Assembly (NCBI GenBank): GCA_030062745.1
Contig: CP099840.1
Location: forward strand, 7,932,138-7,996,137
Length of the DNA stretch: 64,000 bases
Direction of reading: 5' to 3'
From: Capitulum mitella
Taxonomy: Eukaryota > Arthropoda > Thecostraca > Pollicipedomorpha > Pollicipedidae
This document shows, one piece after another, positions 1 through 64,000 of this stretch; the first letter of the stretch is position 1, and every line of letters starts with the position of its first letter. Below the pieces are notes generated by a model that did no database searches, was not told where the DNA came from, and saw only the letters and a list, made by a program, of their open reading frames with translations. Both the position numbers and the translations under genes were made by a program.

Positions 1-66
1 TCCCTCTCTCTCTTTCCCTTTCTCTCCTCCCATCCTCTCTCTCTCTCTCCCCCTCTCTCTCTCTCT
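1..66. repeat. CT-rich microsatellite
   Basis: Imperfect (CT)n with TTTCCC and CCCC interruptions fills the left edge of the window and may continue beyond it. It is a simple-sequence repeat with no coding meaning. Confidence 0.9.
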
Positions 67-843
67 ATTCCTCTTCTAGTTTATATGATGCCAGCAGACC
101 TCCTCGGAAATATGGGGAACAATTTGCATATTTCATATCATGATCACCGCAGTACATCGTTCCTATCCCAACATGCTTTGTTCGGATCCGATAGTTAATT
201 ACGCCATTCTATTGTTTCCTTAACAAAACAAAACCCACGAGTAAACAAAAGTCAGCCCGTACTCACAAAGGCCGAATAGAATCTGAGGAATTGGGCGGGC
301 CTGACCCTTGAACCACCACAATATCAGATTATTTAGGGATTGGTCAAAATCAGGTGGGGATGGGGCAATGCGATATCTCTCCTCTTTCATTTCATGTACT
401 CTGAAACACAGCGTCAGTTCTCATAGGAGACATGAGACATTCTGGGTCCTTTTCATCTGAAACCATTGTCTTAAATTCATTCAACTTTGAACTGATCGCG
501 ATATAATGCCGTGAGGGCTCAAAAATAGAATGGAGTACTGCAAAATATAAGCCTCTGTAGGTGTGACAAAGTATCCAAAATTTACGAAGATGCCAGAAGA
601 ACTTATGCTTAAAGGCTCGAAGTAAGACAAGGCAGACGGCTCGCTGATGCCAAGCTCTAGGCGTCGGATTTGAAAAGAAGGGGGCTTCAAATAATGTCCC
701 TAATCAAATTTGTCTCTCCGCCTTCGGCCTCGTTATTTTCGCTCCCAACCAGAAACATGGGCTGATTAGTATAAAATCAATTAGTCTGGGCATTCCAGTG
801 CAGCTATCGAACGACGAGCCGACAATCAATAACTATAGGCCAG
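67..843. other. AT-rich non-coding DNA
   Basis: No exon, RNA gene or repeat family could be recognised. The right part (about 700-843) has several AATTAG/GATTAG words (for example ATCAATTAG at 776-784) and runs into duplicated element 1, so it may be the left shoulder of the same regulatory module. A similar ATCAATTAG lies upstream of copy B at 32961-32969, but with about 95 bp different spacing. Confidence 0.5.
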
Positions 844-1086
844 CGATCAACCATCCAGCTAAACGCTCCTGTCCAGATTTATCAAACAATAATGGGCCAC
901 TCCAGCTCGTGTCCTGGTTCTTCCTCAGTACCACGGTAAGCCACATTGCGCTGATTGTAATTTCACCGGCCTGTGGACAGAAGAAGTCATGAATGGAAAT
1001 GAATGAAATTATGTCCATTTATCACGCGAAAGCCGGACGAGGCATTGCGTAAACATTGGGGTCAAAGAGCGACCGGTGGCGCCCAA
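844..1086. promoter_or_regulatory. Duplicated non-coding element 1, copy A (candidate enhancer)
   Basis: This block aligns collinearly with 33124-33366 at an offset of about 32,280. Matching blocks are CGATCAACCAT (844; copy B CGATCATCCAT), TTATCAAAC then TAATGG (879-895), CTGATTGTAA before CGGCC (951), CATGAAT (988), TGTCCATTTATCAC (1012-1025), CATTGCGTAAACATTGGGG followed by TCA (1043-1064), and GCGCCCA near 1080. The right 97 bp look about three-quarters identical by eye. No frame is conserved between the copies, so I infer a regulatory rather than coding role. The core contains a forkhead-type GTAAACA and a nuclear-receptor-like GGGGTCA word. Orientation and target gene are unknown. Confidence 0.65.
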
Positions 1087-1104
1087 CATCGCGGCTTCTT
1101 TGGA

Positions 1105-1117
1105 GGGGGGGGGGGGG
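1105..1117. repeat. Poly-G run (13 G)
   Basis: Uninterrupted G homopolymer just after element 1 copy A. It is one of at least thirteen G/C runs of 9-15 bases in the window. Confidence 0.9.
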
Positions 1118-1586
1118 ACGAAGGATATGAAAAATACCCTAACGACGTGTCTCAGGGAAGCGATTCGTGCACCAGATCTGACCTTCATATATTCGCTTGC
1201 TCACAACTGGATGTTCGAGACTTTTAATGTAGTTTGTCTACGGATTATCACGACCTGCTTGCTTTGCAGGTATGAAGTTGTGGGAAAGAATGTGTGAGAC
1301 ACAGAGATTGGTGCGCGTACTGCCCAGTGCCAATGTGATGAGCTTTGTAATGCGCTTCCGCTAGAAACTGCAACCGGACTGTAAATCTACACAGAACCTT
1401 CGGATCGGCGAAGCGTCCTCTCAGGTTGGTCCAAACAACTCACGCTCTTCCACAGGACTGCGCACCGTTTACTGGGAACAGGGCAGCCTACATCGACCAG
1501 GACATCACCACGCTCTGTATCACATTTCAGGTCGCCGTGTTTCTGTTTCTGACCGATGGACCGGACTACGCGCCTCGCTCAAAACC
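1118..1586. other. Unremarkable non-coding DNA
   Basis: I see no supported gene, repeat or conserved element in this stretch. Confidence 0.5.
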
Positions 1587-1890
1587 TTGGCCGGCGCTGT
1601 GGAGAAGAGGCGTACTCGGCCGGTACTGCGGAGACGAGGAGTCCGTAGCAGACGCTGTGAAGAGGCATTCTCGGCCGGATCTGTGGAGAGAAGGCGTACT
1701 CGGCCGATGCCGTGAAGACGTGTCCTCGGCCTGCTCTGTGGAGAGGAAGTGTCTTCAGCTGACGCGGTGGACAGGAGATATCTTCGGCCTGTCCTGTGAA
1801 GAAGAGGTCTCCTCGGCCTGCTCTGTGGAAAGGAAGTGCACTCGGCCGACGCTGTGGAGAGGAGGTGTCCTCGGCGAGCTGTGAAGAGGT
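1587..1890. repeat. Degenerate ~29-bp tandem repeat
   Basis: About ten diverged copies of a unit with the pattern CTCGGCC...CTGTGGAGAGGAAG. The CTCGGC word recurs at spacings of mostly 26-30 bp, or double that (1615, 1670, 1699, 1725, 1782, 1812, 1841, 1870). Several overlapping open frames on both strands here are by-products of the repeat. Confidence 0.75.
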
Positions 1891-2300
1891 GTGGGAGGAC
1901 GGCTGGTCCCCGGCAGCAGTGGGCCACCCAGGGCGGTCCGGAGGGCTGGACGCTGTCCGGAGAATGTCGTCCTTTATGGCTGGTGGGGCCCACACCTGCG
2001 CCGTGCGCGCCACTTTATCGCGGCCGGGAATGCGATATCAGGCGATAGACTCGGATCAGCACGCTGATAAAAACGCGTCGTAACGCGTCTGAGCGCGTCG
2101 CGGCTCGTCGTACGGGCGAGATTGGCCTCGTTCTGTTGGATTTACGAGCGACTGGACGTCGGAGATGACGTCCGGCTGGTAATGGCAGGTAACGCCGCCC
2201 AGGTGATTTACCGGCTGCGCTGGCGGCACACTGGCCGGCTGATCGATAAAAACTGACCCCGGCTGTTCAGCCCTCAACTGCCGACCGGCTTCGAGCAGAC
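1891..2300. other. CpG-rich non-coding island
   Basis: GC-rich sequence with no CpG depletion and with short AT words (GCGATATCAGGCGATAG, GATAAAAAC, GATCGATAAAAAC). It could be regulatory, but I find no second copy or gene structure to support that. Confidence 0.3.
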
Positions 2301-2311
2301 GACGTCACAGG

Positions 2312-2512
2312 GGGCCGACGCAGAGGACCGACACGTAGAGGTCGGCACAGAAGGGGCCGACACAGAGGCTGACGCAGAGGACCGATACAGAGGCTGAATA
2401 GAGCCGACACGGAGGGCCGACACAGAGGCCGACAGATATGGCCGATAATGAGACTGGTACATATGGCCGATACAGAGGGCCGACACGAAAGGCGACAAAG
2501 AGGGCCGACATT
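2312..2512. repeat. Degenerate ~15-bp tandem repeat
   Basis: Many imperfect copies of GGCCGACACAGAGGC. The serine/cysteine/proline-rich frames on the minus strand come from this repeat. Confidence 0.75.
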
Positions 2513-3141
2513 TCGGATTGACAGCGGTGACAGCTTTTTGAGAGACTGAAAATCTTGTTGATGGTGGTGGAAACATAGCAGTGTGGTCAGAATCTTTTCG
2601 TGATTATTAAAGCTAATTGCCAAGCTTAAGTAGGTTAACCCGCGCAGTGGAAGGAGGTTTCGTACTGACGCGCACTGGAAGGGGCCTAAAAGTGCCCCCG
2701 GATCTCGGCAACGAAAAGAGCTAGAGACATGAAATTTTACTGCACAGGGTGGGGCCATAACGATTTACATTATGTGTAGTTTTTATGGCCCTAGATTGAT
2801 ATTTTTAAGGTCAAATGGAGTGGAAAAGGTCAATTTTGAACACTTTCTCGGTCCGCACAGGCCATTTCGTACAGCTTTTGGAAAGGAACGGGAAAAGGGT
2901 GTTTGTTTAGCCGTTAAAGCGTACAATAACTTCCATTCATTTGGTGTCTTGACTGAGGATTTTGGGTTGAGGTCATGCCAAGTCATTGACCTATGGCGTC
3001 ATTTTTTCATCTTTTGCAAATCAGGTTTCGAACAACACGGGACAGTTTGAGAGTAAATGAGGGCTCAGTATGTACGTTTTGGCATATTTTCAGTGAAGTT
3101 AGCCAAAATCGGTACATTTGGCCACTTCCAGCGTTTATACT

Positions 3142-3145
<4 letters not shown>

Positions 3146-3176
<31 letters not shown>
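3146..3176. repeat. (TA)n microsatellite
   Basis: About 15 uninterrupted TA dinucleotides at the start of the 153-bp repeat block. Weak TATG.TATA variants continue to about 3190 and reappear within later repeat units. Confidence 0.95.
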
Positions 3177-3182
<6 letters not shown>

Positions 3183-3189
3183 GCGTATA

Positions 3190-3645
3190 TACATTCCAGT
3201 ATCAATCTGCCAAACGTGTTTTATTAGGGTCTTTGAATGCATATTTCATACAAATCGACATATTAAAAAGCAAATCTGGACCAGGTCACAAAAATGCTGC
3301 CCTTGACCTTTGATGGCCTTGACCTGAAATGACTGATATATATGTATGTGTATCGATGCGCGCACATTTGTTTTTATTAGGACCTTTAAATGCATATTTC
3401 ATACAGATCGACATGTCGCAGCACAAATCTGGGCCAGGTTACAAGATATTTGACGTTGACTTTTAATGATCTTGACCCGCACTGACCTTGGTATACATAA
3501 GCGTATTAATGTGCGCACACGTGTTTTTATTAGGGTTTTTGAATGCATATTTCATGCAAATTGGCATGTTGCAAAGCAAATCTGAATCACGTCGCAAGCT
3601 GTTTGAACTTGACCTTTGATGACCTTGACCCTTATTGACTCTGGC
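3190..3645. repeat. 153-bp tandem repeat, about 3 copies
   Basis: The landmark ATTAGG occurs at 3223, 3376 and 3529, an exact 153-bp period. Each unit contains ATGCATATTTCAT, an AAATCTGG/AAATCTGA word, and ends in TGACCTTGACC-type pentamers. The units differ by many substitutions but keep the period, so the array is old but not shuffled. It lies inside the candidate TIR element at 2625-3960. Confidence 0.85.
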
Positions 3646-3960
3646 TGTGGTCTTGGCACATCCATCACTTATGCCCGAATGACATCGCCTGATTGTGTTC
3701 AAACGGTAGTCTTAGGTAGAACGTTAGTTCTTTCACAAAGTTCCCATTTGTCAGCGACAACCGTCGTTTTCGTCATGTTTGCCTGACTTCAAATGCTTGA
3801 AACTTCAAGAAATCCGATTTCCGACTTTTTGTCATTCGACGAGGTACTAAATTGCCATAAATGTCGCAAAGTAGCAGCAACCAGCTCCGATCTGTTCTCT
3901 AGATATTCAAGAAAAACAGGTGGGAGGCACACAAAGACCCCCTTCCAGTGCGCGCGTTGA

Positions 3961-5385
3961 AATCAAACGTTTAACTGCTACTCGATCCAAATGAAACATT
4001 TGAAGACTGTAAAGCACAAAAGGTTGTGTAAGCATTTAATTATCCATCCAGTGCATGCCAATCGGCACCTGTTCTAATTGTAACGCGTGTTTTTGCGCAT
4101 TTTTTCTCTTTCTGTTATATTTCATTTATGATTTCGCAGCTGAACATTTACATCTTTCCAGAATGAAAATGGATTCCAGTGCGTGAATATTTTATTTCGG
4201 GAGACTACGTCCAATTGAGTTTCTCCGCCCTTAATGCTCTGCAGTAAGTTCTGCCATCTGTTTCATACCAATTACTCTGCGATAAAAGGAGGCAGGCCCG
4301 GCTGGTAACTTGATAACGAACGAGGAAGTAACAGTCAGTACGTGACGGGCTGGAATGAGGAACCGCTCGACAGTCAATCCTTTTGAGATTGACCGTCGAC
4401 GAAGTCACATACATAAGCGCAGAAGCTTACGAGCGGAAAGAACAGTCTTTTCTGGGGTTGTGTCCAATGCCTGCGGTACCAATTTTCTTCTACGCTTATT
4501 GCAGCATAATGGTACACATTACAAGATATTGGGTTGTCTTAATGGATACACTTCACTGCCGTACTATGACAATAAAAATTACTGGAATCTATGCACTTAG
4601 CAGTTAACACAAACAAGGTACTCAAGGTTGCCCTTGTTTCAGACCGGAATTATGCATATATAAGATACCATTTCAAAAACGAAATTTGCCCATTCGTATA
4701 CACGTGGACTCATAAATATATGAAAAAACTGCCCTCGCATGATTACTTGATGAATCAAGTGTCTGACTGAGTGATAACGGGATGGAGACTCGCGATTTCC
4801 CGTCTTAAGCTGACATCACTGGAAAACGGCCGATGAATTTGAACCTCCCTTGAACCCCCTATACTTTCCCACGTTTCCTCAATGCAGCTGGCATGCAACT
4901 GGCGTGGCGACTCTATTTATTTATATGTGCATGAAATTGGAGGAACGGGTTCATATCACATATTGACCATTGTTTTCCTTTCTTACTGGTACTCCAGATG
5001 CCTTGTGTTGAGATCCGGGAAGATAACAGAAACATGTCGACAAGAGAGCTCAGAGATGTTGTCCAGCAGAGACGGAGATAGCTTTGACACATCGCAATAT
5101 CTGCGCATGAAAACACAATAGGGCTTAGCACATTGTCATGTTTCCAGTTGCATACCTGGTAGCCTCACGCAGCACATCTTCGTTCAAACCTTCACGACAT
5201 ACGCGGATACGAATATTTACATCAAATCATGAAGACCCACAGCATGACGGATCGTCGCACAGCACTGATGCGCGAGTCTTGATCGGTTCGTGGTTAGCTG
5301 CATGTGTCAAATGCAGTCTGTTGAAAGCTGTTATAGTGCGCCGCAATGCACGTGCAACGAGATGAGTGAGTTTGATGGCGAACAA
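3961..5385. other. AT-rich non-coding DNA
   Basis: I found no convincing exon, RNA gene or repeat. The open frames are short, lack neighbouring splice signals, and match no family I recognise. Confidence 0.5.
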
Positions 5386-5428
5386 GAGCACAGCTATGCA
5401 AAGATTTAGATCTTTGATAGCTGTGCTC
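5386..5428. repeat. Near-perfect hairpin / inverted repeat
   Basis: The arms GAGCACAGCTAT and CAAAGAT on the left pair fully with ATCTTTG and ATAGCTGTGCTC on the right. One bulged G (5398) separates the two left arm blocks, and TTAG forms a 4-nt loop. This gives a 19-bp stem, and weaker pairing (CAAG/CTTG) extends it. It is too short for a typical pre-miRNA and has no obvious transposon ends. Confidence 0.85.
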
Positions 5429-7281
5429 CTTGAGGCCAATTATGACAACCCTAAAACATTCGCACATGTGCTATGCATCAAGTGATACCCATTTCTGCAT
5501 TTCTGGAACCCAGATTGCGCCACGTTTAGGGTGAAGTGTACGTATATTCACTTGGAAAACGTCCAAACGGCATACTGTCGATCTTTGAAATACGGTGCGA
5601 GGATATCCCAGTGGTCTTAGCAAAGTTTATTATAATATACATATGCAGGTACGCTATGATGCACCTTTTCTTGCACTATATTTTTGAGATTAAATCTAAT
5701 ATGCTGAAGACGTACATGCATGTATATTTAATGTGCGCTGGTAAGGATGCACGCAACAAAGGCATTTGTACATTTTTCTATGGCAGAATTCTAAGCCGAT
5801 CAGGGGTAAACATGGATATTTACAGGCAATAGGCGTAAAAGTGGTTCCATGAAGTACAAGTCTTCTGAAAACTATGGTAAAAGACTGTGCCATACGATTT
5901 CCTACTCGGTTTAAAGAATCCTTGGGATTTCGTCTGCGTTTATCAAAATTCTATCGCTAAATACAACACGTTCCAGTCGTACCAAACTCCTGCCAGGACA
6001 ACAGCGTCATCAGCCATCTTTGCACGCGGGCATTGTCAGACATGATAAAAGTCAGATGCTGCTCGTTTATCTCCTGCGTCAATCTGTGCATGTCTGAGCC
6101 ATGTAAGCCGCCTTAACGGACGGCGGAATCGGCAGTTACACTGCTCAGAGGCTGCTCAACAGTAGCGTCCATAACGACGTGGAAATAAACAGGAAACAAC
6201 AGGAATCAGGCCCCTGAAGCCACTTGTCACATCAAAGGTATCGTAACGTAACATTGACGGGACAGGGAATTATTCAGGGCTATGTGTGGGCTGCCTCCTC
6301 TGAGTGCGAGGCAGCATGTGCCTCACAATAGTTAGGCGATGATGCCATGAACTACTTTCCGCGGATCGGCGCTTATAGACGGCTTAAAATGTTGCGAACT
6401 TAAAAATCAGGAATATTGCGCTATTCTTTCGATATGGAAAGGGAGTAAACATGGCTGACGTGTGATACACATTTTTTTTTTAATCGAGGCAGGGTCGTAC
6501 CAACTCCACAGAGCCAGGTAGACGCTGTCTGTGCTGATTCGCCGCCGCCCGGTTTGCTTAGCAAACACCTGGCCGTCGGGCAGGACCCGTGTTTTCGCCC
6601 CCGCCCCACTTGTGCGTGCTTTTGGCGCCGCTGAATGGTGGCGAACCGTGGATTTCGTTTGATTTCGAGGAGGGGAACGCCCCTGGTCGTTCAGCCCCAG
6701 CGGCCGGTCGGACACAGTCCTCGACATGCCCGGCACATGTGAATAACTGATTAACGATAGAGATAAGAGGCCTCCGAGGCGGGACGGAGGACTTTGTTGT
6801 GCGAATCCGGTGGGCCACGTTCTGATTCTTGGAATGCAGTCAGACCTCCCACCGTGTCCCTCCGCCCTGATACAAAATACGGACAGAAATCATGTTTTCA
6901 AGACAAGGATGAACGCAGCATCGCACCACCACGTTGATCTAGGATGAAACAGAGAAATATACGTTTCAAGTCACCCGTATGCGTGAGAAATATTGCGGCA
7001 GGAGGCCAAATCTTCGTTTTCTTCAACCGGCAGCGCTTCCCCATCTATCAAAAGATGAGCTAAGGTGAGCCAAGAAATTCATTCGCCCTGACGGTCCAAC
7101 TACAATGGGTCGCTTCAGCTCGTACGGCCAGGAATCCATCTGGCGAGAATCGAGGCGTCCTCGCCGCTATTTTTTCGCCGGCTCTTGGCGCCCCTCTGTT
7201 TTTCTGATGTTTGGACAACGGCGGTGTATCATCTGTCTATTTCTGGCCGGCGGCGCGGCCGTCTCCGCCGGCCGCGGCAGG
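5429..7281. other. Non-coding DNA with a GC-rich patch
   Basis: Mostly featureless. A GC-rich patch at about 6530-6830 includes TTGCTTAGCAA (an imperfect palindrome) and GATTAACGATAGAGATAAG. The T-run at 6472-6481 is simple sequence. No gene is supported. Confidence 0.4.
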
Positions 7282-7737
7282 GCCGGGCGATTGTACCGCA
7301 GCAGGGCCGGGCGATTGTACCGCGGCAGCGCCGGGCGATTGTACCGAGGCAGGGCCGGGCGATTGTACCGCGGCAGCGCCGGGCGATTGTACCGCGGCAG
7401 GGCCGGGCGATTGTACCGCGGCAGCGCCGGGCGATTGTACCGAGGCAGGGCCGGGCGATTGTACCGAGGCAGGGCCGGGCGATTGTACCGCGGCAGCGCC
7501 GGGCGATTGTACCGAGGCAGGGCCGGGCGATTGTACCGCGGCAGCGCCGGGCGATTGTACCGCGGCAGGGCCGGGCGATTGTACCGCAGCAGGGCCGGGC
7601 GATTGTACCGCGGCAGCGCCGGGCGATTGTACCGAGGCAGGGCCGGGCGATTGTACCGCGGCAGCGCCGGGCGATTGTACCGCGGCAGCGCCGGGCGATT
7701 GTACCGCAGCAGGGCCGGGCGATTGTACCGCGGCAGT
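7282..7737. repeat. 24-bp minisatellite, 19 units
   Basis: Unit GCCGGGCGATTGTACCG plus (C/A)(G/A)GCAG(G/C), strictly 24 bp, from 7282 with the last unit starting at 7714. Units differ only at the CGCGG/CGAGG/CGCAG and G/C positions. Because 24 is divisible by three, all six frames stay open across the array. This accounts for the 200-300-codon frames seen here, with 8-residue periodic translations such as GRAGRLYR. I do not consider them genes. Confidence 0.95.
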
Positions 7738-7741
7738 ACCG

Positions 7742-8004
7742 TCCGCTGACGCCGGCCGCAGCAGGGCCGGGCGGTTGTACCGCGGCAGGGCGGAGCGACT
7801 GTACCGCGGCAGTACCATCCGCTGACGCCGGCCGCGGCAGTGGCGGGCGACTGTACCGAGGCAGCACTGTCCGCTGACGCCGGCCGCGGCAGTGGCGGAC
7901 GACTGTACCGAGGCAGCACTGTCCGCTGACGCCGGCCGCGGCAGTGGCGGACGACTGTACCGCAGCAGGGCCGGGCGACTGTACCGCGGCAGCACTGTCC
8001 GCTG
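7742..8004. repeat. 52/76-bp higher-order extension of the minisatellite
   Basis: TCCGCTGACG recurs at 7742, 7818, 7870 and 7922, and TCCGCTGAG at 7998. The spacings are 76, 52, 52 and 76, and 76 equals 52 plus one 24-bp unit. The core GGGCGACTGTACCG is the same as in the adjoining 24-bp array, so a new spacer was captured and amplified together with it. Confidence 0.9.
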
Positions 8005-11000
8005 AGCACGCGGCCGCGCCGGCGCCCGACCGCTGCCGGCCTCCGTGGTACACTGGCCAGGACAAGGCAGCAGCGGGGTGTTCACAGCCCCGGCGGTGAC
8101 TTCACGGGGGGAGCTGACCCGACCCGGGCACCAGCGAGTCTTCACAGTCCCGGAGGTACACGCTGATCACTGATCAGGGGCCGGGTGGCGGTGGCATCTT
8201 CAGACTCCTGCACGCGGCGCGGGCAGCTTCAATGCTGCGACACCCCGGAGCACTGCTCCCCTAACCGCGGAACCGGGGGGGGGGGCGTAATAGGGCGTCT
8301 GAGGCACGTCGCCGCCGACGGGCCAGAACGGACGGGGGACAGCCGGCACCGAGCTGGCCGCCTCCCCTTACTCTCGGCCACAAAGACGCTCTGTCGGCGC
8401 CGCCACGGACGCGCGCATACCGCGAGAGCGGACGATCTCCGATTCGGCGCAGCGTACAGGAGCCCATGAACGGAGCAAACAGTGCGGCGTCACGCCCAGC
8501 GAAATGAATGCATGGTTTCCAGGTGCATTACAGGTCCCGAAAAAGTGAAAACAGTCAGTGATGTGTTCCAACTACACTGCAATGTTAAATGGTCCTAGAT
8601 GGCCAAAGACATCGGCAAAAGAGCACGAGTCAGGATTGTTTTGCCTAACATGCAGGCAGTCAGAAGATTTCATTAAACGTATTACAACCTTCAGGTTGAG
8701 GTTTCGTAATCAGGAACTAGACGACTGTCTGCTTGCGTGGCTTGACTCGTTCGATGTTCTGTATTTGAAACCAGACTGAAACACACATCTTTGCATCGGG
8801 TGTTTTTTTTTAATCAGGATGCAACGCTTTTTCCTTTGGCGTCCGACAGTTCTCGGTTATCAGCTGATACAGCCCTTTGATCTTGGACATGGCGTTTTGC
8901 GTAATTTTCGACAGATGTGGCAATTAACTGCGGACCACATATTGCGGAATGGTTCAATTAAAGTTTGCGGAATGACCATAGCTGCTCACAGGACACCCAA
9001 AAAGTTTCTAATGGCTCGTCGTAGAAGCGGAGATGTACGTGAGGACGGGTAGCGACGCTGGCCGGCTGACCGGACAGCGGCCCGATTACCGCGGGACGCC
9101 GTTAACCGTCAGTCGGGGGCGCTGACGGACGGCTGCCCCGCTCAGAAGTGGCGTCAGGCCGCTGCCGGCCCGACGGCGGCCGATGCGGCTGCTGCAAATG
9201 ACGCCCGCCGACGGGCCGTCCGCTTTGTCTGGCGTCTCGCGCTGAGAGTTGAGGCACGCCGGCCATCCGACGGCGCCGGACGGGCCAGGCAGCCCCGGAC
9301 AGAGGACCGGTCCGGCTGCCACAGACCGTGTCGCCACCCTCTCCCCGCCAACGGGCCGTCAGACGGGCCGCGACCGCTCCCCTGGCCGGAGGACAGGTCA
9401 GCTGACGAGCCTCACAGTCACCAGCGCCGAGTGGAGCTCCGAGCCGAGAGGTAATCCTTCCCTAATGCCGGGGGCGTCTCGGATGTATGGAAAATATCGC
9501 CGAGAAAGAATTGGGCAGCTGGCGAGGGAAATCTATCACTGGGGAATCACCCTCTGTATTGACAGCGAGCGGGGAGGTTAAATTTAAACCTAAATGACGC
9601 CTGGGTCGACAGGAGGAATCATTATTCCAAACAAAGGCACTCCCAGTCATGAGAAGACCGCCCGACACTCGACGACCAGAACAATGACGTGGTTTTGCCT
9701 GCAGCAGCCTCTGAAATAGGCCTACCGGAATGACTGATATTGCTGTTTGTGGGTGCTTCCGGGTTTTGGCAAAATGAGACGAAGGATTCCAGCGTTGTAC
9801 GCAAGGTAACGATTGTCCTTACAGTGAGGTTTGGTTAACATTGTATTCACAGCTTGTCACAGTTTCTGCTTCTGACTAGTACGGTTTGTCACGTGTTCAG
9901 GCTTATGATGTAAGGGCATTTGATGGAGTGATTCCCCATCTTCCGGTTACCAGAGCATTTTCCTCCTTCTATCTGAAAACAAATGCATTTCCGCAATTCA
10001 AACGACGAAAGATTGCTCACCCACCGGAGCCTTCAGCAGACTAATGATTTGTACTCAGTGTCGAAATCAGAGTCGCAGTTCAGTTCAGAACCCAAGCAGG
10101 CGGTTCAAGACATCATCAAGATGTAAACTGCCTTGGATGCGCATTCCAGCAATTGAATAATCGTCAAAATAAACAAGTGTGATAAATAAATTTGCTACCG
10201 GTTTTCCTTTGGGAACATTTTTAATCCTAAAAATCATCAATTTGCATCATAAAGTCAAACTGCATTATGCCCAGACTTTTGAACTTACTGGTCGTCCTGA
10301 TGCGAAATGCGTTAGAATCGTACGGAGAGCTTAATAATGTGCTTTTTCTCTTTGCTTATGCGGTACTTGAGATCTCAAAATCACATCATAACGGACTTCG
10401 GCAAAGACGAACGTCTAAATGAAAAGGAGGTACTTTGTGCTGGACCAAGGTCAATGTAGATCACTTATAACCCCACGCAAGGCCATCATAAGTCAAATTT
10501 ATATAACTGCGAGTGCTTATGTCATAATATTGGTTAATGCTACCAGTCTAACTTTTCTGGTGCAAATTCGAGGCATCTAATGAAGTTTTGTGTTAATGGA
10601 GTTTTTGGAGTTATAGGAGTTATATGCAGAATTAATGTTATATAGTAATATATGACGTTTAGCTTCTATATTATTAGGACCGCACAACCTGGGTTGACAT
10701 ATCACCATTTCCATTAATATCCGTGTATTGACGTCCTATGCATACACTTTTACGCATTTTGGCTTTCAAATGACTGTATTCTCTGATTTACACAAAACAA
10801 GCGGCTCGCCCCCAAATTGGTCAAACGTTAACTTTGACGTGACTTGTAACTGGATATATAGTATTGGGATATAAAATGTGATATTTCCTGGGTTGCAATA
10901 TAATGACAATGGATCAAGGACTTTGGATCAGGCGAATCGGTCCATTGGTTGTGGAGTTATTGCGTGGGAATGTCTGACTTCCAAGCCTGGGAAATGGAAG

Positions 11001-12265
11001 TTTGCAAAATATTTAAACAACTGCCGGCTTAACTTCATTACCAGACAGTTACAGTTTCAAACTGGCCATATTTCCGTCTTTCCCGGACTGACATCTTTCC
11101 AGTGCGATCAAGCCATTTACAGAGATATGGCATTTTGTCCAGAGCTTCAGCGTCACGTGCCCACGCGCCACGCGCCCTCGGCGCCGAGTCCGTTTTTATG
11201 ACGTCTGCTGGGGAGATTGCCGAGGAGGCGTGAGTAACAAAAAACACCGCCACAACCGAACTCGTCCGGCTGTACCGTGCTCCAGGGCGGAGACCGGCGC
11301 CAGAGGTATGTGAAGAGAACTGATGCATGAAAGAGGAGACCCAGCAAGCTTTTTCAGCGAAGCCTCCGTGACTGGGAACTAAACGGCCACCTTCCTGATC
11401 ATGTCGATGTAATCGCTCCCACCGTTCAGAATGTAAATACGCTCTCTAATTTTTGTGCATAAATACGAGATGCGCACGACCCAGGACATCCATTTAAAGG
11501 GTGTAATTGGTAGGAGGGAAATGTTAATATGATACGATAGTGGGTGGAATCGAACATGAAGTTACGACCTAGCTCGCCGGAAAAGACGCTCCTTTGCCTT
11601 CGGGTTTACTACAAACCATGAATACAAAGAACGCTTCGTGAGCTGTGGACGATACAAACCTCATGCGCATACATCATCCAAGTAGTTCTCACATCCTGTC
11701 TAATTTGACTAACTCTTCATTTACCAAGGTTTTTGTAATCATTATTTCTGCTCCACATGCCGAACTAATAATTGAAAATCCCCAAAACGAGTTGGTCTTC
11801 CTGCGTTTCCACAGAGGTCCCCAGACACTTTCTCGTGAAATGTGCGGCAGGATGGGAAAATTACAGGATATTTTTACACGAACCACCATCTGTGACACAC
11901 AGAAGGCATGAACTGTATCTGACAAACCAGCCCACAACAGATTTTACCCAGCACGTTCAGAAGAGTGGCTCTTACTCTGGTGCCAGAATGTTTGCAGACA
12001 ATAAAAACTACCAGATTACCTTCAGATTTTGTTTTTCACCAGACGAACTTTGTTGAACGCGATGACAGTGTTGACTGGACTGTTTTCCGTAATTCCAGGC
12101 TCCGTGGCCGGCGCCGGCCTGGCGGGGCGAGTGTCCGGCCGAGCTGACCGGTGGACTGGCGTTCTCACGGACCGGCGGGGAGGCGCTGGCCCGGTCGTGC
12201 TCTGCTCTGTACAAATTGTTTGAAATAATGTATAAAAACGATTTTCATAAAATAGCATATATATG

Positions 12266-12266
<1 letters not shown>
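8005..12266. other. Mixed non-coding DNA with CpG islands
   Basis: CpG-rich islands at about 8005-8480, 9040-9600 and 11150-11300 are separated by AT-rich DNA (9800-11050 is especially AT-rich). At 8163-8177 is the inverted repeat CTGATCACTGATCAG, and at 8275-8285 a G11 run. The island at 9040-9600 ends with a near-palindrome AGGTTAAATTTAAACCT. No splice-bounded coding frame was found. Confidence 0.4.

Positions 12267-12315
<49 letters not shown>
12267..12315. repeat. (TA)n microsatellite, 49 bp
   Basis: An uninterrupted TA run, just upstream of element 2 copy A. The tyrosine/isoleucine-alternating frames here are trivial. Confidence 0.97.
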
Positions 12316-12317
<2 letters not shown>

Positions 12318-12536
12318 AACTACATAAAACAGCCTAATAAAAAATGAAATAACTTTAGTTTCGGTACGTTAAATGCATGAGCTGGCTGCTAGCTGCAACC
12401 AAAACATTTCATTTCTCTTATAAAATCCCATCAGAGGTTTATTGTCAATGAAACGCCTGCTCGCCGTCTTTTGACCGGGTTACAATGCCATCTCGACCCT
12501 CCGCGCCGCGCGAGTCGTTGGCCGTCGTCTCGAACA

Positions 12537-12790
12537 CCGGCGTGTCCTGTTTTCATCTGTCGCCTCCATACCGATGCGGCGATGAGATGCCGGGCGCTCA
12601 GCTGTCCCACCGGTCCCGGCCGCCAGGTATCGGCCGCATCTCGGCCGCGCATGAATGCCTATCAAACGGCGCAGCTGATTGGCTGCGAGCGGCGGCCGCG
12701 TGACACCGGCGCCGAGATTGGGTGACCTGATCGTAAACAATCGGGCCGCTCCGACCACCCGGTGACGCGGCTCGTGTTTATTCAATGTCT
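12537..12790. promoter_or_regulatory. Duplicated non-coding element 2, copy A (candidate enhancer)
   Basis: Aligns with 42930-43200 at an offset of 30,403-30,419. Shared blocks in order are CGTGT, CATCTG, CATACCGATGCG then CGAT (about 12568-12583), TGTCCCAC, GTATCGG, GCATCTC, ATGCCTATCAAACG (12655-12668), GATTGGG (12716), GTAAACA (12733) and CGTGTTT (12773). The spacers between blocks are diverged. Island DNA rich in CpG continues to about 13020, including CTATAAATTTCCAGG. No conserved reading frame; I infer a cis-regulatory element. Confidence 0.65.
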
Positions 12791-12988
12791 ATTCAATATT
12801 TCAGGTGCGGGCCGATCCCCGGGGCCGGGGTGGCGGCGGAGACGGCCCAGCCGGCTCCAGCATCCCGCGCTCTGGCGTCCTCGGGGTGCCGCCGCCGCCG
12901 CCGCCGCCTGGATGCGCTCAATCAGCCGAGACGTCCAGCTCTATAAATTTCCAGGTGAAATCGGTAAGGACCGCCCCGGGATGGCCTC

Positions 12989-13002
12989 GACCAGGCCTGG
13001 TC
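12989..13002. repeat. 14-bp perfect palindrome
   Basis: GACCAGGCCTGGTC, just beyond element 2 copy A and followed by ATAAAGAGATAAATTG. It may be a dimeric factor site or chance. Confidence 0.6.
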
Positions 13003-16000
13003 ATAAAGAGATAAATTGAGACCAGATATCGAGAGTTTCGGGCGTAGGGGGAGGGCGAGTGGCAGTGGTTCGAAAATCCCCAGCCCTCCGTCTGTGAATA
13101 ATTGGTCTGGCTTGGTTTCGGTCCAAATAGCGGTCCCGAGGCAATGCTCTAACCATGCTCGTTGTCGGCGAGAGGCGTTTAGAGTGGGTCTTAATGCCGC
13201 AAATTCGCAGGCGAACGCTCCAACCGGCCAAGGGTGGTAGGTGAGGCAACGCTTAGAATCTGGTACTTACGTTTTCGATTTCAAGATACTCAGGTTTTCG
13301 CTTTAAAACAGTATGGAATCATGTATGAATTTCAATGGGGTTAAACTCTGAGGTACTGAGACTGATCTTTCAGTAGATGATTTTAGCGCCTACAGGGGCC
13401 GTGTCATAAAGTATATCGCAAAATTATAATCGCTTTTATCTGCAGTGTTTTCACACCTGTCTTATTTTCATGTTTATTGCCTTCTTTCGTTTGTCTCTTT
13501 TAACGGAAATCTTTAAACTGTGTGACTTCGACTTTCAGTGCAGGAAGCTCCGTTGGCGATAATGTGAATAAACATAAACAGAAATGAACATAAATGCCTT
13601 TATACAACAAAGAATGCAAGAAACTGCTTTAAATCTATTCTCATTCTCCCGTTGCGTCTCCCCTGTTAGTCGAGCGCTCAGTAGTCACGGGCAGCGCCCA
13701 GTGAAAACGGGCAAGTGTGTTCAGTTATGCAACGCTTTGCAGCAATACTAGCCTGCGCCCAGATCGCTTCCAAAATCGTCGCTATTTTTACCCCTTTGTT
13801 GCGAAAGGGAGGCCAAAGAGCGAGTTAGCCGGAAGAGGGGTGTACCGTACTTTGACCCCGCTGTCCGTCGAACACGAAGAGTCGCTCTCTTCCCTCGCCG
13901 GAACCGCACGATATCACGACATACAGAGGTCGGCGAGAGGCCGACTGGCCGGCGGCGGGGGGCCGGAGACGAGGCCGGCAAAACAGCGCCCATCTGCATA
14001 CGTGGGATGGATCGGAGCGACGCGTTCCCAGACGCGGGATGGATCGGAGCGGCGCGTTCCCGGCTGCGGGAGTCTCGGTCGACTCCGGGGCGCGCCGCCG
14101 CAGATCGGTGGAGACAGATGGAGCGGACCCGGTGTCGGGTGCCGCCCCAGCCGGCTGACCCGGCACCCCAACCGGCTGACTGGCTGCGGCTCAGCGCAGC
14201 GACGACAGGGCGTGTCTCCAGGCGCCGAGTCGAGGAGCGCGCTCGGTGGGGTCAGGATGCCCGTGGTGCCGCTGGACGTGGCTCTAATGCCTAAGGAACC
14301 TCTAAAACGGGTTTCTGGTTTCTGGTTTCTCCCTCATCCATGAACTCCACAGTCTTTCAGGTTCCTCTCGCCATCGTCGAATTAATTTGCATTTTATGAC
14401 CCATTTCCTTCAACGCCTGCGGTTGTGAAAAAATTTAACGTTTCTGGAATGAAAAGTCTTTCATCATTTTGCATCGGCTTCCAAATGTCCAACTCGGCGC
14501 ACTATCGGTAAATTTTGTTCGTCATAGTGCAATGTGTTTTCGCCACAGCAATGCCAAGGGTACCCAACGGAAAGAAAAAAATAAGATATTTAATGTTGAT
14601 GTCATAGGCAAAGCACACATTTCTCAGACATTTGGCGTGGCCAGACAAATGGTTATTTGGTTAAAAGTGCCTTCTTAAAGATGTTCTTGCCAGGGGTAAA
14701 AATACGTCAGCTGCTACCTCAGCGGTTGTTCGCCATTTGCCAGATTTCGCCAGAATTCGCCAGATTTCGATCAGTCCTGAAACAAATTTCACGTGATTGG
14801 CAGGGTGATATACAGACTATCGTCTCAACATTGCCGTTGGCTGCCAAGGCACGTGTGACAGGCCGACTGCGTCCCTCGAGGTGCCATATTGCCAGTGTTT
14901 CCTCCGATCCGACGCTGTGGTGACATTATCGCTTATCGCCAGGCTCGCGGCCGGTCCTTGTTTTCGCCGTTCGTTTGATTCTGCCGGTCTCGGGTCTCGG
15001 CACCAGTCGGCCGGACTGATAAAGGCCAGTTATCTCGCCGACACCCCGCCTGGATGAGCGCCAGGAAAGCGCCAAAGGCTGCCAGTCCGGTGAAACTCTA
15101 TACGTTCCGGCATGTAGCGCCACGGTACTGTCCGCTACGTGGTTACCGGGTACCCACCCGTGGAGGTCATTTTTCACCGCATGGATTGGGAGTTATCTAC
15201 CGGCGATAGAAAAAAATAGCTCGGCATACAAACGAGGCACAATCTCCTTTCCGGCAGGGTTTCGGTCCGCAGCCTCCCATGTGACCGCAGCCACGACAGG
15301 CTGACAGTTGAGGCAAGGAACCGAAACGGAAAGGCAAGCGCTCGAGGAAACTTTAACGTTGAATTTCAATTCTGCCGTTTTCATGTTTCCTTGGCTTTCT
15401 GAATGTCGGGGTGACAACAGGAAATGGATTGTGCTGAGGCTGACAGAGGGGTCAACAGCTGCCATAGTCGCAACTCAGCAGGCACCCGTTTATCATATTT
15501 AGGAGCGAGGTTTTTCCATTCTGCGGGACGTAGCCACTGCAAACAGGGAGGTGCGTGAAGCCTTTCAGTGTAGCTGTCACCGTCTCTCAAACACCGTCCT
15601 AGATAACAGACGAACCGCGGTCACTATCTTTCCCCGGGCATTCAGCAATGCCAACATCACATTATCTCAGTGTTTGAGTAGGAAATGCGTGTACTCCGTA
15701 CACATTCGGCCGACTAAAAATGCGACTAAATATTGACTTATCGGCGGCGTATCTACCCATCGTGCCACCTCCCAGTCAGAAGGGTTTGAAAAGGTCAGAA
15801 ATGTTTGCACTCGCCGACGAAAACAGGCCCTCTGTCGTCGCTGCGGGAGGGAAAGTGGCCTCGACCACAATGGACCGCACGACACCCACAGCCAATTCGT
15901 TCCATATCAGACAAAACAGAGATTCCAGACTGTCACAATACGGCCACACACGTCCACGCGCTGCTAACTGCCATTTATCACCCGCTCTTATCCCAAAGTC

Positions 16001-16090
16001 ATGCACTCAGTGAGTGAATTTATAAGCCGTTTCTGCGTTTAGCATGGTCAGGTTGGGATGGTGGCAGTGGGTTAAGTCACGGCCATCTCT
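13003..16090. other. Non-coding DNA with CpG islands
   Basis: CpG-rich patches at 13800-14280 and 14860-15180. Short internal duplications include GTTTCTG x3 near 14310 and TTCGCCAGA-type repeats at 14728-14768. CCATTTATCAC, a word found in both copies of element 1, recurs at about 15971-15981. No supported gene. Confidence 0.4.
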
Positions 16091-16123
16091 TTTCTTCAGT
16101 TAACGTTAGCTCTATCAAAGCGC

Positions 16124-16477
16124 ATGGGAAGCATCCACTTGGTGTCAGTGCCGGTGCTCTGTTCAGCTGTGCAGGCGTACGCGGTGATGGAAAACAGGAG
16201 CGTCTGCCGTCCATGCCGACGCACGCTGCCAGCTGGGGCATCTCCATGCCGGTGCTTCTCGTCGGAGGCTGCGGGAAGCTCGCCACGTCTAGCAGCGCCA
16301 CGGTGGTCCGCCGGTCTGAGTGTGCAGGGAAGCAGTGATTGCCAATGTGGACAGCGCGGCGGCCCCGGAACGGACTGCAATGCCGTTCATTCTTGTGATG
16401 CACCTGCATTCGACCCATGCACGGTGTGCAAGAAAAGATCGATGCTTGTTAATTTTCATGCAGCAATGCTCTGCTGA
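16124..16477 (+). CDS. Doubtful small cysteine-rich ORF
   Basis: An uninterrupted 117-codon frame from ATG to TGA. The first ~20 residues (MGSIHLVSVPVLCSAVQAYA) resemble a signal peptide. About 11 cysteines follow, several as C-x2-C or C-x-C pairs, which would fit a small secreted protein. Against this, an equally long frame lies antisense, the ATG context is poor (C at -3), no poly(A) signal follows closely, and I recognise no family. It is most likely a chance frame in GC-rich DNA. Confidence 0.12.
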   Translation: MGSIHLVSVPVLCSAVQAYAVMENRSVCRPCRRTLPAGASPCRCFSSEAAGSSPRLAAPRWSAGLSVQGSSDCQCGQRGGPGTDCNAVHSCDAPAFDPCTVCKKRSMLVNFHAAMLC

Positions 16478-19473
16478 ATTCGCAGCGCCATTAACGAGTG
16501 ATCAAGTCCATTTCCAGACCGCCTCCCGGGCGTTTCAATCAGCTTCAGCCAAGTGGGTTCTCGCCGATGCATGAACTACATTTGTTCCGTGGTCACGGAC
16601 TCGCGGTTGAAATTCATCTTGGCGATATTTTATACGGCCGTGAGTTCCGCTTTATACCATCAACCGCGGCAAACGACGCTTCCATTTCAGGGTCCGCCGA
16701 ACGTGAGAGCGATGCACAAACCGTTGGCAAATTTCATGCGCCATTATCACCTCGCAACGGGCGTTTCATGAGCCTAGAATTAATCAGGGATTGCTGGCCT
16801 AGCCGATATGTGCACAGCCTTTGCTAATTGTTAAGTTTCCAATTCGTAGCATGAGCTATCGATTCTGTTTGAGGGCAGAGCAGGACTGAATTGCTCCATG
16901 CACTGTCCGGTTTTTGAAGGAATTGAAAATGATTGCATGCACTGAGCAGTTCATGTAATAATTACCAGAATGTGCGCCTGACAAATGACATGGACTGTCA
17001 AGCGCATTAATTGTTCAAATTGCCAGGTCTAGCTGCATTACTTATATCACGAGCTGACACCAGCGCAAACGAAAGGGTGAAGCGATCCTCAGAAAGTCCC
17101 CGCGTTAATTACAAGGCACGTTGTTTTTTTAGTTCCCGCGACGCAGGAGCCCCACCTTGGTCATTACGGCCGTATTTTCTCCGATTGTAAATCAGACGGG
17201 CGCCGAATGTCGGGACCACTGCGGTCACCATTTGGGCTGATTGAATTAAACATGGCGGTCGGCCGGCGCCGGCCGGCCACCGCCGCCGGCCGGGCCCAGA
17301 CGGCCTGCAGTGGTGACATCACACGGCACACCGACCGCCTACTGTCCAGCAACGCATCGGAAGGTGTGCAGCCAGCGTTTGATGACGGCCAGGGAGTCAG
17401 GGAGTTTCAGACGCTGTCTGTTTTAAAGGCAGATATCGAGTAAGAAAATGCTGTCTCCAGTTTCACAGCGTTACGACTTTTCTTTCCACAGTCCAGAAAA
17501 CCCGTCTCTATTATCGCGGCAAGCGTCATCTTCCTTATCCACCAGGGCCAAATGCCGCGCTGGTTTGGATAAGTGAAACGCACCTTTGACCACCCACGTA
17601 GGACCCCAGGTGTCATGCGTGCTTTTAGCTTCCCACCAAGATCCAGCGTCATTAAAAAAATTCCTCCGTCAAACTTACCGCAGTGACTGAAATCATTACT
17701 GAATAGATTTCCCGCCCTTTGAAAGTCCTCTGTAATCCAGGGTTGTCCCTCCTATCTACCCAAGCCATTCACCGGCTGTATGTTATTAGCCGCGCCGATC
17801 AGGCGCCACGCACTAATCACCGTGCACCCCTGATAAGGGAGGTGATAAGGGTGAATTTGCGACTCGCCAACCCCGCCTGAGTGATCGCTGAGGACTCAGG
17901 CCAGCCAAACAGGATTAACAACGGACGTAAATCACAAATCACGAAACGGCTTCAAAAACTTCCGCCTTGGCACCCAACCCCACGTTAAGTTTCATTTTAC
18001 TGATTGATTTGTGTCTTCGAGTGAAAGACAGTGACCACCGACTTAAATGTTTCACTAAAGTCCTTTGACCCTAAGTTTTCCGACTTCAGTTCGCAACATT
18101 GCAAAGGACATGGCATCCTCTTCCTAGTCGCGTTTGAGTGTAACTGTTTCGTTTCAGTGTGATCTGCACGAAGTGAACGTCATTGCGGCCCGTCCAGGTC
18201 AGCCTCCGACGTCTGCAGGACTCCCGCGCCTCGGCAGGAGCAACCGTGGGAGACCAGGTGACATCAGGACGCCCTGGCGTCAGCGTTTCCTGGGGAGCAG
18301 TGCCGGTGACGGAGCAGGTGACGTCAACGTCTCCCGGGCACGGGCTCCCCAGACGGCGGCGTCCCCCGGCGGCGGCGGCGCAGGCGGCGCAGGCGGCCGA
18401 GGCGGCGCAGTCGGTGCGTGTCGCGGCGCCGTAACGCGCCGCCAATAACAGCCGGCGATGGCGGGCATTCTCCAATTCCGTTTTTATATCTATAATTGGC
18501 CGTCTAATGGCAGTGGGACGTCCGAGGGAGCGGTGGCGGCGCCACTGGCGCCGGGCGGGCAGCGGGCCGGCGGCGCTCAGACGGCGCCAGGCGGTAACTG
18601 TGCACCTCGCCCCGCGCATCGCCCCGCGTCAGACGAGCGCCTCTGATCGACCTCGGACGGGACCGACAGAGTGACAACGACGGCGGGGAATGGCGAGAAC
18701 CGCGATGCCACAAAACCGGAAAACGCCAGACGCCTACAATCTATGGCGTCCATCCTCCTGGATTAAACGATGGCATAAGAAGATGAAGAAAAACTGTTTT
18801 GGTTGAGAATCCTATTCATCACACAACGGGACGCATTACCACCTTTTATGAGACATTCCAATACTCATTGCAGTGATGCAAAAGGTCCAATAAACCAGTA
18901 CGACAAATGGACGCTTTTCAAGCAAACGAAACCAATAAATGGTCATTGGCAAAGAGGGCTGTCCTATAACCATAGTCAGGTTATCTGTATTACTTAAGCC
19001 GCGCACATTGTGCCAGATCACTTTCGACGGGCACCCTCCCCGTCCCGGGACATCAGGCGCGCGCCGCCCGGCCGAGGCGCCGGACCACGGTGCGTGCGAC
19101 CCGGACCGACAGAGTACCGTTTCCGGGGCCAGTGCGGCGTGCAGGGACGGCTGTCGACGGCACGGAGGCGGCCGGCGCGGCGGAGCGTCCGTCCCCGCTG
19201 CAACGACACGGACCCGAATTACACGCGGCCTAATAGCGGATCCGCCTCTCATTATGCCGCCGGAGGGCATCGTTTTTTAACGGCCGCCGGCCAGGTGGGA
19301 GCGAGTCGGCCGGTGAAGGGAGGAGGGGAGAGGAGTCCCAGCAATCGACCCGGTGTGAGCAGACGGCACTGGGGGCGCCCGGGACTGTCCTCAGTAGCTG
19401 ACGCCTTCTGCTAGCCAGGCGATCATCAGACGTTTCCTCTCCTGTCACAGAAACGGTGTGATAGGTGGTGGGG
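16478..19473. other. Non-coding DNA with candidate regulatory islands
   Basis: CpG-rich islands at 17160-17360, 17760-17890, 18180-18660 and 19020-19400 are interspersed with AT words such as GATTGAATTAAACATGG, TTATTAGCC, CACTAATCACC, TTTTTATATCTATAATTGG and GGCCTAATAGC. Mixed islands of this kind are typical of regulatory DNA around developmental genes, but no coding exon is seen. A weak resemblance of 19227-19254 to 48888-48908 is noted in the findings. Confidence 0.35.
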
Positions 19474-19605
19474 CAGCCTCAGAGCAGGACGCCCTCAGTT
19501 CGGGCAGCAGCCTCAGAGCAGGACGTCCTCAGTTCGGGCAGCAGCCTCGGAGCAGGACGTTGTCAGTTCGGGTGGCAGCCTCAGGGCAGGCTCAGCTCTC
19601 GAGAC
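19474..19605. repeat. 34-bp tandem repeat, ~3.3 copies
   Basis: CAGCCTC starts at 19474, 19508, 19542 and 19576, an exact 34-bp period. The unit reads CAGCCTCAGAGCAGGACG followed by (C/T)CCTCAGTTCGGGCAG. Confidence 0.9.
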
Positions 19606-22089
19606 CACCGCCTTCGCCGTCCCGGAAACACGACGATGTAAGCTGCGTCTGTTGTTCGACCAACAAGTCGTGACTCAGTGCGCGCTGCGCTAGACGACGC
19701 TCCGGCTCGGCCGCCTTGATGGAGCACCCCATTCGGCCCTCCGGCTGGGGCCATTCATGACCCTTCGTCGCTGATGACGATTTATCGAACATTCACCAAT
19801 CCAAAAAGAGACCGACCTGCAGTGACCCAGGAGAAAGTAATGGCCATGGCCATGCACATCCAAGCGTTACCCAACATGTTTGTGTCGGACATGCCCTTTA
19901 TCTCTCCCTCCCAAAGGGCCAAAGAGCAACCAAAGTTGTCGACAATTGTGAAACCCGATGTGAGTAAGATATAGATGCAGTTTAACTGACAGCTGTGTCT
20001 GTATACATCTATTGCAAAGTACTGCATTAACCATCTTACTTTTTAGCTATGCTGACGTAAGCGATGCTCGCGAAGAAAGACCATTTGGCGAGGTAATCAA
20101 ACACAACACGGCCACCTACAATTAGGCATTGCTGATGAATGTTTATTCTTCCCATGCAACTATTAAAAAAATGCGCAGAGCAATTAACACCACAAACACA
20201 GAGACTGGCCGTACGGTGTTTGCACACACATTATACGCAGTGCATGAAGAGGCAGAGAAAAGAGTTGTTCAGACTACTAAAATGTGAAAGGCAGCGGCAT
20301 TCAACTGAAGATTTAAATGTCTGCGCACTTTCAGCGTTTTACAACGTTACTCGGCATCGGCAGTTCAAGCCTTGCCACTCGGATGCCTAGCTCTTACTGC
20401 TCAGGGTTTGCGCTAATTGTTTATTGCGATGATAATCTCATATGCCGCCGATTCCACCTTCAACGATTAGGCAGACGCCCAGTTACTTTGATATGCCGAC
20501 TCCGGGTTTAATTACTGGCCGTCCTGGTTGATTGATTTCACCTTTCACGCAGCGATGAAATTCAAACTGCGTCGTTCAATACATGCAAATCTGAACAGAC
20601 TCACGCAGTTCATCACCGCTGTAACCACCTCCGGTGGGTCCCGTGATGATACCTCCCACTGCAAATATTATCATTGCCAAGGAAACACCTAAACACTCGA
20701 GTCTGTTAGTGTAACGCAGGCATTATTTTAAAAAAGAGCTGTTTCACAGGACGGTAGAAACAACTCTGTTTTTGGCGGCTAATTTTGCGGAAGATTCCGA
20801 AGAAAGCAACTCATTGGGCCTCCCTCACATTCAAACTACGTATTTCGAACTGCCGTGGGATACCGCTGAAACCTTTCATATTTTAAATGAGTGATAACGT
20901 TCACTTTAATGAAACTAAAAAGGCTGTTTCCTGTCGAAGTAAGGTTATTGCGTATCGTGTGGATGATAATAGCCTTTTCCTCTAAGAAAATACCCTAAAT
21001 AAGCCCCGGAGCTGAACCTGAATGCTTTGCGCCCCTTGAGAAATAACCGGTCAAATATCTGCCCTTAAACTTGAGGCATAACACCTGTCATGTCTTCGTT
21101 AGAATGTGCCTCAGGATGACATTAACGATCGGAAAATTACAAGAAAAGGCAGACGCCTTGTTTTGAATACATTTTCCGGAAGCGGTGTTTCCTGGCCGAC
21201 ACCGTGCTAGTTACTGTCAGGTGATTGGATTTAATTACGGCGGTCGAGTCGGATGCCCCGGATATGTCCACTGTGGGCGGATCAGCCTGTGGCCCTCACC
21301 CACTCAGACATAAAAGCTGAAGATGAGCGCTGAAATTCAGCGACGAGAGCGGTTTTGGCTTAATCTGCATGGATTTATGGCGTTAGAGCGAAACAGCAAA
21401 CTAGTTAAGTTGCGTGGCGTTGTGTTATGTGAATCTGGATTTGTGTCGTTCTGAGAACATAAGCTGTCATAAGATGAGGAAACCCTACGGTGCGCTTCAT
21501 TGTATGAGACCACCCAAAGTTCAAACGATTAGTTGTCCGGTGGCTCCTGGATTCGACCGAGTCAAGTTCTTGCAGGGTATGTCTTCGCACGCAGAAGTAA
21601 GGCTAATTGTATTGATATTCGCCAGAACTCAAGCGGGAAATATAACACCACGTTTAAGTCGTATCTTGTTGCAAATGTCAGAAAGCAGACATATCTGGTC
21701 CATCTGTCTTTGCGCCATTGCTCCGGACGACGGAGAAATATAGGGTCATAAAATCTTTAGTTACAGAAAAAAAATCTTAGCGGCTGGGAACAAATGGAGC
21801 CATCCTTTACATTACAAAGATCACATGCGTACCGCTCCTATCTCATGAAAGTCATTGTACAAACGCAGTCCCTTCCCCTTTCTTTCACGTGGGTTGTTTC
21901 GGCAGATGCCATCATTCGGACACTCAGATTACAAACTCGCTGTCGGCCCGGTACTTCCAGACTTCCAACAGTTTCCAGCTGTTTCCAGCAGTTTACAACA
22001 GACTGTTTCTCGGACAGCTGAAGACTGCCTGTGCCTGGCGGGAGTGACCCCAGCAGACTCATCAGACAACAGCGGCACGCCCGGCACCT
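19606..22089. other. AT-rich non-coding DNA
   Basis: No gene recognised. A moderately CpG-rich patch with TGATTGGATTTAATTACGGCGG lies near 21220-21245. A short imperfect TTTCCAGC/TTCCAACA duplication lies at 21957-22003. Confidence 0.4.
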
Positions 22090-22300
22090 GATCGTACAGG
22101 AACTGACCGGGACCCCACCAGGGCCACTCCACCGGCCGTACGGGAACTGACCGGGACCCCACCGGGGCCACTCCACCAGCCGTACGGGACCTGACCGGGA
22201 CCCCACCGGAACCACTCCACCGGCCGCACAGGAACTGACCGGAACCACACCAGAGTTACTCCCCGGCCGCACGGGAACTGGCCGGGACCGTACCCTGCCC
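22090..22300. repeat. 44-bp tandem repeat, ~4.5 copies
   Basis: CGTACAGG/CGTACGGG/CGCACAGG landmarks fall at 22093, 22137, 22181, 22225 and 22268, giving periods of 44, 44, 44 and 43. The unit contains GGAACTGACCGGGACCCCACC and CCACTCCACCGGC. Confidence 0.9.
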
Positions 22301-23749
22301 AGCCTGCCCCGGAGACACCAGGAAACGGTTCAGCCGCGGCTGCGGCGACGTTGCAGCCAGCAAAGTCCGGTGAACCCGCGACCCCGCAGGCGGCGCGGCC
22401 GGTGTCATCCTGCGGCGGCGGGCCGCCCCTGGCGCCGTGGACCGGGCGGCGCGTGACACCGTTAACGGGGCCCAGTCAGCCGGCGGCCGGCGCGTCACGA
22501 GCAGCGCCCGCTGATCGGCCGGATGTTACGCCCGGCCGGCGAGAAACGGCACGGCACCCGGCCCGGCCGGCATAAAATTGCCGACAAGTGTTCCGTGGCG
22601 TCGCCGGCGCTGCAGAACGGGCCGTGTCGGCGGCCGTGGGGATGACGGGCGCCCGGATGGGATGCGCTTCGTGCTCAGCCGGCCGCCGCGTGCATGGGAC
22701 ACGCCCACGCCACGCTCGAGATGCATGCACACTGGAACGGTGCGTGCTAATGGGCCACGGATAACGCCGCGAGCAATGGCCATGCAGCGGTGATCCCCGG
22801 AACATGTGGCCGTGTGTGACTCGACGCCGCAACGATAGGAAGTCACGTCGTCGTTATCTGCGTTCTGCAATGGTCGCCAGTGGTAAAATTGGGATGTAAG
22901 GCGACCGATGCGTCCTCAGAGAAGTTGGAGGACAAATGAATGCTAAAACCGTACCCGTCTGCTGATAAACGGGCCTTTGTGCCCAAAGATATATTTAGGA
23001 ATTTAGCAAACGTCATTCTTTTAGTTCTAATCTTCTTTGTGCCATATACGTTGGATAAACGTCGGTAAGACGGAGACTCGGGAATGAAAACTAGAGGGTA
23101 CTGACAAATGGGCTCGCAATGTTCTGAATGCACATACCTTTGACCTAGCGTAGTCTATCTACGTTTTCGTACAGGCACGCATCTTAAATTCAGTAATGAA
23201 ACGCACTGGTTTATATAACGAGTAGTTTGGAGAATGATGGGTGGATGGCTATTTGGGCTAACGAGTCGATCGCTAAAAGCGTTTACAAAGTGCAGAGCTT
23301 TTTAACATTGGAATCGACTAATGTTTCCTTTCACTTTATATTTACGCGATCAGAATCTGTTGACGATACAGGGCAAAGCAATCCTTAAGAGTCCACTACT
23401 CAGTGTTTCCCTGAATAGATGGCCAAATTAAATTCTTGAGAGCTTCATATAACAAGCAAAACAACTGAAATTCGGCAATTGTGCGAGCGATGTACTAAAA
23501 AAAAACAAACTGACAAACAAACTGGGCATGGATGTTCATCCCTACAGCTGAAAATCAGTACTTTCACACGTTTCCAGGATAAGTATGCAGCCGAGGTTTA
23601 GTGAGCTTTCGGATGAAGGCTATGCCTTAGAAATCAAGGTGTGATCACATAATTTCAAAATTTCAGAACTATTTGTATGACATCTTGTGCTCTGATAACT
23701 TCCTTGGAAACCTGCAAAGCTGGTAATATATATTTATACATATGTATAC
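22301..23749. other. CpG island grading into AT-rich DNA
   Basis: 22301-22830 is very GC-rich with dense CpG; 22870-23749 is AT-rich. No splice-bounded frame and no repeat family is recognised. Confidence 0.4.
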
Positions 23750-23805
23750 ATATATATATATATATATATATGCATATATTCAAGGCTACATTTTCATGCT
23801 TTCAA

Positions 23806-23885
<80 letters not shown>
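23750..23885. repeat. Two (TA)n microsatellites
   Basis: TA runs at about 23750-23771 and 23809-23885 (77 bp uninterrupted), separated by 37 bp of unique sequence. The longer run is the longest dinucleotide tract in the window. Confidence 0.96.
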
Positions 23886-23889
<4 letters not shown>

Positions 23890-24561
23890 CTTCCACCACG
23901 TATTTTATACTGACAATTGAAGGTTTGGAAGAGCGTCGAAAACTTAAGCCTTGGCTCATGCAACGTTCGTAGCTAAATTTCAGTGTGGGATATTGCGTTC
24001 TGCTTGTGGGGAAAGTCTTCTGCCTTCAGTGAAATACATGCATCCAATTCAGACCATCCGTTAAGTAAAGACCTCCAGTCAGCCCATGCTCTCAACACGA
24101 AATTTGCCGGCCGCCACTTTACGATTGGGCGCTGGCTTCCAGAGCTTCCGCTGATGCCCGGTGATTAGACACGCATTCAAACTCGACCAACACTGCCGGC
24201 AGCCTGACATTACGCCGCGCCGGCGGCCTAAACGGCGCGCCAAACCGCCGCCGCTGCGCCAGTTAGGCCGCGATCGTAATCGGGGCCACGGCAGGCCGCC
24301 GGCTGGCCTGCCACTGATCCCAGACCGTCGAATCAGCAGGCGGCGCCGCCAGCTCCGGCCGATTCGCCGCCATGTTGAGTCCATCGAGCCGGCCAAGGCC
24401 GACTGGAGGCATCACTGGCAGCGTGCAGAGTCAACTGGTCTGTTCGTTACAGGTAGTGTTCAGTTTGTTTTTTGCCTGTAGTAGTGCGTCACCCGACCTG
24501 AAAATAACAGCCGGGGTATGTAAGAGCTGTGATTAAGCTGGCCACTGCCTTGGATCAAGCA
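23886..24561. other. Non-coding DNA with CpG island 24090-24420
   Basis: The island contains CGATTGGGCGCTGG, GGTGATTAGAC, CGATCGTAATCGGGGC and CGCCATGTTGAG. The mix resembles the other candidate regulatory islands. No gene is supported. Confidence 0.35.
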
Positions 24562-24850
24562 TGGATCCTCCTCCTCCTCCTCCTCATCCATACCATCCTC
24601 TCTCCTTCTCCGCCCTCATCACGCTCTTTCCCTTCCTACTTTTCTTACTCCTGGCCTTCCTTTTCGTCTTTCTAATCCCTCTTGCTCTTCATTTCGCCTT
24701 TCTCGCATTCTTCTACCTTTCACTGTCTTTTTTTCCACCACTCCTTTTCTCTTCTCGTGATATTCGTCTAATTTCACCTCCTATTTCCATCACCCTTTTC
24801 CTTCTTCGCCTCTTCCTAATTCCCTTCCTGTTCCACCTTCTTCTCTGCCG
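24562..24850. other. Long polypyrimidine tract
   Basis: About 290 bp with strong C/T bias on the + strand (CCTCCTCCT, CCTTTTCCTTCTTCGCC and the like). Read on the + strand it gives an artefactual hydrophobic Leu/Phe-rich frame. It could act as an extended polypyrimidine tract for the candidate exon to its right, or adopt triplex (H-DNA) structure. Confidence 0.7.
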
Positions 24851-25132
24851 CCGCCGCCGCTGCCGCTGCTGCCGCCGCCGAGACAGCGTCAGTCAAGGGC
24901 GACTCCGGCGCAGACATGGCTGGGGCTGTCTGCCCGAACGCGAACGTCCGCTGCTCACGCGAGACCTCCACCCTCCGAACGACGGACATCTGCGCCGAGG
25001 GGGGGGGGGGGGCGGCGGCGCGCCTTTACGGCTGCGGAGGTGGCCGGGCGACCGCCGGCGCCGCCGCTGCCGCCGCGCTATCTCCCACACTCATTAGTCT
25101 TTCATTACAATCGTCGCTGGTCCGTGACGCCG
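24851..25132 (+). CDS. Candidate internal exon (Ala/Gly-rich), unproven
   Basis: One + frame stays open from a GCC/GCT run (about eleven alanines) through AETASVKGDSGADMAGAV, a poly-glycine stretch encoded by the G14 run, and a second alanine run, to a good donor GCCG|GTGAGT (intron from 25133). A polypyrimidine tract precedes it, although the best AG is only within CCGAG near 24883. Alanine and glycine runs are common in metazoan transcription factors. Against it: no recognisable domain, the last 45 bp look like non-coding AT words, and the G14 run is unstable for a coding exon. Confidence 0.2.
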
Positions 25133-26441
25133 GTGAGTTATTGCAGTTGGATGCGGCGCGGCCCGCACATGAAGCGGCTCCGAATTGTACACATAGTCTC
25201 GGTTGGCAGGGCCGGCGGCGCGGAGGGCGCCGCTCTCGGCCGACGCGCGGGGGCGATGCTTAATTGTTTGCAGCCAAAGATGAATGGGAGTCTAACAGCT
25301 GCGTGCGGGGCGTACGAAATCAGCCAATTTGGAGAGAACGATATCCACGTGTCCGACTGCTGGCGCCAGGGCTGGCCGAGCGCTTAAATCACCATTCGCC
25401 GGAAGGAAAGAGCCAGATGTAATTTGTCATTTTTCTAAAAAGAACAGACCTGTTTCGTCATGTCATCCGCATGTCTTAAAAGAAATTGATCACCTTTCAC
25501 AGGCAGTTTGAACTGTGATAGCGAAGTTCTAGGCTGTACTCTTAGGAATCGATTTCTAATGTATATTAGTTCTCAAGACATTTTTCGAAACAATCATCCT
25601 CGAATTCACCCTATAGCCTATTCACCTGTGCCCTATTATCAACTGTCGCGTGACGACGCGAGAGGGCGCGGACCAATGAACGTCAACAGAAGGCCTGTAT
25701 TGCGTCACCACCAATGAATAGTGTCACAGCACAACTTACGAAGTGATTACATTTTCTGCATGCTTCCCTGTATTGCCTAAAAGAGAGGCACTAAGAGAGA
25801 AACCAAGGGCATTTTTTTTGGACCACGCAACGTATGTTTCGGAACGCAGGCGAAAGTTTACTACCTTAACCGTTATTTAGCTTTCTATCACAGCACATGT
25901 TGATCCCATGAGTCCGAGGTGAAGATGGGCACTGGTACCCCTGCCACACGTGTACTTCATTTTCGTTATGTGAGTTTTATGGAACCCAGGCAGCGGTAAT
26001 GGCCTGTAGCAATGACATCTTACTTTGATCGTATGTTGGCGTGACCAAGATACCGGCGAATGCTCATCAACTATCATGTTTTTTTTTTGCGATCGCGTGA
26101 ACTGAGCGCGACTGAGATAAACGCAGTCTTCTGTAAAAATGCATATCATTGTAGTGTTGTGTTCACGTGGTCAAAACATTTAAGGCCCCTTGTCCAAGTG
26201 ACATCCCATGGCGTGATTACGCCAGTTGCACGTGCCAAAGATTTCAGGAATCTCCGGTACAGTTATATCCCACTTTAACCGTCTGGTCACGTGGCCGTCA
26301 CACTAGTGATCTCCTCTCACGTTAGCGTGTGACGTATACGTGCCCGAGATACTGGTGATTAACGCCACAATTACGTCAGCTGGCCGCTGTTTTTTTCCCG
26401 CCTCCCACTGTCGCCAGCTGGCCCGCAGAACATCTCTTAAA
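25133..26441. other. Candidate regulatory island then AT-rich DNA
   Basis: 25133-25400 continues the CpG island, with GCTTAATTGTTTGC, CCAAAGATGAATGGGAG, AATCAGCCAATTTGG and CCACGTGTC. From 25400 on the sequence is AT-rich. CGTCACAC (about 26297) and GTGTGACG (about 26327) form an 8-bp inverted repeat. No gene. Confidence 0.4.
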
Positions 26442-26645
26442 CGTCCGAATCACCCATCAGATGTCCGAATCACTCAGCGGACACCCGGATCACTCAGCGG
26501 ACGTTAGTATCACTCGACGGACGTTAATATCACTCAACGAACGTCTGGATCACTCAGCGGACGTCCGTATCACTCAGCGGGCGTCTGTATAACGTCAGCG
26601 GACGTCCGTATTACTCAGCGGACTTCCGAATAACGTCAGCGGAAG
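26442..26645. repeat. 20-bp tandem repeat, ~10 copies
   Basis: Imperfect units of CACTCAGCGGACGTCCGTAT, with variants CGACGG, CAACGA, and inserts of AACGT near the right end. The GGACGTCCG core of some units is palindromic. Confidence 0.85.
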
Positions 26646-28981
26646 TCCGAAGCTGTGGCTGGGCTCTGCTCCGCACTCTGAAAACGTGCTCCGCTGACCA
26701 GGCAGACAAGGAAACAAAAACCACGGGAGAGGCGTTACGCGGCGATAGGGAAGATCCAGGTTCTCGAATTGCTCAGCTGATGTTATTATACGTCGCCATG
26801 CTGGGAGCCAATAAATAATCAGTCTATCCAACAGATAAATTTTAATAAAAGACAGCAAGGTCCACACATATAAAATTTAATCACGTAAATGCAACTTTGG
26901 TCCAATGCATTGCTTCATCCTGAAGAGCAAAACGTAGAAATCCATCAGATTTCTCCGAAAGAAAAGTAAAAAGGCTAAGTTTTCTTTCTTCGTCTTTCAC
27001 TATCTACCCTGTTATGAACGATAAAGCGGCGAAGAACCTATTCATGGTATGGAAAACCTGATTTGGTGCGACTTGACAGCAACTCACGAAACAACAGAAC
27101 AGCTTAATGCGACATTAATAGGCTCAGTTTCTAGGAAAGAAAAATAATTATGATTCCATTTTTACCTGTGGGCACCACATCAGCAGTAACTGTATATCCG
27201 ATCATTAATCGCGCGAAACGCACTATTGGAAGAATTAGAGGAAAGCGAGTTTTATCTTTCAGTTCTAAAAATTTGATGCATGAAACAACATCTGTTCGTG
27301 AGGAACATGTACTTTAATTAAATCCCCGTTGCATATCATCCGACCTTCGAAATAAATCATCGTATGTGAAGTCCGTGAAACTGATTGGTTAGTTCCAGGT
27401 GTGCAGTAAGGCTGGCGAATCATATTTTGTTATTCATGGTTTATCGGCGCAGCGCCCGCACATGGTCCCCATCCAGAGCCCGCAGGTACCTGAGCTCTGC
27501 CTCGTCCGGCCGCTGCTGGCGCCGCCGCCATCTTGATCGGACGCCGTCTCGATCTGAGGCCGACCGGGGCCGGCGGCGGTCGGCGGCCGCCGCCTGCTGC
27601 TGCCCGGCGATCTGTCTGAGGAGGTGTGCAGCCGGCCGGCGGGACCGCGGCGAGACGCTGGGTGGCCCCGCAGCGGACGCCGATTTATGATAATGTTTTT
27701 ATCGGCTGCGGCCAACCCGCCGCCGACGGCCGGCCGTTTGATTGGTGCTTTATGTCGGTCGGTCGGCTCGCGCTGTTGCTGTCGGTGGACTCTCCCGCCT
27801 CCTGGGTTTGTTTTCTCCGGGAAAATGACACCGTCTTAAAGAAAGACAGCCTGGCTGGACGTCTTGTAGGCCAGCGGTCGAATATCCGAGATGGATTACG
27901 TATCGATTGTGATCGCGTATGCTCCATCGAAAGAACCGATGTGCTACAGGAATTCGCTCGTTGCACTTGATGGAAAATTTTACGGATGGCTGATCGCAGG
28001 GTGATGAGGGTTTTCTTGTTTGTCGGTGTGAACTGATGCGTCTGACTTGTCCTGGCCACTGAGTCGTTGACAAGCCGTAAAAATGACCTCACTAACATCC
28101 CATTTTCAGGGCGCTATTATTGCATTTACTGGCGCCAACTTCTACGTTTGATCCCTTATTACCACAAAGTAGACAATGAGCAGTTTTTGAGCTGGCAAGA
28201 GGTGGGGTGGGCGATTGGACGCCAGGATTCGGCCAAATGTCTCGGGTTCAAACCTGATTAACCGCAACAGTTTTGTCGTTTACCACCGCCGCTGTTTATC
28301 GGAGCAGGTTGGCTGCGAAATAATGCCGCAACTAGATCCGGTAAAAGAAAAAACCTTGCGAGATCTTTCAATTGATGCCATCGTGCCTAACCATGCTTTA
28401 ACCTAACGTCCATTCGCATACTCCATGCATTGCAGTAGGGTAGCGTCCAGTATAACCTGGTGCGCATAGCTGATGAGGAAATGTGCATTAGAAGCAAACG
28501 GTGTAAGTAAATATTGAGTTTTGCACCCTGATGACGGCGACAAATGCCTGCGCTGCGAACTATTTCAGCGGTTGTGCGAGACCTACCTTGCGACAACAGC
28601 GTTTACATGATTTATCTGATAACGTCCGACTACTCTCAAGTGAGTATCGGCCTGCGCGCCGCAGTTTACTGAACCGTGCCCACGTTTAATGCAGATTCGG
28701 CGATTTTGATGCAAATCGCCCCCTCTGACAGGCCGACCGGGGGCGCCGGCTGGTTTTCACAAAACCCCGTCTGCCGTGACTGTTTTCACACGTGCGCCAC
28801 CCTCTAAAAAGCAGGGCGCCCTGGTAAAAACGCTCATTCAGGGACGCAGAAGGGGGAGAGAGGGAGAACAGGAGGAGAGGAGCAGGCCGACTCGACGCCG
28901 GCCACGTGCGGTGGAGAAGCCCGGCACGCGCCCCTCACACATCCGGCCAGACGGCTCTGTGGTACCGGCAGGGCGACTGGT
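26646..28981. other. Non-coding DNA with islands at 27460-27790 and 28630-28760
   Basis: The 27460-27790 island contains GCCGATTTATGATAATG, TTTTTATCGGC and CCGTTTGATTGGTGC, words of the same style as the duplicated elements, but I found no good second copy. 26830-27430 is AT-rich and featureless. No splice-bounded coding frame. Confidence 0.35.
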
Positions 28982-29128
28982 GCAGCCTCCTCTGTCCGAC
29001 GAGGACCGCACCTGAGGCAAGACTCGACTGGTGCAGCTTCCTCTGTCCGACGAGACCGGACCTGAGGCAAGACTCGACTGGTGCAGCCTCCTCTGTCCGA
29101 CGAGACCGGACCTGAGGCAAGACTCGGA
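28982..29128. repeat. 50/51-bp tandem repeat, 3 copies
   Basis: GCAGC(C/T)TCCTCTGTCCGACG starts at 28982, 29033 and 29083. Each unit ends CCTGAGGCAAGACTCG. Copies are almost identical, implying recent expansion. Confidence 0.92.
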
Positions 29129-30224
29129 TGAAAAGGAGCCCTGAGAAAACGTTCCGGTGAGGACGAAGTCTGATACTAGGGTTTAATGAGGACAGGGTAT
29201 GAGACAAGGTTCTGGTAAGCATGGAATCTGACAGAATTCTGACGAGGACGTGGTCTGATACAAGACTCCGCCAAGCACGTGGTCTGAGACCAGGTTCCGG
29301 CATTGGCCAACTGTTTGCACACGACATTGCCGTTTCAGGTGCCGAGGCTATGAAATCGTGCATTTTCAAAGACCAAATGTGCGTTTAGACTTCTTCATTC
29401 AAAGGCGCATGGCAAGAGAATTGTGTCTTTAGGACTCCGGGTTAGCCGTGTACCCTAAAACAACGAAAACTCATCAGGTTTATCCGGGGGAAGTGCACGT
29501 ATACGAGTTAGGCCGGCCCGGACCGGCATCGCCGCCAGCCCTCGGCTGGCTTATCTATAGATCTTATCTCCCGGTCCGGGTCACAGTCTGCTCCCCTCGT
29601 CCGGGTGGCTCCACTGTCTGGGCCGTCTAATTAATGTGGCCTGGTGACGGACGTCGGCCCGATAGTCGGCTGGTATTCCGACACTTCTCCGACGAATCGC
29701 CGCGCCCACTTAAACCGTGAAGACATTCCCCGGCGCTGGCCGCCTGAGCCGGCAGCTGGCCTTGTGTCGCCGGCACGACACCGGGAGGTGGCCTCCAAAG
29801 GGTGATACGCTGGGAGGGGCTGTGACGCTCTGGCGACTGGTCGCCTGGAAACAACGTTATGATCCCCGCCAGGGCTGAGCCCAAAAGGGGCTCGTGATGT
29901 GCCGCCAGAGTAACGTCACGTGTCAGTCTCACGGTCCGAACGTCGACTGAACCGGAGGAAAACCGTGACGTGACTCTCTTGTTATCTTTGTCATTCAGGG
30001 CCCATTTATGTACACACAACGAGGGATTCCCGTTACACATGAAGTCCGAGTACGCTGTGAAGCGTTTAGTTGCTTATGTCCTTGAGTTTTATGGGCTGTT
30101 CTTATTGCATCGCGTATTGGCTCCGTCTGTTTATTTCTGAATTCACCGAAATCTAAAAAAACCATCCTGGGTTGGGCTTTTTTATCACTCTTCAATACCT
30201 CCCCACTCTCTCAGTGATCCTAGG
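29129..30224. other. Non-coding DNA with CpG patch 29500-29740
   Basis: 29150-29310 has loose repetition of GTCTGA-type words. The CpG patch includes CTAATTAATGTGGCCTGG. No gene or known repeat. Confidence 0.4.
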
Positions 30225-30350
30225 ATGGATGCTCCGCTCTTCTGATCGGCTCAGGATGGCGTCCCTCTGATCAGCTCAGGGTGCCACCTCCCCTCCTCTG
30301 ATTGATTCGGGCAGGAATCTCCGCTCCTCTGATCGGCTCGGAGGACACTC
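30225..30350. repeat. Degenerate ~30-bp tandem repeat
   Basis: CTCTGATCGGCTCAGG-type units recur four to five times, roughly 28-32 bp apart (near 30240, 30268, 30297 and 30329). Confidence 0.75.
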
Positions 30351-33123
30351 ATGCCGCCTGCTAAACTGGGTATTTTTCACTTAACCTGCCACTATTAACC
30401 TCAGCTGTGCGACTGTGCGGCTGTGGATGGGGATATTTGACGGATCGGCGAGACAAACTATTACCACCGCTTACATACACAGCTTCCTCCTGATTGGAGA
30501 TAAACATGTTTGCTGCAACGCAGCACAAACAGGAGAGCTGACGCCTCTCAATGCGAGCCCTGGCCACGAGCGAGGTCGAACCGCCGGGGGCGTCCGCAAC
30601 AGTCTTTTCACTCGTGGCCCTCATACGGGCGTGTAGCAAAAAATGATCGAGAGAAGGATGTACATCAGACCAGAGGACGCGACGAGGTTCCGTGTGAAAA
30701 ACGCTTGACGCGCGTACTTAGGTGCCGAAGTGGATCCATTACCCACACCAGAGGCGCGGAACGGGATGTGGGGAGTTCCTGGCCGTGGTACTTGCGCCTG
30801 ACGTTAACAAAACTACCAGTCCGACAGGCTGTGGGACACCAACATAGCAGACCATCCCTGACCACGATCCCTGCCCGGCGCCGTCAGGACACCGATCGGC
30901 AGGGTCGGTCGCCTCTGATCCCAGTGAGCCGGTCCCGCCGGAGCGGACTGCACGACCCGCGACCGGTCGCCCAGCTCGGCCGCCTGTTTACCGGCCCAGA
31001 GCCGGCCGGCAGGCGGCACGAGCGTATTTTTCTATTGTTTGAGATGTGGGAGCGCTCGGCGGTCGGAGCGCCGTTCGGGTTTACGAGGCCCGCCCGGACG
31101 GCGTCGAGAGCTCGTGCTCGGCCAGCTCTCCTCCGAGCAGGGAGTCCGCGTCACATCGATCCGATCGGGCTGCGCCGGGGTCGTCCGGCGCCGTCCAGCA
31201 AGCGGCACAATCCACCGCGAGCACCTGGTGTGATTCCACGTCGTGAAGAGCTCAGGGAGAAAGTAAACCAGGATTTCTGAAAATTCAGACATTCTGCACA
31301 GTTCGTATTTCGGTACAACGGTGAAAGATGGTGCCTGTGGGTCGATGATGCGTCAGACCGTAACATATCTTCTGGAGTGGGTGTTTCCATGGATTTCAGG
31401 GGCATCGACAAGAGAAAGACTGAATTTTGTCGATGGTGACTGTCACTGTTTGACAGCAAAAAGGAAAGCGAAAGTAGCACTGGAAGTCGACTTACAAATA
31501 CCATTATGCCACTCATTCCAGTGAGTTAAAATCAGAGCACACCTTAACGGTGCAACTCGTGTCAGTATAAGAATGCGTTGCCATGCTCACTAAAACAAGT
31601 ACAGACACTCTCTCACCAAGATAAAGCAGTAAGTGGAAACGTCTCGATGTCACCTAGGCGCCGGTAAAATGGCCGGGTGAGCCGACGCGGCAGCGGCCGG
31701 CCGGAGGCGATCCTGTTGCAGGGCCGGGGCGAATCGTCGTGGGAAAGCCGGCCGGGAAATTCACGTCACCTGACCTGCGTGTAACTTCATACGGTCGTAA
31801 CGAGCGCGCAGAAACGGCCGGCAGTCGACACAAAGAAAAATCGATGTCACCCGGAATCGCGTGCCGGCCGGAGACGCCGACGGAGCGGCGGCGCCGAGAC
31901 AGATGTTGTTTGTGCCCCGGGAAAGGCATTACCAGTCAGTGCCGGGACTATTTGGAGACGGCATGACTTGTGTGCCGGTTATCGTACCGCAGCAGCTATG
32001 GACACGGACCCGCTGCACGGCTGCGGCTGATGAGTTGCGAATTTCGCGAACGACAAAGGAACGCCATATTGGATGAGCGCTTGTAATCGTTTGTTGCATT
32101 TGCGTGCCAGCCTTAATATTGGACCAGAGCCTGTGCCAGAATGACTCCTAGACTTCGTTTCTCGATCATCGGGCCCAAGTAATTGGCCTATTGCCGCCAA
32201 GTATGCACTCGTTTATAAATGATGTCGCTCGTGTTCATCGTCGTTGTAAAACGTTTGCGAAACCGATTGTCCCGGACGAGCACATCTCGGAAAGCAGAAC
32301 AAAATGGCGCGGTCTGGTGTGTGTGTCTGTCGTGGCTAACAATCCAAACCACAGCGCTTTGTGTTGAGGCTCTTTTGTGCTGGTTATTCCAAAGGAGCTG
32401 CACTGGCATAATGCAGTTAGCACAACGTTTTTACATTCTCCATTAAAGAGGTGATCCCTTTTGTCTGGAAGAGCTCGAGAGAATCCTTCTCAATAAAGGA
32501 CTTGATTCGCAGTTGTTCGTTGCCTATTTAACGTTTCCTCAGAAACACATCTCTAATTAGAGCACACATGCGAACCAAAAATCTTCAGCGATAACGCTGT
32601 ATTGGATTCTACCAGGAAAAAGACATAAGATAGCTTGCTGGCGTTTGCTACCCTGAAGAAAGACTAAAAAGTGATTCACGTCGATAGCTATTCGGCACTG
32701 GTGCGTCAATATACCAGTAAATCAGTATTCAATGCACTTTTCGCTCGTTGCGGTGTGCGGCCGCTTCTCGTGATTTGCATTTATTGCGTGGGTCCAATTT
32801 GTACGGCTGGTAGCACCCTATTAGCTCCTGATACCACGTTATTTATTTCGGGTGGTTCCAATCTAGATATGATAATCCTGCGTGAATAAACTGGCATCGA
32901 GGGGCGTCGATCGCTGTAAAAACGCCACGAGAGTGCGTGTTTGTTAGAGAGGACCGCCTGATCAATTAGACGAACCGCCTTCCTCTCCCAGTCTCCACCG
33001 TTCCCGCTCCCGCACTCATTACAATCTGAATACCATTACCAAAGTGTAATGATATGAAAATTCTGCCCTGGGGCCAGGTGACGGCCTGGCAAATTGCCGA
33101 TCGATATTTTCATTTTAATATTA
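30351..33123. other. Non-coding DNA with CpG islands
   Basis: The 256-codon + frame at 30510-31280 crosses a GC-rich island (30870-31240) and contains no recognisable domain, so I treat it as chance. A second island lies at 31660-32060. At 32960-33123 the homeodomain-type words ATCAATTAG, CACTCATTACAATC, ACCATTACC and TTTTAATATTACG lead directly into element 1 copy B. Confidence 0.4.
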
Positions 33124-33366
33124 CGATCATCCATTACGTGCGTTCTACCATTAGTTATCAAACTTTAATGGACCCAATGCACCGCCGGCTACTGTCCGAC
33201 TCAATTCTGAATTGCAAATCGGCCGAATTAGAGAGATAGCCATCCGAGACGCCGGCGGCCTCGGCGAGCCATGAATCGGAACGCCAGAAATTGTGTCCAT
33301 TTATCACCGGCGACCAGCACGGCCATTGCGTAAACATTGGGGTCACGCGTCGACCTGTGCGCCCAG
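33124..33366. promoter_or_regulatory. Duplicated non-coding element 1, copy B (candidate enhancer)
   Basis: Counterpart of 844-1086. The landmarks CGATCA (33124), TTATCAAAC (33155), CTGAATTGCAA before CGGCC (33207), CATGAAT (33270), TGTCCATTTATCAC (33294-33307) and CATTGCGTAAACATTGGGG followed by TCA (33324-33345) sit at the same order and nearly the same spacing (offsets 32,256-32,282). GCGCCCA closes the match near 33359. Sequence between blocks is diverged. Dense AT words upstream (32960-33240) suggest the active element may be larger than the conserved part. Confidence 0.65.
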
Positions 33367-33781
33367 CCGAAGTGTGTGGCGCGAGGCAAGGCTGTCGGGC
33401 CTCTGCCAGCTCAGCTGCCGGCCCTTCATCGGACCGGGCCCCCTCGTCCGTCACAGCTGACGTGCGTGGAGTCCGTCTCAGGGGACTGAGCCGGGACTCC
33501 TGAGAAGGTGTGGGCCGCCCTCCAGAGCCAGACGTAAAACCGGGAGCTGGAAACCAAGGGACGCGGTGCGAAAGGGCGCGTGGAACTTCTCGAGAACGAA
33601 ATGGTCGCAAAATTGACGAAGTACTGGGAAATCGCCAAAAACGACAAATGAACGGCTCATTGTTGGGTTTAGCATGTCTCGCGGGCCCACTGCCTTCCTC
33701 TGGGTCTGCAACAGATGGCTGTTGAGCGGCTCTGTACCGTTTCAATGACTGAAAGAAATTTTATCAACAAACACCAAAAGT
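33367..33781. other. Non-coding DNA
   Basis: GC-rich to 33520, then mixed. No gene, repeat or element-1-like match beyond 33366. Confidence 0.4.
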
Positions 33782-33893
33782 AAGACTAACCTAAGAACAA
33801 ACTAACATCGCAACAGACTAACTTCAGAGCAGACTAACTTCAGATCAGATTAACCTCAGAAGCAGACTAACCTCAGAGCAGACTAACCTCGAA
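33782..33893. repeat. 16-bp tandem repeat
   Basis: About six imperfect copies of CAGACTAAC(T/C)TCAGAG, one with an extra A, fading out at both ends. Confidence 0.85.
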
Positions 33894-33983
33894 GCCGACC
33901 ACCAGCCCAGCCGACCTACTGATACATGAGCCCACCTCACTATTTGTCCTTGAAGCGCTTCATTAACAAACATAAGGCTTTAA

Positions 33984-35205
33984 CCCTATTCCCGGCAGGG
34001 CAGCTGAATCCGCCCTCCCCCCGTCAGGTTTTTTTGCTTACCAATTCCAGGGTTTTTGACGCAGCTCCACGAAACTTGGTGACTTTTCTTAGCTTTTCTT
34101 TTCTACGTGCTGCAACAAAATTTTGAAATTCTATTTTGCTCAGGGGCGGAGCCAGGCAACGTTTTTGGGAGGCCCTCGGGCCATTTTTGGCCTTGTTGAG
34201 GGTAAAAGAAAAATGGCTGCCAAAACTAGCGTTTTTAAGATGAAACTTGAAACTTTAAATAGATGTATGGCTAAATAGCTGGGCAACGTGCAAATACAAT
34301 TTTGTTCATCTGAAGCCACTTTACAAAGGTCAGGCCAAAGTCAAAAGTCCAAAATTTGGCCTTAAAGTAATAATTTTGGCGCCATTTTTTAAAACGCCAT
34401 ACCCAAGATACATGTATGACATAAAAGGGTGCCCTCTACTTTTGTTATCAAAGTTTGATCTTGATATCAAGGTCGGGTCACGGAACTATGACCTAAAATG
34501 TCAGAGCGCATACCCTATATCACAATAGTCGTAAAATGGAATTTTTGAAACAGGGTGAATTAAAATGATTGAAAACGTTTACAGACAATATTAAAATCAC
34601 ACGAGGTCATTCCAAGGGACTACAAGGTCACTGGAGATCATTTAATGTCGAAGGTCAAGAGTGGATTTGAAGAACATTTGACCATGACAGTCCCCCTTTT
34701 TCATGTCCCTGGCACCGCCTATGCTAACATTATACTAACACTGTAATCTGTTTCTACTTCTTTAGCATACCATGACTAGTAGAAGTCAAAAAAGTGTTTT
34801 TGCCTTTTTGTTCATTCAGGTTTTGAAGAACTAATCTACCTATTTTTAAAGCCCTGTGAACGCCTATGAATTTTCTCAAAATTTCAAATGTGTGTACCAA
34901 TGGTAAAAGTCCCATCCATAATTTCTCCGATTCATGCCAATTTCACCAAAATTGGTCCCTAAACAACGGAGTTACAATAAGTCCAAAATACCCCCCATTT
35001 TGATATTTTTTCTACCCTGTATTCACCCTTTTCAAAATTTCGAGGACTTCCTCTTTTAAAAGTGTGGTTTACGTCATGGCAAATCGATTGCCGTTTGTCG
35101 CGATGAAATCGGATGCGTAGTTCTCAAGATCTCGAGGGGCTGAATCCGCCCTCCCCCCCCCCCTGCCGGGAATCGGCCATACCGCCTAGCACTCCGGGAA
35201 AAGGG
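33984..35205. mobile_element. piggyBac-like non-autonomous element (MITE), about 1.2 kb
   Basis: Flanked by TTAA on both sides (33980-33983 and 35206-35209), with ends CCCTATTCCCGG and CCGGGAAAAGGG that are inverted complements apart from one base. TTAA duplication and CCC...GGG termini are hallmarks of the piggyBac superfamily. The word GCTGAATCCGCCCTCCCCCC lies just inside both ends in direct orientation. No transposase frame is present. A second inverted-repeat element appears to be nested within (34141-34723). Confidence 0.6.
34141..34723. mobile_element. Nested MITE with CAGGGGCGGAGCCAGG end
   Basis: The left end CAGGGGCGGAGCCAGG and the right end, whose complement is CATAGGCGGTGCCAGG, match at 13 of 16 positions in inverted orientation, enclosing 583 bp. 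The end motif resembles the element at 41151-41479. CAG-N-GGCGGA termini are seen in some hAT families, so hAT-like is a tentative label. No 8-bp target duplication was found. The interior is non-coding and AT-rich. Confidence 0.4.
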
Positions 35206-35209
35206 TTAA

Positions 35210-36399
35210 AATGCACGTCATTGCTACACCCAAGAAGAAATGTTGGTACAGTTTGTTTTGCGTCAGACAAACTTCACCAGTTGTTTCATAATGGGGCCCA
35301 GTTGCAGTCGTTATCTTTTCGCGCCTGTCCGATGACAACCCTCTTAAACAGCCTCCAGCTGACGTCGCCGAGACCCAGACGTCAGAGAGCCCAGACAGGC
35401 CGCATCCGGGCGAGGAGTTCAGGCCGCAGCGGGACCCCGTTCATAAATTCAGGCCGTCTTCCGCGCTGTATTTCATGCGCCGGCTTATAAGCCGTGGCTG
35501 ATCGATTAGAATCCGTAACAAGTCGGCCCGAATTCTCCGAATCTCGAGTTGAATTTAAATTGACAGAGAGCAGCTGTACGGTGTGAGGCGGCGGTGCTTC
35601 TGGAAGACCCCGTGACCCGGGCGTTCGGGACATACGCAATCGGCCAGACGCTCTCCAGCAGGCTTTGGCAGATCGATTAGTGCATATCATTCAACCAAAA
35701 ACACGAGGAGCCACCGGATGCATTGTGGTTTAGCCCAGGCTGCAGTGACATGTGATAAATAGGGACCCTTAGCATGTACAAAAGTACGGGACAAAACGAT
35801 TTCACTATGAAAGTAGTACAACGTTACAACAAACACCGTTACATTCATGTGCGGTGATATTTGCCTGTATTAATACGCCCTTACCCGTAAGATCGAGAAC
35901 ACGCAGTTTTCGACAATTAAGAATAGTTTTAAGCTATGTTGAAAACATAGAAATGTTACATAAATTGGAATGAGGAAGACATCGAATTTGTATTTGTACA
36001 TCACGCCAAAGCACAGGCTCACCGCTGAAACGGAAATCCTCGGGTCTTTCCTTTTTGCGTTTTGACCTGCCATTAAACGGTGCCAAAACAGATTCGCCTT
36101 TACAAAAGTTTGCATGTCCTTCTGGAAACAGCCCACACTGCCCGAACTCAGCAACACGTGCCATGGTGACGCCGGCACCACCCTTCCGCCTCGTTTATCC
36201 GGCATTCGCCGGACGCCGTCCGAGTTCACAAGTCGCCGGCCGCGCCTGTAAATTCGAGAGCGCGCTCGGTACAAAAAGCCGAGCTCGCCGGGCGGCCGAC
36301 CACCGTGCTCGATCCGCTCCGGTCGGCCGGCCTTATGGTCCGCGCCGGCCCTCACTCATACCGCCGACTCTGTCTCGGCGGGAGCTGGACCATCAGCTG
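35210..36399. other. Non-coding DNA with CpG patches
   Basis: CpG-rich at 35330-35660 and 36160-36370, AT-rich between. TTCATAAATTCAGG, GCTTATAAGCC (palindromic) and TTGAATTTAAATTGACAG occur in the first patch. No gene. Confidence 0.4.
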
Positions 36400-36985
36400 A
36401 GCGACGGGACCGGAGCCGGACAAAGACGGGACAGGAGCCGGCCTGAGACACGACCTGAGCTGGCCTGAGGCAGGACCGTCAGCTGGGTGGCGGGAACGGA
36501 ACCGGACCAAGGCGGGACCGGAGCCGGAGCAAGACGGGACCGGAGCCGGAGCAAGGCGGGACAGGAGCCGGACCAAGGCGGGAACGGAACCGGACCAAGG
36601 CAGGACCGGAGCCGGAGCAAGGCGGGACAGGAGCCGGACCAAGGCGGGACCGGAGCCGGAGCAAGGCGGGACCGGAGCCGGAGCAAGGCGGGACAGGAGC
36701 CGGACCAAGGCGGGACCGGAGCCGGAGCAAGGCGGGATCGGAGCCGAAGCAAGGCGGGATCGGAGCCGGAGCAAGGCGGGATCGGAGCCGGAGCAAGGCG
36801 GGATCGGAGCCGAAGCAAGGCGGGATCGGAGCGGAGCAAGGCGGAACCGCATATAGGCTGAGACAGGAGCGGAGACGGATTAAACCAGGACTGGAACAGG
36901 TGCTGGAAGGGACCGAAGCGGACCAAGACAGGCCCAGGGCAGGAACAACGCGGGAACGGAGCCGAACCAAGACCGGAACGGAGTG
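36400..36985. repeat. 22-bp purine-rich minisatellite
   Basis: Unit AAGGCGGGACCGGAGCCGGAGC (in two halves: AAGGCGGGACC and GGAGCCGGAGC), regular at 36490-36850 with about 16 units, degenerate on either side. The CC/GC and GGGA(C/T) positions alternate, giving loose higher-order patterns. The strand is strongly G/A-rich. Overlapping 120-225-codon frames on both strands are repeat by-products. Confidence 0.9.
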
Positions 36986-39900
36986 GACTTTGGTCGATTG
37001 GTGAGGTACAAACACATGCTGGCTGGAAATGAGTGGAATCTTTGGCAAAGATGCACGTGAGCGATGTCATACGCCATTAAGTCCAGGCGCTCCGAACTCG
37101 TGAATTTTTTTTTTATCTTGTATGAAAAATCCTTTTTTGGCAGTGAAGCCAAACTCAGGCGGGATTCAGACTGGAAATACAAGTTGATCTTATGGTTAGA
37201 AGGACACCCTTTGTCTTCACTGTTTATCTAAATGTACGTCTGCCACAGGAATAAAACAATCAGGCCATTCTTTCTTAGTATACCGTTTTCCTTTGATCTG
37301 GACCGTCTTCCAAAGAAACAAAAATTTGGGAGCTACAAGTACTACACTTCTGCTTGGTCCCCGACTATTCCTACGGGCCAGCCATATGAGCTGAATGTCT
37401 ACTTCGCCCGGATCTGTTACGTCTGTTGCCTGGCTCGGCCCTCCCCTGCCCGCCATCAGCGGGTAAGTGGATGGCCTGATGTGATGGCCGGCGCGATAGC
37501 ACAGCTATCAATGAGCGCATTATCCCTATTGTCGTCACCTCTTCTTGTTACGCTGTGTGGATAACCCAATCAGGCACTGCTGCAGAAGGGGCTGGAGGGG
37601 TGCACGGATGAAAAAGGAAAGAACACTGGGAAAGACCAATGAAAATATACGCGAGGGAAGGACAGTTGTACACAAAGATATCCAAAATGAGGTTCAGAGG
37701 AAAAAATGTAGAAACATGTCAAGTGTGTACATGTTCTTCATCTCGTCAACAGTGAAGAGGCGTCAGTCAGAATTATCTCTTTCAAAACTTGCTGCATGTC
37801 AAAGAACAGCAGTCAGTTTTCGTGAAATTCCGTCACCATGAAAAGTGCTGAAGCTGCTTTTTCATTAAATGTATAAATGATCTTTAATTATTATCGATTT
37901 ATGTGGTTATCCATTCATTAGTATTGAATTAATTTAGATATCATTCGATAATGGCGTTAAACTTGACCATACGTGCATTCACTGGTGCTAAAGCGCGATC
38001 TTTCCTTCATAAGGCTGTGAGTATCAGTTTGGCGTAATTTCTTTAGCATTGTAACTGAGAAACAAATACGCCTGCTCTTATAAGCAAGGATGTACTGTTA
38101 AATGCAAATTCGGCACTGAAAGGAAATGGTCCACCTTTTTAACAAACAAACACATCTTTTTAACTGAGATAACCAAGCCATAATTTGTAGTCTTAAAAGC
38201 CAGTCTGTCATATACCTTCAGTCTCAAAACTCTACATCCACGGAGGCTGGAAACGACTTGTCATGGTTTTCAAGTGTTCCCCATTCGGCAGTGTCCTGTT
38301 TACAGGTTGGTGTGTGACGTCAGGAGCCGGTACAGGCCAATAAATGCTTCAGTTCCTTTGCCTGCGCACGCCCGCCTTGTGTCATATCGGGAAGACGACT
38401 ACATAATCTGTTTTTTTTTTAAATAAATCACGTCCCGCGCCGTCAAAGCTGGAGACATCCTGTTTCTCCGCTTCACATCATGCAGCCAGGCCGGATTTTT
38501 GACCTGCTCTGGCGACTGGAGTGGGGGGGGGGACATGCCGTGCCGGAAGCGGCATTATCCAGCCGCCTGTTCCGGGCCCCAGACCTCTCCCCGGAGCCAG
38601 TCGTAATGACGGCCCCTGTCGGCGCAGCTGACTTCTCCCAGCGTCGGCCGACGCACGCCCAAGATTGATGCGTATTCAATGGACACAATTAATGACGCCG
38701 CTCGCCGCCATGTCTCTGATAATCGCCCGTGATGGATCAGATGAGGATGCTGGGTGCGGACGGACGCCTGGGTGGAAGGGAGGGGCGCCTGCGCTGATGC
38801 TGGCGAGTCCGAGCACAGCGGAGAAACTGTATCCAGCTGGTCCTGAACGGGAATCGCCGCACCCTCTCTCGCCCCAATCAAGAGGACTTCATGGTTCAAC
38901 ACACCCGTCCACGTTCGACAGCGATCGTTCACGGGGACGGGGAAGGGGTGTGGCCCCTGTGACTGAGAACGGCCGAAGTGTTTTCTCGCCGGTGCCGGTA
39001 CCCACGGCGCCACACCTCTCCCGGCGGCTGGGTCGTCCAGTGCAAACACGCCCGGGCCCGGTCGTCCCAGCTGGCGGCGGCCGCTCCATCTTACGGCCGC
39101 CGTTGTGACGAATCACGAGCGGCGGGCAAACAGAACACCGGAGAAAGCCGATCGGGTGTCCGCCCGACGCTGTTTGGCGCGATCGCGCCGCTAAATTGTG
39201 TTCCGCATGCGTTGCCGGGCCGGGGGCGCGAGAGAAGGGAAGAAAGTGTGCCAGGTGTTTGCGTGCGGATTCGGCGAACAAATTTCATCCAGGCCCGACG
39301 TTCAGTAGTTTCTTTTGCCCGATGACTCCTATTCTCACGCCAACCGCACTTAGTACGGATGAAGGTGTAATTGTGGTGATGCTGCATCCTCCGGGATGAA
39401 TATGCATGCAGGATGAATATAATGCAGAATATGCAGGATGAAGGTGATGACATTGCAACGATTGTTGCACTGGATAACCTGCCTCATAGACCTGAGAAAC
39501 AACTAGGTGAATTTTTTTCTGCACCTGTGGCTGTTTTCTCGAGTGTTGTTTTCGTCGTCGTGTTGAAGCCCCCAATGGCGCCGTGTTGGAGACTGTGCCG
39601 CAGCACACTCGGTCGCTCCCACCAGCCGAAGTCGGGCTGATGGTCCGTGCCGGCTCGCGGCGCCGTTTTATTTGTTTACCGCGCGGCGTGGCCTCCCAAT
39701 AATGAGATCAGCCGGGCGACCGGGCCGTTGTCGGGGCCACAGTCGGCGCAGGGGCGGCCGTTTCGTCACGCAAGGCGCCGTTACCGCGGGGGAGCTGCTC
39801 GATTAATGGGAAACGTGATGAGGAAATGATGGGGTGATGATACGGAGTTGCCGGAGAACGAATAGATTCCGCGCTGATTGTCACTGGGGGCGTTGCTCTC

Positions 39901-41150
39901 TCGGAAGTGCTAGGGACGAGGGAGACTAACGAGTCACTCACAGAGACACGAATCGCCTGTGAAAACAGCAGTTTCGCAACAGTGAAAGTGCACCTAGATC
40001 ACAAACGACTTCAACATTAAACAATTAACAATTAGTTTCTTGCGGCCCTGATATACTGCGGATCTCCATCGTCGCCTCTGTGATGCCATCTGCGTCTTCC
40101 TCAACCAAACATGCCGTGTCGGGACGGGTTACCATCGTTGTGCCTAAGTCGAAATCGACCAGATGGAGCCGGAATGAGACAGGCGAGAGCGGCGGCCGTC
40201 TGGGCTGACGCGTCAGCAGCGTCACCGCCTGGTCCATTCTGCCGGCGTCGTGCGGCGCAGCGTTCTTCACAGGCAGGCAGGAATGAACGCCCAGGCCCGG
40301 CCTCAGTGTTACCACGTCACCACCGACCAGACATTGTTGTGTATATCTGCGTCAGTGATGCGACCTTATCTCAGTGAGGTCCGACATGTGAGAGAACATC
40401 AGCCATCATCCCATTGCGAGCCCCGCTGCCGAAAACACGCCAATAAACAACTCAGCCAAACGAACAATAACGAGGTGGTGGCATTCGGTAGTGATTCATC
40501 TCCGTCCCGAGGGAGACGCCAGGCGATGCCGAGGGGGGGGGGGGAGCAGAGCGGACTTCCTGCTCTGACCAGGCGGTCCCCTCCCGAACCCGATACACCG
40601 ATACCGGTCCAATGCGTTTCCGGCATTTCAATCGGGAGGGGCACATATATCACACGCGGGCCACTCTGGCCACATGGTCCGAAGCCTTGGTCTGGATTTG
40701 ACGTTCCCATTGCCCCCTTCCGTTCACCCGTCACCCCCTCCGGGAGGGCGGGGGCTTTGAAGACTTTGTGTGCATTCCGGTGGAAGTGACCACAGCTGCT
40801 GGCGCCGACGAGTCTTTGTTCTCAGGAAGTTCGAAAAGGATCCCTAAGCCTCTGTGACACGTTCAAATATTATCCTGAGAAAATGAAGTACAAAACACTG
40901 GTAGCGACAAAAATATGTCCTTCTTCCACGCCTTTTTCGAGATCTCCAATTGGAAAAGTAAAGTAAGCAGATTATTCAAGTTCGAAATCGCTAACAGTAA
41001 GTGTAAAACAACTAGCGGATGAATCATACGACCTGCAAAAATGCAAAAAAGGTTCAGTGGCTGCCCCGCATATATAAAACAAAGGATTAATCGCGCCCAC
41101 ATGTGCAACAGATATCGCAGATCCGTTGCATATGAGCAACAGATCAACGG
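36986..41150. other. Non-coding DNA with several CpG islands
   Basis: CpG-rich islands at 37360-37530, 38480-38740, 38990-39330, 39590-39830 and 40190-40310. AT words in them include GCTATCAATGAGCGCATTATCC, GATTGATGCGTATTC, ACAATTAATGACGCC and CCAATAATGAGATCAGCC. A consensus-like donor CAGCGG|GTAAGT occurs at 37459-37470 but no convincing exon precedes it. Poly-G runs lie at 38523-38532 and 40533-40544. Confidence 0.35.
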
Positions 41151-41479
41151 CACTGGCGGATCAGGGGGTAGCTCGGCCATGGGCCACCTAACCGCGATGA
41201 GGGGGGAGGCAAATTGCCATCCCCCCCAAAAGACATGGGTGCTTCTACTCGAAGTTTAAAGTTGTTGAAACTCTGAATTCAACCTATGACCATCGTCTTC
41301 CACCCTTTGCCCCGGTCGATTACCTACCATCCATATCCAGCCGCTGAAGTACACATCCTGAACCCACGGACATCGCCTTTCATCCCCCTTCCCCCCGGTC
41401 GACGACTCCCCTGACTTTCCATCCAGATCCAAAGTCTGGTTTGGTCCCTCCCCAGACGGAGCCGCTGGATCCGCCCCTG
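41151..41479. mobile_element. Small MITE (~330 bp)
   Basis: Left end CACTGGCGGATCAGGGGG and right end (complement CAGGGGCGGATCCAGCGG) form diverged terminal inverted repeats. Interior words such as TTGCCATCCCCCCCAAAAG are typical of MITE families. No coding capacity and no clear target duplication. It shares end style with the nested element at 34141-34723. Confidence 0.45.
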
Positions 41480-42929
41480 TTCAGTGGTGTTTTAAAAAGT
41501 CCCGATAGTTTCATTTCATCGGAACAACGAATCTAATTATCGAAATCCAGATTAAAGGTTCGGGGTGTTTTACATATAATAATACGAATGAAGCAAACAC
41601 TGGGTGTTGTGTGAAACACCTGTTACTTTTCACTTATGGGTTTCTAATGTTCTTGTTTGTGTTTGGCTATTTAGAGATTCGGGACAGAATATTTTCATCA
41701 CATTGGTGCGTTCCGTTCACTTGGGGACCGTTCACCGCTCAACTGTAAACGAAAAGCAATTTCCAGGTGACTTCCAGGTGATAACAGGTGCATGAAATTG
41801 TCTGAGAAACCTGCACTTGTCGATACTTTTGCAGCCACTGAAGAATGCCGTTTCCTCGCTGAAGCAGACCACAAAAGAAAGTAGTCATTACGATGTCCCA
41901 ACCACCTAAAATGGGCCCGAACCTCGGCTACAATTGCAATCGAACCATTTTCGACGAACTCATTTCGTCTGGAAATCCCTGCGGTTGGACAACTGCATTG
42001 ATCTTCTGAGGTTGGAACACAGTAAGAGCGCGAAATGATTAAGTTTCTGGAAAACATCTGCCAATTTTCAGGTTAACTGTCGATATGCAGCTTGCAGGAA
42101 TCCCCCGGAGATGCGAACTAATTACGCGGCAGCGAAGGTGTCGCTGGTTCATCTGTCAGATCGGACAAGCACTAGTGTCAACGGCCCAGATCTGAAGCAT
42201 CGGAAACGCCAGAGGACACGGTGGCTAAGCCTACTCTATATTTTCGAACAAAGGCGCCCGATTATTACGCTAATTCGCTGGTGTTATTTTTTTGGTTCGA
42301 TTGCAGAGCTGTCATCACAAGGGTGAGAGTCAGCAGCGTCCATAGAGATTACCTGCCACTGCGAGTCTTTTGTGTCGCTGCATGAATTCCTGCCTCGAAT
42401 CGACATAAGTGGTCTCGAAGTGCATCGACTTGAGAATGATCAAGGCCTTCTTAGTGCTATATAACAAATACAAGCATCCAGACAAATTCCGATGGCGTTT
42501 TCTGTAAATACACAAGATGAGGCTGTTAGCGTCATTGCGAATTAAACGGATACTGTAAATGATTGTCACAAGTTTTGTCTCAGCTCGCCACAATTGCACC
42601 AACGCGAATCAGGAAGCTCAAACAGCTCTGCCACTTAGCTTGGCCTTGTTTGTTAAAAAAAAACTTAAAGAGCTTCACAAACCCGCAACAGACTGCTGTT
42701 GTTTGTTTGTTGCGAATTAGGACGCACAGTCTCTTGGGCTCAAGCGTCCGTGTCTTGAGTCAAGTCTTGTGTTTCGTCGGGCGTCAGTCAGTCGTCTGAA
42801 AAACAGACTGCTGGCCGCACGTCAGGGCGAGCGCGCTGCCTCGAAACGCGCCACTGCTCGTCCCGGTAGAGCGGTATTCAGCCGAACAATGGCACTGGTG
42901 CTGGGCGCGCGGCACCAGCCCGCTCTGTC
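41480..42929. other. AT-rich non-coding DNA
   Basis: No gene or repeat recognised. CpG content rises from about 42770 into element 2 copy B. Confidence 0.45.
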
Positions 42930-43200
42930 AGCTCTTATATCACCGTGTGCCAGCTCCATCTGATCGCTTCATACCGATGCGCCGATCAGCCGGGAAAGAC
43001 GCGTCAGTCACCCATTGTCCCACGGCTTTCTTACAGCGCGTATCGGTGAGCATCTCCGGAACTGGTGGATGCCTATCAAACGACTCACGTTCGGCAGCAG
43101 AACGCCGTCGCCGCGACAACGAGCCACGATTGGGCGGCCCGGTTGTAAACAGCCCGAGACGCAGCAGGTTGCCTCTGTGTCACCCTATGTCCCGTGTTTG
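42930..43200. promoter_or_regulatory. Duplicated non-coding element 2, copy B (candidate enhancer)
   Basis: Counterpart of 12537-12790. CATCTG (42957), CATACCGATGCG then CGAT (42970-42986), TGTCCCAC (43017), GTATCGG (43040), GCATCTC (43050), ATGCCTATCAAACG (43069-43082), GATTGGG (43128), GTAAACA (43145) and CGTGTTT (43192) keep the order and near-constant spacing of copy A. TCTTATATCACCGTGTGCC precedes it. No shared reading frame. Inferred enhancer or similar element. Confidence 0.65.
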
Positions 43201-43271
43201 CGGTTCAGGGTCTGATGCTATTCTTGGAATTTCATCCAAACGAAGGCACGGGTGCAGAATGCGATGGGGCG

Positions 43272-43322
43272 GGTGTGGCCTCCTCCACACCAACTTGAAA
43301 AGTTGGTGAGGCATGCCACACC
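43272..43322. repeat. 51-bp two-step hairpin
   Basis: Outer arms GGTGTGGC (43272-43279) and GCCACACC (43315-43322), inner arms CACCAACTT (43288-43296) and AAGTTGGTG (43300-43308), loop GAA. Both stems are perfect. A direct extra copy of CACACCAACTT follows at 43318-43328. It lies about 70 bp beyond element 2 copy B and has no counterpart beside copy A. Confidence 0.8.
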
Positions 43323-43328
43323 AACTTT

Positions 43329-46300
43329 CAGCAGTGAATGTTTGGAAAACTAGATGTGGAATGGAATCATCCACACCCGAAATTTGACCTTTTCCGCAAA
43401 ATTATGAAGTAGGAAATTAAGAACAAATTACACAGCAGAAACGTACGAATTATGGACCAATATCATCATAGAGCACTCCATTCCAGTAGGTTTACAGCTT
43501 GTACCGTTTAGTCCGCTTCACTCGTCAATGCAGTGCTTCTCTCCAATGCAGTTACACAGTGCTGCGCTGTAAACCTGTAACTTGCAGGAAAGCAAGCTTT
43601 TTCCAAGTCATTTTCATCAAAATCGAAAATGAGGTTACTGAAATCCGGCGAGAATATAATGGGGGAGGGGGGCACTCCACCTATGAACAAAGGAGTGCAA
43701 ATTTTGTGGAAAACCGTGCATCACGTAAATCTTTTTATCAGGGAGCAGAAACGGTGGAACCTCTGGAGATGGAGGGGTAAACGTGATTTTCACCTCGTTT
43801 CTTCCCATGCACTGTCATAGGGTACCCGAAACTGGCGGAACTGCCCCTTGCCCCCCCCCCCACCCACCGGTTCCAACGCCCTGTCACTCCCGGTTGGGAT
43901 GGCCTGTTGGAGTAAACTCGCTGAGGCGCAGTTCGAACGTCAAGTCTTTTCAAACTTCCGTTTTTTTTTTACACATCGGGAATGTTTGGCAATTGATTCG
44001 TGACTCCTGCTGAATCCAGGACAGACGCTGACTGTTCATCTGCGGGACATGGCGAGAAAAACGACGGCACGTCTCATAGCCAGGGGTCTGACTAGCCACC
44101 CAGCGATGGCTAGTCCTGTAGCAGCAGTATGCTGGAGAGACTGACTGTTACCGGCAAATCATTCAGCTCAGACCTGAGACCTGTCCTGGACGGAAACACT
44201 TGCCGAGCCGCGCAACACGGGTCATGCAGCCGAAACACTAGCGTGTATGTGAGCATGTCAAACATCAGAAACCAATCAAAGGCCATGTACCTACCGGGAG
44301 CGATGAGAGCCAAACCCAATACCATGTTCACATTTGAAACCAGCGTAAAAAGCCTGCCGACCACGCCGTCAAGTTCCAGTGATCAGTGAGGTCCGATTTA
44401 TGTCTAGCATCGGTCCGGTGCTGTCCCGCTGCGTCCCCTCCAGGGATATTTATGATCGAGAGCAAATAACAAATGATACCATCAGACCCGACCCTGGCAG
44501 GTTATCTTGAATCGACTCAGCAGGACATTGTCTCACGCTGAGCTTAGTATATACACGAGCGGGACGATGGTTTAACATAGGGTTAGTGTAATGCCAGATG
44601 AGAGATTCCAGGCAAAGAAGAAGGCACTGAAATCTCACAGCGTAGACCAAACAGATCCGCGACAGATAATGCCTAAATAATTTTGAAAAGTCAACCGACG
44701 TTTCATTGTATAGATTAGTTTTGGCCGGCAACTCCCAAGGCTTATGAATACATGTAAAACACTTAAACTAGATTAGTGCAGTTTGTGATCTTCACCAAAA
44801 CTGATAGGTAAATGAAAGAGGGGGTTTTGGTAGCGAGGAGATAAGCGAAGGAAAGAATTAAAGGTCCCATGAAATTTGGTTACAATCCGTTCATTGGATA
44901 TGGAGAAAGGAAATGACGCTACTCATTCGATATTTGACCCTGTCTGACCTTGATTCTCTCAACCCAGGCCATTCAGTTTCCGAGGGTTGTAAGATCATTA
45001 CTTAGACTTCCTCTACACGAACTTTCTCTCGAATCTGTGGAATAGAACATGGGATAAATGGGGGACAAAATATGCGCCCCACCATTGCGTGTAATTGTCA
45101 GTGAGCTACCAGCGCGTGTGTTAAGAGAGTACATCTTGCCGAAATGGGCCTTAGACGTTCCGGCGTTTTGTAGTTTTCCAACTCCCGAGTGCGCACGACC
45201 TGACCTGTGCTGGAACCATAGCAGCTCCGCCAGAGGAACGTCGGCCGGCTGACTCCTGGAACCCGGACGCCCCCCAGCGGCCGAAATCCAGGAAACCAGT
45301 GGATCATTTGGCGCTATGACCTGGCTCAATGCTGCCGAACAAGACTGCAGAGGCCCTCGAGCAGTGGTGATAAACCGAGGCCAGTGTCTTCAACAGAACA
45401 CGGCTACAGCCGGCAGCATATTCCAAATGCCGCATATAGTGGACGCTTCGCGCAATTCGCTGTTCCAGGATTTGAGCAATGAGCATAACATGACTGATGA
45501 CCATCAAGCCGATTCTGGTTTTGCGCTGGCGTTTGAGGCTCCAAGAAGGGAGAGAGAGGCAGACAGACGGTCAAAGAGAGGAAAGGCTCCTCATTTGAAG
45601 CCTTTTATACCTCACGCATACATTGTCCAGAAAGCACTAAACACCAAAAACACTCAGTTTTGATTACGTGAACTGAGCGGTGATGTGATTTGATGCAGTG
45701 CGCCTTGCATGAAATCGGCCACTGCTACCACCATCGTTACTGTCTATCTTACAAAGGTAACAAAGTGCACCGATCTTGTCACGAGTGGAGCTAGATACAT
45801 AACACAGCCCACGCCGATAGACTTCACAAACTTCATACAAACTCCACAGATCACAGCCAGCCGAACAACCCCGTTAGCGCAATGTCTCGCCATTGAAGAA
45901 AAGGCCAGCGGCTAATCTGCGCAACATAGGACAGGATCAGAAGGACCAGAAGCAAAGCAGCCATGACCTATCGCCTCGACGGATTTGTGGTGAGACCAAG
46001 GCAGCACAACCTTTGAACCTGATCAGCTCGGGCGGCCAAAGTCAATAGTTTGTTTTGGACGTTCTCCGTCCCACCATTCGTCTGAACTCCGGTCCGCGCT
46101 GTTAACAATATGTTTATCGGAAAACAGCCGTCCATTTGAAGGATCTTCGAGATGGGAGGACACAAAGTAGGGAAAGATTTGGCAACAAAGTAGGCCCTCG
46201 GCAGGGCTGGAGACTAGCCCGTAGCAGCCTGCAAACACGAGGGCACGGAAACATCACACACCTCCGTTCGTACTTATAGCAGCACGTCAGAATATACGCC

Positions 46301-49300
46301 CGACCGGGGATTAAAGAGACGTTGCAAGCCATTGTGTTTCATTTAAAACCTGCGCTCTGCTTCCCCGTAAACCTTGTCAGTAACACCTACTTCCCTCTAT
46401 CACAAAAGCAATTTCTAGTAAGCGTATGTTTCGTATTGTGTTGATTGCACAGACTGCTGCGTAACTGCTACTTTGATCCACTCATCAATGGACCAGCCTG
46501 TGAGTGGCAGGTAATTGATATGTGAAATGTGTTTGACTTAAAGCTACAGATCGACTTCAAGACGTCGTCACTATTCAATCATCAGACATCCCGATCCCAG
46601 TTGATTCATTGTCGAAATAGGTTATGCTTACAGGATGCGCCTCTGGCCTGGCGAGAAAGAACTCGCCATTCGCTCCAGGCCGTTGTTACGTGAGTATGTG
46701 GGTGTGTCAACAATCTGCCCTTTTCTGGTGTTTGAGGTCATCATTCCTGCTTGTTTGCGCCCACCTAGGCCGGCAAAAATGTGGCCAAATATTGGCGCAG
46801 GCGGGGACGTTATCAGACAATCGGACAGAGTTTGGCAGACGGAGGCCGTTTGGCCGGAGGGTCCATCCCTGTTGTCACCGTGCGACTCTGGGACGTGACC
46901 AAGTGGGACGAAGATGAGACCGCGTCACGGTCGGCTGCAGTGTGGGGGAGTCGCGGAAAAGTAGAGCAGCAGGTAACGTAGGTACCGACGGTCTCCGGGA
47001 TGATGTACCGCGACAGTCATCTGCCAGTAACAAGGACACTGTGCATCCTCGAAATATTTGTGGCAAGATAAAACTTGAGGTATATGAGCCATTTGCCCGG
47101 CCATGGATGGTGTGACTGAAGAGCAGGGATTGATCGGTTTCTCTCGCTAGACCAGTGCAGAGACACAAATCAAGTAAGTTGGACTTTCATGCCAATGCTG
47201 AAAAATCGTGATTCTGCATCGACCGTATGTGAAGTTCCCGAGCTCTTTAGAAAGGGACATGGACACTCAACATCTCAGCTATGTTACCAGCATTCAGTTC
47301 AACCATCTCGGTTATGTTACCAGCACTCAGTTCGTCCTAGCTCATGTAAGGCTGCCAGGACTTCAAGGTGTATGGAACCGCGTTTGTTCCTTGGAAAGTT
47401 CTCACATAAGATGGGTTCTTCCAGCACACAAACAAGAAAGATACCAGAGCTGTGCCGTGAAATGCAGGACGTCACGGTCACCGTCGCAGCGGATGGCGCT
47501 GGATGGAGAGAGCGACCTGAAAGAGCCGAGTGACACGGGGCGCGCAGCCAGTGTCAGCTGACGGTGACACGACCACCGGGGACAAGCTGAGGTACCGAGA
47601 CTTGCAATTACGAACCGATCACGGCCTATCCCGCTGCCGGCATGTGGCGACGTCCATTGTCCGGTGTATTCAAATGCAAATGGACGCTTCTTGAAACAGG
47701 ACACGAGCACTGAGTGCTGACAGCTGACCGTATATCAATCGTCCACCCCTCTTCATTACCAAAGCCTTATCCCTCCCTGCCGCCTGTTCCCGCACAAGAG
47801 GGCTGACCAGCGGCAGGCGCGACAGAGGACCATTTTGGTGGCGCATTTAGTTGGCGTTAGGCTTACGCCCGCGACATTCAAAGCGAATGCACCTGCACAG
47901 CGCCGTCTTCGACGACCCATTGAGGCATATATACGCAGCAGACCTGTTTCACTTGGCGCGGCAAACTTTGGCCTTTGTCTCCGCCGTCGGCCCCTCTCGC
48001 CATCAATCAGACAGCGGACACTGAGCCCAACACGACTAATCCGCGTACAATGCGGCACTGGCGACGCAAGAGCCCACACTCTGCCTGCCTGGCGAGGGAC
48101 CTACGGGAAGGACAGCGAGCTGCCTGGCGGGGAAATTTTTCCGCGAAGCAGCGGTGTAATTACGAACTCCTTGCTATTCGTGGTCCGATTGGAGGAATTT
48201 TGCTTCCTTGGGTATGAGCAATTTCGTCGCGGATTATAAATCCGGCGGGGAACGCCGACGCCTGGACATACCTGTGCCAATTAGCCTGATGACCGGAGGA
48301 CCTCGGCCAGCTGTCGCGGGGTGCTGGTCCTCGTGCGCAGCGACCGTCGTCAGTCGCGGAATCTTTAGACAGGACCTGACTCCGGAGTTCGGCCACGGCA
48401 GTCGAGACAGTGGATACTAGCCGTGAGATCCTGGCAAAAACAAGCAGACGAAAAAAGGAACAAACAGGACAATACTGACATCAATATAAAAAACACGATA
48501 CCAACAAGTACAATGCTTCACCGTACTTATCTCTTGCTCTGTTAAATCTCTTTGATTGGCTTTAGCATGGCTGGAGATTTCCGAAATTTATTGAGTGGGG
48601 GGGCTGGTCCACATGAGATTTAGGGCCGTTCCTTTCCAGTCATTGCCATAGACCTGATGTCAAAGTCCCTGAATATTTAGGGCCCGAACCCCCCCCCCCC
48701 CACCCCTACTCCACCGCTCCTCCGGGATTGCCAGCCATGGGCGTCAGCGGTCAATGTGTGGGACAGCGCGGCTTCCTGCAGGCCCACGCTCCTGCCGCGT
48801 CCCGAAAAAAGCACGTCCGGCGCGCTCCAATGACGTACATCACCGTGACGTTTAAGGCCAGGAGGGGGCGCTATCGCAACGGCGACCGGCCAATAGCAGC
48901 TCTCATAAACCCGAAATACGGCCGGTCTTTATGTGCGAACTCTGTCGGAACTGCGGAGCCGTCGGCCCTGATGATACTCTGCCTCATTACATTACCTCGT
49001 CAGCCGAAAATTCAACCAAGAGTTCGGCCGGAGCTCGCAGACCAAATATTAGAGTCCAAATTTACGCGAGATCCGTAATTGGCAAAGTTATGCTCCACTG
49101 TGCATCCCTAATAGGAGAGACATTCAGGTGCTTTACTGGCTTCTTCTCCTGACCACGTGATCCCTCTGTTTCTTCTTCTTTAAGCGTTGCCCCGTGAGCG
49201 CCGGTACACAGCGTGAGACACCGCCCGCCCTCTGTCCTTCGCGAGCTGCGTGATGCGCCGCTCAGGCGGAAGCCGATCATGAATCGAGACAAGCAGAGAC

Positions 49301-50006
49301 TCTGCTTGCAACGAAGCAAAATATAGCTTGATTGCACGTGCTGCGGTAGAGCGCCGCAGCGTAACGTCACCAGTCATCAGTTGTCTGTTCAGCCAACTGG
49401 TGGTCACCAGCATCCACGCTGGGCTAGCGCGAACGCGCTCAAAGGTGACCGACTGACTGTCATCCTGTATGCAGCTCCGCTCCAGCTGAAGTGCCTGACG
49501 CGGACCGCAACCCGACAGACACGTTTACCTCAGCGGACCCGCGTGACGTCAGTCGAGCTGCGCGTCACCTGCTGGTCCTGGTCAAGGTGTCTCGATCCAC
49601 ACAGTCTGCCGTATGCCAGTCCAGCTGTGACCTCGGATCCGTGGCTGCCGGCTGCTGCTCCTGCAGAGTAACGCTCAGCCTGACTGCTGGTCTGGCAAAG
49701 CGGCTGCCCTGCGCCGGTCAGCAGTTCTTTACTATATCCCTGTTCTCTGCCCGCCAGTTGTCTGCCACGTCCTTGGTCCTGCCCCCCCCCCCCCCCGCTG
49801 TGCCGCCCGTGGTGTCCGCCGCCGCCCGGTCGGTCGGCCGATCTGCCGGCCCCGCTCGGCCGGGTCGCGTGACGCCCGGCCACTCGGACGTTACAACGCG
49901 CTCCCAGCGCGGCCGATTGGAGGACGCCGCAATGTAATCAGGCCGCCATGTTGGCGCCGTGCAGGCCCGCCGCCGGCATCTGAGCGGGCCCTGGGGCAGG
50001 CGTGAC
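43329..50006. other. Mostly featureless DNA with islands
   Basis: 43329-46600 has no recognised gene. CpG-rich or mixed islands lie at 47830-48400, 48720-49130 (GCCAATAGCAGCTCTCATAAACC, GCCTCATTACATTACC) and 49800-49970. C runs lie at 43851-43861, 48689-48701 and 49782-49796. An AG acceptor (46634) and a GTGAGTATG donor (46692) could bound a 57-bp exon, but the frame is unidentifiable. Confidence 0.35.
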
Positions 50007-50125
50007 CTGGGGTCTGGGACAGGCTGTGACCTGGGGTCCGGGGCAGGCTGTGGCCTGGGGTCCGGGGCAGGCTGTGACCTGGGATCCGGAGCAGGCTGTG
50101 AGCTGGTGTCCGGGGCAGGCAGCAT
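50007..50125. repeat. 24-bp tandem repeat, 5 copies
   Basis: CTGGGGTC-type starts at 50007, 50031, 50055, 50079 and 50103. Unit CTGGGGTCCGGGGCAGG plus CTGTGAC. Unrelated in sequence to the other 24-bp array at 7282. Confidence 0.93.
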
Positions 50126-50819
50126 CAGCTCTGAGAGCTGATGCGACCGATGGAAAAGTGCTGTTGTGCTGCTGCGCTAACAGACGCTCTGGGTTATCAA
50201 GATATAAAACACTGCTGCATGTGGAACAGGCTGTAGCAACACACTTCTAGGCTCAGCCATCTATGCAGAAAATCTTCCTCGTATTTTCACTGGGATACAC
50301 TGCATGTTTCTTATCAACAATCGTAAACGAGAATGTTGACAGCTTCATTCGATGTGATCGCATGTCTAACGTAGTCGTTCGCTCTGATTTTCTTTTGGCG
50401 TAAGGAGCGCATGAAATGACCATGTCCAGAACAATGCCTCGACTCTGATCTGTAGGGAGCAGTGCTGGGCGGCCGTTTTCTGTCGCTGCCTGACGGATTC
50501 CGGCGCAAATAGTGGCTGACAAAACCAGATGCCTGATGATCCACATCACCACTGCCATCTTCCAACAGCCCGCGAGTGTATATAGGTATATATGTTGATG
50601 ACGATGCGCGCCACCTCATGACGTGCCGCAGCAGCCGCAACACCGACTGCTGATCACGCCTCTGATGATCACCATTTGGTACTATCTTCCCCCTGGAGTT
50701 GAGGCAGCTGATGGCATCTGTAAAGACCGTCATCTGACGCGGCGTACCAGGAGTCCAAGACATCATCACCTTGTGCTGCAAAGTCGGCTGATGACGGTTA
50801 GGGCGGCTGCCATCTGTCT

Positions 50820-50990
50820 CGGCGGGGCCTGACGTCACTGTCTCGTGGTGGGGCATCAGCTGATGGCTGCCATCAGTCCCGGCGGGGCCTGACGTCATTG
50901 TCTCGTGGTGCGGCGTCAACTGATGGCTGCCATCTGTCCCGGCGGGGCCTGACGTCACTGTCTTGTGGTGCGGCGTCAGCTGATGACGGC
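50820..50990. repeat. 60-bp tandem repeat with a CRE site in each copy
   Basis: Almost three copies, strictly 60 bp apart. Each contains the full CRE palindrome TGACGTCA (50830, 50890, 50950), a TCTCGTGGTG-type word and (C/G)GGC(A/G)TCA(G/A)CTGATG. The 254-codon minus-strand frame with repeated TSGPAGTDGS comes from this array and is probably not a gene, since 60 is a multiple of three. Confidence 0.92.
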
Positions 50991-53700
50991 CGCCGCCGCC
51001 CATGGCCCCGCGCCACACAGAACATCTGCGTCGCACTCCCCTCCCTGCCCGCCATGATTCGTTTATATCCGTCTTCATTGCTCTCGGAGCATCTCTGGAA
51101 ATACCATCGGTGCCCGACCATCGATCTTCGGCAGGTCGGTACGGTCCATGCGCCGGCCGGAAACCGTGGCAATGTGGCCGCTAGCGGCCCGGTGGCCGGT
51201 TGCCCCATCGCATCGATAGCTCGAGAAGACAAACACAGATGCTGGAAAGAGATTAGCGAAGAAGCAATGATTCTGTTTTCCTTTCTGGACCAGGCGGAAG
51301 GGAGAGAACGAGAATGAAGAGGCTGGTGCAGAATGCCCAGCAGTCTTTGTCTCACGTCACTAATGAACTCAACCATGTACGAAAGAGCGATTTTAAAACT
51401 GTTGGGGACAGAGCAATTTCGAGAGCATGTCTGTCATGCCTTTCCATGCATCACTATTGGGCCTACGTAAACTAACCCGAGGTTGATGCGGCTGCAGTCC
51501 TACTGTCCTACGGATTTCTATATTAATGGAATTTTGAAAACATTCCGAATTATATTCTTCAGAGTTTCCGATGACCGGATACTCAAGAGAACCCAAGTAC
51601 ATATGCCATGCAAAGTTTATCGAAAAGTTACACAAAGGTTTTTGTAAACTGAGTGATACTATTTCAGGAGCTATGTTGAGGAAAGACACACTGAAAGTGT
51701 TTCTGATGTATGCAGAGGTGGACTGGATATTTTCCTACGCGATTGTAAAAACGTATGTTACGTAAATTTTTGGCCAAATGCCGGACATGTTGGCCAGTGT
51801 TGGTACATCAAGTCACATCGCATGATATTCAGCGTCGTAGAGCACTTCACGGACTGGAGAAATTCGCGGGTCGCGGATTGGTCCGCGGGCTGCACTGGAC
51901 CAGAAAATTCAAGGAAGATATGGGTTAGGACCGGACCGGATTTTAAAACTGGCCAGCCCACTTGGACTGATTGAAGTTCAATTAAATTTCAAAATACGAT
52001 AACCGAACATGATTTTGCAGCCAATCAGAAGACTTATATTGAATTTGCTAAGACAGAGCAATTTGACATGCTTGCATATGCCACGCTTGTCTATTTATGA
52101 AGACAAAAGCAAAACCTTAAATACGGATTTGCACGGATTTTTATACGCACATTTTTGCTATGACGGATTGGACTGAACCGAGTTCAGGAAATCTGGGAAA
52201 GGTAGATTGCGGATAGATTGGATCCTAGACTTCACGGACCGGATTAAACCGGATTCTGAAAACTCAGTTCCTGAAACGCTCTAAGCGTCGCAGTATCCCA
52301 CGTTGTTTATAGCGATATAAGGCAAAAGCGATGAACGGGAAAATATTGGTACGATTATTTTCTTTTTTATATGATATTGAGTAATTTTATGTATATAAAT
52401 ATTAGTACGACTTTGAGTACGATATTCTTCTGTATCTTGTTTTTGGCTTCATTAACTTTGCGACCCAAGTTGGATGTATATCGACTAAAGCAAATAATAC
52501 TGTTTTACCTATACTTCAGGGAGGGTCTTAATAAAGATAAAAGTCTGAACCATTTCGCAAATTACCTGGAAAATATGGACCTAGTTTAACTTTCGTTCTT
52601 TCATGCTGTTGTTTTCATGCTCACTGTTTTTTATTATGAATGTCTTTCATACCAGAAACCAAACTCATTTCACACGGATTTTTAATATTAAATGGTGCTG
52701 ATCAAAATGCTGAAGTGTAAAAGGACTCATATGGTATTTTAGCCAACTTTTGAATTGTTCTTGAATTTCTTACACGTACAGAGTCCCATGAAATTTACGT
52801 TTTGGCTGGGAGATACGGTGTAAGTTCAAATGCGTTAATACTAGCTCTAGCCGATCCTGGATGCCTTGTCAGCGTTACTTTTCGTCATAAAGTGAAGTGG
52901 TAAACGGTTGTATCCAATGCATTTAATTTTATCTATTTCGAATGCCTTCCGGCGTACGCCGTTTTTCAGGCCAAGAGTCCAGTACAATGCACAAATGAAA
53001 AGAAACAGCAGGCAAAAGCACACTACCCCATTACGCCATATTCGATGCACATTCATTGTCCAAATCCTTTCGAAGAGCAGGGGTTTTGGAACTAAAAGTT
53101 GTTCATTTGGACTTGACGCATATTTGGTGCACTTAATCTTTATTTGATACTGTCCTAAAAAATGTTGTAATGCTGTCAAAACAGTCGCGGCGCAATTCCC
53201 TAGTCTTATGTTCAGTAACGCTTGCATCATTCTCACGGATAGCTGGACGTAATAAACAAATGCATTCGTTATTTGGATGGGCTGAAGTGCCTTCAGTACT
53301 TTGTGTTGGCCTGTTTTTGGGACCTGCATCGCCCCTCACCCCGGAAAAATTGTCACAAAGTGTCAAAAAAGACCTTAAAGCAGACCCAACGCTTTGCTTG
53401 GATAGACTTTGACATTAGGCCCCCAACGCAGGTATTTCATATGGGCTGAAATTCAAAATCAAAATGATGTATGGTTTTCTTACTAGAAGAGCGCTAAAAC
53501 AATGGCTCAGTTCAGGCGGGGAAACTTCCCTTTGCTTTACCATCAACTCTGATTGTATGTGCAGATAATTTACTTCCAGGAAATTTCTGCGCATAAATCC
53601 GAATTACTTCTGTGAAGTAATTCGCGCTAGGACAAGTTCGCAAACTCTCTTCATGGATGCCCAATACCTCTAAATAAAAAGTGGCACTCGCAGTCAATAG
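50991..53700. other. CpG patch then AT-rich DNA
   Basis: 50991-51230 is CpG-rich (GGTGCCCGACCATCGATCTTCGG, CATCGATAGCTCGAG); 51380-53700 is AT-rich. A 160-codon minus frame at 52847-53329 is the only long frame in AT-rich DNA (see findings). No domain, splice structure or transposon similarity is recognised. Confidence 0.35.
52847..53329 (-). CDS. Doubtful hypothetical ORF, 160 codons
   Basis: Uninterrupted minus-strand frame in AT-rich DNA. Contains one strongly hydrophobic segment (GVVCFCLLFLFICALYWTLG, about residue 101-120) flanked by basic residues, which would suit a single-pass membrane protein. No family, signal peptide or repeat is recognised, and a plus-strand frame of 80 codons overlaps it. 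It could be a chance frame or a decayed mobile-element fragment. Confidence 0.12.
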   Translation of the reverse strand: MQVPKTGQHKVLKALQPIQITNAFVYYVQLSVRMMQALLNIRLGNCAATVLTALQHFLGQYQIKIKCTKYASSPNEQLLVPKPLLFERIWTMNVHRIWRNGVVCFCLLFLFICALYWTLGLKNGVRRKAFEIDKIKCIGYNRLPLHFMTKSNADKASRIG

Positions 53701-53829
53701 GCTCCAAAGAGTGCATTCAGCAGCATCTTCCATTATTTACACGAAACGTGGACCTATATGATCTCAGCATTCCTTTCACTCTGTTAATTGTTTTTCCTGG
53801 TCTGCCTGCTGCCGAACCACCCCAGTACC

Positions 53830-54492
53830 CGAAAAAAAACGTGTTTAAAAACGGCTACGGCCCGCAGCCAGCTGGTAAACAAACTCCCAGGTCCTGGCGA
53901 GTAAACTCAAGGCCAGAGAGACAGCGGATGGCCCGGTCGGGATACCTGCGCGCCGGCAGTGACCGTCCGACCGCCCCGGGGCATACGCGGTCAATATCCA
54001 CCGGCGTTTCAGTGTCAGCAGTGTCCGGTCAGCTCCTGAGGCTGCCGTCTTCGCCGCCGCCGCCGCCGCCGCCTCGTATTGATCGCTGGCTGGAGATGGC
54101 GCCGTCGCTGCCGCCGCCGCCGCGGCCAATGGGATGCCCGCGCCGCCCCTGTATCAACAATCCTCCATTGTGAATTCCTTGATACGTCGGCGGCGGCGGG
54201 CGGCCAGCTGATCGCGCCCGATATTACCCTGATATAAGAATGATCGTGCGCGCCGGCAGCCAGCGCGCCCGCTCATTGGCTGCCGCCCGCCAGATCCCAC
54301 CCAATGTGGATTTGATTGGCTGCCGATCCAGGCGGCGGCGCGGCGCGCCGGCCGGACGCCCAGTGCTGGGCCGGTCGCCGCAGAGGTAGGGTGGGGCACG
54401 CGCGGAGCGCGCCGACGACGGGACGACCTCGCACGCGTTAGTGGCTTCAGCAAACCGCCAAGATTCGCACCAAGGCCGACCCGGCACATGTG
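53830..54492 (+). promoter_or_regulatory. CpG-rich promoter / 5' UTR region with CCAAT boxes
   Basis: A CpG island directly upstream of the candidate first exon. It holds three CCAAT boxes in a tight cluster: inverted ATTGG at 54275-54279, CCAAT at 54301-54305 and ATTGG at 54315-54319, 174-218 bp before the ATG; a fourth CCAAT lies at 54124. Spacing of CCAAT boxes tens of bases above a start site is typical of NF-Y-bound metazoan promoters. No convincing TATA box is seen. The transcription start cannot be placed. Confidence 0.45.
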
Positions 54493-54493
54493 A
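54488..54493 (+). promoter_or_regulatory. Minimal start-stop uORF overlapping the main ATG
   Basis: The sequence ATGTGATG contains ATG-TGA (54488-54493), whose last A is the first base of the main ATG (54493). If the first-exon call is right, ribosomes starting at the first ATG would stop at once and could reinitiate or be stalled, a known type of translational control. Confidence 0.4.
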
Positions 54494-54564
54494 TGCACGG
54501 GTCGCCGTTGTTCGGCCACGGCGCTCACATGGAGGCCAAGGAGAGCGGCGGCGAGACGGCTATG
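54493..54564 (+). CDS. Candidate first coding exon of an unidentified gene
   Basis: ATG at 54493 opens 24 codons beginning MHGSPLFGHGAHMEAKE and rich in Gly, His and Glu, ending at a consensus-like donor ATG|GTGAGTACAG (intron from 54565, phase 0). An in-frame TAG at 54439 lies upstream, so this is the first in-frame ATG. The -3 base is G. The exon sits at the end of a CpG island with CCAAT boxes, and the intron starts with a young minisatellite. The peptide is too short for me to identify a family. The downstream exons were not found with certainty; 61467-61629 is one possibility. Confidence 0.45.
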
Positions 54565-54599
54565 GTGAGTACAGAGACAGAGGGATGGAGCGGGGCCGG

Positions 54600-55060
54600 C
54601 CGGTGTGGAGCGGCACCGACCGGTGTGGAGCAGGACTCGGCTCGAGTGGAGCAGGGCCCACCTGGTGCGGAGGAGGACCAGGCTGGTGCGGAGCAGGGCC
54701 CACCTGGTGCGGAGGAGGACCCGGCTGGTGCGGAGTAGGGCCCTCCTGGTGCGGAGGAGGACCCGGCTGGTGCGGAGCATGACCGGCTGGTGCGGAGCAG
54801 GACCAGGTTGCTGCGGAGCAGGGCCCACCTCGTGCGGAGGAGGACCAGGCTGGTGCGGAGCAGGGCCCACCTGGTGCGGAGGAGGACCAGGCTGGTGCGG
54901 AGTAGGGCCCACGTGGTACGGAGCAGGACCAGACTGGTGTAAGGTAGGCCAAGGCTGGTGCGGAACAGGACCAGGCTGGTGTGGAGGACCCGGCTGGTGC
55001 GGAGCAGGGCCAGGCTGGTGTGGAAGAGGACCCGGTTGGTGTGGATGGGGTGCTGGTCTG
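54600..55060. repeat. 21-bp minisatellite (42-bp alternating)
   Basis: GGTGCGGAGCAGGGCCCACCT and GGTGCGGAGGAGGACCAGGCT (each written as one 21-bp unit) alternate; GGTGCGG starts at 54664, 54685 and 54706, exactly 21 apart. Left and right margins are more diverged (GGTGTGG). It lies 36 bp after the candidate donor, so it would be intronic. Frames of 200-300 codons on both strands here reflect a repeat of seven codons. Confidence 0.93.
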
Positions 55061-58000
55061 TTGAAGAGAGTCATTGGACTCGTGTGGAGCAAAACTAAAT
55101 TGTGCGGGGCGGAGCTGCGCCTGTATCAGGCGGGCAATCTGGTATGGAATGATTCTCCACACGACACCGACACACTCTCGGTGCTCTATGGCCTGCCATC
55201 AGTTCCGATGCTGGCCTAAATGAAGAGGGGCATCGAAAGCGCGGGACAGCAGCGACTGCTGACTTCGATTACCCATAACTGTGCCTTGGTTATTGGAGAA
55301 TGGGTGTATAGGCTACTGCAGTAACGCACTGATGCTTCCGTGCTCCACAGCCATTAAGTGATCATTTGATATCAGTCGTTAGCATAAGGCTGCAATGGCC
55401 TGCAACCAAGGGCATCTCCACGTTTTTTTTGGCTGGGGATACATGACGATCCCCGTGTAACCTACCCACGGTAATGATCCCGTGGGATTCAGGCTCCGTT
55501 CCTCCCAGTAGTCATGGGTTTTAACGTAAGGCCTATGGCAATAGCTGGAAAGAAACGGTCTGAAATCATATGTGGGCCCTCGATGATTTTCCAGCCATAT
55601 ACTTACACTAACCCCAAGTGTTGCTCTCTCACTGGATTCCGGCCCTTCTTTTCGTGTAATACGAATCACTGCTTTTGTTTTGTCATACATTAGGTAATGT
55701 CTGCAACATGCATCCTGTTGGTTTTTCACCGAGCTTTCCTAAGGCTGGAAATCTTTGACAAAATGAGCATTTCTATTCGTTTTTATGCAAGACTACTTCA
55801 AGGGTCTGATGCTCAGGCGTAGCAAGAAGGATGGAACTCCGCAAAGACCATTTTTGGCTTTATTAAGTGCTTTCCAACTTTGTAGGATTTTACCATGATT
55901 CTGTCGGACTAAATGGAAGAATTACTTTAAAACCTTTTCACTGCCCCTCTACCAAAATTTTGATACTTACTACGTTTTTTTCTGGCTCGTCTGCGAATGC
56001 ATTTAAATGTTCTGAGTTTTACTTCCCAGAATGGAGTTGCGCAGATTCCTTGCGAACCAAAAGTGGTCAGTTGTTACGCTGTCCGAGTTATGTTGACGAG
56101 GATGCACACGTTTGATGAGGAAGCCGATTTTGGAGTTCACCAATAAGGTGTAAATCAAATGCTACATACCATCACTTTACACATAGATAAATAATTAGAC
56201 TCACAAAGTAAATGCACTTACAGATGCTCATTAAGACAATGTCAGATCCTAGTACTGTCGAAGACGAAGAAAGGAAACGAGCAGAATGCGCCACAGAGGG
56301 AGAGTGCGCTATGGATGTCGCCAATACAGCCTAACGTACTCTTGCTGGATAATGGCGCTTTTCACTAAATACATTGCCCATGTGATATGAAAAAGCTACT
56401 GTTCTTGACTTTCCAATCCGATAAACATCAACGGATCCGGATTCATCTTTCGCTGGAAAACTCGGAGCCAGCATGTCTTTTGACCCCTCTCTTCCCGACG
56501 AAAATGGCAAATAATTCGTTTTCGAAACAAAAGTTTGCTTCCATACACGTAAAATTCTGGCATGGGGAAAACTGACCGAAATCACAGGAGACGTTAGCTT
56601 TTGCGGACAGGTTAGGTTTGGTGGACACAGATGGAGACTTTGCACCCCACGCCCTTAGCACATGGTCTGGGCCCGTCAGTGCTGATACACATATTGTTTG
56701 TCAGGAAATTCAAAGACATGCGCATTCTTCTGCATGATTTCACGTTTTCTCTCACGGTCCGTCTATGCTAAATCAGGTCCGTTGCTGGACCACTGCCTAT
56801 TCCACCATGTGCCATACTGGTATGGTTCTGCAGCTGTTCTGGTCCTGGTTGGTCCGGGTCGATGTCTAGACACGTCTCCCCTGCCAGTCCTGCTCTCTGC
56901 CAAATTGTTCTGGTCCGGTATCTCGCCGATCCCGACCCCCGCTCCCACCGCGCGTCTGCGGCACGCACCAGGCCAGGCTGACCCCTTGTGGCGTCACTCG
57001 GCGACTCCAGCCGGTGGGAGGGGGGGGGGGGCGAGCCTTGAGCACGTGTGTCGGCGCCTCGGAGATACTGTCCGTACCGGACTGGGCAGCCATCGGGGGA
57101 ACCGGGCTGAGGTGGCACCACGACGCCCCAGGCCGGCTCCGCTCTGACGGCCGAACTTAGCGGAGAGTCCCCTCACCCACCACCGCGGTGCTGGCGCTGG
57201 ACATGCTCAGGCGCTGAGCCGCTGAGCCGCCGCGGTGCCCGGACCCGCTCCTGCGCGACCTCTTCCAACAAGCGTCCCTTTCCGGCCTGTCCCGCTCCGG
57301 CGTGTCCCGCCTGCGATGTGCCCCGGCTGCGGCGTGTCCCGATTGCGGTTTACCCCGACTGCTGCGGGACTCGGCCGATGTTAACTACGTCGGCTTTGGT
57401 TACGCTCGCCGTCGGAGCGGAGAGCTTCTTGTTACGTCGTATAGACCTTCCGTGATTATCGGCTTCATATGGGCCGCCGATAAGCAGCCCAACCCTCGGA
57501 TTCAGTTCATCGCGGGCAAATTGTGAGCGCGCGGGCCACGTCCGTGACGAGCGACGCCTCGGCAACGTTCGCTGCGACCGAACGGCAACTGACCGTGAGC
57601 CGAGTTCCCTGTTCGAAGACGCCAGACCCGCGGTCCCTTGCCGAGTGTGCCCCTGTCGGCGGCGGCGGCCGGCTCGAAGCCGCCTGACCCAGCTCGCAGT
57701 CGAGCCGGGCGCCGGGCCGAACTGCGCCCCTGAGCAGGCCCCGCCCGCCGGCCAGCATGGCGGAGCCGACGTTCGGCGGCGCCGCCCGGCCGAACACCCC
57801 ATCAGCGCCGTCTTTTGGCCGCCCGACTAGCCTTGAGACACCATTAAGCCAATTTCAGCCATCATATATGCAATTAGAGATATAAAATCGGGAATAAAAG
57901 AGTGTTGTCATTGTCGGCGGCTGGTTGGGACCGCAGTTACGAGGTGGGCTCACGCACGGCGGCGGCGCCGCCCGGCCGTCCGGCCAGCGGCGCGCCGACA

Positions 58001-61000
58001 CACGGCCGCGCTCATTGGCGCCGCAGGAATTTCCAGGATCGGGGCGGCCCTCCATTACGCCCAATCGGTTATGCACGGCGGTAGGCGGTGACGGAAGCAC
58101 GCCCTGGCGGTCAGGCGATGGTGGCGTCTGTTGCAGGGCGTACCCAGAACTGGTCGGAAGCGGACGGCCCGCGGTCGCCTGGTGGCCGTATTTTCAATTG
58201 AAACGCAATCCGTTGTGCCGAGTTGGGTCAGGGTAATTAGCGTGTACTCGCGATTACTGCCGGCTGGGTTTTGTTCGGTCATAATGGATCTCTGCGACGG
58301 CCGGCTGCTGAAATTGGCCGTCGTCAACTGGCGGTGATTACCGCTCGCCGGCGGCCCGCGCGATGCTGTCGATCCCGGCGGCCGCCTTTGATGCGGCGCT
58401 GCTGAACGGTGCAATTTCGACGCAGCACCTGCCGCGGAGTGGGCCGTTGTGCGGAGCCTGCGACCTTCACAGGGCCGCTGGACGCTGTCGGCTATCGGTG
58501 CCGGTATCTGGGCGGCCGGCTCGTTAGTGCGTCGGCGGCAGGGCCGGCTTAACGGGACTCGTCCCACCCAGCTGGGACCAGCCGTCTAGCCATCTGTTTG
58601 CGGGGGGGGGACTCTGACCGAATTACAGGATACAGATGTCTAAATCAACCGGCGGATGCTCCGACAGTCACGTGCAATCGCCTCCCTGGGGACGTGAACA
58701 CGTGTTCATCGTGAACTTCACATAGACATTCTCAAAGGTCGTGGCTAACTTATTTTCCCCAGCCTGTTCGCGAGCCTGTTTCGCAGTTTACCGAGATATC
58801 AGCCCCGGGGCAATGCTAGTAAGCTAGGTCTCGAACGCCATTTGGTCTTCGTCAGTTATCGTGTTGTCGAGACAATTCACAACCCCCTTTGGAAGCACGA
58901 TGCACGTGTATTGGGCCAGGTCGATTGTTGGCAGTTTGATGGAGGCCAGCCACATTTACCAGACCTACCTCGGCACCCACCGAGGCAAATGCGAGGTAGC
59001 TTGGTGTGCCTAATGAGTCAACTTGGGTGACGTCACACGTTAGTTTACGAACGCCGTTTAACAGATTGTGCAATCGAGGTAATCTGGCCTCGTAGGTCAG
59101 TTTATAAATGAGACTCCTGGGAAAATTGAAGGACCCGTCGGAGCTTTCTATTTTTTTCACTTCACTGATGTCGTAGCATAGGTTCACACTAACTCGTGCG
59201 TCGAGATCTTCAGGTGCGAAACTGTAAGAACATGCTGTAAGAACCGGCAATGCGACGCTCACTGTTCTCAACGGCAATGTCCAAGCGTTCAGCCGTAATC
59301 ACGGCCTGGTCGTGGCGGAAACCTAAGTATGAAGCCTTAATGATTGGGGTGTCTAGGGACGATGAGTGGCCCGAAATATCCTCCGAACGTCCTCTTTCAT
59401 GCATATTGTCATTCCATTATGGCTCTAAACCGGCGCACTTGTCTTGCGTCGCATCCCTCCAGCAACTGTTTCCCAGGGTTCCTCGGTCTCCAGACTTGGC
59501 TAGTCTCCCCGGTGTCCGCCCCGGGTCTGAGCGGTCTCCTGACCTGACGGGTCCCCGTCAGTCTCCCCCATGTGCGCCCCCCCCCCCCCCCTGACGCTGG
59601 TCGCCGTGCGGCCGCGGCGGCGCCCGAGACTCGCCGCCGTCTAATTACCTGAATCATCGGCAGGCCGGCCGTCAGCTGATTTATCGGCCGGCCCAGGCAA
59701 ATGATGACGGCGACTATGGCCAGGCCGCGGCTCTTCCCGGGCGCAGCAAAAAAAAAAAAGAAAGGAAAAGAAAGGTTGGGTACACGCTAGATATTCAGTC
59801 AGCGCGCTCCACATGGCCCTGTTAAGTTTCCTCTCGTGAGTCCATCGCCAGTGTGGCGGAAATCTCATTACTAGGACCAAACTTTGCTCAAAGCTTAACT
59901 GGCAAACCTCACAATGCAGGCCAGCTCGTGAGTGGAAATCCGACCTTTTCCGCTCACTGGTTCCGTTAACTCTGTGCCCTTTCACCTGCGCGTGCACGAT
60001 AACTAGAAGCTCTCTCGCCAGGTTAATGAGCGACCAACAATTCAGTCCTCAGCCAGCTCCTCAGAGGCACGACCAGCTCCCATTGACGTGTCCAATCGAC
60101 TGCTCCTAAACCTAGATCGTCTGAAGCTAGCTGGCATGTCATTGCCCGTTCGTCGGCTGTTTGCGCTGTTCAGGTGAAAGAGAACGTATTGCGACTTATT
60201 TTTCCAGAATTGTTGATAGGATTGCTGCCAGCTGGTGTAAGGTTGCCTTGAATCTAAGCATCCGGCTAGAGAAGTTCGGATTTTGGTTTTCATTATGCTT
60301 TGAAATCGGTCACAGAATTCAGTCTCTTTCAGGAATCGCAGGAGAAACTACCGGCCAACCCTTCTATTGTCCGGGAGTTGGCCAAGTAAAGGTCGATGAG
60401 AAATGTCATTTCACTGCATAGGGCCCGCTCCGAGCGGCCCACATCTTGGCCGTATCTCCGCATCTTTAATTCCACGCTCGGCCATTCGTCTCCTTTCCAA
60501 TTTTCCTTTCCCTTAATGTAACAACGGGAGTGGGACCATTATTGGGGCCCGTGGTAGTCCTGTCCTTCGATTGATAGCGAGTGATTACGGTCTGTAGAAC
60601 ATAAATCTGACCTTTCCTATTCAATTGTCAACGAAACGGGGCCGGCCGGCACACGGGTCTGGCAATTATTCCGTGCTTTATACAAAAATGTTCGGCTAAA
60701 CTTCCAGCAAACCGGTCCGATAAACCCTGTCATTTCGGAGAGCGTTCCTGTGCGGCGCCGGCGCGCCCAGCGGGCTCGATATAATCGTTATGATTGTCGT
60801 GGGCGTTTACGGCGCGTTCGGCCGGCTCGTACCCCGATTTACTGCACGGAGGCCGCACGCGGCACGGGCGGAACACATTGCACGCCTCAGTGGTCCGTTT
60901 CTGATTCGAGGATCGTATTTCACGACGTTATAAAGTGGACCATAATTGTGAAACAGACGGCGGTCTGCCGGGCGGCACGACAGTAACGGCACGCCTGCCG

Positions 61001-61090
61001 GTCGCGTGGCCCGAGTCTGGTCCTAATGCCACCCAGTCTCGTCTCCGCGCTGTCATGGCCGTTACGGCCTGCGCGTGTAGTCGCCGTCGG
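55061..61090. other. Intron-like or intergenic DNA with CpG islands
   Basis: 55230-56750 is AT-rich and featureless. CpG-rich islands lie at 56930-57180, 57230-58570, 59500-59740 and 60430-61060. Those at 57380-57520, 57850-58330 and 60600-60970 mix CpG with AT words (GTGATTATCGGC, ATATGCAATTAGAGATATAAA, TTTTCAATTGAAACGC, GGGTAATTAGCGTG, GATATAATCGTTATG, CATAATTGTGAAAC), like the duplicated elements elsewhere. Poly-G/C runs lie at 57020-57031, 58602-58610 and 59577-59591. Confidence 0.35.
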
Positions 61091-61232
61091 CTGCCTGGCC
61101 GGGTCCGCTGGGTCCGCCGGGTTCGCCGTGTGCCACCGGGTCCGCCGTGTGCCGCCGGGTCCGCCGGGTCCGCCGTGTGCCACCGGGTCCGCCGTGTGCC
61201 GCCGGGTCCGCCGGGTCCGCCGTGGTGCGAGG
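61091..61232. repeat. 9/18-bp GC-rich tandem repeat
   Basis: GGGTCCGCC, GTGTGCCACC and GTGTGCCGCC units recur, with a longer period CCGCCGTGTGCC(A/G)CCGGGT. Low-complexity; the Pro/Arg frames here are not supported as coding. Confidence 0.85.
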
Positions 61233-61466
61233 TCAGCAGACAGAGCCGGGTCGTGCCGCCACCTGACCTCTGGCCCTTCTCGCGCGCCGCAGCGGCCTCC
61301 TGCCGGGCGCGGCCGCCCGCCCGCCGCCGACCCGCTCTGCCACTCTCACCGCAGTATGCTAATTAATTGGATCATCTGATATTAATGGGATTGTTTTTCA
61401 TCATAAAACGCTCGGTCGGTCGGAGTTAGAGCGCGGACGGCGCTGGGCGACATCTCTGACAAACAG

Positions 61467-61629
61467 CAGCGGACAGGCCCGGCGCCAGTGCTGGGAGCTC
61501 CGCCAGCTGAGTGACGGACCTCTGTTCCAGAGCGGCGGCATCAACGGCTCCGTGTGGGGAGCCGCCGCCCACTATCGGCACCTTCTGCAGCAACAGCACC
61601 AGCAGCGGCACCGCCACGCCGACGACGAG
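61467..61629 (+). CDS. Candidate internal exon, unproven
   Basis: A frame open from about 61362 reads CWELRQLSDGPLFQSGG, then INGSVWGAAAHYRHLL and a Gln/His-rich run, and ends ...HADDE at GAG|GTGGGC, an acceptable donor. Possible acceptors are CAAACAG (exon from 61467) or GGACAG (from 61477, which would match the phase 0 end of the first exon). The composition looks more protein-like than that of neighbouring frames and a Gln/His run suits a transcription regulator. No domain is recognised, and a signal-peptide-like frame lies antisense. Confidence 0.22.
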
Positions 61630-64000
61630 GTGGGCCGGGCCACACTGTGCTGAGCTGCCGACAATACCGGGCTGCCACAGGATTCTTAGTTCTCTTTCCT
61701 TTTTGGCCTGAAAATGTTTGCGAACTTTGGCTACATATACGGCATGTGAGAGGTGGTCACCCAGGCTTAGGTTGTAGCAAAGTTCGCTGGCACTAAATCT
61801 CTCTTCGCACCTGGCACCTGGAGCTTCACACTCCTACCCAACAGCATGACGCAAACGCGGGCCTGAATCGAAGAGCCTTAACTGGACTTCTTCTCGTCTC
61901 GCTTAATTTTAGAATTCTTGCATTTTTGGAACGGTAGCACCTAGTTTCCTACGCATGTGTAGTGTGAACAAAAATGTCTTGCCGCAGCCTATTAATGAAT
62001 TTGTCACGCTTGGAGCACCTGAAATATTCTGGAACATCTGGCCGATATTAGCATATTCATGTTTCTCCTAAGCCTCAGAATAAGCCTGAATACCAGCGAC
62101 ACCCCTCTCAGCCGTAAGCCCACAAAGGGGGCGTCGACAGGCCTCTTTGATCGATTTTTCGAACATTTATAATCCATCCCACAATAAATCGCCTGCCTCG
62201 TCAAGAACGTCGTTTCGGCGGTTTTGGGGCTGCTGCAGCCGGCAAATACAATGGACTCGGTATAAGGGCTCGAGGTCAATCCCAGGCGAACCGCAGCCAC
62301 GGGCTTTCAATTACTGGACGCTTTTGTGAATCTGGGGAATTGCTTGCTTCAAAACTCGGCAAGATGGTAACGGATAAATCTGATATTTCCAACAGCACTT
62401 ACAATTGAATGCTGCAATATTGTCAGTGCTGCGCATTTATTGGGATATTAGTTGCATGTTAAAGAAATGATCTGCATCCTCTGGAGGCTAACCAAAGTTT
62501 CAGTAGAGGTCTTTCAGGATTGTTCATTATCTCTCAATCTTAATTTCTTGATGTGTCTCGTTGCCTTCCTGAGTGTCCTATGATCGTCGTATGCTTCTCA
62601 TCCTCCTCCAGGCTATCACTGCCCGCTTTAATGATATTTCAAAACAGCACCTGTCACCTGCTCTAGGTTGGCCGACTGCAGTCTGATGACGTGACCTGTG
62701 AACAGTCACTCACGAGCGGCCTCCGCAGAACCTGCCCTTGCGGAACTGGACGGGTTCGGCCAGGTCCCGCTCGAGTGTCGGCGCTGGCCGGTCGTCCGGC
62801 GCCGCCAGTTTGTCAAAATCACCGCGCCAATCTGGCTTCCATCAAACTCCCCTCGCCGGGCACAGGAATAGCCGGCGGCGGCGTCTCTGCCCGCCGGCCG
62901 ACCCGCCGCCGCCCGGACTGGGGGGGGGACGGGGGCGGACCACCCTCCGCCTGCGCCGGCCGCGCCGGATTTAGCCGCGCCGCCCGCTGCCGGCGTGTAT
63001 ACGAGTTTGATGGCGCGCACGAATCGCAGCCAGCCGGCGCCGATCTGCCGATATAAATACGCCCAGACGGAAATAGAGGAGCGCCGCCCCTGGGGTGGGG
63101 CTGGGGCCCGACCGGTCGGGCGGCCGGCGCCTAGACCGAAAATACACTACCCGCCCGGCCGTAATCATTTATCAGCGGCGCCCGCAGCTGGCGTCACGGA
63201 TCCCAGCGGGCTTTTGTTTTTGGCACCCGCCGCAGCGAGAGCTGGTCTGTTTGGCATAGGCTTAGGCACGCGGGGAAAGGAATTCAATTGGCCTATCTTT
63301 GAGAATGCACCAAACTAATGAAGTACACGAAAACCTGTCGAACCCCAAGCTGTTGGCACGAAATGCTCGTCATGCTGCGTTGCGGGTAGCAATGACCACG
63401 CGAGCGTACCCCATTCACATTTTTTTTAAGAGTCAAACGTTAGGAGGTAGTAATGAACGAGCAATTTATTCTCTAAAAAGCAAAGACAAAGTCACCATAA
63501 TTTACTCCTTACAACCAGTCCCTATTTTATTGTTAATCATTCGGCAGAGAAAATGATCATTTTGTAGAAGAGCCCTGTGATATAAATTTGGCTTGTTGGC
63601 CTAGGACTATGCCTTTAATCTGTCGTGTCATGCAGAAAAAAACTAAATTATCGATCTTGTCAGTCGCTGGGACTTTTCCTGTTCAATGCCAAATTTGCAT
63701 CCTCTCACTGTCACGTTTCCCACCTTCACTATACCCATTTCACCAGACCAAAGCCTTTGGACGACGGCTCGGGGGCCATTGTTCTCAGCTCACCAGTGTC
63801 TTGGGCTACTACACCAGCCCACCAGGGCCTTTGGACGACTGCCCGGGCCCCAGCGCACCCGATCAATCCTCCCAGAGAAAATTGGCGCAGTTTTTAGCCG
63901 ACATCCCTCCAGGCTGCGACCGATAAGTAACAGGGCGATGGCAAGCGGTGGTGATATTTTCCTGAGTTTTTGCATGCGCGCCAGTCGGCGCCCAGTCGGC
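61630..64000. other. AT-rich DNA and a CpG island with a TATA-like box
   Basis: 61800-62690 and 63290-63900 are AT-rich with no gene. The island at 62700-63240 ends with GTATACGAGTTTGATGGCG and CGATATAAATACGCCC; TATAAATA at 63052-63059 is a good TATA-box match, but no initiator or coding exon was found downstream. G9 run at 62920-62928. Confidence 0.35.

Follow-up and report, generated by a model that had tools for sequence, protein, structure and literature searches.

Introduction

In vertebrates, genome duplication has left duplicated conserved non-coding elements (dCNEs) whose copies sit at separate loci, beside intact paralogs; ancient elements of this kind were reportedly described by McEwen et al. 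2006. Conserved non-coding elements (CNEs) or exon remnants that persist after the loss of a duplicate gene are said to have been reported by Dong et al. 2010. HBBP1, the dead copy of the beta-globin cluster, is still recognisable as a gene. Zebrafish HoxDb is reduced to miR-10d (PMC3707753), the beta-globin cluster combines tandem genes, gene conversion and a dead copy (HBBP1) proposed to serve regulation of the cluster (PMC4390247), and in genomic regulatory blocks a developmental regulator is surrounded by an array of elements (PMC5728398).

Here we describe a locus of Capitulum mitella in which, as with vertebrate dCNEs, short non-coding elements are alignable between paralogous developmental loci and the sequence between them is not. 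Unlike dCNEs, they form a tandem array at one locus in an arthropod, and 16 of their 33 copies belong to gene-less units. The likeness to duplicate-loss CNEs and to HoxDb is that parts of a duplicate outlive the coding genes and a stray exon fragment may remain; those cases followed whole-genome duplication, whereas here duplication would have been serial and tandem, with relics beside surviving paralogs, so that direct cis action is possible. With the beta-globin cluster the locus shares a tandem gene cluster, apparent conversion between copies and a regulatory role proposed for a dead copy, but, unlike HBBP1, its gene-less units (A to D) keep almost no exon sequence. Like genomic regulatory blocks, it has elements distributed around a developmental regulator, here described within one genome. 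Among the matches listed in our literature searches, no work joined barnacle with ARID3 or dead ringer, and none on retained or duplicated elements concerned such a tandem case, as judged by title or start of abstract; nothing was found on conserved non-coding elements of ARID3/retained in arthropods.

Results

The window (the whole 64,000-nucleotide stretch analysed) is flanked by head-to-head ARID3 (dead ringer/retained) paralogs, X3 on the left on the minus strand and X1 on the right on the plus strand. With X2, also on the right and on the plus strand, the locus has three ARID3/dead ringer genes. Coordinates marked w follow the window numbering and continue it outside, negative values being left of the window. 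The locus comprises about seven gene-like units (X3, X1, X2, A, B, C and D), a duplicated-unit structure that is well supported; the window contains the remains of A and B, both in the sense of X3. Nine exons were found in each of the intact units X3, X1 and X2, and nearly none is recognisable in A, B, C and D. The initial annotation had read the window as a duplicated regulatory domain. Its view of a long duplicated segment with similarity left in short, apparently constrained elements stands, but the units number about seven rather than two, and the supposed gene-free domain is a gene with introns: its elements 1 and 2 are the intron-3 and intron-1 elements of an ARID3 gene. The paralogous developmental genes that it placed outside the copies do flank them, as X3 and X1, with exon 1 of X1 inside the window.

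Exon 1 of X1, the first coding exon found, lies at 61525..61644 on the plus strand, and the gene runs on to w87395 outside the window. With X1 as the sole query, its exons 4-6 matched fly Dead ringer at 7.6e-68 (121/121 residues aligned), human ARID3A at 1.2e-62 and the next family, ARID1B, at 4.1e-20; with more of exon 6 included, they matched Pfam ARID at 2.4e-23. In a genome search exon 5 scored above the Pfam ARID cut-off in all three genes, its protein identity to X1 being 97% in X2 and 93% in X3. This ARID query had 12 matches in the genome: nine correspond to the ARID exons of X1, X2 and X3, three per gene, and identity in the rest does not exceed 53%. Judged by their ARID domain, X1, X2 and X3 are thus ARID3/dead ringer genes, with ARID3 the closest of the ARID families along the extended domain. 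ARID3 genes have a C-terminal REKLES region; exons 7-9 are conserved across X1, X2 and X3, and those of X1 had no Pfam family match. No exon with a start codon was found for the ARID3 genes here, and since exon 1 of X1 and X2 starts after an AG, further upstream exons are expected. Synonymous difference was 0.44-0.79 in 14 of 15 comparisons (exons 1, 2, 4, 6 and 9; 0.35 in the remaining one), at which unselected DNA is expected to have reached, or nearly reached, the point where alignment fails. It was low in exon 3 (0.05-0.20) and, between X1 and X2, in exons 7 (0.03) and 8 (0.10); gene conversion appears to act on these three exons.

The 33 non-coding copies belong to ten element types and are spread over the seven units in one order. 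All 224 pairwise orders agree with a single gene order, the positions having been entered by hand and the order itself derived from X1 and X3. The gene-relative strand is kept in 32 of 33 copies, the exception being E0 in X2, on the opposite strand. E0 was not found in X3, E1 in X3, C, X2 and D, or E2 in X1, C, X2 and D. In the intact genes exon 3 lies between E2 and E1, and exon 4 between E1 and E0; the duplicated stretch must therefore have carried both exons.

Within unit A, where the strand given is the sense of the lost gene, E1 (820..1110, minus; element 1A of the initial annotation) has its counterpart in intron 3 of X1 (w72137-71900), E2 (12429..12819, minus; earlier 2A) in intron 1 of X3 (w-37129..-36721) and E3 (17119..17328, minus) 1.2 kb upstream of X3 exon 1. 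A weak E1b (4211..4319, minus; E 6.5e-4, profile control maximum 8.5) has counterparts in unit C and in the third intron of both X1 and X2. Unit B holds E0 (27505..27759, minus), with counterparts in unit A, intron 4 of X1 and X2, and units C and D, as well as E1 (33100..33389, minus; earlier 1B) and E2 (42835..43225, minus; earlier 2B), which pair with E1 and E2 of unit A. E5 (54122..54510, plus) lies upstream of X1 and has three further copies, one in unit D and the others upstream of X3 and X2; all four carry two ATTGG (CCAAT-box-like) sites. E4 (60470..60709, plus), which precedes X1 exon 1 by about 0.8 kb, matches its X3 counterpart at 187 of 237 aligned bases and at 87% in a 195-bp core. 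E6 (62802..63139, plus), in X1 intron 1, is 95% identical to its unit C counterpart over 153 bp. The intron 5 element E7, in X2 and D, is the sole known type beyond intron 4.

Profile matches were accepted at 17.2 bits or more, the control maximum being 9.7 in four shuffled copies and one reversed copy of the region. Most element copies were within the profile and so match by construction; held-out matches were E0 in X1 (36.3 bits) and in D (68.0), and E1b in X2 (22.3) and in A (17.2). E0b, E7 (X2 and D) and E1b derive from short blastn matches (24-50 bp, E 1.5e-4 to 0.011) or weak profile matches. An E6-profile match at w-34406 (11.0 bits, over its own control of 7.1 and under the general cut) and about ten further profile matches below 10 bits were not accepted.

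The two pairs seen first exceed their shuffled controls. Pair 1 (844-1085 and 33124-33365, offset 32.28 kb) has a core (985-1085/33267-33365) of 76% identity over 101 bp, with a blastn E of 1.4e-11. Pair 2 (about 12450-12803 and 42843-43234, offset 30.4 kb) is weak as two separate blastn pieces (E 0.28 and 0.99); its gapped alignment scores 126. The Smith-Waterman scores, 126 for pair 2 and 104 for pair 1, compare with a maximum of 66 in 12 window-wide dinucleotide shuffles in 500-bp blocks (1-33000 against the rest, tandem repeats masked), and local shuffled controls reached at most 41 for pair 2 (n=300) and 46 for pair 1 (n=200). A third collinear pair, formed by E0 just left of the window (w-7143..-6950) and at 27513-27714, scored 114 against a shuffled maximum of 71 (n=882). 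Alignability at these paralogous loci exceeds chance. The order 1A-2A-1B-2B on a single strand and the inter-copy distances of 32.3 and 30.4 kb were confirmed, and E0 adds one of 34.7 kb. Copies of E0, E1 and E2 are about 68-78% identical in blocks of about 90-160 bp, and their surroundings cannot be aligned.

We rejected the elements as coding exons: 170 of 198 gaps across ten element alignments have lengths not divisible by three, and mismatches are distributed among all three phases, with no third-position excess in the pairs shown. End-to-end open frames occur in single copies of E0, E0b, E1b, E2, E3, E5, E6 and E7, as expected in GC-rich DNA, and none of E0-E6, E6 possibly excepted, has an open frame that all its copies share in position and strand. 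RNA genes were also rejected, there being no Rfam match at gathering thresholds and no tRNA in the window; the two elements that were folded, E0 and E1, gave weak consensus structures (covariation terms +1.11 and -1.21, respectively). By these tests the elements are non-coding and outside known RNA families, the coding status of E6 being less sure.

The searched elements are confined to the locus. In the 477 Mb genome an E0 pattern had four matches, all here (none for the backward-read control), the E1 core pattern three exact matches, all here, and E6 occurred at two places. DNA and pattern searches of the whole genome, which scored best candidates only and took in E0, E1, E2, E3, E5 and E6, found these six types at the locus only, except for one 41-bp match and two-mismatch pattern matches. 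No pattern had many copies, and we rejected a dispersed repeat family for these six types; the pairs are not isolated repeats with many genomic locations. Dispersed repeats do occur in the region, for example at 33972-35209, with copies at four other places in 264 kb. The two halves are contiguous, the window having no N and lying inside one contig. Uncollapsed haplotypes were rejected, since copies of E0-E2 with core identities of about 68-78%, separated by sequence that does not align, are not allelic. An Iroquois-type or other homeobox cluster was rejected: a motif scan of 264 kb, which an intron-split motif would escape, showed no WFANARR, no W[FY].[NS].[RK].[KR] and no sign of TALE homeobox genes or any homeodomain, with one WF.N.R in an unrelated frame at w-85430; the flanking genes, whose exons account for the locus, are ARID3.

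The absence of exons between the copies, as first described, did not hold. Besides X1 exon 1, a truncated ARID3 exon-3 fragment lies in unit A at 12073..12207 on the minus strand, open in frame and 94% identical to X3 exon 3 over 122 bp. The elements are far less alike than this, and conversion or a later event has to be invoked. The fragment is the only clear exon remnant in A-D. A doubtful exon-1 match in D (w186195-186281) has a tblastn E of 0.001 at the correct place and strand; the same settings gave a wrong-strand match at E 9e-5 (w-42623). Against the exon-1 nucleotide profile it scored 6.6 bits (control 9.9), and among 2000 residue shuffles 0, 8 and 371 scored as high against exon 1 of X1, X2 and X3, respectively. 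It may be a true exon-1 remnant, though we did not accept it as an exon. Two exon-3 matches were likewise not accepted, one in D (w201553, E 0.049) and one in C (w113560, E 0.003) that is of low complexity and out of order; nor were other exon matches (E 0.004-0.3) of low complexity, on the wrong strand or out of order. Across the 314 kb studied there is a single N run, of 5 kb inside unit D (w186295-191294), which could hide exons. In units A, B and C nothing from intron 5 onward, element or exon, was accepted, and exons 5-9 may never have been part of these units.

Discussion

The locus is probably best explained by serial tandem duplication of ARID3, after which the exons of four copies decayed while their intronic and upstream elements were kept, presumably to serve neighbouring surviving paralogs as enhancers. 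One ARID3 gene with its upstream and intronic elements would have been copied repeatedly in tandem, with an inversion in at least one round. The units X3, X1 and X2 would have kept nine exons, and the other four (A-D) would have lost nearly all exon sequence, keeping subsets of the elements in gene order. The elements would be enhancers or promoter-proximal elements, held under selection because they could act on neighbouring surviving paralogs (X3 and X1 beside A and B), and the regulatory half of a dead copy would thus have outlived its coding half. We infer enhancer function from sequence, and selection from paralogs within one genome; part of the conservation could come from gene conversion.

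Among the alternatives, the one with most in its favour, though unlikely, is that A, B and C began as partial copies: just the 5' part of the gene, upstream sequence through intron 4, would have been duplicated as a regulatory segment, and no functional protein would ever have been made from it. The elements of these units do span that interval only, but A and B must have received exons 3 and 4 regardless, the elements of D reach from upstream (E5) to intron 5 (E7), and with E7 the sole type known beyond intron 4 its absence from A, B and C says little. It is less probable still that the elements persist in gene-less units without function, by gene conversion or slow decay: exons 3, 7 and 8 look homogenised, but the remaining exons of X1, X2 and X3 are near saturation, and the similarity of E0, E1 and E2 comes in short blocks within unalignable surroundings, with no long near-identical tracts.

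A and B might instead be 5' territory of X3 or X1, with internal intron duplications, alternative promoters or non-coding exons. The missing start-codon exon, the upstream exons expected for X1 and X2 and the open frame of the exon-3 fragment in A would fit, but A repeats the order upstream, intron 1, exon 3, intron 3, intron 4, for which an upstream region offers no evident reason, and we consider this very improbable. That transposable elements became collinear by chance is scarcely credible, for although the region has dispersed repeats (33972-35209), the six searched types have no further copies in 477 Mb bar the short and mismatched ones noted above.

A further, tentative reading, which we hold somewhat short of even, is that duplication here mainly multiplied regulatory elements: four of seven ARID3 copies would be exon-stripped, their element arrays would still be selected, and the three genes would be driven by a shared enhancer field partly from dead siblings. 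Regulatory partitioning among duplicates has been studied mostly after vertebrate genome duplications, and the locus bears on how tandem duplicates partition regulatory content. The coding and regulatory fates of a gene would be separable within one locus, several times over, as exons and elements would have begun together and almost only elements remain in four of the seven copies. The locus may thus serve as a natural test of enhancer re-use by a neighbouring paralog after an enhancer's own gene dies, and it shows that enhancer-like elements of an invertebrate can be found in one genome through paralogous introns, without a second species.

Results

The initial annotation had described two pairs of similar segments on one strand of the window in the order 1A-2A-1B-2B, from which it proposed a tandemly duplicated regulatory domain of about 30 kb. 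Both pairs proved real, on that strand and in that order (1A/1B at 844–1085 and 33124–33365; 2A/2B at about 12450–12803 and 42843–43234), with Smith-Waterman scores of 104 and 126 against a best score of 66 in 12 window-wide dinucleotide shuffles. We studied the window (C2:7932138–7996137; GC about 52%) within 314 kb of its contig, w-89999 to w224000 (w, window coordinate; negative values lie to the left), in an assembly of 477,042,490 bases and 16 contigs. A banded scan (300 positions; maximum of 882 shuffled values, 71) found a further collinear pair, w-7143 to w-6950 with 27513–27714, scoring 114. Some matches scoring above 71 fell outside the gene order proposed below: w-39473 with w-10385 (102, 92 and 79; own shuffles 35–62) and w-10190 with 22295 (76 and 74). 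An inverted pair upstream of X1 (48606–48675 and 55578–55509; 76% over 70 bp, E 3.7e-6) is likewise not placed in that order.

In an all-against-all comparison of 264 kb, blocks common to three places translate as exons. They define three ARID3/dead ringer genes, with nine exons found in each: X3 (w-30001 to w-67001, minus strand), X1 (w61525 to w87395, plus) and X2 (w121315 to w154637, plus). Joined exons 4–6 of X1 gave 7.6e-68 against Drosophila Dead ringer and 1.2e-62 against human ARID3A, the next ARID family following at 4.1e-20; with more of exon 6 included, they matched Pfam ARID at 2.4e-23. A genome search with an ARID query gave 12 matches, nine of them the three ARID exons of X1, X2 and X3; the other three were on C2, C3 and C7 (identities 53%, 53% and 36%). 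The start-codon exon was not found in any of the three genes, and exon 1 of X1 and of X2 is preceded by an AG acceptor. X3 and X1 face each other head to head across the window. The suggestion that paralogous genes lie outside the window, or that their exons had been missed, is borne out by the flanking genes and by exon 1 of X1, which lies inside.

Around and between these genes we catalogued 33 copies of ten types of homologous non-coding element, 16 of them in four gene-less units: A (E3 at 17.1–17.3 kb to E0 at w-7 kb), B (E2 at 43 kb to E0 at 27.5 kb), C (w100.5–w114.5 kb) and D (w159.3–w207.7 kb). Profiles built from element copies were run on the region, four shuffled copies and one reversed copy; the control maximum was 9.7 bits and accepted matches reached at least 17.2 bits, copies used in building a profile matching it by construction. 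Upstream of the genes lie the positions of E5 (X3, X1, X2, D), E3 (X3, A) and, just before exon 1, E4 (X3, X1). Intron 1 holds E2, the type of 2A/2B (X3, A, B), and E6 (X1, C); intron 3 holds E1b (X1, C, X2, A) and E1, the type of 1A/1B (A, B, X1); intron 4 holds E0b (A, X1, C) and E0 (A, B, X1, C, X2, D); and intron 5 holds E7 (X3, X1, X2, D). Copies absent from the profile were matched for E0 in X1 (36.3 bits) and D (68.0 bits), and for E1b in X2 (22.3 bits) and A (17.2 bits). Confidence is lowest for E1b in X2 and A, for E0b, which initially appeared as matches of 24–37 bp (E 1.5e-4 to 0.011), and for the E7 copies of X2 and D (30 and 50 bp; E 0.002).

Among the elements and exons 1–6 of the seven units, with positions entered by hand, every one of 224 pairwise orders fits one and the same gene order. 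Since the reference order was taken from X1 and X3, the independent tests are those of A (21/21), B (3/3), C (6/6), D (3/3) and X2 (45/45, a count that includes ordinary exon order). Strand relative to the unit is the same in 32 of 33 copies, the flipped one being E0 in X2. In the intact genes exon 3 lies between E2 and E1, and exon 4 between E1 and E0, so exons 3 and 4 must have been part of what was copied into A and B.

Protein searches, together with nucleotide profiles covering the nine exons, recovered one clear exon remnant in A–D: positions 176–310 of exon 3, at 12207–12073 on the minus strand of A (110 bits), between E1b and E2 as the gene order predicts. The initial annotation had seen no exon between the copies; this fragment lies there, and is the one clear remnant found in the gene-less units. 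A long AT dinucleotide run (12257–12315) lies between the fragment and E2, near the fragment's truncation. In D, w186195–186281 is a possible exon 1 remnant, its 29 residues resembling X1 exon 1; position and strand are right (tblastn E 0.001), and the nucleotide profile gave just 6.6 bits. It adjoins a 5-kb run of N, the only one in the 314 kb, which could conceal exons of D. Six other nucleotide matches exceeded their own controls (exon 1, 12.7 bits; exon 2, 14.8; exon 3, 10.4 and 7.2; exon 7, 9.3; exon 8, 8.3), all located inside X1 or X2 or a short way upstream of one of them, and none in A–D.

The region does contain repetitive sequence. A 1.24-kb repeat at 33972–35209, between E1 and E2 of B, has copies of 79–82% identity at w-14.1, w-12.0, w-56 and w156–158 kb; 235 bp at 40574–40808, 97% identical to w69427–69193 in intron 3 of X1, are probably a young repeat; and GC-rich minisatellites are numerous (7152–8020, 36405–36849, 54587–55045, 61098–61224 and others; unit length about 19–28 bases), creating long but spurious reading frames on several strands. 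Genome-wide searches covered E0, E1, E2, E3, E5 and E6, and for these six types the dispersed-repeat reading was rejected. That for 1A returned just 1A and 1B; besides the queries themselves, B's E0 recovered one copy at w114 kb and 2A one in the left gene; E5 gave four copies, all at the ARID3 locus, E6 two places, and E3 its two copies plus a 41-bp match at C2:27.1 Mb, in a stretch with GC-rich repeats. The E0 pattern CATTATCATAARYCGN{11,13}GGCCACC has four matches in the 477 Mb, each of them at the locus (A, B, C and D), and none in a backward-read control. All three exact occurrences of the E1 core are likewise there; five other matches carry two mismatches (control, one). The many genomic locations expected of isolated repeats were thus not seen: bar partial or mismatched matches, the types searched are confined to the locus, in searches that were non-exhaustive because they score best candidates only and missed weaker known copies (2B and E0 of A).

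Nor do the elements behave as coding sequence. Of the 198 gaps in the ten element alignments, 170 have lengths not divisible by three, and the element pairs compared show no excess of third-position mismatches; in several single copies one frame stays open over the full length, as can happen in GC-rich DNA. E6 (62974–63126) is 95% identical to its copy in C over 153 bp. Both copies keep a frame of about 44 residues open, and E6 may not be an enhancer but an alternative exon.

Synonymous differences among X1, X2 and X3 in exons 1, 2, 4, 6 and 9 were 0.44–0.79 in 14 of 15 comparisons (exception, exon 6 of X1–X3, 0.35), with corrected values above 1 or infinite in ten, so the duplications are probably old. 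Values were 0.05–0.20 for exon 3 in all pairs, 0.03 and 0.10 for exons 7 and 8 of X1–X2, and 0.29–0.48 wherever else exons 5, 7 and 8 were compared. Exons 3, 7 and 8 (for example w66446–66763, w84211–84342 and w86473–86658) thus look homogenised, pointing to patchy gene conversion amid otherwise near-saturated paralogs. Conversion of some exons would account for the 94% identity between A's exon 3 fragment and X3 exon 3, against 72% for the neighbouring E2.

Discussion

With synonymous sites near saturation, unselected introns should be near saturation too, and elements that still align have probably been under selection. Core identities are about 68–78% for E0, E1 and E2, 79% for E3, 67–79% for E5, 87% for E4 and 95% for E6; in long alignments of E0, E1 and E2 copies just 43–61% of aligned bases are identical. 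Gene conversion is the main caveat on this reading.

Judged from sequence, E0, E1, E2 and E7 would behave like intronic enhancers. E5, each of whose four copies has two ATTGG sites, presumably resembles a promoter-proximal CCAAT element. Selection on the elements of A and B, units that contain no gene, needs a target elsewhere, for which the flanking X3 and X1 would be natural candidates. E0 and E1 were not detected in X3, whereas both occur in A and B, which neighbour X3 and share its sense. Such a pattern would be consistent with tasks being split between a coding unit that survived and regulatory units whose gene died.

Duplicated CNEs, and sequence that survives the loss of duplicate genes, are known, for the most part following vertebrate genome duplication; McEwen in 2006 and Dong in 2010, both cited in PMC5728398, reportedly described such cases. 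HoxDb, reduced to miR-10d, is another case of sequence outliving lost duplicate genes, according to PMC3707753, and a near analogue is the globin cluster, where a dead copy is proposed to serve its cluster (PMC4390247). Unlike the mostly vertebrate, post-genome-duplication cases, the ARID3 locus is a tandem array in an arthropod, probably a barnacle, and its gene-less units outnumber the intact ones.
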